Positions 1 to 64,000 of a stretch of DNA of 64,000 nt are shown one piece after another. The notes beneath the pieces are model-generated. The model had not been told where the DNA came from. It did no database searches and was given only the letters and a program-made list of their open reading frames with translations. The translations under genes and the position numbers were made by a program. The stretch comes from Branchiostoma floridae (lineage: Eukaryota; Chordata; Leptocardii; Amphioxiformes; Branchiostomatidae), in the NCBI RefSeq assembly GCF_000003815.2, contig NC_049986.1, positions 7,831,918-7,895,917 on the forward strand. The letters are read 5' to 3'. Numbering within the stretch: the stretch's first letter is position 1; every line of letters starts with the position of its first letter.

Positions 1-3000
1 AAATGTTTTATTGCAAAATCATGCCCGAGGGCTAATTGCATACACAATCTCAAGAACTAAGAGAGGTAAGTACATAAAACTAGTGTCTAATCAACTACAT
101 GATACTACGAGTATGAATACTATTGTCGGGTTTGACTTCTTCTTTGAAGGCAGTGGTTAATGAACTGTCCCACGTTCTGTATGATGGTGGGATTTTGAGC
201 TTTTAGTAAAAATGTAGTCTTTTGGTGATCATTTAGGTGATAAAAGCTTGGTGAAATAGTGGCTACTGTTTGAAATAATGTTTTTCTTTCGGTTTCATAG
301 TGGGTACACTGACTGATAAAATGTGTTTCATTTTCCACTGCATTCATTGGACAATATGTACACAATCTCTCGTGGACTTGGAGCTTTTTATAGCGGCCCC
401 TTTCTATTTCTAACGGATGTGCGCTTGTTCTTATCTTGCATATGGCTGATCTTTCATTAAACTCATTATGATATAGATAATTTTCCATCACGTATTCGGA
501 TTTAACACTTTTGTAAAATCTTAGCTTACCGTTATCTAGGGACAGTTGATGAAAAAACGTTTGAGCGTACATATCGGTAAGTCTTCTCTTTAACAAAGTA
601 CATATGTTCTTATTGTCTAATGTAGGGTAGTTAATGTTCCATAAGAAAGAATAGCCTGTATTATCTACTATTTCTTTAACATGGTGCAACCAGTTTTTCT
701 TGTAACTATTTCCCATAAGGTATTCCTGACAGAGTAATGCGTCCACCTGTAAGGGGTGTGTGGAACTGTCAAGTTGTTTTAGTCTTAGCCAGTATTTTAT
801 TACACGTACGGATATATCTATATCTGCTGGGAACATCCCAAGCTCTGCTCTGCATGCTTGATTACATGAATTTCTGTGCACACCAAGGATGTTTTTACAA
901 AAACGGTTCTGGGTTGTTTCAACAGGACATTTGTCATTTGAGAAATCCTTGCCCCAGATCTCACAAGCATACAACAGTATAGACTTGATACAAGTATCAT
1001 AGATTTTAAGTAGAGCCTTTGGGGACAGTGAGGTGCGAATGAGGGGTTTAATGCTAAAAGCTGCTTTGCGTGCCTTTAAAGACAATTGCTTTTTGGCTAA
1101 TGAGTAACTTCCTGACGAGGACAAAGTCAGGCCTAGGTAAGTATATGAGTTAGTGATTTGGACACTCTCTGCACCAAGTGAAAATTTGATGTTCTTCACG
1201 GTTCTTCCTGTTTTGTTAAAAATCATTACTTTAGTTTTCTTTAGATTCACGTGTATGTTCCATTTTGTACAAAAAAAACGGTTGAGAACAAGTGCGCGNN
1301 NNNNNNNNNNNNNNNNNNNNNNNNNNNNNNNNNNNNNNNNNNNNNNNNNNNNNNNNNNNNNNNNNNNNNNNNNNNNNNNNNNNNNNNNNNNNNNNNNNCA
1401 ACGTCATCAGCATACAGAAGACAGGACACTAGTAAATTGTGTAGGGATGGTGGAGCGCAATTGGTGTCGTCTAGGTCATTAACTAAGTCATTAATGAACA
1501 TATTAAAAAGGGTCGGGCTAAGATTACACCCTTGCCGGACACCTTTATTGGTTATGAATAAAGGTGTAAGTCCAGCTTTTGTTTTGACACAGGTTTGTGG
1601 GTTGGAGTACATAGATTTGATTAAACTGTAGAATTTACCGCCTACCCCTGAGCTGAGAAGTTTGTACCGCAGACCTTCACGCCAAACACAATCGAAGGCT
1701 TTCCGAAAGTCTACGAAGCAAGCAAACAGGCGTTTATTGGCGTTAGTGTATTTAGATATTAGTGTGTCGATGACAAAGAGGTTATCGTTAGTTCCAAAGC
1801 TTTTTCTAAAGCCAGCCTGGTTTGGAGAAATGAGGTTATTTGCCTTTAGGTAGTTAGTAAGCCGTGTGTTAATTACAGAGGTGAATAATTTAGCAAGGCA
1901 GCTTGTAACGGAAATTCCCCGGTAATTATTCGGGTTCTCTTTGGGCCCACTTTTATGTACTGGGACAATGTGGCTTTCTCGCCATTGTTGGGGAAAATAG
2001 CCGGATAAAAGTAGTAGATTGAAGAGCTTGGTCAGTGGTTTGGCAAGCATATGAGAAGCACATTTCAGCATCTCGTTGAGAATCAAGTCACTGCCAGAGG
2101 CTTTGTTGTTCTTTAGTTGAGTAATCACTTGTATGATTTCTTGGGTTTGTATAACAGTATCTAATGAGTTAAAACTTGCGGACTGCTTTTCTAATTCAAG
2201 TAGTTTGTTTTTAATCCGAGTCTGGAAATGGCTGTTTGTTTCTGGGACGTTGGGAGTGCTGTCTCTTCCGTATAGACTTTGGAAGTGCGTGTGGAGCGGT
2301 GGTTTGTCAATCAAGTCTTCTGCAGGGATAGAATCACTTGTTTTGAACTGTTTTACGAGATCCCAGAAGACAGAAGGGTTGTTGGTGGGGTGAGAGTTAA
2401 GCTGCTGTAGAATGCTGTTTTTGTAGGATATTTTAGTTTTCCTGATCAGTCGAGTGTATTCCTTTTTCCTCCTAAAATATTGCCCCCTAATGAAGGGGTC
2501 CCTATGGTTTTTGGAGAGGAGCTTGCCAAGCTCTTTTAGATCCTTTCTGGCTTTAGCGCAGGACTCGGTAAACCATTTCTTTTTATTGGGGCGCTTATTG
2601 CGGGGATGAGTACCTTCCCTTGAACGGCGCAGCACTAGTGACTTTTTACCGGCTTCTTGTAGGGGTGTTATCAAGTCTTTCAGTGCGGAGTCGATTGAAT
2701 TTGGGGTTAGCTCATAAGTTCTATTGAGAAAATTATCTATAGCTGAAGAATATTCATATCTATTTAATGTTTCTATGAACTTTTGTTTGGAGTCGGCCCC
2801 CCATACAAATTTACAATGTGGGCGGGTGGGCAAATTGTTAGTAGTCTGTTCGGAACAGTTGTTAGCATTATTATGTAAAATTAGAGAGAGTTTACAATGA
2901 TCGGATAGTGGGGTAAGCGGGTGTACATGGAAGAAAGAGGTTTTATGGAGGAGAATATTTTCACTTGCTAAGACGTAGTCTACGACGCTAGAACCATTGG

Positions 3001-3743
3001 GTTGGTGACATGTAGGTTTACCCAAAACGTCGCCGGGGGTTCTACCATTTAATATTCTTAATTTGCTATTTATGCATAGGTCAATTAAGTTTTTTCCAAA
3101 TGGGGTTGGGTTACTTAAGTCCATGTTATTCCGGGGAAGAGGATTGTCAAAAGTATAGTCTTCGGGGAGATTATCTGTGGGGCAATCATCGTCTACGTAA
3201 TCTTTTAGGGTGCCGATACGGGCATTAAAATCTCCTCCGACTATTACGTCGCCATGGCAACTGTATATAGAAATTTCGTCCTCTAAAATATCGAATATGT
3301 CGTACGTCCTATTACTATGAACTGTTGATCTGTTGGGGCTGATGTACACCGTCGCTAAATAGATATCTCTGTCAGTACTAAGCAGCTGTTTGTCAATTTT
3401 TACCCATAGAATATCTTCAGTTTTGCTTTCTAACTTTGAAATAAATTTACTATATTGTTTTTTATAGAGGAATACTAAACCACCAGAGTTGCGTTTAGCG
3501 TTTTTTAGACTTCTTTCTGGAGCTACAGAAATGCAGAAAGTTAGGAAAATAAAGCTTACCTGTGTGCCATGTCTCGAGTAGGGAGAAGAAGTCAAACCCA
3601 TCTATTTCATCTATAAATTCACTATCATCTACTTTTCTACCTAAACCATGAATGTTCCATAGTCCAAACGAAAAACCATGGTCCTTACGAAAACTGTACT
3701 GTCTTAGTTTGTTCCTGCTATCTGAGTTCCTTGTCTGACACAT
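1..3743 (-). mobile_element. Non-LTR retrotransposon (LINE), endonuclease plus reverse transcriptase, broken
   Basis: A LINE read right to left. The 5' part (3743 to about 3550) encodes the start of an exonuclease-endonuclease-phosphatase domain ('FGLWNIHGLG', 'FFSLLETW'). A frameshift near 3540-3570 moves the reading frame to 3601-1399, which carries 'GGDFNARIG' and 'SDHCKLSL' of the nuclease. The reverse transcriptase follows: 'NYRGISVTSCLAKLF', 'FVDFRKAFDCVWR', 'GVRQGCNLSPTLFNMF' and the catalytic 'LLYADDV' just before the N gap. After the gap, 1298-120 holds the thumb/connection region (from 'CTKWNIHVNLKKTKV') and a C-terminal Cys/His cluster ('CTYC...HFISQC'). Bases 1-119 are 3' UTR. The frameshift means this copy is probably inactive. 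The clade (CR1, RTE-X or related) was not resolved. A 3'-end relative lies at 27915-28110. Confidence 0.93.
1299..1398. other. Assembly gap (100 N)
   Basis: A run of exactly 100 N inside the reverse transcriptase, directly after the YADDV motif. The length is probably a placeholder. Reading frames on both sides are open, so the gap hides only a short stretch of the palm-thumb region. Confidence 0.99.
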
Positions 3744-4298
3744 TACTTAAAACCGAAACCGCGAGGTCTATAATGACGCCGTCAAACACTAGTTATCAGT
3801 CCATATCAGTACATGAACAAGTGTATGCCCCATAACTCTGCTATAATGCAGTTCCGAAATGTAGATTGAATACTAGTTACTTGAAGCTTCGTGAATCGGA
3901 GGTTATTTTCAGAGGTTTTGAGTATGTTTGTGTGCGGGCAATAGTTTGTTTACGTTGCTGTGCTTGTATATTTGGTGTGTGGATACATATTGCGATCTCA
4001 ATGATGCACGTACGCGTAGTTTGTGGGCGCCTCCAAGCGACTTTACTTGGTACTGTACGTGTTTGGGAGTTCGTGTATGTATCTCTTGTTCTGGATCATG
4101 CATTGATAACGGTCTTCCATCATTTTTGTGCGCCAGATAGCCTTTGGTGACAAGACGAGGTGGTGTACTTGTACTTTGAGTCCCATGCTGGCCTCTTCAG
4201 TGAGATTTCCCGCCAAATTTGCCTGAAATGCTTGAGACACGTGTTGATTATGCATGTCAGTTGTTCAAAGACAGAACAATAAAGGCTTCAAACTTTTT

Positions 4299-4576
4299 TT
4301 ACTCTTGAATGTCTTGATCAACAGCGCTTTCGAGCTTGATGTATTTCTTCGCGGCTCTCCTGCGAATAAACCAGAAAATTCCGAGAGCTACAAGAATCGC
4401 CGAGAGGTCTAGGCCAACACGAAGACCTATCTCAAGACCAGGTGCAGCTGCAGGTGCAGGTTCGTGATGGGTTGTAGAAGGAGGCGTCGTCTGATTGGTG
4501 GGTGGAACCACAGTGTGAGTATGATTGGCAGGATTGACGGTCGTGTGATTGGTTGGGAGAACTTCGTTCTTTATCT
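4299..4576 (-). CDS. Last exon of an unidentified single-pass membrane protein
   Basis: The frame is open from 4619, but only about 4576 down to the TAA at 4299 looks genic. It encodes a Thr/Pro-rich, N-glycosylatable stalk with several NHT/NQT sequons, a short Ala/Pro linker, a hydrophobic segment ('LSAILVALGIFWFI'), a basic stop-transfer run ('RRRAAKK') and a short acidic tail ending 'DQDIQE'. This is the architecture of the C-terminus of a type I membrane glycoprotein. A weak acceptor (TTTCAG) sits at 4577-4582. Upstream sequence (4570-4642) matches a MITE family seen at 46.1 and 47.4 kb, so the first codons of the open frame are mobile-element sequence. No upstream exon was recognised and the protein family is unknown. 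Confidence 0.5.
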
Positions 4577-4642
4577 CTGAAATTCGTTGAGAAATCTTTC
4601 CAACCCCGTAGTGCTCCACCGAGTGCGGTGAGATATCAACTT
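4570..4642. repeat. End fragment of a TIR MITE (family of 46069-46304)
   Basis: About 70 bases match one end of the elements at 46069-46304 and 47406-47651, including the shared run 'TTATCTCTGAAATTCG' and the terminal 'GTGAGATA' block. Only this end is present. It abuts the membrane-protein exon. Confidence 0.6.
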
Positions 4643-4659
4643 AAGATTTCATTTTGGAC

Positions 4660-6682
4660 ACATAAATAAATAATTGGTTACACTGTCCTATAGCCCTCCT
4701 TTGCGGAATGTTTTAGTACACTAGTCAGCATTAAAGTACATTACTGGTAGAACGGATAAAATATAAACTATGGATTAGTCCTAATCCCCGGGCGGCTTTT
4801 CCACAAGAACCAAACATCTTGTTCCCAAGTACCGGGTTACGTTGCCCTGACGACCGCACGTCAGTTGTTACATTTGTCAGGTGGCCACTTGACCCGGAAT
4901 GTGGACCTGTACCCACCACTTGTGCAGGTGTTTCAATATACACATGTAACAGTTTTATTGATAGCTTCAACAGCTGGCCACCTGCGATCCACATTTCCAC
5001 GTGTACTTTTTACACAACCACCGAAAACGGAAATGATCACACAGATGGTATAAACGGTCATTCTCAGGAGCACCAGACGAAGTACTTCGGAGCTTTTAGC
5101 TCTCATTAATTGATTCTTCCCATAGACTTCCCATAGACCCACACAGAGGTCAAGGGATAGGTGAGGTCAGGTGAGGTGAGACTTCTATGTTATACTAAAG
5201 GTTTAATACCCCGCTCCAAGGTGTATATGATGAGATAATTCCTGGTCAGGTGCGATAGAATTCCATTATGTAAGTCTTCACTTAGGCTATCGACATACCA
5301 AAAATCAACACCTTCATATTCTCCCATTAATTATGCAAATGAGGTCGTCATAAGCAGGGAGGTCAGGAACTAAGGGTCACGGTTAAAAAAGGAGGGTCCA
5401 TCCACAGGCGGTTTCGCTGTTGGATGTCCCTGCGTAGGAGGATGGAACGATTACGGACCTAGTGAAGGAATGATTAGTACTTGTTTCATTATTGTCATTA
5501 TTATCTATTTATGTGTTTGTTCGTTTAGAAAATTTTTCTAATTTTGTATCATAGATAGAAATTCAGAGCCATCATTACTTATTGACCCGATACTCCTCCC
5601 CTCCATTGAAAAGCGGCCCTGAAAAACTATCTAGTTTAAATAAAAGCAAAAACAAACAAACAAACTAGATCCTTACTTTATCAATCTCGTTTTGAGCTAT
5701 TGAATGTTTGCTGGATATCATATTTCATATATATATATAATATCATACACTGACGATCTCCCACAAGACAACACTGTTAATATTTCCCCTCTCAATTCCG
5801 AATACTCTCTATGCGTTTTGGCAACGTTAGCTAAACTACGCTACATTTCTTTGAATAAAGATATTCTTTTTACACAACCATTGCTTTATTTTCACCAACG
5901 TTTTGGTGACCGTCTGTCACTTTCCGCAGGAATTGTGTGAAAAGAATCTCTTTATTCAGTGACGTACAAACCTATTTACGGAGATAAATTTCTTTGTTGC
6001 ACAGTCAAAAGACTCATCTGTCAACGTTTTGATACTCGTTCTGCTACCTTTACAGGACCGTAAAGACCGTTTCTGTTTCCTATCGGTAGGTGGCGCTGCA
6101 GTGAGAAGACTGCGGTCCCAAACGTGACTAAATTTGTATCCCCCCCTCTTCGCGGTTCGTGACTACAATATATTTTCTGATCCAAATAGTATGCTATCCA
6201 TCGTAATGAAACCATCTATTCACGGATAAAATATCAATGAATCTTTAATTGCATGTTCCTGCCCAAATGGGCTAAATGCAGCAATTCGATTGTGTCACAT
6301 GGGATACCAGTACGTGAACAATTGGATAAACAATACATCTGGAGCTATGCTTATTGTTTACATGCATCTTCTCTTTTCTCAAAACAGGTGTACACGAACT
6401 CACAGAGTTTTTCTTGTGACAATGTTGTCTGTGGCTGTCATTATACGTACAACCACTTCTTCTTTGGTTAACTGTTTACATCGTGTGTCTACATTGAGAG
6501 CACTTGTAAAAGAGTTGCGTTTATCAAAGAACACTCTGATTAGTCTGATATGAAATGGACTTCATTTTCTATACGTTTGGAGTTACAGAGTGTACAGAGT
6601 CTGTTATTCGGAGGTGTCCGGTTGTATCTTTCCATTTCAACTTGTTGGGGTTGATCACTGTGTGCGCTAAATCAAGAACTTC
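4660..6682. other. No gene recognised; Penelope-like remnants
   Basis: No supported gene in this stretch. Around 5850-6170 the sequence contains the 'accaacgttttggtgacc' block and a 'tcccaaacgtg' block, which recur near 33760-33780, 45700 and 38085-38130 beside Penelope-like fragments. I read it as old retroelement sequence. The short open frames at 4819-5142 have no convincing exon boundaries. Confidence 0.4.
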
Positions 6683-9600
6683 TTATTTCTTGTGTCCGTT
6701 TAGAACCTGTTCTCTGAAGTCGATGAAGACTTTCACTGCCTGCCGAGTCCGCTCGTTCACCAAGACGTGCCCGCAGTCGTCAAGGATGTCCAGGCGGCAG
6801 TTCGACACTCCTTCCCGTAAAATGTCGGCGCCAGAGACGTCCAAAACCTAGGAAAATTCAGTAACAGATACATTGTGCAAATGCGGTAAATATGTTTGAA
6901 TGTTACGATCGTTTTGCTACTAAGTCTTGACAGGCACACCGGATGATATATTAAATTAAGTTGCATATATCTTGGTGAATAAAAGAAAGCAAGAACATAG
7001 AATCTGTTGCATGATGCTCATCATTATATTGCGACGACGGTACCAGTCATATTCCGTTACTCCCGCACAATGAAATAGATAAAAGTAAACATAGAAAATA
7101 ACGTCGATCTCTGCAATTTGCTACAGATGTAAAGAGCTCTACTGAGGTTTGATTGATAGACTTTGATTGTTTTGATAAAATAAAAAAAAATTGTAATATT
7201 TTGCGTGTATCTTGGCCGATGTACGATATCAACATAGATTTCCAGGGCGATGGTCAATTATCATATTTAAGTTTTGGGGAGATGATACCAATAACACTTC
7301 TATTCTTCTGCACAAATCACACACAAAAATTAAAACTCTTCAAGCGGTCGATTAGACAATGGCATGCAGATACAAATGTATGTGGAGAATTCTAATCAGC
7401 ATTATCTAATATATCATTGGATGATTATATAGAAGAGTGGATACATTCTTCAAGCTACCGACATCTTACACACTACATTCGCCCCTCAGTGAGACATCTT
7501 ATAGTTCAAGTTTTGAACTTGTGTGAAATTGTGTCATTAAGCCTCTTGTCACCGAAGAAGCTGTACGCAACGAAACCGGTTTGGCAAGCTGAATAAAGGT
7601 CCAGAAACTTGAACTATGCGGCTCCAGATGTCTTACTAAGGGATGACTGCGGTGCGATAGATGTCGGCTAGCTGAGGGATGAGTCCACTCTACTATCATT
7701 GGATGATTGATAGACTTACGTCATCCTCTCGTCCCCAGATCACATGTGTAGGCGCACATATATTTCCCATGCTTCTTTGCAATACGTCCCATTTCTCTTT
7801 TCGCCCGAGTTCATCAGACACTGTGCAGGTAAATATGATCAAAGGTTATGATATTATCATCATCAATGAAAGTAGCAATTTGCCTTTGATTATCGGGATG
7901 ATACATCTACTTTTAGGATCGAGAACAAATTTAAAGAATGTCTATCTGCTTTACGATACTTGCTACACCATACCTGTAACACAAATCATATGCAATCTTC
8001 AACGGATAAAGCCATGTATTCGTCTTGAAGCACAATATAGTAATCACAATATTATATCAATATTTCTCAAGCAAGATATTAAGAACTATCAATGTTAAAA
8101 AGACAAGAACACTTACACTTCTGGAAAAAGTCGTTGTGTGGCGTCCTGTCAGCCAGTGCACAGTACAGGAGCTGTTATGTTGATGATGAGATAGTTAACG
8201 TTAGTTCACCTTTATCCGCGGGGTAACCTATATCCATCGTATCCAAATGCAAGGATAACAATGCTCGTGTAAAGTCGACGGACGGTGGCTTCAGTTTGCA
8301 TTCTCTTCAAAATATTGCCGTTTGAAACCACCGTTCGGCGCCTGAATGTCCCTAAACACCCTGTCTTAATATGCACGGATATAGGTTACTCCGCGGGTAA
8401 AGGTGAATTAACCTTACTCTTAATAGAATACAGGTATGCCCACTATTTCAAGTTATTACCTTCGAAACGTTAAAGAAAAGACATCACATGTGGCAGTTCC
8501 AGTGACACCTGCTGCATTCTGCGATAATAATTTTGAATCGAATTAAGGGGACGGTGGTTCCGGCTTCCAAGAATAGACAAAAGATCCACTGGCGGTACCT
8601 TATCTGGGAGCTTGAGTTTTCCGATCTTGTACCGGTACGAGTTGATTTGGGCCATTTCTCGGAAGTCATCTAGTGTCGTGGGCACCAACATGTTTCTACC
8701 TTCCAGATAAGCCTTCATCATACGGCTATGAACAGGAGGTACCACTCCTGGGAAGGTCAAGAATTGATGACATGTCAGAAAACGATACGTAAAAATGAAC
8801 GACTTTCAATACGGCGTCAATAAAACTCAACATCATCGTGAAACGTACGCTCACAGAAAACGACGAAACAAAGTGGCCGACCCCTGACGTCACACGCCAA
8901 CATGGCGGCGCTCATGAACAACAGGGTAAGCAAAACAGATTTTGTTTTAGCAAAGATCAGCACTATTTGTTAGACATGTCAGAAATTCTGCTATTAGTCC
9001 ATGGGCCAGACGACAAATCGGTACCACCGGGGTGGAAAATATTCTCTTTGTGACTTTTTGATATAGTAGAAGGCCTGTGGTATATATTTTGATGTTATAG
9101 CCATTCTGGTATGCTAGCTTTATATTGCCTTCAAACCAGTCACCACCTAAATGAGATGGGGAACATCTGTCATTGGGCGATATTTTACTAATTAGATTCG
9201 AATGTTTAAACTTAATTTGTACGTGATGGAAGTATTTTATTTTACCGTTTTTTTATTGTTCACATAACGTAACAGTTTCATTACTTTTACATATATTAGA
9301 GCTACTAGAACGGCACACGTGACAATGCCACTGAAAGTGCCTACCGCGTACCGAGTGGACAGAAGAGGGTGAGCAGTGCGATGTTTTCCCGGTAGGTGGC
9401 AGCATACAGCCCGGCGATCCCACCGCCCATGGACGTTCCAACCAGGTGTAACGGCTTTCGGTCCAAACCAACGGCACAAACAAACTGTACGTTTTCAGGA
9501 ACAACATACGGTTGTAAATAATGATAATGCCCCTATAAAACTATGGTTGAAAAAAAACAACTTTTCCATTCAATTCATCTCATAAATCAAAGAGTTGATG

Positions 9601-11646
9601 GTAACAATAAAAGATCATAAAAATAGATAGAGCGAGGCCTTAACTCGTAAGTTCATTTCTGTTGGTGGGAGTCATCTGTAATATCCAACACAAAAAGTGG
9701 ACTCACCCAAATAGAACCAGACTTTTTTGCTGGAGGGATTGAAGAAGTGATCTGCATCAGAGCTTTACCACCATCCCTAAACAGAGACGGTGGGCGCCAT
9801 AGACTTCCTGCTACTTATGATCCACTGCTCAGTGAGTCATGTGTTCTATTTGCATAACGTGACGTCACGACAGCATTGGATTGTTCATTCCTTGACAAAG
9901 ACTGATGCTGTTCAGTCGAAAATTTGCGTGAATCCAATTTTTGTCTTGGAAATTACAGTGAAACTACTTCAAGATAGAGAGAGGTAGTCAAATAGTGTGT
10001 ACAAGTAGCGACCCATACCCTACGTAAGGTGTTTGCCTGGCCCTCCATGGAGAGATCCTGGTTAGGGTTCCGATCAGAGTCACCGTGGCCGGGAAGGTCT
10101 AACGTTATGATGTGCAAATTTCGGGGAAGAGCCTGTGGGATAAACAACAAAAATGACCTCAACATTTGTTTGTTGCTGTTTTTTAAAACTACACATAACA
10201 TTCTCTTCTTTTCCATCGTTAACTGATAGGGTTTTTGCATGTCTTTTTACTCTTTCAGATTATTAGATCAGATTATTTTACGATATGTGGACTGCTTAAT
10301 CGTCAGCTAACATTTATGACTAAATATCTCTCTACTGGCAGTTACTAGTCTTTTGAATAACTTTTGCATTATACTTGATTATCGTAGAAATTAATCGTAT
10401 CAGGAGTACCATCCCTCGCAGAAACGTTTGCGAAAAAAGTTTGGCGTCAAACTGGAGTCAAACTTTTCTAATGAGCTCAGCACAAATTGGATGGCTCCGC
10501 ATTTTTTTAGCCTCTGTTGAAAGCTTCGAATGGGGCTGTTTTTTATGGTATCATAAGGCTGGTTCGCGATTATCAACGTTCTCTTATGTCGGGAAAGGGA
10601 GCTTGCTGAGGAAAGGAGTTTGCCATGGAAGGTCGTTTTGCTAATGTTGAAAATCGCGAACTGGTCAGCTCTCTATATATCGTCGACCCATCTAAAATAA
10701 AAAACAGCCACGTTCGGAACCTGCAACGGAGGCTAACGTTTTTCTACCTTAATGAAGTTGGCCCATGTGTCCTTTGATGTGGAAAATCCGTGAAGAAAAA
10801 TGATTGACGGCTGAGTCTCGGTAGGACGTCCCCTCTCAGCGTAGGCGAACCTGTAACCGTCCACTGTCACAAACTTGACCGTAAGTCCAGCCCGCCATAT
10901 CACCACCCTAGAGTACAAAGAATTGATCATGATTTATTTTTATTAAATGGTTTATGTGATCACTGTGACCGGATAGAATAAAGGATATCGCAGCCATAGC
11001 CTGAATTGCATACTTACGGGTAATGACCCGCCCAAAAGCTGTGTATTATGCCATAACGCCTGGGCATTTGCTATAACCACTGAATAAAATCAACGAGTGA
11101 GCGGAGCGAATGCGGCATTTTTTGGAACAAAGAAGCTTAATTTAAGCTTGCTACAAATGCTACCCAAGAATCCTTCGGAGTGTGATGATCGAACGGGTGT
11201 AGTGTTGTAATGTTCGAACTTTTGTATGATCGTTTCGGGTGTAATTGTGGATGAAAAATAGGAAAAAGATTGTGGGCCTTGGCTCTACGTTTCTTAACGT
11301 CACACAAATACCATTTCGTTTGCAGTCATTTTTCCATTGAACAGTTATATCACTATCAGCCAAAGATGTAGCTGGCATTGTGATTACTTTTCTGTAGTCA
11401 TATAATATCAAATTGATGGTCATATAATATCAAATTGATTGATAGACTAACACACTTTCCTGAAAGCATAAAGCTTCTTAGCGAAGGTAAAATAAACGTG
11501 TTCGTAGAATCCATATCTTACTTTCTGATCGCTTTTATGATGAAGTCCGGTTTGGTGTTATAGATGCAGACCAGTGAGACCAGCGGTACAAGGGTCACGG
11601 TGGACGCACCGGCCACAAGTAGTCTCAGGAAGGGGAGGGCGCTCAT
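6683..11646 (-). CDS. ABHD6: ABHD6-like monoacylglycerol lipase (alpha/beta hydrolase)
   Basis: Seven coding exons, read right to left: 11646-11522, 10907-10748, 10132-10019, 9484-9352, 8747-8509, 7820-7720, 6847-6683 (TAA); about 345 residues against 337 in human ABHD6. ABHD6 is a membrane serine hydrolase that degrades 2-arachidonoylglycerol and related lipids. Exon 1 starts at ATG 11646 and gives a hydrophobic N-terminal anchor. Exon 2 has the oxyanion motif 'FLHGFS', exon 3 'LDLPGHGDSD', exon 4 the nucleophile elbow 'GTSMGG' (Ser near residue 150), exon 6 'IWGRED' with the catalytic Asp, exon 7 'CGHVLV' with the catalytic His. Introns have GT/AG ends with compatible phases except exon 5 to 6: exon 5 ends in phase 0 but exon 6 needs one incoming base. 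A possible acceptor (AACCAG) just upstream of the ATG suggests a 5'UTR intron. Confidence 0.93.
7412..7708. mobile_element. Fold-back retroelement fragment with 15-bp target-site duplication
   Basis: Lies in the last ABHD6 intron. The 15-mer TATCATTGGATGATT occurs exactly at 7412-7426 and 7694-7708, bracketing an insert whose two ends are imperfect inverted repeats of about 80-90 bases ('AGAGTGGA', 'CCGACATCT', 'AGACATCT', 'TAGTTCAAGTTT'). The centre contains 'GCAACGAAACCGG', reminiscent of 3' ends of Penelope-like elements. Class assignment is tentative; the duplication and inverted ends are seen directly. Confidence 0.7.
8195..8418. mobile_element. TIR MITE, copy 1 (in ABHD6 intron)
   Basis: Ends are inverted repeats: 'GTTCACCTTTATCCGCGGGG' plus 'TAACCTATATCC' on the left, mirrored by 'GGATATAGGTTACTCCGCGG' and 'AAAGGTGAATTAACC' on the right. 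A second copy is at 11683-11880. No coding capacity. Confidence 0.75.
9650..9985. mobile_element. Penelope-like element fragment with inverted tail
   Basis: 9735-9985 (plus) matches the 3' coding end and tail of the family at 37779-38037, including 'CTTCCTGCTACTTATGATCC' and the tail 'TTGACAAAGACTGATGCTG'. 9655-9720 carries the same tail in the opposite orientation. It sits in the ABHD6 intron between exons 3 and 4. Confidence 0.65.
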
Positions 11647-11682
11647 GTCGGCGCCGTCACCTGGTTACAAAAGGACAGTGTG

Positions 11683-11880
11683 TAACGCTAGTTCACCTTT
11701 ATCCGCGGGGTAACCTTTATCCGTTGTATATAAAGTCGGAGTATATTTAGGGATATCAAATCGACATACGAGTGTTTTAGACAGGAATATTATGAAAATA
11801 TCACCAACATCCGTCGACTAGGCTTGTTTTTAAAAACAACGGATATAGGTTACCACGTGGATAAAGGTTAACTAGCGTTA
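11683..11880. mobile_element. TIR MITE, copy 2 (just upstream of ABHD6 start)
   Basis: Ends 'TAACGCTAGTT' and 'AACTAGCGTTA' are perfect inverted repeats, continuing with 'CACCTTTATCCGCGGGG' on the left. Same family as 8195-8418. It begins 36 bases upstream of the ABHD6 ATG, next to the putative 5'UTR splice acceptor. Confidence 0.78.
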
Positions 11881-13306
11881 TATATGTAATCTTTATTGAC
11901 ACAACAAAAGTACAGCGACTTTCGTAAGGCCTTTTCAATTCTATACATGCATTCTATCAAGTGTTTACAAATGGAGTAACAAACACAATGGACGAAATAT
12001 GATCGCTACTCTTATGGTACAGAATCCCTCGGTATAAAGAAAATTGTGACATAAGTATACATTGTAACAGTTAAACGTATCATAGTGTTGCTTGGTTGTA
12101 CATGATTTGGCAAGCACACATCATGATCGCCTGTAAACTCATTTGTATAGGCCGCAGTCAATGCCCAAATAGCAAAATAAACATTGCAAATCTGTTAGAA
12201 GTTTATGATAGTCTAGTAAGTACATACTAGTATGTGGTTTCTAACGTCACTAACATGCAAAGAAATTGGTCGAAGGATACGTCTCATGCTATCACCCATG
12301 GCAGAAAGAAAAACATGGCCACTTACCACTTTGGACTGACATCTATAAATCCACCACGTAGGACACTGACTCAACAGGTTTCTTCTCAAGGCTAAATCCG
12401 GCCGAATCAGTAGGAAAGGGGTTCGTGCCAAAAAACGGTGACAGTCTGGTCTGGTGAACACGTAAAATAGACCTTGTGAACTCTGCCCTATGTAAACAAA
12501 GAGCACATGACTTCCACGTGGTGATTTAAAACTCGTGATCTTCGATCCCATGTAATCGGATCCGATGTAGCGTAAGGTGAAACTCTGGAGTGTGATAGAA
12601 AGAAAAACAGCACAAAAGTACGTTATGCGCCTGCCAGAGAAGCCCAAATACCGCAGTAAATAGATCAATCAATCAATCAATCAATCAACTATCGATCAAT
12701 CAAACAATCGATCCTTCCATCGATCAATTAATCGTTCAATCAATCAACCAACCAATCGGCCAATTAACATACCTATCAAACGATCGCTCGATCAATTCTG
12801 TTTGTACCATTTTCACAGCCACCTTACATTATGAACCAAATTAATATAGAAGATCATAGAAGGTATTGGCACCTTCTATAATCGTTTAACTCATCTATAA
12901 AGTATAACGTTATTACAGTACATACTTGCGCACCCAGGTATCCAACCCTGTTTTTAATAGCTATGTGGACCCTATATTCGAATTCAACACCAGTGCACCA
13001 GAACCCCCGACAACTTCCGGACCGATTTTTGTTGACACCTTTATTAATATGCACAAAGATTGGAGGGCCATAGGATCCGATATCACACGTCTACGCGACT
13101 ACGCCCTCAAAAAAAATACCACCCTGCTCGCCCCTATCCTTTAGTGGACTATTCCAAATATGACCTTTAACCTATCACACGTGGTCTTGTTGCAGCTGTA
13201 GTGTCGGAACAAATCTCCGAGTTTTCTACACTTGAAAAACTATATCTTAAGATAGATATTGGACGAGAAGGATATAGCTTGTCCCCTGGAGTCTTTTCTG
13301 GGATTA
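11881..13306. promoter_or_regulatory. Divergent upstream region shared by ABHD6-like and PPAN genes
   Basis: The stretch between the two divergent genes probably holds both promoters and any ABHD6 5'UTR exon. No clear TATA box or start element was recognised. It contains a degenerate (ATCA)n tract at 12663-12790 and two open frames without recognisable homology (12668-12213 minus; 12926-13144 plus). The placement as a promoter is inferred from gene orientation only. Confidence 0.35.
12663..12790. repeat. Degenerate (ATCA)n microsatellite
   Basis: Starts as a clean ATCA tetranucleotide run and decays into variants (ATCG, ACCA, ATTA) over about 125 bases. Confidence 0.9.
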
Positions 13307-16300
13307 ATGGCGCGTAAGAAGAGCGGGAAAAGGGTAAGGTTGTCTTTTATTTCTAGATGTTGGATGAGGAGGGAGGGGGGCATAAAAAAAATTATGCTGC
13401 GTGCACGTGTGGTGGTCACCAATCATTCCCGATGCTGTAGACTGGATGTCCCCTTGATCTTTTTACCTGAAGCAAAAATAACACTACCGGTTTCCACAGG
13501 GGGTAGAGGCAAAGTTTTGGCTACTTTTCAAACTTTCTGAAACCACGGCACGACTTTCCTCACTTCACTCAGGTGAAAAATGAGTACCTAGCTTTGGCTA
13601 GGTCCGTCCCTCGAATAGGATGCTAAATAGAGGACCCATGTTCCTGAAGAGCCACACACTGAGCCACTCTTATCAAAAGATTAGGGGGTTTATCCTGGTG
13701 TGAGTGGATCAAACCATTCCAGCTAAATGGTGTTGGGAATTTTCCTGTGTAGCCTTGTAACACTTGCTTCCCTATTAAGTCAGTTAGATGAACTTACCAA
13801 AGCTTGATGTTTCTGACTTAGGGAGAAGACTAAATGCTGGTACAGTGAGTTCTGTATCTGTATCTGTACATAGTCGGTATAACGGCCCTTTGGTGTAACA
13901 CACCAGCTACACTAGAGTGTAGTTCATATCAATGAGCAAACTCATTAAAAACTGTGTTGTTTTCCAGAAGGGGAAGGCCGCCAAGCAGGCCAAGCAGAAT
14001 GCTGAGTACGAGAGGGAAGACCTGAAGAAGGCTCCTCACACGTTTGTGATCGCCCGAGGCAAGGTGGGGAACAATGTGGGCCAGCTGGTCAAGGACATGC
14101 GTAGAGTCATGGAGCCTTTCACTGCTTCAAACCTCAAGGTATTTTTGTTTCGAAAATAATTTCATTGGGTTGGTAGAATGTAGGATATAGGTAGGCTTTT
14201 AGCTATGATCTTATTATAGGGGGTCCAAATTTTTTGGTGAGTCACGGTAAGTGATATAAGTGCCACTATTGTAGGGGGCCCAGGGGCATCCACCTTCCAT
14301 AGTGCAGAGTTTTTGAGAATTCCAAGTTAAGATTGTGTACTCCAAGGTATCCTGAGGGGCAAAATTACTGTCAGAGAGGTCACAATAGAAGACTGTGACC
14401 ACAAATAACCTAGTTGCATCCCTGGTCAATCAGGATTTCATGCTTGTTTAAGAGAGGATCCGCTCCCCAGTGTAGGGCATTTTAAGAAAAGCGTTTCCAA
14501 ATGACACCCATGCTTGGCTAAAAGCCTGATGCTACCATAGTCCTCTACCCTCAGCCATGAGTACTAGTCTGGGACTAGGTAAAGGTGAATGAGATTCGAA
14601 CCAGGTCACCAGGTATCAGTATTCCCAACATCAGAGATAATTAAGGAGTTGTTGACATCTTTGTCTTCCCTACAGGTGAGGAAGAAGAATGTCCTTAAGG
14701 ACTTTGTTGCTGTTGCTGGTCCCCTGGGAGTGACTCACCTGGTCATCTTCACCAAGACTGACAAAGGAGTCAACATGGTAGGACCACTTGTATATCACTA
14801 CCATGTGCTATTTACTAAAATGGATAGAAATATATATGGAAGAAAAAACACCAATATCTGCAACCCTGTACAAGTGACCACCTCTACAAAAGGACAACCT
14901 GGCCAATATGACCATTTTTCCTTAAAAAAAAACACTTCTGAAGTGAATAGTCATTTTCATTGAGGAAGGCAGCAGTGGTATTGAAAATCTAATTCATGTT
15001 CACCTAGTGCTGGAAGAAAGTTTGGTATTGTACTATGATTAGTATCAACTCAGATGAGATTCAATGATATAATTTAATTTTTCCCGTTGACACAGGAATT
15101 TTAATGCCCACATAGGCCAGATTTTACTGTCTGAGTGGCTATCCTGGGCAGTTTGACTATAGTAAATTTGACCATACAGAAGACCATAAGTCAGAAACTG
15201 CAGAAATAATTGGATAAGATGTCCATTGGAATGATCACAAATACTAACCTTGATGCTGGACAAATATTTGACAATCTTTTCATGGTAGAAAAAGGAAAAT
15301 GTTATAAATTTCCTTCCAGCATTCTTCATACACCTTTGATGTGTGTGATAATTAATGTTTCTTTTGCAACTGAAAGAAATAGTCGGTCAGCGTACATGAA
15401 TCAATGATTAAATCATACAAGGCAGATGTACAGGGTAGATACATATATAGCTTAGCTTTTAAGTTGTATTTAGGTAATGTTTCATATTCTAATGATTCAG
15501 ATTGAGTTTATTTAAACAAACTATTTTGTTTCCTAGAAATTTTCACGTCTACCGAGAGGTCCCACCCTGTCCTTCAAGGTTGACAGCTACGCGCTGTGCA
15601 AGGACGTGCTGTCCACGCTGAAGAGACAGCAGACATACGCTTCCCAGTTCCAGCACTCCCCGCTACTAGTGCTCAACAACCTGGCACGGGAAGGCATGCA
15701 CTTCAAACTCATGTCCACCATGTTTCAGAACATGTTCCCTTCGATCAACATCCACAGGGTAAGGAATCTCTATCATGGATAGATGTAGCTGGTCTTGAAT
15801 ACTAAATTTTGGGAATAGTTGTAAGTCAGGTAAAATTCAGGTGTCCAGAAAAGATTTTAAAACATCAGATAAAGTAGAGTGTTACTTCTATCAACATCCA
15901 CAGGGTAAGGAATCTCTGTCATGGATAGATGTTGTAGCTGGTGTTGAATACTAAATTTTGGGAATAGTTGTGAATCAGGTAACAATTCCAGTGCACAGAA
16001 AAAAGCATGAATTGAAAGAAGAATGTCAGCAAAACCTAATTACAAGCCACTTTTCAGAGCTTGAATGTGAAATTTTATACATGTAGGTCGCTTTAAAATT
16101 TCAAACAAGTAATACAACAAAGGTTTTACTAATTTTCCTCTTAGATGTAGTTTTGATTTTAAAATGACTCAAGAATATATTGTATGTAATTACCTCTTTG
16201 TACGTAAGTGGTTACCTTTCACAAATGCCCATGGTGCATCCACAGTCAAAGAATGTGGTGCACAGCTCCAATTTTGGTTGCACAAAAGTGCATTTAAAGA

Positions 16301-19300
16301 TTGCACTACTTGTAAACTTGAAATAATCCACTATCTCTATATATGCAATTATCAGAAATGTTATATTTTATGCACAGCTCACTAACTTTCACATGGCCTG
16401 GACATACAAGTATTCACTTGCACTGCTATGATCCTGTTTTTTCCCTTTAGTTGAAGCTCAACACCATCAAGAGATGTGTACTCTTCACCTATGACCCCGA
16501 CACAAACATGGTGGACTTCAGACATTAGTAAGTTTTACTGTATACTATACTGACACATTGATGGCACACATTATGATTTGCTGAATTAGGGTAACTTGTT
16601 CAGTTGGAGATGTTTAAACTGACTCTTCTGAATAACTCCACAGCAAGTAAATTTTATGGTTGACATCTTCTGCAGACTGCAAAAATAATGAGGTAGGGTG
16701 AAAAAACAACATAAGTAAAAAAAAATGCAAGAAAAAGAAGAAAAAACAGACAAAAATTAATGAGCGTGTTGGTGCCATTCATAAAATTTACTTGCTGTGG
16801 CCTAAACTGAATCCCAGTTTGAATTATGCATGCATGAGGTCAGAGGTGAAAGCCACTAACCTGTAAACAGTTCTTGTTTAGACAATGCATGTCCAGACAT
16901 GATGTTTTGTTTATGTCTCAGGGGCCTTCAAATTTGATAACGTTTTACTTTAGTACCAGAAACTAGGGCTGGGTACCGGTACAGAAAATTCAGGTCCAGG
17001 TCCGGTTCAGGTCCAAAGGATTAGGTCCAGGTCCGGTCCGGACCTGAACCTGATGCAGTATGACTCATACCGATGGTCCATTTCACTACAAAGAAATCTG
17101 TTTGGTGGAGTATTAGACTTACACTGGCATTTTAAAATCCTACAACGCTAACTGCACTTGTAAATTGGCTGTAAAACTTGGTAGAAATTACTATGAACTC
17201 TACTCTGCTTCACTCTTGTTATTTTCTTCCACCTGCAAGCGCCAAAACGTGTAAATGCCTGATAAAATAATCTGTTAATTTTCTAATCGGTCCAACATCC
17301 GGTCACCTAATTTTTTCAGGTCCGGTTTTTCTGGACCGGTCCAATAAGAAAAAACGGTTTTGTACCACTACGCTGTACCGATGCCCAGCCCTGCTGTGCA
17401 TGCATGGTACACACTGTGAACTGGTTTATTTGTTCTTCCTCAGCAACATTAAGGTCGTACCAATCGGCATGAGTAGGGGGGTGAAGAAACTGCTCCAGTC
17501 CAAGGTGCCCAACCTCAAGAAGTATGAGGACGTCAGCGAGTACATCTTAGGGTGAGAGGACCAAACAGTTCTTCTAAAAATGTGCACAATGATAAGTATT
17601 AGAACATGTTGCATATTACATTGAATTAGAGCATATATTTTTGTCATTTCATGTATAGATACACATGTACATGTAAGTGCATGTGCATATAGTTATGAAT
17701 GTATAAAGTAATCAGGGCTCAAAATCCTTTTTTCTACAAACATGCACTGTAGCAGGTAACATTGAAATTTACATGCACTTGAAAAATTTTACCTGCACCA
17801 CTCTGGGATAAGGAAGTATGGATCATACTAAAATTGTTAAGGAACCATTGCAGCTGATAACAATCCATGTACACCTACATCATTTATGTATAAAACCAAA
17901 TACATGGATCAGTGCAGGTTAGGTACTGGTAGACATCAGAAATACCTGCACAGCATATGCAGGCAGTATTTTGAGCCTGGTTTTCTAGATATTTCAAAGA
18001 ATTTGTTATACTATATAATATCTGCATTAAACATAGTACCAACATGTGTGATGTCAATGCTTGCAATATTTTTTGGCAACACCTCAGGGGTGGAAACCTT
18101 TCTGAGAGTGAGGCTGAGCCTGATGGTGATCAGAATGAGGTTGACCTGCCACAGCAGGTCGCTGGTCGAGGAAACGAGGCTTCGCAGAAAAGTGCCATCA
18201 GACTAACAGAGGTCGGTACAGATAAATTTTATCCATTGTTAATACCATTTTATTTCTTAAACATGCAATCTGAATGAAAACAAAAGGATAGAAAAAGTAG
18301 TTTCAATCTCATGAATGTTATACTATACATACATGTATTAATTAGGATGTTAAGTTTTACTTTATACCTTTATTTTGTGTAAAACATGTAGTTGCTGCCA
18401 GACACCTGTACAATTGCCATTCAATAAAGTTCATCAGGTACATGGAGGCCAATTTCTATTGGGAATGGTATTTGATGCTTCACATAAACTGCCCATATAG
18501 TGTGCATGTTGGTGTAATATTGTATTTTAATATGGTTTACTTAGAAAATGATGTTTTTCAGGTACAAAGATTAAACCTTGATTTTTCATCTTTAAAAAAA
18601 AATTTAAATTCCTAGATTGGTCCGAGACTGAGACTCCAGCTGGTAAAGATAGAAGAGGGGCTGTGTGAGGGAGACGTCATCTTCCACCAGTTTGGTAAGG
18701 AGACTTAGGTGAAAGCGTATGTGAGACTGAGGTTTCTTGAACTAGCTATAGTTTAGCTCAAGTGAACTCAATAAACTCTAGCATTTGGACTAGTCTTCCA
18801 CTAGTTGTGACAGAAAGGATAGATACGTGTAGTATTTACAGGTACAAGTCATCATCACAGTGTGATGGACATCCAGCAACAACAACAACAACGGGTACAC
18901 TGAACCAGGAAAATTCCCCTGTACTAGCTACAGTGTTTTTGAGAAGTACGATAAACAATGGATGATGGCTTAATGTGGTGCTTGCATGTAACAATATTGA
19001 TAACAGGCTTTACCAAAGGAGGCCATATAATATACTATGGTGAAAAGTTTCAAGACCTTTTGTTATTTTTATTTCAGTGACAAAGTCAGCAAAGGAGATA
19101 GAAGAACTCAAAGAAAGACGAGAGGAAAAGAAGTAAGTATCTTTTAATAAAACTTTCATCTTGGGTAACTGTCAACCATGCTGACTTCTTATCCTGTCTG
19201 TTTCCATATTATTGGTAAACAACTTTTAAGAAGGAAGTATTCAAGGAATGGTATAGGTACATGTATACATATTAGTCTAAATTGTTTTGATGACATTTAT

Positions 19301-22247
19301 ACTACTACTTATGCTGTATACCGAACTCTGAAGCAGGGTTGTAGCCAGTCGAAATTATTTTCCGTCCCCTCGACTTTGAATGGAAATCCTAACCTTTGAA
19401 CTTCCTAGGAGGGTCCGGAGCCATGCTCCCCTGGAAAATCTTGAAATCTAGACACTCTGTAATGTTATTTCTTGCACTTTGACTTTGAGGGTTAAATTTT
19501 GCTCACAGAGGACAGAATGGGCAAAAAAATTTTTTGTCCCTGTCTGCAAAATTCCTTCAAAGGACGGAAGGACGGGTGCTGGCTACAACCCTGCTCTGAA
19601 GTAAAGCAATTTTTTTATCCATTTGCCTGAGATGAAAACGCACACAAGAACTTATCTTTCAATGTTCCTTCCCAGAATGATCAAAGCACAGAGGAAGGCT
19701 GAGCAGGATGCAAACATCAAGAAGAAAGAGCAACTCAAGGAGGAGAACAAGTAAGTCAAGATGTACCCTTTAAGAGCAGTTTATTCTTCTGACCATGACA
19801 TGAATGCTGACTTTTAGTCTTTTTATTGTTATCAAAAGAAACGTGTTTAATTTGCAGACAATTTGTACACAATTTGCAGAAATATCTGCCTGGTGTAGAA
19901 AAGTGACAAAACAAAATGGCTGATCTATGATGTCACAAACCATCATGGCGGCACCTATTGACCTGGGGGTAAAACAGAACAGGTTTTGCTTCTCAAACCT
20001 GTAAGGCCCATTTTCTACGAGACGGCAATCGCTATGCGCTCTCACTGCGACCTAGATAGGATATGTGTAACCTTTGATTTAATACTATATCATACAGTAT
20101 GTAAAAGTGTGACTGAGAGGACAACAAAACACACAAAGTGTAAAAAAATTTGTTTCTTTTCTATACAATTCGTTGAGCGATCTGTAAAATTTTAGGTCAC
20201 AGTGAGACCGCAGAGAGAGCGCTGTCCTATTGGAAAGGGAGTATAATGACACATGTTGGCATGAAAAGTATAAATATCCAGTATATATGGATGTAGGCTG
20301 TCAGCAGTGTGGAGGTATAGTGCTTACACTTGCGTGCTTTTATCTCTTCAGGCAGCGATCTCTGGCAGGCATAAAGAGGAAGCAGAAAGACAATACAGCA
20401 GTTAATGAAGGTACGTATCTAGTATAAAACTACCATATATACAAATGTAGCCTATATTGTATTATAGCTCCAGTTCCCCGTGCCGCTATGTGTTCCATCA
20501 ATAGATAATTAGTTGTTTGGCATTTGAATATTTACCTTGAGAGCTGTGATTGCCAACATAATCCCTGACTTGCCCTGAATCAGCTAGATAGAATGAGTTG
20601 CTATCTTTACTCTCAAATGTTGTGCATTTCTACTAGATGAAGAGCTATTGGCAGAAATGTGGAACAGTGATGGAAGAAATTTCATTGAAAGACTGCTATG
20701 AAGAAGCATGGAAATTGGCAATATATGCATAAACTTTGATAGTTAGCCTGACTAAAATCGTGCTCCTAGCGGCCGGCCCTACAATTGCCGCCGCCCTAGG
20801 AGGGGGTCATTAACCCCAGCCAGCGAGAGATTGTGTAATCACAGGCTATGCATAAAGTATACTTACTGTACACATGCATGTTGTATTATGATGTAATGTC
20901 ATACATTGGGGACCTTTTCTACTCTCTACAGAAAACCCTGAGGACTCCTCTGATGATGACACAAAGTACTACAGGCAGGAGGTTGGGGAGGAACCAGATG
21001 CAGGTAATATTGTTAAAGAAGAAATACAGCTTTGCATGCAAGTGAGAGGCCAAATGTTGTAAAAACATGAATCAGGGCTCAAAGTACTTTTTTCGGCATA
21101 CCTGCACTGGTGCAGGTAACATTGAAATTACCTGCACCACTCTGAATTTAGGAAGTATGGATCATACTAAAACTGTTCAGGTCCCATTGCTATTTTTCTT
21201 TCTTTTATACTTAATAGGTGGTAACAGTCAATGCAGCTAATAACAATCGACATACAACTACACCATAGGACATTTACATGTATGTATAAAACCCAGTACA
21301 CGGACTTAGGTTTCAGGTTAGCTGCAGGTAGACACCAGAAATACCTGCACAGCACCAATTTTACCTACACTAACCTGCATATGCAGGTGGTATTTCGATT
21401 TATTAGATTAATATGTACACACCTGTACTAGTTATTTGTTTGGTTAATTTTTGTGAAGAAAAGATGATTGACACATCCCGGATCTGCAACAACCATAGGA
21501 TGTCTTAGTTTCAACTTGATGTCAGCTTGCTACAGTATTTCTTCCAAGTTAGTAGTCAAACCTGTTAAAGTTTCCACTCCTACATAAGAACCATCTGGCC
21601 ATTGTGACATCTTTTTGGCCGTCCCTTACAAAATGTAGGTACTATTTCCCATTGACACAAGCATTAAGGTGTCTATTGTGGATTGCCCTCATATTCGGTG
21701 TGTGGGTAGGTCTTGATGACACCTCAAAGTTCCCCTTGCAGCTTTCTAAGGTACCGCAGCAGAACTTCCAGTTTTGTTATTCCATGTTTTGGACGTTACG
21801 GTCTTAATTTTGTAGTGTTAGATACTAAGTAGCTATTATTTGATTCAAATATATAGCAACTAACAAATATCTAGCCTTTTCACTGGATACACTTCAATGT
21901 ATATGTGAACGTTGAGTTGGGTTCAAATGTTTTTTGTTTTTTCCTATTTAGACTTAATGCTGTCACGAACATCAAAGAGGAAACCAGGCAGGCAAGACTT
22001 TTCTGAGAAAAGAAAGAGGCCAAGGAGTGAAAGTCGGCCTCAAGGTGCCCACGGAAACAGGAACTTCAAGAAGCCGAGGAGGGAAGGACCGGGAAAGCCT
22101 GGGTTTAAAGGACAGAAGGGGGGGTTCAAAAGGAAACAGTTTGATGAGGGGAAGGGAACCGGAGAACAGAAGAAGTTCGGGCCAAAAGGGAAAGTGTACA
22201 GGGTCAAGGGAACAAAAGGACCTATGAAGGGGAAACGTTCAAGATAA
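13307..22247 (+). CDS. PPAN: PPAN / SSF1 (Peter Pan) ribosome biogenesis factor
   Basis: Thirteen coding exons: 13307-13333, 13968-14138, 14676-14777, 15537-15758, 16451-16527, 17444-17551, 18088-18211, 18616-18694, 19078-19132, 19676-19750, 20352-20410, 20932-21003, 21952-22247. All junctions have GT/AG ends and consistent phases; the product is 488 residues (human PPAN 473). PPAN is a nucleolar Brix-domain protein for 60S subunit assembly, acting in 27S pre-rRNA processing. The Brix domain covers about residues 25-320: 'PHTFVIARGKVG', 'RRVMEPFTASNLK', 'GPLGVTHLVIFTKT', 'LMSTMFQNMFPSIN', 'SESEAEPDGD', 'IGPRLRLQLVKIEEG'. A charged coiled segment follows, then an acidic stretch ('EDSSDDDTKYY') and a long Lys/Arg/Gly-rich nucleolar tail. 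The 9-residue first exon was chosen for its in-phase ATG and strong GTAAGG donor; it is the least certain exon. A poly(A) signal candidate (AATAAA) is at 22448. Confidence 0.96.
13545..13650 (+). repeat. SINE core/tail fragment in PPAN intron 1
   Basis: Contains 'CACGACTTTCCTCACTTCAC' and 'GTCCCTCGAATAGGATG', shared with the body of the tRNA-derived SINE at 26385-26545 (opposite strand). The tRNA-like head is missing. Confidence 0.5.
16638..16800. mobile_element. Short TIR MITE in PPAN intron
   Basis: A 163-base element starting 'CCACAGCAAGTAAATTTTAT' and ending with its reverse complement 'ATAAAATTTACTTGCTGTGG'. Related copies are at 54273-54768 and, one end only, near 50746 and 52815. Confidence 0.8.
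16965..17393. mobile_element. TIR element with GGTCCGG repeats (hAT-like MITE)
   Basis: Ends 'AGGGCTGGGTACCGGTACA' and 'TGTACCGATGCCCAGCCCT' are imperfect inverted repeats; inside are clustered 'CAGGTCCGG' blocks. An inverted relative lies at 41195-41515. The hAT assignment rests only on the CAGGGCTGG-type ends; no clean 8-bp duplication was found. Confidence 0.6.
17713..17979. mobile_element. TIR MITE, CAGGGCTCAAA ends, copy 1
   Basis: Begins 'CAGGGCTCAAAATCC' and ends 'GTATTTTGAGCCTG'. The interior is rich in 'ACCTGCAC' motifs. A diverged second copy is at 21073-21398 in another PPAN intron. Confidence 0.65.
19326..19601. mobile_element. hAT-type MITE with intact 8-bp target duplication
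   Basis: The element 19334-19593 begins 'CAGGGTTGTAGCCAG' and ends 'CTGGCTACAACCCTG', perfect 15-base inverted repeats. It is flanked by CTCTGAAG at 19326-19333 and 19594-19601. TIRs starting CAGGG and an 8-bp duplication are typical of the hAT superfamily. No transposase; about 260 bases inside a PPAN intron. Confidence 0.9.
21073..21398. mobile_element. TIR MITE, CAGGGCTCAAA ends, copy 2
   Basis: Diverged copy of 17713-17979, sharing 'AGGAAGTATGGATCATACTA' and 'CAGAAATACCTGCACAGCA'. The right end is degenerate. The stretch 21690-21785 also holds the dispersed 'GGTACCGCAGCAGAACTTC' repeat seen near 36915, 42010 and 45955. Confidence 0.6.
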
Positions 22248-22254
22248 TAGTATT

Positions 22255-22420
22255 GATGTTAGCTTGAGAGTTCATCTGTGTTGGTAGAACTACTTTAACT
22301 GTAATATCCAACACGAAAATTGGGTTCACACAAATTTTCGACAGAACAGCACCAGTCTTTGCCAAGGAATGAACAATCCACTGCTGCCGTAACGTCACAC
22401 GCCCATTCCTCATTAACTGG
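22255..22420 (-). mobile_element. Penelope-like element tail in PPAN 3'UTR
   Basis: Reverse-orientation copy of the tail found at 9880-9985 ('CAGTCTTTGCCAAGGAATGA', 'AATCCACTGCTGCCGTAACG'). It starts eight bases after the PPAN stop, and the nearest AATAAA (22448) lies beyond it, so the PPAN 3'UTR probably includes retroelement sequence. Confidence 0.65.
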
Positions 22421-22453
22421 GAAAATTGGAGGTAGAAAATTGTAAAAAATAAA

Positions 22454-24130
22454 GTTGTCCAAAACGCTTACCTGCTGGTATGAACTTGTTACCACTTATA
22501 TCGACTATCTTTTGCTATTTTTGTCTGGTGCTAACACGCTTAATTTTGGAGATATTTGATTTTTAGTAGGCCATGTCATCTTTCCTACAATTTCGTAATA
22601 AAGAGCATATTACTACACAGAGAAATGTTCCAGCAAGTAATAGTGGATTAACAACAGTCAAATTAGCGAATTTTCCAACCCAAAACCTTCAAATTACACG
22701 CCAATGAGAAATATTTAACCGCCGTGTCATTTGTTTCGGAATAATCATCAAAATTACTACCTATTAAGTTTGCTACATTTGTATAAAAGTAAATAAATGA
22801 TTTTTTTTTTTCTGATATGAAGACAAACCGTTTAATACTCCTTAATTTTCACCCTGTAGGATGGGATAAGAGCGATAGAATATATTTATGAAAATGGTTG
22901 GAAGCAGGCGATATCTATTCTACAGGTAAATGCCAATGAACTGTGGTAACGTAAATTACAGAATCTCTAACATTTGGAGGAAAGCCGAATAGTGTACATA
23001 CTGGCTCTATTTGAACTGATCAGGTCATGTTCGTCTATAATGCTGGACCTCTTATCTTCATGTTGCTAACTCAGAGTAGCAAAAAAGTGTATCTTTGTTA
23101 TCCGGAATACCGTAAAATCTTGTTCGTCCTGTACCCACCCGGACTCTGCGGAAAGACACCCAAGATATGCAAGGTCTCTATCTTGGCGGGGTCTATTTAA
23201 ATACGAGCTAAGTAACAAAGGATTCACGCAATCACACGCTCTAGGTCAGAACCGCTTCGTCCTCGCGTCCTTTAATCAAGTCTTTGGGAATAGCAGGACA
23301 TGATGCGATGGCAACATGCACCAGATGGACTGGGCCTTTCTAGCAAAAGCTTTCGGTATTGGAAAGACAACAAACTAAACACCAGTTATCGCACTTCTTA
23401 TAAAACATTTTTTAATGTCAGGACAATCTTTGTTCGTGGAACAAACACAATGTCACATCAATATAGAATGAATGTGCTACCTAACAAAATGTCCATCCAT
23501 ACACCTTTATATATATATATATCGTGTGGTTAAATAATACTGGCAGAAAGAACTGTGTAATATGTGTATAACAAGGCTTTTGTTGATGAGCAAGGCTATA
23601 AACAACATTATCATATAGCCAGGCGCCGCGGACCAATCAGAAGGCCCCGTTCCACGTTGGTTATGACGCCGTAACACAAAGATCCAGGCCAGGCAGGTGG
23701 GTTTCGCTCCTCTGATTGGTCAGAATGAATCGACACCGGTGCCGTTGTCGATACATTTTGACCAATCAAAAGTAGCGATACACACAAGAAAGTAAGATAT
23801 ATGCAGGCATTGACCAATAAAAAGGAGCGAAACAAATACCAGAGCAGAGGGAACAGGTACAGACTGTAAGGGGGATGGCTCCTTCTAACATTGATAATGA
23901 GTTTTGTTCGTTCTAAAAAGCCCGCAATGTTTCGGATATTTTTGTGGAAATTTTTGGTTTCAAAATGCAGTGTGTAATCTCCTTACATGTGCACGTACCA
24001 AAGAACAAATGTGAATTTTCAGAAATTCGATAAAGGACACACAGGGATGTCGATCTCGGAGATTCGAGGACGAATCTTGAAAAGAAAAGGGGGAGTAGTG
24101 TAACAGTGGTGTTCAAGGACTGCTAAACCG
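22454..24130. other. No gene recognised (22.45-24.13 kb)
   Basis: AT-rich intergenic sequence with short uninformative open frames. The only notable content is a CCAAT-box cluster (23634-23818) and an isolated copy of the 15-mer GGTAACGTAAATTAC at 22945. Confidence 0.5.
23634..23818. promoter_or_regulatory. Cluster of four CCAAT boxes
   Basis: CCAAT at 23634, its reverse ATTGG at 23715, CCAAT at 23762 and 23814. Four sites in 185 bases in both orientations is the pattern expected for an NF-Y-bound promoter or enhancer. No gene start was found next to it; the downstream ATG at about 23876 opens only 13 codons. Function is inferred. Confidence 0.3.
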
Positions 24131-24260
24131 AAGACGCCTAATGGCTTAAGCCTTTTGGCCGAACGGGTTGCACGTTCGATTTGTGATCCGGATTTGTGTT
24201 CGGCGCGGGTTCGAATCCCGGGAGTCGGGGTGTCGGGGTGTTGTTTCTTTCTGTTCTTAC
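24130..24260 (+). repeat. tRNA-derived sequence (SINE head or tRNA pseudogene)
   Basis: An A-box-like 'TGGCCGAACGGGT' at about 24156 and a canonical B box 'GGTTCGAATCC' at 24208-24218. The flanks do not pair into an acceptor stem and the A-B spacing is long, so a functional tRNA is unlikely. Confidence 0.5.
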
Positions 24261-24460
24261 TCGCCCCTCGTATTTCTACATTCCTATGAGAAATGAAAAG
24301 TCCCAGCATCGTAAAATTCACTGAAACAGGAACATATAAACAGACTGCATTGTGACTCTATGGCAAGCCAAGCCCACCTACAGTAACATTACAGCAGATA
24401 ATACGTCTTTGGTTGATGTGCTCTTGCTGAACATCCGATGACATGTTGAAGAAAAAAAAT

Positions 24461-24945
24461 GGTAACGTAAATTATATGGTAACGTAAATTATATTTATGC
24501 TTTTAATGATAAATAAAATTTTAACAAACAGCTCTGGAAAGATTAACTCTGCAGGCAATTACTTATCTGGGAGCATTCTTTCCTATGAGTACAAAAGTAA
24601 TGATCTTTCTATACATTCTAAGGGACTTATTATGGTAACGTAAATTATATCAAAAAAGTGACAAACGGCCTAAGATCGGCGGTTATAGTCATGTTTCCAA
24701 CATTCGTGTTTTATGTGTTCTGTCATTTGTTTGTTACGCAACACCACTGTTTAGCAGATAAAACAGTGAAAAAATTATCCGAAAATGTCTTTTCGTAAGC
24801 GAATTACACCCAACAGAAGTTCGGTAACGTAAATTATACAAAAGTTGGCGACAAGAATAAAACGGCATCTGACGTAAAAAGGTCGTCTGCTGGACAAGTT
24901 CATCAACACGTGACAAGCCGGCCTAAGTGGTTGATGTAAATTATG
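24461..24945 (+). repeat. Array of GGTAACGTAAATTAT motifs
   Basis: Exact 15-mers at 24461, 24478, 24634 and 24823, plus a variant (GGTTGATGTAAATTAT) at 24929, all on the plus strand. A sixth near-copy lies at 22945. Intervening sequence is not repeated. These could be transposon subterminal repeats or a factor-binding array. Confidence 0.7.
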
Positions 24946-25229
24946 ACTGAAAATTTAAAGAACTAACGTCTTTTCATTATCAGAATGCCACGATATTCAC
25001 CTTTATAGCATTTCCGACACGTGTTTTTAGCGTGTTTCTAAGCAAAACCTTACCCGGGACGACCAAAAGGCAACTAACAATCGTGGGAAAACATTGCTTA
25101 GCATATTACTATCATGTACTTGTAACGGAAAAGGGCAAAATACGTAGTCATTGTGTCTTTAAAGAAAACTGTGGCCCGCTGCTTATGTGCGACAGCAATT
25201 TGCCCCTTTAACGAGGAATGGGCGCACAT

Positions 25230-25530
25230 TATGCAGATAGAACGCGTGACTCAGTAAGCAGTGGATCATAAGTTGCAGGAAGTCTATGGCGCCAACCGTC
25301 TCTTTAGGGATGGTTGTAAAGCTGTGATGTAGATGGCTTCTTTAATCTCTCTAGCAAAAAAGTCTGGTTTTATGTCCAAGATTTTAACTTTGTCCAGTGA
25401 TACAGAATGACTCGGTGATTCTATATGTATATGTTGGAAAACGACAGCAGTGGATTGCTCATTACTTGACAAAGACTGGTGCTGTTCAGTCAAGTGGGTG
25501 AGTCCAATTTTTGTGTTGGATTAAACTGGT
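25230..25530 (-). mobile_element. Penelope-like element 3' coding fragment with inverted tail
   Basis: 25440-25230 (minus) encodes the C-terminal endonuclease-side region of a Penelope-like element ('HIHIESPSHSVSLDKVKILD', 'KEAIYITALQPSLKR'). It is joined at about 25440 to the family tail in plus orientation (25441-25530, 'TTGACAAAGACTGGTGCTG'). Confidence 0.72.
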
Positions 25531-26384
25531 TCAAAGAGTATTGATATTACTTGATAACATGGTTTGCCCAGCCCTTGATTCCTTTCCATCATATAACACT
25601 ACCTTTCCACTAGAGGCTGTGATGATTTGACAACTCATTCAACAAGTCTCTCAGATAACAGTTTTGTCACGTTTATATGTTTTGTTGTCTTTAAGATCAT
25701 ACTTTTAACCTGAGCATCATACTATAGCAAGTATGCTAGTTATTAGTATGAAATCAAAAGTTTGGCAAATCCAATTTTGGTCACAGCATGGTCTCTTAGC
25801 AATCATCTTCTAGTGAAAAAGGGGCCTTGAAAAAATCTTGAAGTAATCTTTCTCATATGACTTTGTCCATCATTAACTGTTAACAAGATTCTGATCTGTC
25901 AAATAACCTAATGATTTTTGAACCAAATGAGCCAAATAAAGATGATTTGAGATTTTGATCCGTTTAATGTAGATTAACTACAATTGTAGAGAAAATATGA
26001 TAGACACATGCAAAAGAGAAACGAAAATGAAAATTAGATATTATTGTATTTCAAAGACATGCAGCTACTACAGAATAATGTCAAACACAGTAGTTGAGTT
26101 TTCATATTTATGACCAATAAATATTGCTATCATTTCTCTGTATAATTTGTCTATGATTTCAAAATATGATAACCATTTAGGTTCCTTAAATGTCAAAGTC
26201 CTGAGCTTGCAGATGTGTCTTATGTGACAGAGGCCATAGCCAGTGCTGTAGTGCTGACTTGTAAGGGTTTTTTTTTCTATTTGCTTTTTGAACAGACGAT
26301 GTGGAACTGCACTCATGTTAGTGTTAGGTATAGTTAGTATTTTCTTGTACCAACCCAACCCAACCCAACTCAACCCAACCTAAC
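25531..26384. other. No gene recognised
   Basis: AT-rich sequence with no recognisable gene or repeat structure. The minus open frame 26373-26068 has no recognisable features. Confidence 0.45.
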
Positions 26385-26545
26385 AGAAGTCAGGTGCCCA
26401 TTTGGAACCTGGGTGAAGTGAGGAAGGTCGTGTGAAGTGCCTTTCCCAAGGGCACAACGTCGGAGACACGGCAGATATAGAACTCGGGACCTCTAGATTC
26501 CGAGCCGAACGCTCTACCAGTTACGCCTCACACGACGCCACTAGG
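26385..26545 (-). repeat. tRNA-derived SINE
   Basis: On the minus strand: an A-box region 'AACTGGTAGAGCG', a B-box-like 'GGTCCCGAGTTC', then a conserved body 'GGGAAAGGCACTTCACACGA' and 'CCTCACTTCACCCAGG', ending at an 'AACCC' simple repeat at 26350-26380. This is tRNA-headed SINE organisation. Confidence 0.72.
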
Positions 26546-26620
26546 GTTTTGCCACGGTGAATGTTGACCAATGGGAGTCAGAATCAAAGTTACGAATATA
26601 CAGAGCCAAAAAATTTTATA

Positions 26621-26798
26621 TACAGTGGAAGCCAGTTAATTGCACGTCGGATAAACGCACACTTCGGTCAATTGCACGGAATCCCCCAATTCCGTGGTGG
26701 TGCAGTCCAACTGGGTAACTTCGCATTATCGCACACGCCGGATAAATGCACGGAATTCGCTGGCAAATTGGGTGTGCAATTAAGCGGCTTCCACTGTA
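26621..26798. mobile_element. pogo/Tigger-like MITE with TA duplication
   Basis: 26623-26796 begins 'CAGTGGAAGCCAGTTAATTG' and ends 'CAATTAAGCGGCTTCCACTG'. It is flanked by TA on both sides. Interior blocks ('GGATAAACGCACACTTCGG', 'GGATAAATGCACGGAATTCG') are also mirrored. TA duplication and CAGTGG ends fit the Tc1/mariner pogo-Tigger group. Confidence 0.85.
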
Positions 26799-26861
26799 TA
26801 CACGTGATGTGCCACCAAGACATTAAACGCTCCAGCAAGGTATCTCAATAATTTTTGAAAT

Positions 26862-27210
26862 CCAAACGACTTTCAACAATCAATGAATGACTTATTGAAT
26901 CAGATTCAAGCATCACATTGCATCATCATGACGTCATAATGTCTAAAATGAAGACAACGGTGAAATGGAGTTTTCCGGGTCCCCGACTGTCGGGGTGAGT
27001 CACATAGTTTTCAAGCATTGTAGATAATTAACAAGTAATTCTTAGGAGTCAAATGACTTTCTACTCTGTCGACGATTACTCCTATAAAATTCAAGTGTTA
27101 AAAGTAACGAACATTCCAAACGACTTTCAACAATCATTTATTGACTTCTTAAATCAGATTCAAGCATCACATTTAACGCACATTACATCATCATGACGTC
27201 ATAACGTTTG
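26862..27210. repeat. Pair of direct repeats each carrying a CRE palindrome
   Basis: 'CCAAACGACTTTCAACAATC' followed by 'CAGATTCAAGCATCACATT' and 'CATCATCATGACGTCATAA' occurs near 26862-26940 and 27114-27205. Each copy has TGACGTCA (26929 and 27194). Downstream at 27270-27290 lies one arm of the TIR found at 62495. Confidence 0.7.
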
Positions 27211-27914
27211 CGACCAGCTCTGGCTTCTTCTCTGGCTATATTTGCCCAATTTCTACTATATTCCCAGTGACTCGTGGAGCCTGGTAGAGGCTACCACTTC
27301 CATACGGCCTCATACGGACTTAAGTATATATGCACGTGTGAAACCGGCTTTAGGAAGCTTAAGAACTTAAAGCAATACACAGCCAGTCTTTACGGATTTA
27401 ATGTTGAGCGTTGCCGCCAACATACAGCAAATTCTTATTCAACCTGCAGCTGGATAGCATGCACAATTTGTGGTAGAACTAAAAACTTGTTCAGGTTGTT
27501 GACTGTGAAGGGAGAGAGACCTTCAGTAATTCCATTTAACACTCGGGGCACGACTGTCCAACTAAGCCCATAGGAAAATGTCATTCTAAATATAGGGAGG
27601 CGCGGTTGCTATCTTTCATACCAATGAGGTTTTCTTGTTCGCACATAATGAAAGTGTGCCATTGTCACAACCAAGGTCAACAAACAGGGGTTGAGTGTGA
27701 AGAGAAGCTTAGACAGGACAGTGGAGAAGCAAGTAGACGTAATTGAGGAAATATTAAAAACGTGTATCAGAAAAGAGGGGAGGGCGTTGAGGCACCGACC
27801 AAAGAAAAAAAGAAAAGAAGCCTTGGAGGGAGGTATAAAAAATCACCCACCCGTCTATTATAACTAACTAACTAACTATATATGGGGTATACCGTTGTAA
27901 AATCCTCTGGGCGT

Positions 27915-28110
27915 TAATAATGATAATAATCATGATTGCAAACTCATGCCCGAAGGCTAATTGCAAACAGCGTGGTATACATAATTGTAAACTCAACAAA
28001 GCCGAAGGGACATGATATTTATAGATGAACGGGAAATAACATCTATTCAAAATCTACTTCAGGTCTACTTAATCTGTTTGATAGGTTTGACTTCTTTTCC
28101 GTTAATTACT
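27915..28110 (-). mobile_element. 3'-end fragment of the LINE family at 1-3743
   Basis: Shares 'CATGCCCGA(A/G)GGCTAATTGCA' with the first 50 bases of the window, and 'GTTTGACTTCTT' with 130-142. It starts at an AATAATGATAATAAT-type simple repeat, typical of LINE 3' ends. Severely 5'-truncated. Confidence 0.6.
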
Positions 28111-28474
28111 CCCGACATCTTGTCCATTATTTTCCCTTCGTAGCCCGTCAGGAGGTTAAACAGGACACCTGGGTATGCTAATTAAGCAATGATTGACAGG
28201 CCACTGGCACGACCTTGACACTATGGTCGTTCTCTGGGTGATCGCGTTGACAGGGGAGCACGTAATTCACGGAAAAGTTCGTCAGATGTCAACCAATCAC
28301 AGCGTGCGGGGCGAGTTGAACCGATCAACACGTGCAGGGAGGTCATGAGAACTTGTGTCCCTGATTGACTCGGCAGATCACTGACTGAGGCAGATCCACA
28401 AGGTCGGGGAAGGAGAGTCATTTTCCGGTCAAGGGCAGACGCCAGAGTGAAATTGTGAAGTAGAAAGCACAACA

Positions 28475-28690
28475 AGTAAAATCCTTGAAAAGTCTCTTTT
28501 GAATTAAGAATTTGGGCCCAACTTGGAGACTTTTGGGGTTAGAAGGAAAAGGTATGGTCTCAGCTTTCCCAGTTTTAGTGCCAGGTAAAATCCTTGAAAC
28601 TCTTCTCTTGCCTTGAAAATTTGGGCCCAACCTGGAGACTTTTTGGGTTAGAAGGAACATGGTCTAAACTTTTCCATTTGGGCCAAAATT
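28475..28690. repeat. Two-copy tandem repeat, period about 110 bases
   Basis: 'GTAAAATCCTTGAAA' at 28475 and 28585 each precede 'AATTTGGGCCCAAC' and 'TGGAGACTTTT...GGGTTAGAAGGAA'. The units differ by a few substitutions and indels. Confidence 0.75.
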
Positions 28691-29204
28691 TGCTCAGTTT
28701 GGCAGTTTTATAGATGGCGTGCGAAATTTTAGTTGGTTGGGTCATAGGGGTGGTACCAGGAGAAAGCTGGAGTCAAATTTGAGGTTTCTTTCAAAGAGCG
28801 AGCATTCCTCTAAGTTTGAGCCGATCAACCGCCTCTTCTTGAATGTTTATAAAGATGGCCCTTGCGGCTGTCTGGTGAAGAAAAATTCTTCAGATTGCAA
28901 TTGGCGTTAGATATAGTACTTTTCTAAAGCATTCTTTCAGTGTATTCCTATGGACAGTACTAACTTTGATATCTACCCTCCAACAATTCTCACAAGTTCT
29001 GATCGGTCCACGTGGATTAGGTCATATCCACAATCATTGCTTTCACGACAATTTTCGTACCCATGTATGGCGTCTGTTTTCGTCACTCAGATTGTAAAAT
29101 AAACCACACTGTAAATCGTACAAAGCAGCTGCGAAATGTTTGCAAGTATGTGCCGTAAATTAAACTGACAAAAAATCGAAAAGAAGATACTGATGTCAAG
29201 ATAT
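28691..29204. other. No gene recognised
   Basis: Sequence between the tandem repeat and the left end of inverted-duplication arm A. No supported coding, RNA or repeat structure seen. Confidence 0.4.
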
Positions 29205-29798
29205 TCCAGGCACAGAACTAGCAGCATTGTCTTGGATAGAACAACCTTGTCTTAGATGACCATCTTGAAAACATCTTAAGATGTCAGTGATCTAGAGGAC
29301 GTTTCTTGGCATTCTTGTCAAGACTGTCCGCGTGCGACAATGTTGCCCCGGTCGGTTTCTGCTCAACTCATTCTAACCTCCAGGGGATGACAGGGCCAGT
29401 GAACCGCCCACTACAACTGGTATGTCTTACAAATTGTTTTGCAACTTTTTTCTCGGTGTGCGATTCTAGGAGGGAGAATCCAAACAGAAACGTATAGGGG
29501 TGACGGGGATTTTTACAAAGATGAAAAGCGGGCGAAAAAATCCCTGAAAATAATCCAAGATTTTGCTAGGAGAAACGCACGCCCTCTGCACAGCTTTATG
29601 AAATTAAAAAAAAAAAGATCACCCATACAGACGATTCGGCAACCCTATTTGAGGACGCACTATTGTTGGTACTGTCCCCTTATTGGCTTCAGGAATCCAG
29701 TCACTACCATGACCCTGAGGTGTGGCACGTATAACTGAGAGAAACAGCGCTAGCGGGCAGAGAGAGATCAGTTGAAGCCAGCGCGCTCGCCTGACAAC

Positions 29799-32700
29799 AT
29801 GGCATGGGCGGTGTTTCTCCTGGTCGGCTCCGTTCTCGGTGTTACGTGTGCCGTCACAGCGCAACAGACGAACGTTACAGGTAAGTCTCCTGCCTTTATA
29901 GATTGGGTGACTTAAAACCTTTACTTAAATGCTGTTTCCCCATTTGGATAACCGATATGTCAACAAACATCTGATTCAGTAGGACAAGCCGGGCAGGCTG
30001 TACGTGTGAGTGAATCAGTGGGGTATTGCTAAGGCATGGGGTTGAAAATCGGAGCCCAAATCATTCTTTCCATAGCCTTCTTACTATGATGCATGACATT
30101 GTATAAAGCTCCCGGACCGAAGTCAGGTACACACCTGGGTAGGGTGCGGAAAGTAGTGTTTTAGTATTACTGGTAACCGCTGGTTCAGACTTTTCGCTTG
30201 CTAACAACAGTTGGCACCTAGGCTGGTAAAGTGCTCTTCCCAGGGCACTTTAGGCATTCAGGGGTTTCAAACCCAGTACCTCTGGGGCATCTTGTTCGGG
30301 TGTGATTAGCTGCTACGTTGTATGGAACACCTGCAATAATTTTGGGTATCTTGGGTATCGCCGCTGCACCATGTCGTCAAAATGGCATAATGTCTTTTTG
30401 TTGCGACTTTCTAACGAACTACTTCAAACCAGAAAATATATTCGGTCAAATAGAAGATAACCCTTTGAATTCTACTTTATTGGTACAGTAGCAATTGTCA
30501 CAACTTCATAACTTTTACAGTGACCTCTTCAAAGACAGAGCGAACGTTAACACTACATTTCTCTAACTTCTGCGAAATTTAACCCCCACGAACATTTCTC
30601 CTTTTAGAGTATGTCACATACCCAGAATACTGAAAATACTGTGATCCTACTTGTCTATCTATTGACCTGTAGTCGGAACCATTGATAGCGCTTGAGTTGA
30701 GCTGGTGACATTTACATGAAACTAGGGGGCTACAAGGGGTGCGATTGTTGACGGCGGTCGGTGACCTGCTAGCAGTCATCTGATAGGTCCTCGCTAGAAA
30801 TCACCAGAAATCTATTGTATGTCAGAAAGTGTATACGGGACGGGGTCATTAACCCCAGCCAGCGAGAGCTTGTGTAAAGACATGCTAGCTCTCTATAGGG
30901 AAGACCAGAGGAATGTAGAGCTTTCGAACCACTCGCAGATGGAGGGACGACCCATACTCTTTTCGATAACAGTGGCGGGTTCTTTAATGTGCTCGAGGTG
31001 TGCCTGTCATTAACATTTTCATTGTTAAAAACGCCACAAACGATTATCTTCCTACTAAGATCATCGAATCAATCTATTATAGAATACATGGGGCATTTCT
31101 AATTCATTTTCAACTTTCTTCAAAGAAGAAGTCAAACCCCGTAATAGTTACGTAGATTTATTATCATATTCTGTACCGTATATACATTCATCCACTTAAT
31201 ATTTGTACGTTAGAATTTAGATTATCTACTCATGTTCATCTGACTGAAGCGATGATAGTCGTGATAAGTGCATTTCCAAGGACACAAGATCAGTGGCATT
31301 TCAACGGATACGAACCTACAACCTCTGGGCTTACGTCGAACATCCTGCCGTTGCGCCAAACGACCCCTGACCCATGACCGTTTCAAAATCATACTGTAAA
31401 TGCAGAAACTTTCGCGTTGGTTTTATGTTCGCGGTTTTCGCGATGGCTTCTTCACCACGAATTCAAAACCACAGCGAACATTTTCCTTTTGTCTTTTGCT
31501 CGCGCCGACTACGGCACCCATTTTGCTACATGTACGTACAAAACATTGTCACTGTATTATAAAAATGAAATGGTTGAGGTGCTTGCCACAGTCAAGGCAT
31601 ACGAATGCATATTTCTTAGTTCGCGTTTATTCATTTCTCTACTGTGTAACACCATGACAGAAATGTAGTGATGTACTACGTATTCAGAGGGTAGATATGG
31701 TTGGATTAATGACAGTTGATCACACCAGCATTGTCAAAATAAAAATCGTTTGTAGCACAGTTGCTAAGTAAGTGTATTTAAAGTTCGGGGGATGGCGGTA
31801 CCGCGAACCCAAAACCAACGCGAACACTCCATTTTCCCGCTACCATGAAATTAAATCCCCGCGAGTAAATGCAACCGGTTGCTTAATGCTTGATCCGGTT
31901 GACTACACTTCTATTTGATGACCCCCTATTTTCACCCTTTTGTTACAGGTGACATCGGTTCCAGAACTATTGTTGTCGGCTCCATAGAGGTAACCTTTCG
32001 CTTTATTTCGAGTATATTTGGACAATAACATGATTCCAAAATGTTTCTTCATCTCATTTCAGCTGTTCACGGACTTTTACAATTATTGGATCGTATGATC
32101 GAACCCATCTTTTTTGTAGCCTCAACGTTTGGAATTCCAAATTACGGGTATCTAATATCGCCATGATTTTAAAGAAAGGCCAACTTTTAAAAAGAGGATA
32201 TGCTATGCAGCGCCGATGGGAAACACACTGAAAATATCCAGCCCCCAGGGATATATTGGAGCACGGCCGGGACCCGGGCTCATTTTAAACCCGGTACCTT
32301 GTACCTAATAGACACCGTGACCCACCCGTGGGGAATACCGAGGGGTAACCCCAGGTATCCGGCAGTCCAATGGGCCGGACAAATTTGTGGCTTCGGTGCC
32401 CGGCGGGGGGTTACATCCCTGACGGGCACCGGTGCAATTGGGACCTAAGCCTAGCAGAGCCTCAGTCTGTCTTGTCATCACGTCTAGGCAACTTTGATGT
32501 TTTCTCTTTTCAGCATCCCGGCTTCCTGTATAAGAGAGACGATGGCACGTACGAGGGTTTTCACAAGGACCTCCTGACGGAGCTGTCGGGCATCCTCGGG
32601 TATGACTTCATTATCAAGGAGCCGGACGACATGAGGTACGGTTACCTGCAGGACGATGGGACCTGGGCCGGCATGGTCGGCGAGCTCATCAGAGGGGTGA

Positions 32701-35700
32701 GGCAAACGCTATATACAACGATATAGACAGTTCATCCTCCTACGCAGTGTCTCCAACGGTTGTTAGCAAGCGCCATTTAGGATGTCATTTAGCTAGAGCC
32801 TTTGCTTGGAGACACTGCGTAGGAGGATGACATAGTTATTCAACCGGTGAACAATGCATGGGTTTGACTCCGGGTGTCTCTGACGTGTTTAGGCGCTTAA
32901 AGACACAGCCGGAGCCACAGCTCTTTCTTGGCTAGAGTTTGACGAACAGGGACGATGAAATGTAGAGTGGACTATGTTTATTCTATGCTTCTAGTCTACA
33001 TAAGGCGGAGTGCTACGAGTTAACTCACAGTGAGGTGTCGATAAGTAGTTCTGAACAAGGCCCCTAATAAGGTGCTAAGCATTTACCAGAAGCAGAAAAC
33101 ATCTGGATATACAACATTCCTCTTCCTTTTTTCTTTTCTTTTGGCAGGGCCTCTTTGCAGATTATGACCTTAGCATTACCTCTGTTCTTACAGGACATGG
33201 ACATGGCTCTGGGGTTGACCATCACCTCCGTGAGGGAAGCAGACATCGACTTCAGTACCGTCGTGTTGGACGAACGTCTGGAGATATTGGTCAAGAAGCC
33301 TTTAGCTGGAATACAGGTCGGTTATATGATCCAGGCTAAGGCCATGTTGACTTGATCATATCTCGACATATCTAAAAACTGATGTATGCGTGCGAATAAA
33401 AAAGTCCGAAATTATGAAATCTAAGTGGTCAGGAAGGTTTAACAGATGACTGAAAACACAGAATATAGTATACCGTTTGTACATTTCAGAGTATGGTTGA
33501 AAATTTTTATCTTATTTTTGGAAACGGCCGAAAATTGATGCGCGCGCGGATGTCATTCATATAATCAAATCAACTTTTTATTACCCATTCATTGACGAAA
33601 ACAGTCGTTGATCAGTCAAAAAGTTGTTAAAGTTCAATTTCTTTTGTTGGAAATTACAGTTCAACTTTATTCTGAAAACAGAATATCCGTGAATAGTTTC
33701 ACCGGGTTGGTGAGATACAGAATAACTAAATTCTTCGTTCACAACCATGTGTTATATTCAACTGACGTTTCGGTGACCGTCTGTGTAGGGCGATTCTGAC
33801 TGGTTCATGTTGCCCTCCAGCTATAGCTGTAGCTACATTATTAACTACCACTGTATATCTGTAAACACGTTACGTTTGGGTCCGCATCTGTAAGCAATGA
33901 CACCTATGTAGCTACATGCAGTGCAATGTGAACCAGTCAGAACTGCCCTGCAGACAGTCAATGAAATAAAGTTTTATTTGCAAAAATGATTAAAGGTAAA
34001 ATATATATATATGGTATTTTTCAGATCGCAGGCAGGGAATGGTGGAGAGCCGTCATGACTATCCCTGTATGGTTTATGGTCATGGCGTCGTTTCTCCTGA
34101 GCGGCATCGTCCTGTTCGTCATCATTCGGGTCAGTCCGTACGAGAATCGGGCGTACTCGGCAGAGGTCGGCGAGGCGAGCCGAATATCGACCTTCGGGCA
34201 CAGCCTGTGGATCTGCTTCAGCGCGATGAGCTGGCAGGGGGTGGACTACTCGCCACGCTCCATCTCCGGACGATTTCTCTTCGTCTTCTGGTTCGGCTTC
34301 GTCGTCTGGACGCTCATCCTTTGCACGGGCGCCATCGTGGGCCTCTTCATCCCCGGCCCGACCGCTTTCCCTATGGCTCCCTTGCAGTCGTTCGATGATC
34401 TGGCGGCAACCGACGAGATCCGCCCGGCATTCATCAGTGGTGGAGCGACCGAGTACACGTTCAAGAACTCTCCCATTGCATTCTACAACCGTCTTCATCA
34501 GAAGGCAATCCTGGTGAGTAATACGGATGAGGGGGTAAGGCTCGCCCGCGAGGGAGGGGTCGCCTTCTTCGCAGAGTCGTCGACGGCCCAATTCTACAGC
34601 AACCGGAAACCGTGCGATCTGATGTCCGTCCAGGAGGGCAACACCTTCACGGCAAGGCCCCAGGCCATCGGACTACAGGCGGGTTCCCCACTGCGAGAGC
34701 CGCTCAACAACGCCATCTCGCAGCTGAGGGAGAGCGGCAACCTGTACGCTCTGTACCAGAAATGGATCGTGAGTGTGACTTTTCCTTTCCCGGTTATGTT
34801 TAGGTCACAATTTTAAAAAGGCGCCCATTTGGACAGTTTACGGACTTTTTTTGCACTTTTGAGCGTGACCCCTACGGGGCCTACATCCCGACGGGTACCG
34901 GCGTAATTGTAACCTAAGCATTGTACAGGCTTTTCGTTTGACGTCATCTGTGCCAGTTTAGATTGTAGTGTACGCCCGTTAGGCATACAAAATGCTATTG
35001 GAATCAAAAGCCCGTATTCTTTAATATAGAAAGTTACAAGGACTTCAGACCATACACTGATTATTAATAACATGACACACAAACAACATCGTGTCTTAGC
35101 CTTAGGAATCTATCATGGATATTTTACGCTGATTGTGACCTATTTGATGAACAGCAATTATAGTTAAGTTAGATGCTTGTAAATAGTATAATGGACTGTC
35201 CGTTGTTCCAAGATACACATTGTAATTGTGTCTTTGTAGTTTGTGTATTCATGGTAAACGCTTGATAAGCCAACATAAAATTAATTGAAAACTAGACAGG
35301 TAGCATTTGAAATCAAATGTGACATGGTCTAGCCTAACACATTACTGCTCTGCTTACTCAAACTCATACACAATCATATACGGTGACCAGCCCCTCATTT
35401 CTGCCCTGCCACTTGCTACATAATGTAATCGAACACCACAGGTTGTCTGCTGCTTCACCAGTGACAATGATGACAGCCGTCTGATCCAAGGTCATTTACC
35501 TTATTTGTTTGGAGAAAAAGAAGAAGAGAAATAAGACATGAATTGTTGTGTTTGCAGTATTCTGAAAAGTGCCATCAGCCCGAACGTCGCCCCGAGGTTT
35601 CCTACGGCCATGTTAATCCAGTGGACTATCGGGACATCATGCCGATGTTCATCGAACTTGTGGTGGCCGCCATCTTGGCGCTGTGCATCATGGGAATCGA

Positions 35701-36066
35701 AGTAATATGGGATAAGCGCAGGTCTAAGGTAAGTTTAGAGCCTTCAGGTGTCTCAGCTGATTGCAAGAACGTCTCCTTTGATGCTGTTCGATTTTCATAT
35801 AGTTTCGAACAAAGATAATGTGATATATGTGTATGATTATTTTTATGTGCCCATTTCTCCAGTGATGAGCTATATAGTGACCCTTGATCTTAGCAGCTCC
35901 TTACTCGTAAATTGATTTTGTTACACAATTCATTTGTATCAACTGTGCAAGAGGCGGTACCTGGCGATATCTGACAAAACTGCACCCTTTCCCTTCGTAT
36001 GTCCTCCAGCCCACAAAGAAGACCGATGCAGCACCTTCCGGGAACTCAGCCGACACCAACGTCTGA
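29799..36066 (+). CDS. Ionotropic glutamate receptor-like channel subunit, copy A
   Basis: Seven exons: 29799-29880, 31949-31989, 32514-32696, 33194-33316, 34025-34768, 35558-35728, 36010-36066 (TGA); 466 residues with all phases and GT/AG sites consistent. Exon 1 is a signal peptide ('MAWAVFLLVGSVL'). Exon 3 has the S1 lobe ('YEGFHKDLL', 'DDGTWAGMVGELIRG'). Exon 4 has 'LTITSVRE', whose Thr and Arg match glutamate-binding residues. Exon 5 holds M1, the pore loop 'QGVDYSPRSISGR', M3 and the S2 lobe ('NRKPCDLM', 'KWI'). Exon 6 holds M4. There is no amino-terminal domain; the size is like vertebrate kainate-binding proteins. Oddities: Trp at the Q/R-site position, and the M3 SYTANLAAF signature replaced by 'LCTGAIVGL'. 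Candidate AATAAA at 36656. A membrane ligand-binding protein is certain by homology; channel activity is not. Confidence 0.92.
31250..31378 (-). repeat. tRNA-derived SINE remnant in copy A intron
   Basis: On the minus strand 'TTTGGCGCAACGGCAGGATG' (A box) and 'GGTTCGTATCCG' (B box), followed by degenerate body sequence. A related degenerate body lies at 30110-30310. Confidence 0.5.
32732..32830. mobile_element. Palindromic MITE present only in copy A
   Basis: 25-base perfect inverted repeats: left from 'TCATCCTCCTACGCAGTGTC' (32732), right ending '...GCGTAGGAGGATGA' (32830), around a 50-base centre. It lies just 3' of exon 3. The corresponding site in copy B (about 47085-47100) lacks it. Confidence 0.85.
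33339..33575. mobile_element. TIR MITE (GGCCATGTTGA family) in copy A intron 4
   Basis: Left end 'GGCCATGTTGACTTGATCAT', right end 'ATAATCAAATCAAC'. The same family is at 43182-43545 in a different intron of copy B. Copy B at the equivalent site continues without it. Confidence 0.6.
33787..33950. mobile_element. TIR MITE shared by both receptor copies (A side)
   Basis: Ends 'GGGCGATTCTGACTGGTTCA' and 'TGAACCAGTCAGAACTGCCC' are inverted repeats. It lies about 75 bases upstream of exon 5. The same element at the equivalent place in copy B is 45551-45696. Confidence 0.75.
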
Positions 36067-36964
36067 GCGGGAAAACCCATACAGCCAGTATTTTCCTGGA
36101 ATATCTGGTCGTCTGGGTGAAGAAAAAAATCTTTCAGGGCCGCTGACTGAGAACCATAAGATTTAAGAAAAGCGTAGAAGGATTCTTCCGAATGTACTTT
36201 GGGTATCACGAGGCCTGTTAACTTGGTGGAAAGTATCGACGGAGGTAACATATGCTATGAAGTCGACTTTTTTTACTACTCGTTGACGACTAGAATGAAT
36301 AGGCGGAATCTGATACAGATTCGGGCAGAATTTAACGGGACAGTGTGCCCCGCATTGAGATCATAAAATGTAGAATTTAAGTACTTGCTGTCCACCATGT
36401 GCACGTAGACGATCATATAGCAAAGGGTTAGACCTACCCTTTTGGGTATATGTAAAATGGCAAAATTTTGTGACTGTAGTTGCATATTTATATCCGAGTT
36501 TGGCAACTTCGAGGTTTATCCTCATGGTGAACAGTGCTAGTGCATTAGTCAGAAATGTGCAACTAACCTTCCTTAATCGTGAAGCTGTAGCTCTATTATA
36601 CCAATACAGAAGCTATCGGCGGATTCTTATAGTGATTAACACAGTGGTTAACGTTAATAAAGAACAAGTCTGATGATAACATTACAATCGATTATGTGCT
36701 ATTCACTTTTTTCACTTTATTATTATCTCAATGAAAAATTGAGACATTGTTTTGGGTGTGTCTGTGTGACTGTGTGACTGTGTGTCTGTATGTGTGTGTT
36801 ACTGTTTCCGGCTTTTTGTGGCCAGCCCAACTTTAGAACCTCTGGATGGATAGTAATGATTTGTTAAGTGGATAGAGGTTGGGAAGACGAAGGACTGGTA
36901 TGTGACTTTGGTACTGCAGCAGAACTTCACCATCAAAAAGGCTATTGAACTACTTTTTTACAAT

Positions 36965-38037
36965 AAAAAATCACTTAAAAGAAACCTACATTGGGGATAC
37001 TGAGAGATACATCACTTAAGACCAGGTTCCTTGAGCACAAACGCCCGAGTTTAACCACCTCAGAAGTTCCCAACACATACATATTGAGTCTCCGGGTCAT
37101 TCAGTCTCACTGGACAAAGTTAAAATCTTGGACACAGAACTAGAATTTTTCGCTAGACACAGAACTAGACTTTCGCGACGAGAAGCAGAACTCCAGTTAG
37201 AGGCTCTGAGGAAGATGACAGGTATCGAAACGTCAGCAGGTGAGAAAAAAATGGTTGTGTTGAACGAATGAATGAATATCTGGTTTATTAGCACCAAACA
37301 AGTGCGCATATACATGTACATATCATTGCAGCCATACAAGGCCGAATTGGTGTATGATAATGATACATTTGTTAAAAACTTCATTAAGACGCATTCAACA
37401 ATGATACAATATAAAGTAGTGTGCTATTTTTTAATCTTGATGATCTGCATTTAAACTGTGTGTAGTTGTCCTTTGTACGTAGTTCCCTGCCATGAACACT
37501 TCCCCGTTTTGGGGGTAACCAGTCAGGGAATAGTGGACACTTCGACACAGCTGCAGACAATGCAAATTTCAAGCAAAGACTACTTCGTCTCAGGTACAGG
37601 GAAGTAAGTGACAGCTGTTCTAAGGCTCTGTCGTAGCCAGCGTAGTGTCTACCTAGAATTATTCTGCACGTCCTCTTTTGTACAGATTCAATACACTTTG
37701 ACTGGAGAGCAGTGAGACCTGGATGCCACACTGGGCAAGCATAATCTAACACTGGCCTTACAAACGCCACAGATGTGTCAAAGAAAACTCTTATGTCCTA
37801 TCAAAGAAGCCATCTACATCAGAGCTTTACAACCATCCCTGAATAGAGACAGTGGGCGCCATAGACTTCCTGCAACCTATGATCCACTGTTCAATGAGTC
37901 TCGTGTTTTATTTGCATAACGTGACGTTACGACAGCACTGGATTGTTCATTCCTAGACAAAGACTGATGCTGTGCAGTCGAAAATTTGGGTGAGTCCAAT
38001 TTTTGTGTTGGAAATTACAGTTCAACTATTTCAAGAG
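36965..38037 (+). mobile_element. Penelope-like element fragment, interrupted by a LINE (arm A)
   Basis: 36965-37155 encodes part of a Penelope-like GIY-YIG endonuclease region ('YIGDTERYITLKTRFLEHKR'). It resumes at 37779 ('CATCTACATCAGAGCTTTAC') and runs through the 3' tail to 38037. The break is filled by 37156-37778. The uninterrupted equivalent is 41958-41558. Confidence 0.75.
37156..37778 (-). mobile_element. 5'-truncated LINE nested in the Penelope-like element
   Basis: 37770-37384 encodes the C-terminal part of a CR1/jockey-type reverse transcriptase ORF ('FVRPVLDYACPVWHPGLTA', 'IESVQKRTCRIILG'). A 3'UTR follows at about 37383-37262. The first about 100 bases (37156-37261) are other retroelement sequence containing 'GAAACGTCAGCAGG'. 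5' truncation is usual for LINEs. Confidence 0.75.
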
Positions 38038-38639
38038 GTGGCCGATGTAGCTATACGTGGCCGATGTAGGTGGCTCTTTTGCGGCGAGAACACAATCCCA
38101 AACGTGGTTAAGTTTGTACTCCTCCTCCTCCCTGTTCATCACTGGGGGTGACCCGATTAATACGAAGTATAGGGAAAAATGGAATTGTAAAATGGCCATG
38201 GCCATATTGTTGCAATTTATAATTTATTTGACCCTATTCTTATTTCAAGATAGCAGCAAATTCCGCTGGTGCGAGAATTTATCGAACCCCGCTGATAATT
38301 TTACGTGCGGCACGGACTAAGGTATTGCAACAAGTACAGCACTAATTTTGAGAGAAAAGATGGCATTTTAGCCATGGTGTGTCATGGAATTTGAAGTTAG
38401 CAATCCATTTTGGTGTCTCGGAACGCAGATAGAGGTTATTGATAGGGCGTTCCTGTCATTGAAGTGTTCTCCCCTTCACCGAGAAAGCAGCTATCTATTT
38501 ATATTTCAGCAATACCATAGGTATGGTAAAATATATTGTATTCGTAATTATATTCCAGCCATACCATAGGTGAATATATGGTATTCGTAATGTTTCTTCT
38601 TTCTTTTTTCTTTCTCCTGTCAAATCTTCAAATCGAATC

Positions 38640-39180
38640 AACTCCGTCGTTCCTGGACCGAATGACTTGAAATCTGGCACAAGGGTAGAGTGGACCAATA
38701 CCCTTAGGTTTTGTTTTTATTCTTTTTATATCTACCTTTAAAATGATTTTATTCATGTTTTCTGCAATGCAATTTTTATGTACATTTTGGCCCCCTGTAC
38801 CCTGGTATTACAGCCGAATGACCTCCAATTTGGTACAGAGGTGCCATAACCATATGCCCACAAAAATCCAATAACAGTTGTGGCATGTAGTACACCAAAA
38901 TGCCTAATTTTTACATTTTTTGCCTCCCCAAAAAGACATTTTTGGCTCCTATACCCTCATTTTACCACCAAACGACCTGAACTTTGGTCTGGAGTTCCGT
39001 CTACGTATGCGCACATGGACGCAATAACACTTTTGGCAAAAAAATACAGCGAAATGCTTAATTTGGGGATTTTTGGCCATTGTTTGACCAAAAACGTACG
39101 CCTTTGGCTCCTGTTCCCCGATCTTACAACCAAATGACCTAAATTTTGGTAAATAGGTGCACTGGATATTTATTCAAATG
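38640..39180. repeat. Degenerate tandem repeats in the inverted-duplication spacer
   Basis: A unit of roughly 150-180 bases recurs about four times, each with 'TTTTGGCTCCT', 'ACCAAATGACCT' and 'AATTTTGGT' blocks (near 38650, 38785, 38940, 39110). Units are strongly diverged. Confidence 0.55.
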
Positions 39181-39499
39181 ACCCATGTACAATGCTGGCA
39201 TAAACCACTAAAATGATATATTTGGGAATTTTGTTTGGTAATTTTCCACTGGCCAGAGGGATCAATGACCTCAAGGTCGTTGACCTCCCACATAAAGACA
39301 GCATGTGCACATGTCTATATACTAGTAACTAGCTTTCTATTGTAAGCTCCTCGCAATTCAGCCCCTGGCTGCAAAGAGTGAGTAGTCGGTCCACCGAATA
39401 ACAATAATAATAATAATAACTTGATTAAAGGGGCAACCAATTATGCAGCCTAAGTCAAGTAGTTTTTGGACTTTGGTGATTATGTCAAAGTGTTTCAGT

Positions 39500-39800
39500 G
39501 TGGTTATTTTTTGACTGGTCTAATTTGCAATTTTATATAGGGTGTGCTGGAAGAGTCCATTCTTACACGGAGGGGGGATTTTTTAAATCCAATTTTGGGA
39601 CTTTGGTGATTACGTCTAAGTCCAAATTTAGCGGATGTATTTTTGGACTGCACCACTTTGCATAGGGGCATCGCAAGAAGAGTCCATTCTTCACGGAGGG
39701 GGATGTTTTCAAATTTAGTTTTAGACGGGTGATGATTCAATATTCCATTTTTAGCGGAAGTGTTTTTGGACTGGTCTATTTTACCTAAAGTCTCATCAGT
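39500..39800 (-). repeat. Diverged tandem repeat with a shadow open frame
   Basis: 'AGAGTCCATTCTT' followed by 'CACGGAGGGGG' occurs near 39554 and 39679, with 'AGCGG(A)...TTTTTGGACTG' between. The minus open frame over it shows repeated 'QSKNTSAK', reflecting the DNA repeat; I do not regard it as a gene. Confidence 0.5.
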
Positions 39801-40093
39801 AGAAGTGACTATTAAACAAAAGTGTTTCATTTTTGCACATGGATGATTTTGGAATAGTCTATTGTTGCATGGGGAGAGAGATGGCTGAAATATGCTTTAT
39901 TTGCTCTCAAGCAAATGTCGGCCTTTCTATTGTTTAGATATGATTCTAACTCCTTTGTTATCAACTCACCTAAGACAGCAAAATTTGGTGACAATACGTA
40001 AGTTATATCATACATATACAAAAAGATTTATTTTGTTTGTAAATGTGAATACCCACTGATCATGAAAAGGCAAGTAACAAAAATGTCGGCTAC

Positions 40094-40504
40094 CTGCAGA
40101 CGTGTATGTTCCGTAACGCTTCAAATCCTCGCCTTCTCCGTACGTGTGTGTGTAGATGCTCTTGGGACTTGTCATGACGGACACGCCCGCGGGAACAGCC
40201 CTGATGGACAGGAGGGGATTGGGTTGGCGGCCCGCTGGTTTCCACCTCCCCCTGAGGTAACGCCTGCCGCTACCCGGCACCCCATGTAAAGACGGCGGCA
40301 GATCTTCATCCTTGATCGTGTAGTACGCTCTCTCTGCTTCTGCGTACGTGCCCGAAGAAGTTTCTTGGCCTTGTTGCCGCTGGTCAGAGGCGTCTTTGGG
40401 CTGATGGACAGGAGGGTTGGGGCGGCGGTCCGCTGGATTGGCCGCTGCCGGGGCCCGAGAAAGGGGACCGGGTTGGCTCTGCTTGCTCGGGCATTTGCAC
40501 CGTA
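40094..40504 (-). CDS. Candidate internal exon, unidentified protein with Tyr-rich tail motifs
   Basis: A 411-base segment on the minus strand is open in one frame between a possible acceptor (GCATAG before 40504) and a possible donor (GCAG/GTAGCC after 40094), with compatible phases (2 in, 1 out). It encodes a Cys-containing start ('RCKCPSKQSQ'), a Pro/Ala-rich stretch with an internal repeat ('PADRRPNP', 'PAGRQPNP'), 'ERAYYTIKDEDLPP' and 'SIYTHTYGEGEDLKRYGTY'. Tyrosine spacing resembles receptor cytoplasmic tails, but no domain is recognised. It is GC-rich against AT-rich surroundings and lies in the spacer between the inverted arms. Neighbouring exons were not found. Confidence 0.42.
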
Positions 40505-41041
40505 CTATGCAGGTTTAGTGTATAACTGTACGTGAATGATACCTTAATTAGTCTGACGACGCAAGACGACATTTACGTTTGTTTGGGATGATGACGTGGC
40601 ATTAGGTGGTACGAATGACAGTTTGTTTCTGGCGACGCCTCAGGAGTTAGCCTGATAGTATAGTATGCGTCCGATTGCAAGAATTCACAAAATCGTACCG
40701 GAATTTCTGGAATTTTTTCCGCACATGCGTAGTCGCATCATCTGAGTATTCCCTGGGCAATTTATTTTGAAGCAATTGTCATGTGATCTATTGATATGGA
40801 AAAGACAAGGCCTTTGCTGCTATGTATCTAACATTTCCCATTTCCGTCAATTTGTTTCTTTTAGCAAAGGAAACACTGTCATAATCTATGTTTAAAATAC
40901 GCTTATTTATTTTATGGCAAATGAGAATAATTTGTTGACGTTATAGATTTTAATCCCACTATGTTGCTGATAAGAGCAAACTTAAGAACTAGGAACACTA
41001 TGCTTATGTTTTAAATACATTTTCGTTTCACTTTTAAAGAT

Positions 41042-41045
<4 letters not shown>

Positions 41046-41103
<58 letters not shown>
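41046..41103. repeat. (TA)n microsatellite
   Basis: About 29 uninterrupted TA units. Confidence 0.98.
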
Positions 41104-41106
<3 letters not shown>

Positions 41107-41194
41107 AACAGAAGGGGTTTCTTGTACGTAGACTTATTGTGTGATAAAAGTAATCTTTTGTATGAGGGTTTTCATTTATTTGTGTGCTTTGTAT

Positions 41195-41515
41195 CGGGTT
41201 TAGGGGCGGGTATCGGTGCGGTACAAAACCGGGTTTTCTTCTTGGACCGGTCCGGAAAAAGCGGACATGAAAAAAATCATTGACCGGATGTTTGACCCAT
41301 TTAAAAATGTACCGGCAGCCCTTCACGTGTTTTGGGGCTTAAATGTCCAAGCAAATAACAAAAAGCAAAGTAGAGTAGAGTTGATAGTCATTTTCATCAA
41401 GTTTCCAGAGTCAGACTTGGTCTAAAATAGGGACGGTTAGAGTTGTTTGCATGAAAATATGATTTTAAAACGCCAATGGACGTCGGGTACTCCACCTAAT
41501 AGAATCCTTTGTTAG
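41195..41515. mobile_element. GGTCCGG TIR element, inverted diverged copy
   Basis: Reverse-orientation relative of 16965-17393, sharing 'TTGGACCGGTCCGG', 'GTTTTGGGGCTTAAATG'-type and 'TTTTAAAACGCCAAT' blocks. Confidence 0.5.
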
Positions 41516-41557
41516 CAAATTGGACAATTGTTTTGAGTAAAATGCGTTCACAGATAC

Positions 41558-41958
41558 CTCTTGAAATAGTTGAACTGTAATTTCCAACACAAAAATTGGA
41601 CTCACCCAAATTTTCGACTACACAGTATCAGTCTTTGTCAAGGAATAAACAATCCACTGCTGTCGTAACGTCACGTTATGCAAATAAAACACGTGACTCA
41701 TTGAGCAGTGGATCATAGGTTGCAGGAAGGAAGTCTATGGCACCAACCGTTACTATTCAAGGATAGATGTAAAGCTCTGATGTAGATGGCTTCTTTGATC
41801 CTCTAGCGAAAAAGTCTAGTTCTGTGTCCAAGATTTTTACTTTGTCCAGTGAGACGGAATGACCCGGAGACTCAATATGTATGTGTTGGGAAACTTCGAA
41901 GGTGGTTGAAGTGATCTATCTCTCAGTCTCCCCAATGTAGGTTTCTTTAAAGTGATTT
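41558..41958 (-). mobile_element. Penelope-like element fragment, uninterrupted (arm B)
   Basis: Reading right to left: the GIY-YIG-side block 'YIGETER'-like (41945 region), 'HIESPGHSVSLDKVKILDTE', then 'KEAIYIRALHLSLNS', a stop and the AT-rich tail to 41558. It matches 36965-37155 plus 37779-38037. Confidence 0.75.
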
Positions 41959-42908
41959 CTTTAGTGTTAAAAGTAGTTCAATAGCCTTTTTGATGTTCTT
42001 TTGGTGAAGTTCTGCTGCAGTACCAAAGTCACATACCAGAGAGCCAAAAATCGACCTTGGCCTTTGTCTTCCTTGGCCTCTATCCACTTACCAAATAACA
42101 TTGCAATCCATCCAGAGGTTCTAAAGTTGTGCTGACCACAACTATCAGGAAAAACAAACACACGGACACACACAAATAACAATATCTCCATTTGGAGATC
42201 ATGGAGATAATAATGAAGTGAAAAAAAATGAATAGCACATAACGGATTGTTATGTTCTCATCAGACTTGTTTTATTATTAACGTCACGTACATATGCATG
42301 GATCTATGTGTTAATCACTATAAGAATCCACCGATAGCTTCTGTATTGGTAAAATTGAACTACAGCTTCACGATTAAAGTTACTTACACGTACATGATTT
42401 GTGACTATGACACTAGCACTGTCCACCATGATACTGCTGGCATGACATGAGGAAACCTTGGAGTTGCCAGACAAACTTTGATCTAATATGCAACTGCAGT
42501 CAGAAAAATTTGCCATTATACACATACTCAAAAGGATAGGTCAAACTCTTAGTATAATCGTCTACGTGTACATGGTGGACAGTACGTACGTAAATTCTCC
42601 ATTTTATAATCTCAATGCGGAGCACACTGTCCCGTTTATTCTGCCCGAATCTGTATCAGATTCAGCCTATTCATTTGAATTCTAGCCGAGTGTCGACTTC
42701 ATAACACATTTAAGCTCCGTCGATAATTTTCACCAAATTAACTGGCCTCGTGATACCCAATGTACATCCAGAAGAATCCTTATACACAATGTACAAAGAA
42801 TTTCTACGCTTTTCTTAAATCTTATGGTTCTCAGCCAGCGGCCCTGAATTTTTTTCACCCCGATGACCAGATATTCCAGGAAAATACTGCCTGTATGGGT
42901 TTTCCCGC

Positions 42909-45900
42909 TCAGACGTTTGTGTCGGCTGAGTTCCCGGAAGGTGCTGCATCGGTCTTCTTTGTGGGCTGGAGGATATATGAAGGAAAAGGGTGCAGTTTTG
43001 TGAGATATCGCCAGGTGCTGCCACTTATACAGTTGCAGATAATTTGAAGTTCGCTTGGATCAACATGTTTTCTGCCTATCATGTGACGGCTGTCAGACTT
43101 TGGCAGTGAGTTTAGTTTACAATCTACCAAACGGACTTCTGCTTAGCGATTACCCATGCCCCATTCAGAATCGCATCACTAGGGCCATGTTGATTTGATT
43201 ATTTGGATGACATCCCCCGGGAACCCCAAAACATATGCAAGCGTGCGAAAAAAAAAACGTTTGGCAAAAAAAAAGTTGCCTTTGATACGAACTTATAGTG
43301 GTTAGGAAGGTTGAAGAAATGACTAAACACAGAGAGTATGGCACACCAAATTATAGATTCTTCATTTTTCCTTTTCACATATTCTCTATGACCTTGGAAG
43401 CGACATTGACATTTGTGATTTAGGTATACTTTTTCCAATTTTTTCCCCAATCTACCGTACATTACTCATTCTATAGCAACATTTTCTTTCAAAACGAAAT
43501 TTGATGCTATACAGATGCTAACCCTATAACCAAATCAACATGGCTTATATCCAGGAAGGACCATGACTTCAATGGATGAATCAAATAGTGTAACAAAGTC
43601 CATTTACGAGCAAAGAGCTGCAATGATCAAGGGTCACTATAGCTCAATCAATGGAGAAAATGGCACATAGAATAATCATATATTACATACATCACATTAT
43701 CTTTGTTTGAAACTATATTAAATCGAACAGCATCAAAGAAGACATTCTTGCCATCAGCTGAGACACCTGAAGGCTCTAAACTTACCTTAGACGTGCGCTT
43801 ATCCCATATTACTTCGATTCCCATGATGCACAGCGCCAAGATGGCGGCCACCACGAGCTCGACGAACATCGGCATGATGTCCCGATAGTCCACTGGATTA
43901 ACATGGCTGTAGGAAACCTCGGGGTGACGTTCTGGTCGAGGGCACTTTTCAGAATACTGCGAACACAACAATTCATCATTTATGTTTAATAGAACCTAAT
44001 ATTTGGGGGGGGGGGGCGTGTCTTATTTCTCTTCTTCTCCAAACAAATATAAAGGTCAAAGACCTTGGATCAGACGGCTGTCATTATTGTCACTGGTGAA
44101 GCAGCAGACGCCCTGTGGTGTTCGATTACATTATACAGCAAGTGGCAGGACATAATTTGAATTGGTGCTAGTCACCGTATTTATGATTGATTCAATCTAT
44201 TTTATGTTGGCTTATCAAACGTTAACCATGAATGCACAAACTAGAAAGACACAATTACAACGTGTATCTTGGAGCAACAGACAGTTCATTGTATTATCTA
44301 AAAGCATATATTCTAATTGCTGATGATCAGATAGGTAACAATCAGCATAAAATATTCATGATAGATTCCAAAGACACAATGTTTTTTTTTATTTATTTAT
44401 TGAACTTATAGAGTGGCCCCTTCAGCCCTGTTGTTTGTGTGTCAGGTCAGTAATAATCAGTGTATTGTCTGAAATCATTGTGAATTTCTTATCATTATTT
44501 TACAAAAAAGAATACGGGATTTGAGCATTTTGTGTGCTTAACGGACATACATTATAATCTAAACTGGCGCAGATGAATTCAAAGGAAAAGCCTGTATATG
44601 CGCCGGCCCCTAGGGGTCATGCTCGAAAATGAAAAAAAAAAAAAACAGCTTTTAAACTGTCCAGCTGAGCGCTTCTTCCAAATTGTGACCTAAGCATAAC
44701 TGGTCATAGAAAAGTCCCGCAACACTTACAATCCATTTCTGGTACAGAAGGTTCAGCTTGCCGCTCTCCTTCAGCTGCAAGATGGCGTTGTTGAGCGGCT
44801 TTCTCAGTGGGGAATCCGCCTGCAGTCCGATGGCCTGGGACCTGGGATCTGTGAAGGTGTTGCCCTCCTTGACGGACATCAGATCGCACGGCTTCCGATT
44901 GCTGTAGAATTGGGCCGTCGACGACTCTGCGATGAAGGCGACCCCTCCCTCGCGGGCCAGCCTTACTCCCTCATCCGTATTACTCACCAATGTTGCCTTC
45001 TGATGAATACGGTTGTAGGAATCAATGGGAGAGCTCTTGAACGTGAGATCGACCCTTCCAAACCTGATGAAGACTGGACGGATCTCGTCGGTTGCCGCCA
45101 GATCATCGAACGACTGCACGGGGGCCATGGGGGAAGCGATCGGGCCGGGGATGAAGAGGCCCACGATGGCGCCAGTACAAAGGATGAGCGTCCAGACGAC
45201 GAAGCCGAACCAGAAGACGAAGAGAAATCGTCCGGAGACGGAGCGGGGCGAGTAGTCCACCCCCTGCCAGCTCATGGCGCTGTAGCAGATCCACAGGCTG
45301 TGCCCGAAGGTCGACAGTCGGCTCGCCTCGCCGACCTCTGCCGAGTACGCCCGATTCTCGTACGGACTGACCCGAATGATGACGAACAGGACGATGCCGC
45401 TCAGGAGGAACGACGCAATGACCATAAACCATACAGGCATAGTCATGACGGCTCTCCACCATTCCCTGCCTGCGATCTGAAAAATACCATTTTACCTTTA
45501 ATCATTTTTTGGAAATAAAACTAAATTAATTGACCGTCTGTTATCTTCCCCAGGGCAGTTCTGACTGGTTCGAACTGCATGTAGCTATATAGGTGTCGTT
45601 GCTTACAGATGCGGACCCAAACGTAAAGTGTTTACAGACATACAACGAGCTACAGCTATAGCTGTAGGGCAACATGAACCAGTCAGAATCGCCCTACACA
45701 GACGGTCACCGAAACGTCAGTCGAAAAAACAACACTTAGCTGTGTATAATGGAGATAGTTATTCAGCGTCCTACCAACCCGATGAAACGGGTATACTGTT
45801 TATCTTGCCAGAATGTTTTAGGCTTGTACGTCTGTCTGTGAACAGCATAACTCGAGAAGCCTTGGATGGATCCTGATGACATTTGGTTGGTTGCAATCGG

Positions 45901-48900
45901 TAGGGTTGGGAAAACGAAGGTCAAATTTGATAGTCGACCCCCTAGCGGCTTCCTAAGGTACTGCAGCTGAACTTCCATTTTCGATAACTCTTTGACTGAT
46001 CGACTCCTGTCTTCGTCAAGGAATGGATAATCAACTGCTTCGGTCACGTGATGTAGATAGCACGTCTGAAGGTCGTATCTCACTGGACTTGCTGCGGCAC
46101 TGCGGGGTTCGTTCACTGCAGCACTGTTGTGTTATTTTCGATGATTTTTCAGATATTGCGTAGTACGTAAAACTATGACTTAGAAGAAAAAACGCACAAA
46201 ACGTAAGAAAATGCGGTCTTAAATTTATCTCTGAAATTCGATGAGTTATCTTTCGAACCCCGCACTGCCGCACCGGTGCCCCACGTGCAGTGAGATACCG
46301 CCTTGACTATGTACATGCAAGTTGCGTAAGTTGCCTTCTACCAACACAGATGAACTTTCAAGTCAAGATACTCTTTTTTGTTTATCTTAGCCTGGATCAT
46401 ACATGTATAAACCGACCTGCATTCCAGGCAAAGGCTTCTTGACCAATATCTCCAGACGTTCGTCTAACACGACGGTACTGAAGTCGATCACTGTCTCCCT
46501 TGGGGAGGCTATGGTCAACCCCAGAGCTATATCCATGTCCTGTAAGAACAGAGGCAATGCTAAGGTCATAAGTTGCAAGAGGCCCTGCCAAAAAAAGAAA
46601 GAAAGAGGGGTCTCGGATATCCATATGCTGTCATCAGGCAAATATGCCTAGCACCTATGGGCTTTAGTCAGAACTACTTTTAGACACCTCACTCTGAGTA
46701 AGCTCGTAGCTCTCCGCCATATCACATGTAAACTAGAAGGATAGAATAAACATAGTCCACTATACATGTCATCGTCCCTGGTCGTCAATCCCTAACCAAG
46801 AAATAGTTACATTGAGCCAGAGGACACAACACAACAGGTAGCTTTTGTCGCTTTCGTGTGCTCGACGCCTACATGCATGTGGCCCCGTGGGGTCCGCCCT
46901 CAAGATTTTTTTTTCAAACTTGCAATTAAAATCAACCCGGGACTCGACAACAGATAGACACCGTAACCCGATAGTGAAAACACCACGGGTACTAACGACC
47001 TATATTTCTGTACAATCAGAGCTTTGGCTCCGCCTAAAACACGTCAAAGACACCCGGAGTCAAACCCATGCTTTGTTCACCGGTTGCCCAACTGTGTCTA
47101 TAGCGTTGTAAATAGCGTTTGCCTCACCCCTCTGATGAGCTCGCCGACCATGCCGACCCAGGTCCCATCGTCCTGCAGGTAACCGTACCTCTGGTCGTCC
47201 GGCTCCTTGATAATGAAGTCATACCCGAGGATTGCCGTCAGCTCCGTCAGGAGGTCCTTGTGAAACCCCTCGTACGTGCCATCGTCTCTCTTATTCAGGA
47301 ACCCGGGGTACTGAAGGGAGGAAATATTTAGTAAGGAGGTCAAAGTTGCCTAGACTGTTATGTAGTCTCTAATGGTGGAGACAAGACAGACTGACGATAT
47401 ATGTAAAGGTGGACTCTCACTGCACTTGGGGCACGGGTGCGTCACTGCGGGGTTTGGTCACTGCGGCACTGTTTTGTTATTTTTGCGATATTTAATAATT
47501 TAGATTAAGGGTAATACGTAAAAGCATGACTTAGAAGACCACGAATTGAACAAACGGAAGAAAATTCGTTCATTATCTCTGAAATTAGTTGAGTCATCTA
47601 CGAACCCTGCAGTGTCGTACCGGTGCCCCAAGTGCAGTTAGAGTCCACCTTGAAGCTATTTATCTGCACTTTCTGTCGTGACCCCAACGTAGCTCTGAGT
47701 TAAAATCAACCCGGGGCCCAGTGACGTCTATAGACGCCGTGACCTAATCGTGGAAAAACCGAGAGGTACCCCGGCCTGTTGTACCTGGCAGTCTTCCGGG
47801 ACGAATTCGTGGCTTTTAGGGGGCACCGATGCATTAAAGGGGTCCTATACTCCAGAAGGGAATGTTTTTTCCCAATAGATTAGGTATCAGTGAACCCGCT
47901 ATCAGCAGTCTTTTTGCAGAATTTTGCTTGTGGTGAATTGCGCAAGGTACGTTTGTAGATCACACTAAACCCATGCAGACCCTTCCCATCCATTTCCTAT
48001 ACGTATAGACACTTCCTTCACCGTGAATATTTTTGGCATGAATGAGATGTGTACTCCAAGACGGTTAATTGTTCACAATACATCAAACCTTTGCACAATA
48101 TAGAATGCTTTTTGATGTACGCGAGACTAGTGGGTATTCTCTGTCAGTCAGGTTCTTTTTGCGTAGATAAGTGTCATAGTCTGTATAGACTGACTGACAT
48201 AGATATATGAAGTAGCATGCATGTTTTACTTCCAAAAACTAATATCTATCGGAAAATAACACGCTCTTGTGGAGTTTAGGACTCTACGACGGCCACATTA
48301 AAAACAGCGTTTGAACACCTAGGATATCTTCAGTGTGTGTTCCACCTGAGATGCTTAATTAGCAGATCTTCTTTAAGTTGGTCTTTCTTTCATTGTGGCG
48401 ATATTTAGATACCCGGCGGAATGGTAAAAGTTGACGCTACAGAAAAGCTGGGTTTCGATCATACGATCCAATGAAAGCTCGTGAACAGCTGAAATGAGAT
48501 GGAAAAACATTCTGGAATCATGTTATGGACCAGATACGTATCAGTATACTCGAAATAAAGCGAAACGTTACCTCTATGGAGCCGACAACAATAGTTCTGG
48601 AACGGATGTCACCTGTAACAAAAGAGTAAAAACAGGGGGTCATCAAATAGCAGTGTAGATTCTCAAGCAACCCCAGGTCACTGTGAAAAACGTGAACGTC
48701 AATGAAGTTGTGACCATTCCTACAATAAAGTAGAATTCAAAGAGCTATCTTCTATTGGTATTTTCTGGTTTGAAGTAGATCGTACGAAATTCGCTGTGCC
48801 ATTCTGACGACATGGTGCAGTGGCAATACTCAAAATTACAAGTTTGGAGACCTCACATCTCCATGAAATGTTCTGATTATGCAAATGACTTCTACATAAT

Positions 48901-50087
48901 ATATGCTTACTTATGTACACCTATAACAAACTGACACAAGTCAAAATGTCGGCATTCGAATCATTCACTGTACCAATTAGAAGAATTATGGACCTTTTGC
49001 ATCGATTATGCAAATTAAACTCATTTACATAATTGGCATCTACCAATATTCCACCTGCCACAAACAACGTATATAACATGTACTTGAATCCTATAATGGA
49101 AAACACGGCAAATATAGATTTTCCTCATTAAATATGCAAGTTAAATGGCAATTTGCATGATTTGCAATTCATTATGTACATCTCTGTCAAAGCTACCTGC
49201 TAAATATCATGAATATCCGTCGGTCCTTTGTTCAGTTATTGTCCTTGGAAAGTTTTGACAAAAATGCCCCTGCAGTTCCAGAGCAAGCTGCTAGGACTTT
49301 CCGCACTCCACTTAAGCGTGAAAATGGGTACCTGACTTCGATCCGGGAGCTATATATATCAAAAAGGCTATGGAAAGAGTGGTTTGGTCTCCGCCTTCCA
49401 GCGCCACGCCTTAGTAAAGCCCACTTTACAAATCAAGAATTTAACTACGCCGACTTTTCGGCACTTTCGGCTGGAGTATGACCGGCGTTTGGCCGATTAC
49501 GCGGGCTTCGGACGATTGTGAGCAGCTCGGCTTGCGTTGGGGGCACTTCCAACAGAGTGTAAATTCAGCGATGCCTCGGCGACAACTTTTTATGAGATTT
49601 TGCATTGGTCTATCGCAAACTTCCTGTTAATATTATTTTTCTGGGTGCCCGTCGACCCCACGTAGACCTACATGTTTCCAAAAACTCAGAAGTTGAAGTT
49701 GAAACAAATGTTAGCTTTTTACAGGGTTAGTCCATTTCTAATTCAACTGTGTCCAAGAGATGCTACAATATCATGGGGTATATATAATCATTAGCGTTGG
49801 ATAGACGTCGCCCGATGTTGAAATTCAGCTAGCTCTGACCAATTTGGCCGGCGTTCGCATGAATTGAAAATCCACTGGTTCACTCACCGTACGGCCTGCC
49901 CAGGTTGTCCTGATGTTTGTTGACTTAACTATTATCCAAATGAGAAAATGATATACAGGGAAGGTTTTTAGCCATCAAATCTATAAAGACAGGCAAGAGA
50001 CGTACCTGTACCGTTCGTCAGTTGCGCAGTGACGGCACAGGTAAAACTGAGAACGGACCCGACCAAGAGAAACACCGCCCATGCCAT
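42909..50087 (-). CDS. Ionotropic glutamate receptor-like channel subunit, copy B
   Basis: Seven exons, read right to left: 50087-50006, 48612-48572, 47310-47128, 46539-46417, 45476-44730, 43956-43786, 42965-42909 (TGA); 467 residues, with the same intron positions and phases as copy A. It shares the signal peptide, S1 'DDGTWVGMVGELIRG', 'LTIASPRE', the pore 'QGVDYSPRSVSGR', the divergent M3 'LCTGAIVGL', M4 and the tail 'PTKKTDAAPSGNSADTNV'. Exon 5 is one codon longer ('FTDPRSQA' for 'FTARPQA'). The S2 segment that contacts the ligand alpha-carboxyl in AMPA receptors (Gly-Ser-Thr) is 'GRV' here and 'GAT' in copy A, so ligand preference may have changed or been lost. The reading frame is intact. 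A candidate AATAAA lies at 42276-42271. Confidence 0.91.
43182..43545. mobile_element. TIR MITE (GGCCATGTTGA family) in copy B intron 6
   Basis: Ends 'GGCCATGTTGATTTGATTAT' and 'ATAACCAAATCAACATGGC' are inverted repeats. Same family as 33339-33575 but at a non-equivalent site. Confidence 0.78.
45551..45696. mobile_element. TIR MITE shared by both receptor copies (B side)
   Basis: Partner of 33787-33950 at the equivalent position before exon 5. Ends 'CAGGGCAGTTCTGACTGGTT' and 'AACCAGTCAGAATCGCCCT'. Confidence 0.75.
46069..46304. mobile_element. TIR MITE private to copy B intron 4
   Basis: Left end 'AAGGTCGTATCTCACT' plus 'GCGGCACTGCGGGGTT', right end mirrored as 'CGCACTGCCGCACCGG' and 'GTGAGATACCGCCTT'. 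Same family as 47406-47651 and 4570-4642. Confidence 0.82.
47406..47651. mobile_element. TIR MITE private to copy B intron 2
   Basis: Ends 'AAGGTGGACTCTCACTGCAC' and 'GTGCAGTTAGAGTCCACCTT' are inverted repeats, 246 bases overall. Not seen at the equivalent place upstream of exon 3 in copy A. Confidence 0.85.
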
Positions 50088-51229
50088 GTTGTCAGACGTC
50101 AAATCTTTCTCTATCCGCTGTGTCTCTCAGTTATACGTGCCACACCTCAAGGACACGGTTGTACTGGATTCCTGAAGCCAAGAAGCGGACGGTACCAACA
50201 ATAATTTGTCACCAGTATGGGTGATCTTTTTTTTCGATTTCATGAAGCTGTGCAGAGGTCATGTGTTTCTTATCATCATTGGACGACAGCGAAAACTTTT
50301 GGTTTCTTTTCAGGGATTTATTCGCCCGCTTTTCATTTTTGTAGCATATTCTATCACCCCTTCCTTTTCTGTGTGGATTCTCCCTCCTAGAATCGCACCG
50401 AAAAAAGCTGTCAAACAATTTGTAAGGCATACCAGTTGTAGTGGGAGGTTCAAGTCGTGTCAGCCACAGGGGGTTAGAATGAGTTGAGCAGAAACCGACC
50501 GGGGCATGTCACACGTGGACAGCTAGCTCGGGATCGGAAGTCTTGACAAGAATGCCAAGAAACGTCCTATAGATCACTGACATCTTAAGATGTTTTCAAG
50601 ATGGTCATCTAAGATAAGAACTGCTGGTTGTTCTATCCATTGGACAATGCGGCTAGCTCTGTGCCTGGCTTTTCTTGTACCCAATAGTATCACGTTGGCT
50701 GTATAATGTGACATATTGGACTTCTTATCAAACTAATCATATGTAAGGCTACAGCAAGTAAATTTGATGGATGACATCAGCGCGCCCTTGAATTTTCGCC
50801 TGATCTAAAGTACTTTTTTTTCCACTCGAGAAAGTACAAAATAGGAAAATATATCGTGTGGTAGCCTTGATAGTACTTGTAGAAGTGTTAATAGTGAGGA
50901 ACATGTAGCCATGACCGTAGCTGTAGGATAACAAAAAAAAGACAGAATTATGCTATCCTGCCAAATGAAGCCATTTGGAGACCAAAATTAAATTTCTTGG
51001 CAGTTCAATACATGTACCTTTTAACTTGCTAGGTTCGAACAATCCATCCAGCCATATCATCCAGCCACATAGCCCGAGCTATCCTGATAAACCACAAACA
51101 CTATTATTACAAAAGCCACCAAAGACATAGCCTTCTGGGCAAAGGTAAAAAACACCATTTCCTTATCGTGTAATAAGATTCCCGGTTTGATTTTAGTTGT
51201 GAGTTTGAAAAATGAATCTTGAGGCCCAA

Positions 51230-51765
51230 CCCCACGGGATTACATAGGCGTCACTCACACGAAAGCGACAAAAGCTACCTGTTGTGTTGTGTCTTTTGGC
51301 TCCTTTCTTGGTTAGGGTTTGACGACCAGGGACGATGATATGTAGAGTTGACTATGTTTATTCTAGCCTTCTAGTCTACATGTGATATGGCGCAGTGCTA
51401 CAAGTTTACTCAGAGTGAAGTATCTGAAAGTAGTTCTGACTAAGGCCCCAAAGGTGCTAAGCATTTGCCTGATGAAAACATCTGGATATACAATAAATAT
51501 TCCTCTTTCTTTCTTTTCTTTTCCTCTGTTCTTACAGGACATAGACATGGCGCTGGGGTTGACCATCACCTCCCCGAGGGAAGCAGTCATCGCCAAAAAT
51601 AGTTACTGTATCATTGCAATTAGCCTATTGGTCAAGAAGCCTTTAGCAATAATAAAAAAAAAAATTTATATGATCCAGGCTAAGATATACAAAAAAAGAG
51701 TATCTTGAATTGAAAGTTCATCTGTGTTGGTAGAAGTAATTCCGAATAAAGAACTGTATATGTTG
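51230..51765 (+). pseudogene. Degenerate third copy of receptor exon 4 with flanking introns
   Basis: 51539 onward matches exon 4 ('DIDMALGLTITSPREAVI', then 'LLVKKPLA'), preceded by the same intron 3 end ('CTCTGTTCTTACAG'). The middle of the exon (codons for 'DFSTVVLDERLE') is replaced by 51 bases of unrelated in-frame sequence. The donor is lost to an A-rich run. After the exon it follows the copy B form of intron 4 ('GAGTATCTTGAATTGAAAG', 'TTCATCTGTGTTGGTAGAAG'). It is in the plus orientation, opposite to copy B. No other receptor exons are present. Confidence 0.75.
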
Positions 51766-51878
51766 AATTTCCAAACAGGAAATCGGAATGACCTTAATTG
51801 TCGACTATTGTCTTTGTCATGGAATGGGCAATCCACTACTTCCACGACGTCACGTCATGTAGATAGCACGTATCTTTA

Positions 51879-51982
51879 CAGAGGGTCGTAAATGCCAGAT
51901 AACCTGTGTACATCCGTGCTCACCGTCCATCGCTGAACAGAGACCGGGGCGACACGTGTTATCTGGCATTTACGACCCTCTG
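51879..51982. mobile_element. Palindrome, 25-base arms
   Basis: 'CAGAGGGTCGTAAATGCCAG' (plus ATAAC) at 51879-51903 is mirrored exactly at 51958-51982. It separates minus-oriented (51760-51878) and plus-oriented (51983-52115) Penelope-like tail remnants. Confidence 0.8.
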
Positions 51983-52115
51983 CTGCAGTCGTGTGTCCCT
52001 GACGTCACGTCCGAAAGCTACAGCAGACGGGTCCATTCCGTGAACAAGGCTGACGGAGTCGGCTGAAAATTTGGCGTAAGTCCCAATCTAACTTGGTGTT
52101 GGTTACGTAAAGTTT

Positions 52116-54272
52116 AGTCTTTTCCGTTATGTGCTATTCACTTTTTTCTCTTCATTATTATCTCCATGAAAATGGGGATATTGTTTTGGGTGTGTCTGTG
52201 TGTGTGTGTTTCCGGATATTTGTGGTTAGCATAACTTTAGAACCTCTGGATGGATTGTAATGATATTTGGCAAGTGGATAGAGATAATAGGAAGACGACG
52301 GTCAAGGTCGATTTCGGTCCCTCGGTATGTGACTTCACCATCAAAAAGGCTATTGAACTACTTTTTAACACTGAAAAAACCAATAAATGATCATTAGAAC
52401 ACCATGTTAACAGCGACATTAAGATTTATTTCTCCACATTGAATAAAGGATACATAAATCGCTGAACATAAGACCGTGAGGTGAACCAGTATGATTTCTA
52501 TAGGATGTAGGGATTACTCCATCACAAATACCAGAAATGTATTTCGTCAATGTATGTTATTAACTCTTAACTTTAAAGTTGATTTGGCTGGTGCTTATTT
52601 AATATGTTTGTTACTCTTAGTACAGTTTGGGGATTTTAACCCTCATATGCCCTTGACTGTCAATTATAGAGCCAGATCCCTCAAGAACCATACTGGTTAA
52701 CCCCTTACAAGTTTAGTATTGTATAGAATTATCAGGACTCGGCAAATACAAAATAACACCTGTACCTCGGCATTACATCGACAACTGACGTAAGGTGTGC
52801 CAAAAGTGTTTGGCCAAAGCAAGTAGCTTTTATGGATGACATCAGTGGGCATATTGCTTTTAGCCAGATTTTGAGGAAAATAGAACATAAGTATTTTTAC
52901 TCTCCATGCCAGTGAAGATCAACATACCGAAAGTTGTTTAAAAAAAAAGGTTGTAAAAATCTATCACTTTGATTACAAAATGGAATTTGCATAATTTATG
53001 CACATTGCTTCTTTTATTCGCTTTCTAATGGCAGAGTTAATTTTTGGTAGTTACGGGAGGTATTAAAGAAACCTAAGAGTTTGTAGATACAGACAGGGGT
53101 GGAGAAATTCCTTACTTTTATGAGTTTTTTTATTTATATTGTCATATAGAAATGCTCGCATGATTATGTTGAACTTTTTAGATCTTAACACGTAAAACAT
53201 TCAAAATCATTGCCTTTTTGGTTGAATTACCATGTTTTATCACCACAATTCTTTTTACAAGGTTTCTTGTCTTCAAGTCTTATTTTTCCCCACCTTGTTT
53301 TTTTTTTTTTGCCTGAGTGCTTTAAACGTGGAGTCTCAAGAGGATGTCATCCATGAGAAGTCTTGTTGCGGCCTTAACAACTTAACATTTAAGGCTAAAC
53401 AGACATTGGGAGTGATCAAACATAATTTGTGAGCATCATCAGTGCCTTGCAAGGATAAAATGACTTCAATACACGTCACTATTAGACCCAACCCTAGAAT
53501 ATGCCACAGCAGTTAGGGATCCATGTCCAAAGAAAGCCAAGGAAAGACCTCCATGTAAACTACCATATTCTGTACGAATAACTACAACATGGGTCCTAGT
53601 GTAACCGATTAATTACAGTCAATATCACTGCAAAAAATGTTCAGGCTATGCACGATGTACAAAATGACTGATAAACTGGTGGATGTACCAACTATTTACT
53701 ATATCGAATGCAATGTTAACGACTGGATACAACAATGTTGGAATTATATGATATACTTCACAGTCACTGGCTACACGTAAATCTATATGCCAAATACTGA
53801 ATAAATGATACATAAACCACTGAATACAAGACCTTGAGGTGATCCAGTTTGATTTCTGTGGAATGCAGGGTTTACTCCATCACAAATACCAGAAATGTAT
53901 TTCTTCAGCATCTCTTCTTAATTCTATTTGCATTTTAAGGTTTATTTGGCTACTATAGTATACGAGTTAGATAATAATATATGTTTTCCAGCATTTTCCG
54001 AGAATAGTTTCATCAGGTTGGTAGAATATAGGATGTAAATACCTACTGGTTGTGTAAAAAGAATTCTCCTATATTCTATGGAAATTTTCACTTTTTTTTT
54101 GCTTCTGATATATTTTGCATCTCAAAATATTTCTGGACTATCCATTTATAGAGCCAGATCCCATAGTAACCATACTGATTCACCCCTTACATGTTTAACA
54201 TTGTATAGAATTTTTAGGCTTCAGCAACTACAGGAACCCACTAAAACTGGTGCCTGTGCTTATTTCCATTTA
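52116..54272. repeat. Dispersed repeats; no gene recognised
   Basis: 52120-52380 matches the dispersed repeat flanking both receptor copies ('TATGTGCTATTCACTTTTTT', 'AGAACCTCTGGATGGAT'). 52430-52740 and 53795-54215 are a direct-repeat pair sharing 'TACTCCATCACAAATACCAG' and 'TAGAGCCAGATCCC'. The remainder is AT-rich with no supported gene. Confidence 0.5.
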
Positions 54273-54768
54273 GGCCACAGGGAGTAAATTTTATGGATGA
54301 CATCCAATGCAGACTGCAAAAATAATGAGATAGGGCGAAAAAAAAACAAGTTGGCTAAAAAAAGATGGCTAATTTTCCTAATAGACACCATAAACATTGT
54401 GACAGGAATTGCAGTGACAAAGCATGGTACCACAGACAGCAAATCATCCATTCCTGTATTCAAGACGTGTAGCAAAGTGACACTCATGTGGTAGACTGGT
54501 ATCACTTACCAAGTTGGCAACTACGCTCATGACTTCCAAAGTGGTGCCACTTTTGCAACAATCCAACTAGTTTCACTTCTACAACTACAGCCTTGGCTAC
54601 CCAGCTAGTGTCACTTCTACAAGTACAATCACTAGAATACGCATATTTCCCATTTTGGTACTTTCTCATCATATTGACCATCTCCGAAGAAGAAGAAAAA
54701 AGTTTTTTTCTGAAATCAGGCGAAAATTAAAGCGCGCGTGGATGTCATCCATAAAATTTACATGCTTT
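54273..54768. mobile_element. TIR MITE related to 16638-16800, longer
   Basis: Left 'GCCACAGGGAGTAAATTTTA' with 'TGGATGACATCC', right 'GGATGTCATCCATAAAATTT'. It also shares 'CAGACTGCAAAAATAATGAG' with 16671. The outer ends have diverged. Confidence 0.6.
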
Positions 54769-56652
54769 CGCATTAGACAGTTTTTGGTCCAAATGAGTGT
54801 AATGCATCAATATTTGTTCTTCCTCCTGCCTCAATTATTCTACTCTGTGATAATCTTTAAAATTAAGCTCAGAAATGTTAACCATCTACTATCCAACCAC
54901 AGCCATTTCTAAGTCTTTCAGGCTGTCGTCATGTTCTGATTTATACTTAGTTTATTAATAAGCATTCTACATTTGCATTCCTCATTCATAACTAGCCATA
55001 GCATTCTATGTGTCATGTATTTCATCAATCATTTACTCCATCGATTGACTGTTGATATTTCTAAATTGTTATTCTTTAATGTATCTTATATTTCTACTTT
55101 ATTTAGATTAGCATTAACTTAGATGAGAGGAGGAGGGCTTTGTACAAGCCATGTAGGATTCTCCAGCAATTTTATGTACTTTTCTATAATTTCTTGTTTT
55201 GTTTTTATGTGCAAAATAAAGAAGTAGATAAATACATCAATAAATGGCCTCAAGTAGGGTGCATTTGTTGATAAATTACCAACTATCGTAAGGCTACACA
55301 AGCATTGGGTGTGATCAAACGTAATTTATGGGAAAAAAGTCACGATTTTCGGCATCAACCTCTACTTTGAGAGTAGGCAAGTTCAGCAAAGATAAGATTA
55401 GGTACAAACACATCACTAGTAAGGCAAAATATGCCAAAACAGCATCATTTCCCTGTAAAAAAAAGCCAAAGACTAACGGGAAAGAGTACCAAGCTGACCT
55501 ACAACGTTCATGGGTGCTATTGTCCCCAATTGAAGACAAATCTACCGTGGATGTCACTCAAAGGAGGAACAAAAATGTCAAGACTTTGCATGATATGCCA
55601 AATGACAATAAATCGGTTGACATACGCTCGTATCAACTACTTAGTACCTAGGTTGGAAAATAAATTTCGGAAAAAAACTGCTTCCGTGCCACGTACATGC
55701 CTACGAAGCTTATGTTTTTGGCAGAAGGACGGTAATATAGTGACTATACAATTGAGTTTCCTTTTCCTTCCTGATTTCTAACCATAATGGTAAAATTCAG
55801 CTAGAATATTTGATTTGATATTTTCTTACTGAAAATGTGCAAGTCAATGTGACTTATATAAAGCAAATACAGCATATTTTACTCGGGAGAGTCACCTAGT
55901 ATTCTCATGCCCAATGCACACCGAACGAAGGCATGTCAAATCTCAGACCATTAGACTTCCGTACAGTGACATTTTTCTATGCACATGTACATTTTTGGTA
56001 CTGAAATACTTCTGTCAGGAGTCCAACAGATTTTTGGGTCTGAATATAGCAAAGCTCTCCAAATCATTTTTAATTGGTGTGAGTCAAAAATGCTAGTATG
56101 GTCATTATGCTCTACGCACCCTCTTAGAAAATTTACCTTTTACACTCTGACACAAAATGACTAAATTTACATTTTAGGGTTGAAAATGGCATAGAAACCT
56201 CATTAACATAATTCCATAGGAAATGCAATAAAATAATTCTCAATGAAAAAAAATAAAACATAATGTATTTCACTTTTATCTGCATATATCCATAGTATGG
56301 TTTGAAAGAAATCATTAGGATCAGAACTATAGGCTTATAATAGTCACTGTTCTTAGTTAGTATTTACTTGCACATGTACCACTGTCAATCATTCTAAACT
56401 GGATTACAGAAAACGTGATGTCTTATCATGAAGGTAGATGTAAAGGTATGGTACAATGCACTTACATTCAGATGATCTTGTTTCCACTTTGTACTCATCT
56501 GTTGATTCTGCAGTTCTTCTACTGTAATGCGACTGTTCCTTGCCCGGTTACTGTGTTCTGTAAGCCTGTGGGCCACAGGCTGTGGTAGTCGTTGTAGCAT
56601 CTAAGTGTCCTGGCTGTATTCAGGATTGACTGTATCTCTTGTGTCCAGGATT
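54769..56652. other. No gene recognised
   Basis: AT-rich intergenic DNA. A lysine-rich open frame at 55328-55651 (plus) has no recognisable domain and lacks support. 55290-55330 repeats a block of 53390-53430 ('TAAGGCTA', 'GTGTGATCAAAC'). Confidence 0.45.
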
Positions 56653-56829
56653 CTACCATGCCATCTTTGGACGTGGTTTGTCAAACACGAACAGTTCTGC
56701 TGTGTGTTGGTCCGGTGCGTCGTTGTCTTGTAGACAGATGGTGTCGTGTGTTAACCGAGGAGGGGTACCCACGGTTTCGTCCCTGGGCTGAGCTGAGGAT
56801 AGTGCTGTGAATCCGTGGCGTTGTATGGG

Positions 56830-57216
56830 TGGAGCATTTTCCTGGTCTTGTGAATGATCATTGAGATGTGCTGGTGGTTCTCTGTGTATGTCTGCTCGTG
56901 CGGTGAAGCTCTGCGGAAGTTTAGAAGAAGTGTTTGCTGCATTGCCTTGCCCATGGTCATTGAGAGTTGGTTCTCTGTTTATGTCTGCTCGTACGGTGAA
57001 GCTGTGCGGATGCTTAGAAGAAGTGATTGTTGCATTGCCTTGTCCATGATCATTGAGAGGTGGTGCTGGTTCTCTGTGTATGCCTGCTCGTACGGTGAAG
57101 CTGTGCGGCTATTTATAAGAAGTGTTTGTTGTCTTGCCTTGTCCATGGCCATTGAGAGGTAGTGTTGGCTCTCTGTGTATGTCTGCTCGCGCGGTGAAGC
57201 TGTCCGGATGTTTTGA
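56830..57216 (-). repeat. In-frame tandem repeats (about 31-33 codons) spanning the GPCR stop
   Basis: Four units of about 93-99 bases read in the GPCR frame, each with a core like 'SKHPxSFTxRADIxREP' and 'LNDHGQGNAxxTS'. Unit 1 is inside the ORF; unit 2 begins with the TAG (position of the His/Leu after Lys in other units); units 3 and 4 are fully open. Confidence 0.88.
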
Positions 57217-58467
57217 AGGAGGGCCTGCTGTCTTCTGTCCTCGCTCTCTGGGAGGTGATCGTTTATCTTTCTGTACACCTGATAGTCGGAGAGGTGGCAT
57301 GGAAGGAATACCTTCTGTCTGCATCATTTTTGAGGCACATCCAGCTCCATCTGTACTGCTCCCAGCCTTGTAAGTGTGACGAGTTGTGCTGGAGGTGTCT
57401 TCTTCTATCTGTGTCAGCCTTGAAAAGGGTGGAGCTTCTGCCACTTCTATTGTAGATCCCCCTTGTCCACGGACAGGTCCACTGAAGACGGCCATCTCCA
57501 AGTCTTGCCTCTGTTGACCATGGGGTGGTGGTGCCTGTGCCACAGGAGCATTGCTCGGCCAGCCAAATGTCTCCCTCAGTGCTCTGCGGAAGTCTGGCAT
57601 CCTGAAGCTGTAGACGATGGGGTTGACCATAGATGACAGAGTCGTGTAAAGCAGTGCACCGATCCGTGTTATGATTGCATTTTGTTTTGTAGGTACATTC
57701 TGACGACTCGATACAATCATAAGGACAACGGTTCCACCCCACACAGCTAGGCTTATGACATGAGGTGCCAACTTTTTGAAGGCCCTGGTCTGGTAGAGCC
57801 ACAGGTCACGGTTTTCATCCCTCTGCTGTTGTTTTCTTGCCTCTTTGAGGATGGCGACGTAGCAAATGAAGATGACGAGGGCAGCCAGGGCAGCCGATCC
57901 TGTCATGATATGTTGAAAGACATCTGTTGGACCAGCGCTGTCTTCCTGTAAACCACACTGCGAGGTAGTGTCGGGATTCTCCAGGTTTTCGACGGCTATG
58001 TACGCGACCCGTGAGAGCAACGAAATGGCCAGGACTCCAACCATGCCAACAACCACACGCTTTGTGGTGACTTTCTGGTGGTAGTGCAGCGGTTGGCAGA
58101 TGAAGTAATACAGTTCCATTGCCATCAAGACGTATGTGCCACTCATGGATGATGCAAAAAATCCAAAAAGCTGTCTCCGCAGTCGACATACCGTTTGACT
58201 GTTGCTGTCATCCGTCTGGAAACTCAGGTAGATATCTGTAGGAACCACGCTGCACATGAAGATGATGTCGTATGCCGCCAGGCTGCACCGAAGGTAGTTA
58301 GAAGGCTTTTGGAGATACTCCTTCTTGTAGACCAAGTAGAGAACCAGCAGGCCACACCCCACAGCCACCACCAGGCTGAATATGAGGTACGCAGTCTGGA
58401 GACCAAGAGACGTCGAACCCAAAGATTGGGCGACATTCCAAGCGGAGAACTGGTCGTCTTCTGCCAT
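57109..58467 (-). CDS. Intronless rhodopsin-class GPCR, odorant-receptor-like
   Basis: A single open frame of 452 residues from ATG 58467 to TAG 57109. Seven hydrophobic segments: TM1 about 25-47, TM2 about 60-82 with 'SLAAYD' (Asp67), TM3 from Cys94, ending at 'MELYYFICQPLHY' (118-120 are E-L-Y where DRY is usual), TM4 about 137-157, extracellular loop 2 with Cys171, TM5 about 186-207, TM6 about 232-253, TM7 with 'NPIVYSFRMPDFRRAL' (NPxxY at 282-286). The 'ICQPLHYHQKVT' pattern and lack of introns resemble lancelet odorant-type receptors; the ligand is unknown. The C-terminal tail is long (about 150 residues) and hydrophilic. Its end enters a tandem repeat, and the same frame stays open for 151 further codons after the TAG, to TAG 56653. 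Confidence 0.85.
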   Translation of the reverse strand: MAEDDQFSAWNVAQSLGSTSLGLQTAYLIFSLVVAVGCGLLVLYLVYKKEYLQKPSNYLRCSLAAYDIIFMCSVVPTDIYLSFQTDDSNSQTVCRLRRQLFGFFASSMSGTYVLMAMELYYFICQPLHYHQKVTTKRVVVGMVGVLAISLLSRVAYIAVENLENPDTTSQCGLQEDSAGPTDVFQHIMTGSAALAALVIFICYVAILKEARKQQQRDENRDLWLYQTRAFKKLAPHVISLAVWGGTVVLMIVSSRQNVPTKQNAIITRIGALLYTTLSSMVNPIVYSFRMPDFRRALRETFGWPSNAPVAQAPPPHGQQRQDLEMAVFSGPVRGQGGSTIEVAEAPPFSRLTQIEEDTSSTTRHTYKAGSSTDGAGCASKMMQTEGIPSMPPLRLSGVQKDKRSPPRERGQKTAGPPSKHPDSFTARADIHREPTLPLNGHGQGKTTNTSYK

Positions 58468-60993
58468 TTTTGTTTCATAGCCAATCTACCGACCTCTATC
58501 ACCAAGAATGGTCTACATTTGAAAGAGTTAGCTTGGGTCGTGATGAAGTAAAAAGCAACCACCTCTCTCCAGCAAATGCTAAGAGTAAAATGATACTTTC
58601 TCCTTGAGAAAAGATATTAAATTCATCAATGTGGGTGTTTCCAAAACATCTTAGGGAAAAATGTTATCAATTACCACCCTGCATATGGAGCATTCCTCAC
58701 AATAAACTTGAATAAAGCCTCATTCATGCCTCTGACGTCAAGCACTCTTCAAGAATTTTCAATACGTCTCATAATTTCCGCATCTAGGGAGTTGGCTTCT
58801 TGAAGTCTAAGAAAAACTGCAGTAGGATCAGTCAAAGTTACCCTGACATAAATATTCTGTGTTGAAACAAAGTTGTACTTAATGTATAAATTATTGTATT
58901 ACGGTACCATACATCAGGAAACGTTATTCAGTATACAAAGAGATATTCATCTACTTCATGGCATGATTTGTTTAAGAAGTTCCTCAGCAACGATTTTTTT
59001 ATGCTACGCAAATGAGCCTTAAGATTTTGGTTACCATTTTTAAAGCAAATGTAGAAAACACTTTGCCAATATTCTATAGATATTGTAATATTTTCCTATG
59101 AGAGAAAGATTGCTTATGACTAGAATACAGTCCTGTCATGTAATTAAAATGGTAATCACTCCTTGCCATCAATAAGTGTTAAAGATCATCTTTATGCAAA
59201 GAATTCAGAACCTCGTACGTACTGCGGGCTTTATTGACGTACTCTGGACAAAGAAATATCTTGGAGAAGCTAATCAAAATTTCAAGTGGCATAGGTGTTG
59301 GATATCATAATCATAAGCACCGGACATTTCAGCCTGCTTGATAGACATATTCAATTTAGCTGCTTCTCAATACAAAGGACTTGCTTCGAATGATGTACAT
59401 AGTATGCATCGTTTGGCCGCAAAACATGTTTTTGCATATTTCCCTATTCATAGCATTTACAAAGGACGCGCGTGCATGTGTGTAGAGAGCGGATCTATAA
59501 TCCCACCATAATTCAGAAGATTGAACTTTGTATGGAACTTTTTAGTACATGGACGACGGGCTGATTTACCGTTTTGTTAGTGCTAATTTCAATAAGGTCT
59601 TTATATTTTATAATTATTTTCCAATGTTTAGCATACCTAAGCCAAAAGTATGCTGATGACGGATTTGACAGTGGCATAGAGTAGGAAGTATCTGTCTGAT
59701 GATTCGAACATGATAAATCAAGTCAAACCATGACACAAATATGACACATCACTTTTCGGGGGGTGACAAACGTTCCCGTTTCATTTCAGAGTTAAATTGA
59801 CAGATTGGTGAGTGTTTTGTGATCTTATGTTAAAATATCTCTGTTTTGTTCTCTCTGGCTATGTGAAGAGGTTAGATTTTTCTTTGATGGTACGTCAAGT
59901 GATGACACATTAGTTTCCATTTGTGTATTGTTGTGTATGTATTTGATTTCTGTATCTATTTGTGTTACATGTTGTATCCACGTTCAAATCATGTTGTCGT
60001 CACCGGTTACTGGCGCCGTAGCTGTTGACAATGTGTTGTTGTTTTGAGTGTTGTTTTTATTGTCGTACGTACCTCCGGGTAGCCATGTGTAAGAACAGCA
60101 TACATGCGCAGAACATTTTTTAAAAGAGTAATGTTAATGAAATTACAATAATTCAGCATAATGTGTAGCAGCAATACTACAAAAAGCGCAAAGTAAACTA
60201 GCGATGAATGTGTAAAAGACGACTCCATTATGACCTGGCTTTTCGTGAGCAAGTCAAGAAAACTACTTGCTTATCACAAGTCATTGCCTATATTTCCTAG
60301 CGGTCCTGTAACAACTTCATCTCCTTCTGATCCTAAAGGACAGAATTTGTTTTGTTTTTTACCGATCCTGACAGACAGAAATTTCTTCATGTCTACTACT
60401 CATTGCAAAATCAATTATTTATTCATTCCCTACCGTTCATCACTGACAGAATGTCTATACAACACGTGACATTTTGTAACGAGTTATTCATACCCCTTTC
60501 TCTCTACGAACCCCCAGGTAAATGTCGTCATGGCTACCATGAGACTACAGAGTGAATTCACTGACTAGCACGAACCCTAGTCGCGGAGGTATTGGCTGTA
60601 CGCCCATGCACCCAAGAAAAATGAACATCACAGCAAAAATGATAATAAAATAGCAAGAATCACACAAAAACACCTGATACAAAACACACAATTAAATGAA
60701 AGCTCTCATATAAAACATTATTTTCATTCCATAAGGCTACGTACAAGAAATGCCTTCTGTTACCTCTTACACAGCAATCCAATGGGCAATGTGAAATTCA
60801 AAATATAAGTGTCTTTCAAAGTGCAACGAAAAACGCATCTAAAACATAAACATATATCTGATAGCTTACCAAACATGATCAAAAAGGCACGAAGTCTTTT
60901 CAAGATTGTTTTCGAAGCCTCTCTCTCAATATGTTACAAACAAACGAAGAAAACGATGAATGTATAATTTGTGTTGAATAAAATGTGCGCTGT
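58468..60993. other. No gene recognised; probable GPCR upstream region
   Basis: AT-rich sequence upstream of the receptor. No supported exon, RNA or repeat structure identified. Confidence 0.4.
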
Positions 60994-61911
60994 TTAACCC
61001 TATTCAGACGGGGGGGGGGGGGCTTTTGAGGCCCGCGGCAACTTTGATGTTCTATAACGCCAGAATGACTTATGATAGAGCCACCAAATTTAATGAGTTT
61101 TCCTGAAATATTGTTGGCAACAATTTTACGAAGTTTGACAAATTTTACATTTTTTTTGTCAACCGTTTATTGACAGGTAGTTTTGCCCTAAATCATTATT
61201 TTTGGTTCTAACAATGTATTTTCAACATTTATTTGCTATATTACTGCTATTTTGTTACATAAATGAAATCTTATATTATTTAGCATATCTTTCATAATTA
61301 TATATGCATAAATTATGCTAATTTGATGATGTCATCAGCCCAAAATCCAAGATGGCGGACCGTATGGCCAGATCAAGAATAACAAGCTAATTATCCCTTA
61401 AAATTTGTAACTACCTGGTATCTTTTTATCAAAAACCATCTAAATGAATAAATTTAGTCTATTTCCATTGCCCTTTGTGATCATTTGTTGCAAAAAAGGT
61501 TTTTAAAAAATTCAAGGTGGTGGATATAAAATGGCGGAGCCCATCTCTTAGATGTGCATGACGTCATTGATGTTGATTTTGGCAACACAAGTCGTAATAA
61601 ACATTATATTCTGTTATCTGCACTTGTTGTTACATCTTTGTAGCATAACTTGAAGTTTTCTGAGAATACCCTTTTTCATGGGTCCGGCCAATATAATAAA
61701 ATTGATGACGTCATAATTACGTCATTTTACGTCATCGTAACATCAAACGTCAAATACTTGTCAGATATTATGTCGACATCTTGTCCTAAAAGTTTGGTGA
61801 CCCTATGGCACGTCTTGTTTGAGTTATAAGGTCTTAGAAGTGGAGGGCCTCAGAAGCACCCCCCCCCCCCGTCCAGGGATGACCAAAAAAGCCCGGTCTG
61901 AATAGGGTTAA
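60994..61911. mobile_element. Non-autonomous piggyBac-like element
   Basis: 60998-61907 (910 bases) begins 'CCCTATTCAGACGGGGG' and ends 'CCGGTCTGAATAGGG'. It is flanked on both sides by TTAA (60994-60997, 61908-61911). TTAA targets with CCC termini are diagnostic for piggyBac. Homopolymer G/C runs lie just inside each end. There is no transposase frame. Interior 'CCAAGATGGCGGACC' sits near 61350. Confidence 0.88.
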
Positions 61912-62008
61912 AATATGATTTTTCATCTTTGGTTTCTTATTAATTCATTTTTCACATTTTGTTGGCACCTCGCCTGACGCAGGGCGTGTGTTCTTTCTGT
62001 CCAGAAAC

Positions 62009-63902
62009 ATGACAAGTCGCACCATGCCGAGAGATCAGCAGCAGTCCCAAACTGGTGACACAGGTAGGTACATTTTCCTGACAGCATTTAGCCGAGGCAT
62101 GAAGCTCGGAGGTGCATTTTTATGTTGATATTTTGCTCTATCACCGTGCTTGTATGAGCGGTAAGTGATTCCATTACCTTAACATATGGACCAAGTGCGA
62201 ATTACGATAAGGCCTGGTGCAATGAGGGGTTGCATCAAACATTTCGGATGTTAAGCCCGTACATGGGGAGCATCAGGCGCTAAAGTTCGTCCTCGGTCGT
62301 CGAACCTCTCCACGTAAAAGACCCGACCATACTTATTCATAAGAGTAGGTGTGTCTCGCTGAAAGCATAACCAGTTTGGAACCCCGCATCGCTGCTCAAG
62401 ATGAAATGTTCTTTTAAAAGCCGTTAAATATATGAAATATTGTGATATCACAAAAAATTCAAGAAGCCATGATGGTTAAGCAGTGTTTTCCTCCTAGCCT
62501 CTACCAGGCTCCGTGGATCGGAGGACTTATTGTCGAAATTGGACAAATAGGGTCAATAGTACGCTAGGGGAGTCAGGACCACCTACTCGGCCGGTTGACT
62601 CCCCTAGCGTACTANNNNNNNNNNNNNNNNNNNNNNNNNNNNNNNNNNNNNNNNNNNNNNNNNNNNNNNNNNNNNNNNNNNNNNNNNNNNNNNNNNNNNN
62701 NNNNNNNNNNNNNNNNNNNNNNNNNNNNNNNNNNNNNNNNNNNNNNNNNNNNNNNNNNNNNNNNNNNNNNNNNNNNNNNNNNNNNNNNNNNNNNNNNNNN
62801 NNNNNNNNNNNNNNNNNNNNNNNNNNNNNNNNNNNNNNNNNNNNNNNNNNNNNNNNNNNNNNNNNNNNNNNNNNNNNNNNNNNNNNNNNNNNNNNNNNNN
62901 NNNNNNNNNNNNNNNNNNNNNNNNNNNNNNNNNNNNNNNNNNNNNNNNNNNNNNNNNNNNNNNNNNNNNNNNNNNNNNNNNNNNNNNNNNNNNNNNNNNT
63001 CCGAACCACGGAGCCTGGTAGAGGCTATTTTCCTCCCAGAGGTATGTTTTCCCCGTACCCCGAAGCAAGTTTCCTAACCAGTCAGTACGTTTACCGTGAC
63101 TTGGTCACTAGTCATCATAGGATTAACCCTCGAGTCTGAAGAATTATTTTTCGATGGTGCAATATGCAATAGCAATTTGCCACAGACGCGTTTGTGTTGC
63201 TCATGAAATGATACCATCATATTAATTGAATATCTGTATTTGTAAAAATAATGTTGTATTTTGATTTCATACGATCTTTAAGCGATTATTCTCCTGAATA
63301 CATACCGTTGGTGCCATTTTGACTTTGTAATTTTGCTCCAGGCACCACACCCATGCAGGAGCAGCAGACTGATTGGCAGGCACGTGCCGACGCCGCTGCC
63401 CGTGAACCCAACCCTATGTACGCCCCCGGAGAAGGTAGTTTTTTAAGCCCGCATACGGCGTACTTTCCTTATCTTAAATTTTAGACTTTTTACCGTATTA
63501 AGTATGTGGTGAATTTTGTAATCTTTTCCCAGGCACCACACCCATGCAGGAGCAGCAGACTGATTGGCAGGCACGTGCCGACGCCGCTGCCAGTGAACCC
63601 AACCCTATGTACGCCTCTGGAGAAGGTAGTTTTTTAAGCCAGCATACGGCGTACTTTCCTTATCTTGAATTTTAAGACTTTTTACCGTATAAACTATGTG
63701 GTAAATATCGTAATCTTTATTACCCAACGTACGCCTACGGCGTATTATTCATATCTCGATTTTAGATTTGTTTACCGTATGAAGCATTAATTTTGTAATT
63801 TTTGTTCAGTCGGCACACCCTTGAAGGAGCAACAGACTGATTGGCAGGCACGTACGAACGCCACTGCAAGTGAACCCAACCCTATGTACGCCTCCGGAGA
63901 AG
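62009..63902 (+). CDS. 5' part of a gene with tandem NPMY-motif exons, partial
   Basis: Start ATG 62009 follows a good acceptor (TTCTGTCCAG), so a 5'UTR exon lies upstream. Exon 62009-62063 ends in phase 1. Three 93-base exons follow, all phase 1 in and out: 63342-63434, 63533-63625, 63810-63902. Each encodes about 31 residues: 'TPMQEQQTDWQARADAA' then 'EPNPMY' then 'A(P/S)GEG'. The first two differ by very few bases, and the adjoining introns are duplicated too. NPMY fits the NPxY consensus bound by PTB domains and endocytic adaptors. I recall similar N-terminal cytoplasmic repeats in lancelet type II membrane receptors, so that is the likely role, by inference. The last intron continues to the window edge, where more exons are expected. 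Confidence 0.75.
62486..63036. mobile_element. Mutator-like MITE with 9-bp target duplication, containing gap
   Basis: Element 62495-63027: ends 'TAGCCTCTACCAGGCTCCGT' and the mirrored 'ACGGAGCCTGGTAGAGGCTA'. It is flanked by TTTTCCTCC at 62486-62494 and 63028-63036. An inner inverted repeat ('TACGCTAGGGGAGTCA' / 'TGACTCCCCTAGCGTA') lies beside the gap. A 9-bp duplication fits the Mutator group. It sits in the first coding intron of the NPMY gene. One arm of the same TIR occurs alone at 27272-27290. Confidence 0.82.
62615..62999. other. Assembly gap (385 N)
   Basis: 385 N inside the palindromic element 62495-63027. The non-round length suggests an estimated gap size; hairpin structure may have blocked sequencing. 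Confidence 0.99.
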
Positions 63903-64000
63903 GTAGTTTTTTAAGCCAGCAATTTTTTTTATGGAGTACTTTCCTTACCTTGAATTTTAGACTTTTTACCGTATAAACTATGTGGTAAATATCGTAATCT

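Follow-up and report, generated by a model that had tools for sequence, protein, structure and literature searches.

A stretch of 64,000 nucleotides of the Branchiostoma floridae genome, hereafter called the window, carries a real inverted segmental duplication in which two intact glutamate-receptor-like genes, A and B, lie tail to tail. The explanation that best accounts for the observations as a whole, and that we consider fairly likely, is that a truncated ionotropic glutamate receptor (iGluR) gene, from a family with an altered gate, was duplicated in inverted orientation, that the pore segment underwent conversion, and that the ligand pocket changed in copy B. New in this analysis are the lack of an amino-terminal domain, the replacement of the gate together with a Trp at the Q/R position, the presence of two further members on contig C2, a pore core with low synonymous divergence, and the derived pocket segment of B.

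The arrangement had been claimed in a sequence-only reading and is borne out by comparing the window with itself. Self-BLAST yields a collinear series of minus-strand matches that runs from 29206/50668 inward to 38039/41556, delimiting arm A (29206 to 38039, forward strand, 8.83 kb) and arm B (41556 to 50668, reverse strand, 9.11 kb) on either side of a 3.5 kb spacer between the innermost matches (38040 to 41555). As that reading also held, all seven exons, the intron phases, and the 5′ and 3′ flanks are common to both arms. Its further claim of old insertions in common holds for a repeat-family fragment at the inner ends (37053-37157 and 37800-38039 in A; 41556-41907 in B), which has relatives in the window at 9711-9974, 22287-22398 and 25225-25520. 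In A this repeat is interrupted by an insert of 642 bp (37158 to 37799) that arm B lacks, and thus the arms have been altered since the duplication. Short frames of the inner repeat and of the A-only insert gave no match in a Pfam search, and we leave the repeat unnamed. Just outside arm B, the interval from 51177 to 52382 (forward strand) is similar to the duplicated unit and constitutes a decayed third copy, which the sequence-only reading had not mentioned. Its exon-4 remnant (51526-51657) is damaged and lacks an intact frame or donor site, and a protein search of the window found no other exon of this copy. Neither an Rfam match at the gathering score nor a tRNA was found in the window. 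We considered and rejected the idea that A, B and C2a (one of the members on C2) belong to a discrete mobile unit sharing a 5′ boundary, because the similarity between C2a and B runs past the arm end.

Arm B might instead be the other haplotype of arm A, assembled in inverted orientation, in which case the locus would hold a single copy. Lancelet haplotypes are indeed highly divergent, with reported heterozygosities of 3.2-4.2% in sequenced species (PMC12500494, PMC12862219), and the published B. floridae assembly, if it is the same one, is described as a merger of separately assembled haplotypes (PMC7269912). However, the arms differ with a dS of 0.138 and a non-coding K of 0.130, which is approximately 3-4 times the reported heterozygosity and makes a misplaced haplotype unlikely. 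Moreover, many large insertions distinguish the two arms, they are oppositely oriented within ungapped sequence (free of N from 1399 to 62614 of the window), and the third, remnant copy adjoins B. The single-copy alternative, which the earlier reading had named as its own refutation, therefore fits poorly, and we judge it very improbable. Provided that the B. floridae mutation rate applies, the inverted duplication would be about 10-13 million generations old. Divergence of B. belcheri from B. lanceolatum and Asymmetron has been dated to 28.2 Ma (PMC5430900), and hence the pair may be missing from some lancelet species.

Both genes have full frames and splice sites, as had been claimed. Each is composed of seven intact exons encoding 466 (A) or 467 (B) amino acids, 411 of which are identical, with phase 1 at the exon 1/2 junction and phase 0 at the others in both copies. 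Gene A lies on the forward strand and begins with exon 1 (29799-29880), which holds the start codon and what on inspection resembles a hydrophobic signal peptide leader. The first strand of S1 is assigned to exon 2 (31949-31989), the S1 ligand-binding half to exon 3 (32514-32696), and further S1 sequence with residue R116 to exon 4 (33194-33316). Exon 5 (34025-34768) encodes M1, the pore loop, M3 with the altered gate, and most of S2, and is followed by exon 6 (35558-35728) with the end of S2 and M4, and by exon 7 (36010-36066) with a short tail and the stop codon. The exons of gene B, on the reverse strand, are located at 50006-50087, 48572-48612, 47128-47310, 46417-46539, 44730-45476, 43786-43956 and 42909-42965 (exons 1 to 7), and its exon 5 holds the derived ligand-pocket segment (residues 281-305). 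The dN/dS ratio between the copies, a check proposed in the sequence-only reading, is 0.45 (Fisher p 1.2e-4); A and B are under net purifying selection.

The protein from gene A matches PF10613 (3.5e-20) and PF00060 (3.7e-18), and that from B does so similarly, both above curated cut-offs. Both proteins therefore possess the bipartite S1/S2 ligand-binding domain and channel domain that define the iGluR superfamily. Among 371 PDB sequences that match A (best E 1.2e-48, residues 25-448), the best 60 are all named glutamate receptors, and those named by class are AMPA or kainate receptors. Receptors of this AMPA/kainate type (AKDF subfamily) are thus the nearest by sequence among the solved-structure matches listed, and A shares about a third of its aligned residues with GluA4 (139/413). 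We read the predicted gene product as a truncated iGluR composed of a leader, S1, M1, pore loop, M3, S2 and M4, the order found in AMPA/kainate receptors. Another point of likeness is that residues R116 and E327 of A, which are the same in B, align in GluA4 numbering with Arg485 and Glu705. This combination of Arg485 with an acidic residue at 705 is the one associated with amino-acid binding; it is kept in C2a, and C2b has Met at 705. Unlike AMPA/kainate receptors, the genes described here lack an amino-terminal domain, have replaced the gate and the Q/R residue, and end in a very short tail.

All four family members have a common LCTG[AS]I[VA]G stretch in M3 in place of the SYTANLAAF motif, which is considered indispensable for the gating of these channels (PMC6307864). 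The stretch reads LCTGAIVGL in A and B, LCTGAIVGI in C2a and LCTGSIAGF in C2b. When A (LCTGAIVGLF) is aligned to GluA4, two of the nine gate residues match, and the best match to the nine residues at any offset is three in A and B (outside M3), two in C2a and three in C2b. Elsewhere in the genome, 58 of the 64 other PF00060 places whose M3 was read keep at least six of the nine residues, and the remaining six M3 stretches likewise fall below six. The alignment to GluA4 also places a Trp at the Q/R site of A, and hence no glutamine at Q586, as in the Phi class.

With regard to the amino-terminal domain, the leader exon runs directly into S1 in the models of both genes. An exon-wise search for PF01094, in which 115 of 143 candidates were scored, gave no match in the window or in C2:0.97-1.06 Mb. 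By itself this absence is weak evidence, since PF01094 occurs within 60 kb upstream at 27 of 57 other M3 places in the genome and is absent at the other 30. For the same reason we rejected the notion that the missing domain is unique to the four-gene family.

A genome search identified four members of the family: A and B on C8, and C2a and C2b on C2. Identity is 77% for C2a in exon 5 and, for C2b, 68% and then 46%; the nine further genome matches show either 26-29% identity across long stretches or 34-42% across short ones. Exons 1-5 and 7 of C2a are open and its exon 6 falls partly inside an assembly gap, and the frames of C2b are open in the exons found. None of 230 pattern matches in bacterial contigs or 19 in viral contigs was confirmed as a relative. 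By its features the family resembles the Phi class, which is reported from cephalochordates, lacks Q586, and has a less conserved gate in some members (Ramos-Vicente et al. 2018, PMC6307864). In contrast to the sequences kept in that study, the genes here have too few gate residues: as described, the animal survey required four or more of the nine (PMC6307864), and so the four-gene family would have been excluded. Filtering by motif in this way can keep receptors out of a reference classification. Our search of the accessible literature, based mainly on ranked listings, turned up no description of the four-gene family and none of glutamate receptors undergoing conversion in amphioxus.

In exon 5 of A, positions 34067 to 34425 (forward strand) share approximately 85% DNA identity with the distant C2b. 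This stretch contains a pore-gate core of 79 codons in which the dS of C2b is 0.124, 0.154 and 0.093 relative to A, B and C2a, respectively. Outside the core, dS between C2b and the other three is 1.32-2.63 in S1, 0.48-0.63 at the start of M1, 0.90-1.31 in S2 and 1.2-1.7 in M4 (Fisher p 2.8e-12 to 4.6e-11 when the core is compared with S1, S2 and M4). The edges of the core are abrupt, and an abrupt local drop in dS between paralogues is what ectopic gene conversion is expected to leave. These observations suggest that such conversion probably keeps the pore segment in common within the family, with the ligand pockets diverging from one another.

The pore segment might also show low divergence with no conversion at all, if its synonymous sites are strongly constrained or its codon usage is biased. 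Consistent with this, GC3 is 0.86-0.91 in the core against 0.60-0.84 in other parts, and the dS between A and B is also lower in the core than in the rest (0.083 vs 0.160, p 0.18). Constraint of the tenfold strength implied by the comparisons with C2b (ratio 0.09-0.11) should nevertheless appear between A and B, where the ratio is 0.52. The core rate between A and B predicts 25.9 synonymous changes between A and C2b and 6.5 are seen, although with the rate set to its lower limit P becomes 0.15. The case for conversion between chromosomes is weaker again (core ratio 0.24 for A and C2a, p 0.006). Over the whole core, C2a and C2b differ at 13/237 positions and A and B at 8/237, against 316/801 and 75/801 elsewhere, and the test against fixed constraint is marginal (binomial p 0.034, Fisher p 0.048, third positions alone p 0.064). 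Furthermore, changes found only in C2b are still the commonest single-gene pattern in the core (9 of 24 variable sites). A clean conflict of trees was not found over the whole core and is seen only in codons 137-186, where the much older pair C2a-C2b differs at 1/150 bases against 4-6 for the five other pairs, among them the younger pair A-B with 6; this stretch was chosen after the track had been viewed, and its p of 3e-5 is accordingly too small. Taken together, conversion seems the better reading at the level of the family, for the core shared with the C2 genes, and constraint as the whole explanation seems rather unlikely. If the core was converted, the shared gate does not represent four independent instances of conservation. 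We also withdrew gate conservation as proof of deep-time selection, because synonymous sites show the core to be young.

Within the S2 pocket segment (residues 281-305), 11 of 25 residues differ between A and B (permutation p 0.0044). With C2a as outgroup, five changes in residues 276-305 fall on B and one on A, and six are not polarised; on this comparison, the segment of copy B is the derived one. The dN/dS of the pocket segment between A and B is 0.90, a value that does not demonstrate positive selection, and B has evolved faster overall (53 polarised changes against 30 in A, p 0.015), so part of the pocket change may reflect relaxed constraint. Alternatively, the genes might be decaying, with gate and pocket altered through loss of function. 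The lost gate motif, the ratio of 0.90 in the pocket segment, the missing Glu705 equivalent in C2b and the remnant state of the neighbouring copy would all be expected in that case, but A and B keep intact frames and splice sites, the exons that could be read in C2a and C2b are open, dN/dS between A and B is 0.30 across M1-M3, and the Arg485 and Glu705 equivalents persist in A, B and C2a. We therefore regard decay as improbable.

If the genes are functional, the A and B proteins would assemble as ligand-gated cation channels whose altered gate opens through a modified movement of M3. Ectopic gene conversion would keep the pore segment alike among members as the ligand domains diverge; A may retain an amino-acid-type pocket, and B may have acquired a different ligand or turned into a partner subunit. 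Perhaps the proteins instead bind ligand without conducting, or act as silent partners of other subunits, for which the replaced gate motif and the Trp at the Q/R position would speak. Absent or weak currents are known for some receptors of the iGluR superfamily, which also counts in favor of this possibility. We consider it somewhat unlikely, given that M1-M3 has the lowest dN (0.022) among the parts of A and B compared.

Vertebrate kainate-binding proteins are similar to A and B in being approximately 450 residues long and in lacking most of the amino-terminal domain, but they keep the canonical gate. Of protostome Ionotropic Receptors, Croset et al. (2010, PMC2924276) report that most have no amino-terminal domain, and that they are duplicated and subject to purifying selection that is weaker than in synaptic receptors. 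A and B share the first of these features and are likewise duplicated. They differ in retaining the amino-acid backbone residues, and the receptors of that study come from protostomes. A bolder reading, which we offer tentatively and hold to be on the unlikely side, is that the four genes represent an unclassified chordate family of ionotropic receptors, overlooked for failing the gate-motif filter, in which a pore cassette with a new gate is passed on by ectopic conversion and the pockets diversify, paralleling the chemosensory Ionotropic Receptors of protostomes, with B as a recent change of ligand. Among ion channels, newt sodium-channel paralogues are reported to undergo non-allelic gene conversion that spreads resistance changes (PMC8476164). 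In both cases a functional segment would be exchanged between ion-channel paralogues, but here the effect seems to be that paralogues of a ligand-gated channel retain a similar pore-gate segment. A small family that has replaced its gate and kept its frames and pore is a natural test of how iGluR channels can open, and it may separate two processes within one gene, the copying of a pore between loci and the divergence of a ligand pocket.

The earlier reading noted that large inverted pairs are prone to gene conversion or inversion; conversion within this inverted pair is not supported by what we observe. Along the arms, the non-coding sequence has diverged fairly evenly (dispersion 1.38, permutation p 0.013). 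The longest identical run between A and B is 90 bp and coding, between the 95% and 99% limits of 79 and 93, and the longest run in non-coding columns alone is 64 bp, below the 95% limit of 70. As a result, we do not claim conversion between the arms. Divergence is lowest in the innermost repeat, with 15/240 differences against 459/3743 (p 0.004; counts from rounded rates), which could be due to conversion or to some other cause.

The sequence-only reading had placed a tail-to-tail inverted duplication of a glutamate-receptor gene here, and its position is borne out. Arm A occupies 29206-38039 (+) and arm B 41556-50668 (-), their 3' ends facing each other across a 3.5 kb spacer, and the window is free of gaps over 1399-62614. 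In locally alignable parts the arms differ by 0.119 in non-coding sequence (K2P 0.130; 3983 sites) and by 0.074 in coding sequence (1401 sites), and the introns outside those parts carry many insertions specific to one copy. A decayed third copy (51177-52382, +), its exon 4 damaged, adjoins arm B and is oriented like arm A; at least three copies of the receptor unit seem once to have been present at the locus. The spacer also holds a 168-aa open frame without a Pfam match (40008-40514, -).

Arm B could in principle be a haplotype artefact, but this is unlikely because the heterozygosity reported for lancelets is 3.2-4.2% (PMC12862219; PMC12500494), whereas K between the arms is 0.130-0.138. 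With the confidence interval of the B. floridae mutation rate, 5.89e-9 per base and generation (PMC12862219), these values of K would date the duplication to 9.7-13.3 million generations ago. The introduction of that paper prints 5.89^-10; its abstract, results and discussion have 5.89 x 10^-9.

Both genes have seven exons, full frames and splice sites of the canonical kind, and they encode proteins of 466 (A) and 467 (B) aa that share 411 identical residues. Exon 1 encodes what by inspection is a hydrophobic leader, exon 2 the first strand of ligand-binding half S1, exons 3-4 the remainder of S1, exon 5 membrane segment M1, the pore loop, M3 and most of ligand-binding half S2, and exon 6 M4; a short tail comes from exon 7. 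Exon 5 of each gene is overlain by a long antisense open frame (33974-34672, -, in A; 44700-45518, +, in B), probably a side effect of GC-rich third positions. Each protein matches the Pfam ligand-binding (PF10613) and channel (PF00060) domains; among 371 matching PDB sequences, the best 60 are all named glutamate receptors, of the AMPA or kainate class wherever a class is given.

In both gene models S1 follows directly on the leader exon, and the amino-terminal domain is absent. An exon-wise genome search in which 115 of 143 candidates were scored reported this domain (PF01094) at 90 places, none of them in the window or in C2:0.97-1.06 Mb. Taken alone this control says little, since PF01094 lies upstream within 60 kb, on the same strand, at only 27 of 57 other M3 places. 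At the other 30, where no match lies within that distance, the domain may be absent, divergent or finely split. Kainate-binding proteins have the architecture nearest to that of A and B. The Ionotropic Receptors, which Croset et al. reported from across Protostomia (PMC2924276), also come near A and B in the absence of the amino-terminal domain, and variant Ionotropic Receptors have been proposed in an echinoderm, a starfish (PMC6267866).

In alignment with GluA4, residues equivalent to Arg485 (R116) and Glu705 (E327) are retained in both proteins, the Q/R position is Trp (W213), and LCTGAIVGLF stands in place of the usual M3 gate motif SYTANLAAF, although small gaps placed inside M3 make the residue pairing there uncertain. 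Ramos-Vicente et al. call this motif essential for gating and required at least four of its residues for inclusion in their final phylogeny (PMC6307864); genes A and B would therefore be excluded by that threshold. Of 87 places in the genome matching PF00060, the M3 stretch was read at 68 (four family members and 64 others); at the remaining 19 the match ends before M3 or overlaps a place already read. Scored by the best nine-residue match to SYTANLAAF at any offset, 58 of the 64 others keep at least six residues, and none of the 64 has a gate like the family's. Four places at C15:4.48-4.53 Mb score 5, 5, 4 and 3, all starting SYTG, and two below the Pfam cut-off (C9:10612424 and C17:14668818) score 3 each; altered gates thus also occur outside this family. 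The C15 pieces (L093-L096, 4480627-4534870) are clustered, each gate leaving the motif after SYTG, and seven M3 exons on one strand form a tandem cluster of about 72 kb at C9:11081029-11153243. Among the places read, 66 M3-bearing ones exceed the cut-off, some of which may be fragments, versus a reported 24 iGluR subunits in B. lanceolatum (PMC6307864).

The genome (513,431,437 bases, 431 contigs) holds at least four family members, A and B on contig C8 and C2a and C2b on contig C2; the search scored the best candidates only, and further members could exist. C2a (minus orientation, exons between 1006431 and 990673) has the seven-exon plan of A and B as far as it can be read, exon 6 lying partly inside a 100-base gap. 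C2b (plus orientation, 1036665-1050269) has extra introns in exons 3 and 5, and its exon 2 and a last exon were not located. The two stand head to head in opposite orientation, separated by about 30 kb that include a 10.6 kb assembly gap. Non-coding K in alignable parts is 0.182 for A-C2a and 0.238 for B-C2a; since both exceed the A-B value of 0.130, C2a is usable as an outgroup to A and B. GluA4, a more distant outgroup, was uninformative, 43 of 52 differences matching neither A nor B.

Between A and B the whole-gene dN/dS is 0.45, with the residue changed in 55 of 466 codons (Fisher p 1.2e-4); it is 0.30 for M1-M3 and 0.90 for the first part of S2. Replacements are concentrated in residues 281-305 (11 of 25; permutation p 0.0044), a segment containing the equivalents of GluA2 653-655: Gly653, Ala654 and Thr655 in A; Gly653, Arg654 and Val655 in B. 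Under the rules in PMC6307864, Gly653 with Thr655 indicates glutamate and Gly653 with a non-polar residue 655 makes a glycine candidate; as a prediction only, the pocket of A would thus accept glutamate and that of B would be a candidate for glycine. C2a keeps Thr655, which places its loss on the B branch. With gapped columns excluded, exons 1-5 show 48 differences, of which C2a as outgroup assigns 18 to B and 12 to A and leaves 18 unassigned; at residues 276-305 the corresponding figures are 5, 1 and 6. B is faster overall (p 0.015), with 53 polarised nucleotide changes to 30 in A.

When the codons of all four genes are aligned, C2b is remote from A, B and C2a everywhere except in a 79-codon core that starts at the end of M1 and reaches the gate. 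Its dS against A, B and C2a, respectively, is 1.87, 2.63 and 1.32 in S1, 0.50, 0.63 and 0.48 over the 27 codons at the start of M1, and 0.124, 0.154 and 0.093 in the core; it is 1.31, 1.31 and 1.00 in the first part of S2 and 0.90, 0.94 and 0.92 in the second, and in M4 reaches 1.70 against A and 1.24 against B. For A, B and C2a in turn, comparison of the core with S1, S2 and M4 gives p of 2.8e-12, 4.6e-11 and 4.1e-11, M4 being left out for C2a. A-C2a dS is likewise lower in the core (0.064 versus 0.267 elsewhere, p 0.006).

Constraint on synonymous sites could also produce such a trough. GC3 is highest in the core (0.86-0.91 versus 0.60-0.84 elsewhere), in keeping with GC-biased conversion and also with codon bias, and a whole-core test against fixed constraint, based on differences at 13 of 237 bases for C2a-C2b and 8 for A-B (316 and 75 of 801 elsewhere), is only marginal (binomial p 0.034, Fisher 0.048, third positions 0.064). 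With constraint set by the rate between A and B, P is 8e-8 if the central value is used and 0.15 if the lower limit is. However, a roughly tenfold constraint, as the core/rest dS ratios of 0.09-0.11 against C2b would require, should be visible between A and B as well, yet the ratio there is 0.52. Moreover, over codons 137-186, C2a and C2b differ at 1 of 150 positions, against 6 for A-B, 5 for A-C2a, 6 for A-C2b, 4 for B-C2a and 5 for B-C2b, although this window was picked after the track had been seen and its p of 3e-5 is too small. Because of the A-B ratio and these counts we favor gene conversion, which is clearest for the pair C2a and C2b; for exchange between C2 and C8, to which the low A-C2a core value points, the case is likely but less certain. 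A study of newt sodium channels offers a precedent for conversion among channel paralogues (PMC8476164). If conversion did occur in the core, the gate that the members have in common does not count as independent evidence that it was long conserved.

Other receptors lacking the amino-terminal domain form tetramers through their ligand-binding and membrane domains, and A and B may do the same. Closure of S1 and S2 on ligand would then pull M3, and the small residues of the new motif may permit a leaky or differently coupled gate; A would retain an amino-acid-type pocket and B would have a re-shaped one.

Elsewhere in the window, the remnant of a non-LTR retrotransposon (120-3601, -), in which endonuclease and reverse transcriptase domains are still recognised, is interrupted by a 100-base gap, and a rhodopsin-family receptor frame (57109-58485, -; PF00001, 2.6e-27) lies by tandem-like repeats at 56847-57218.
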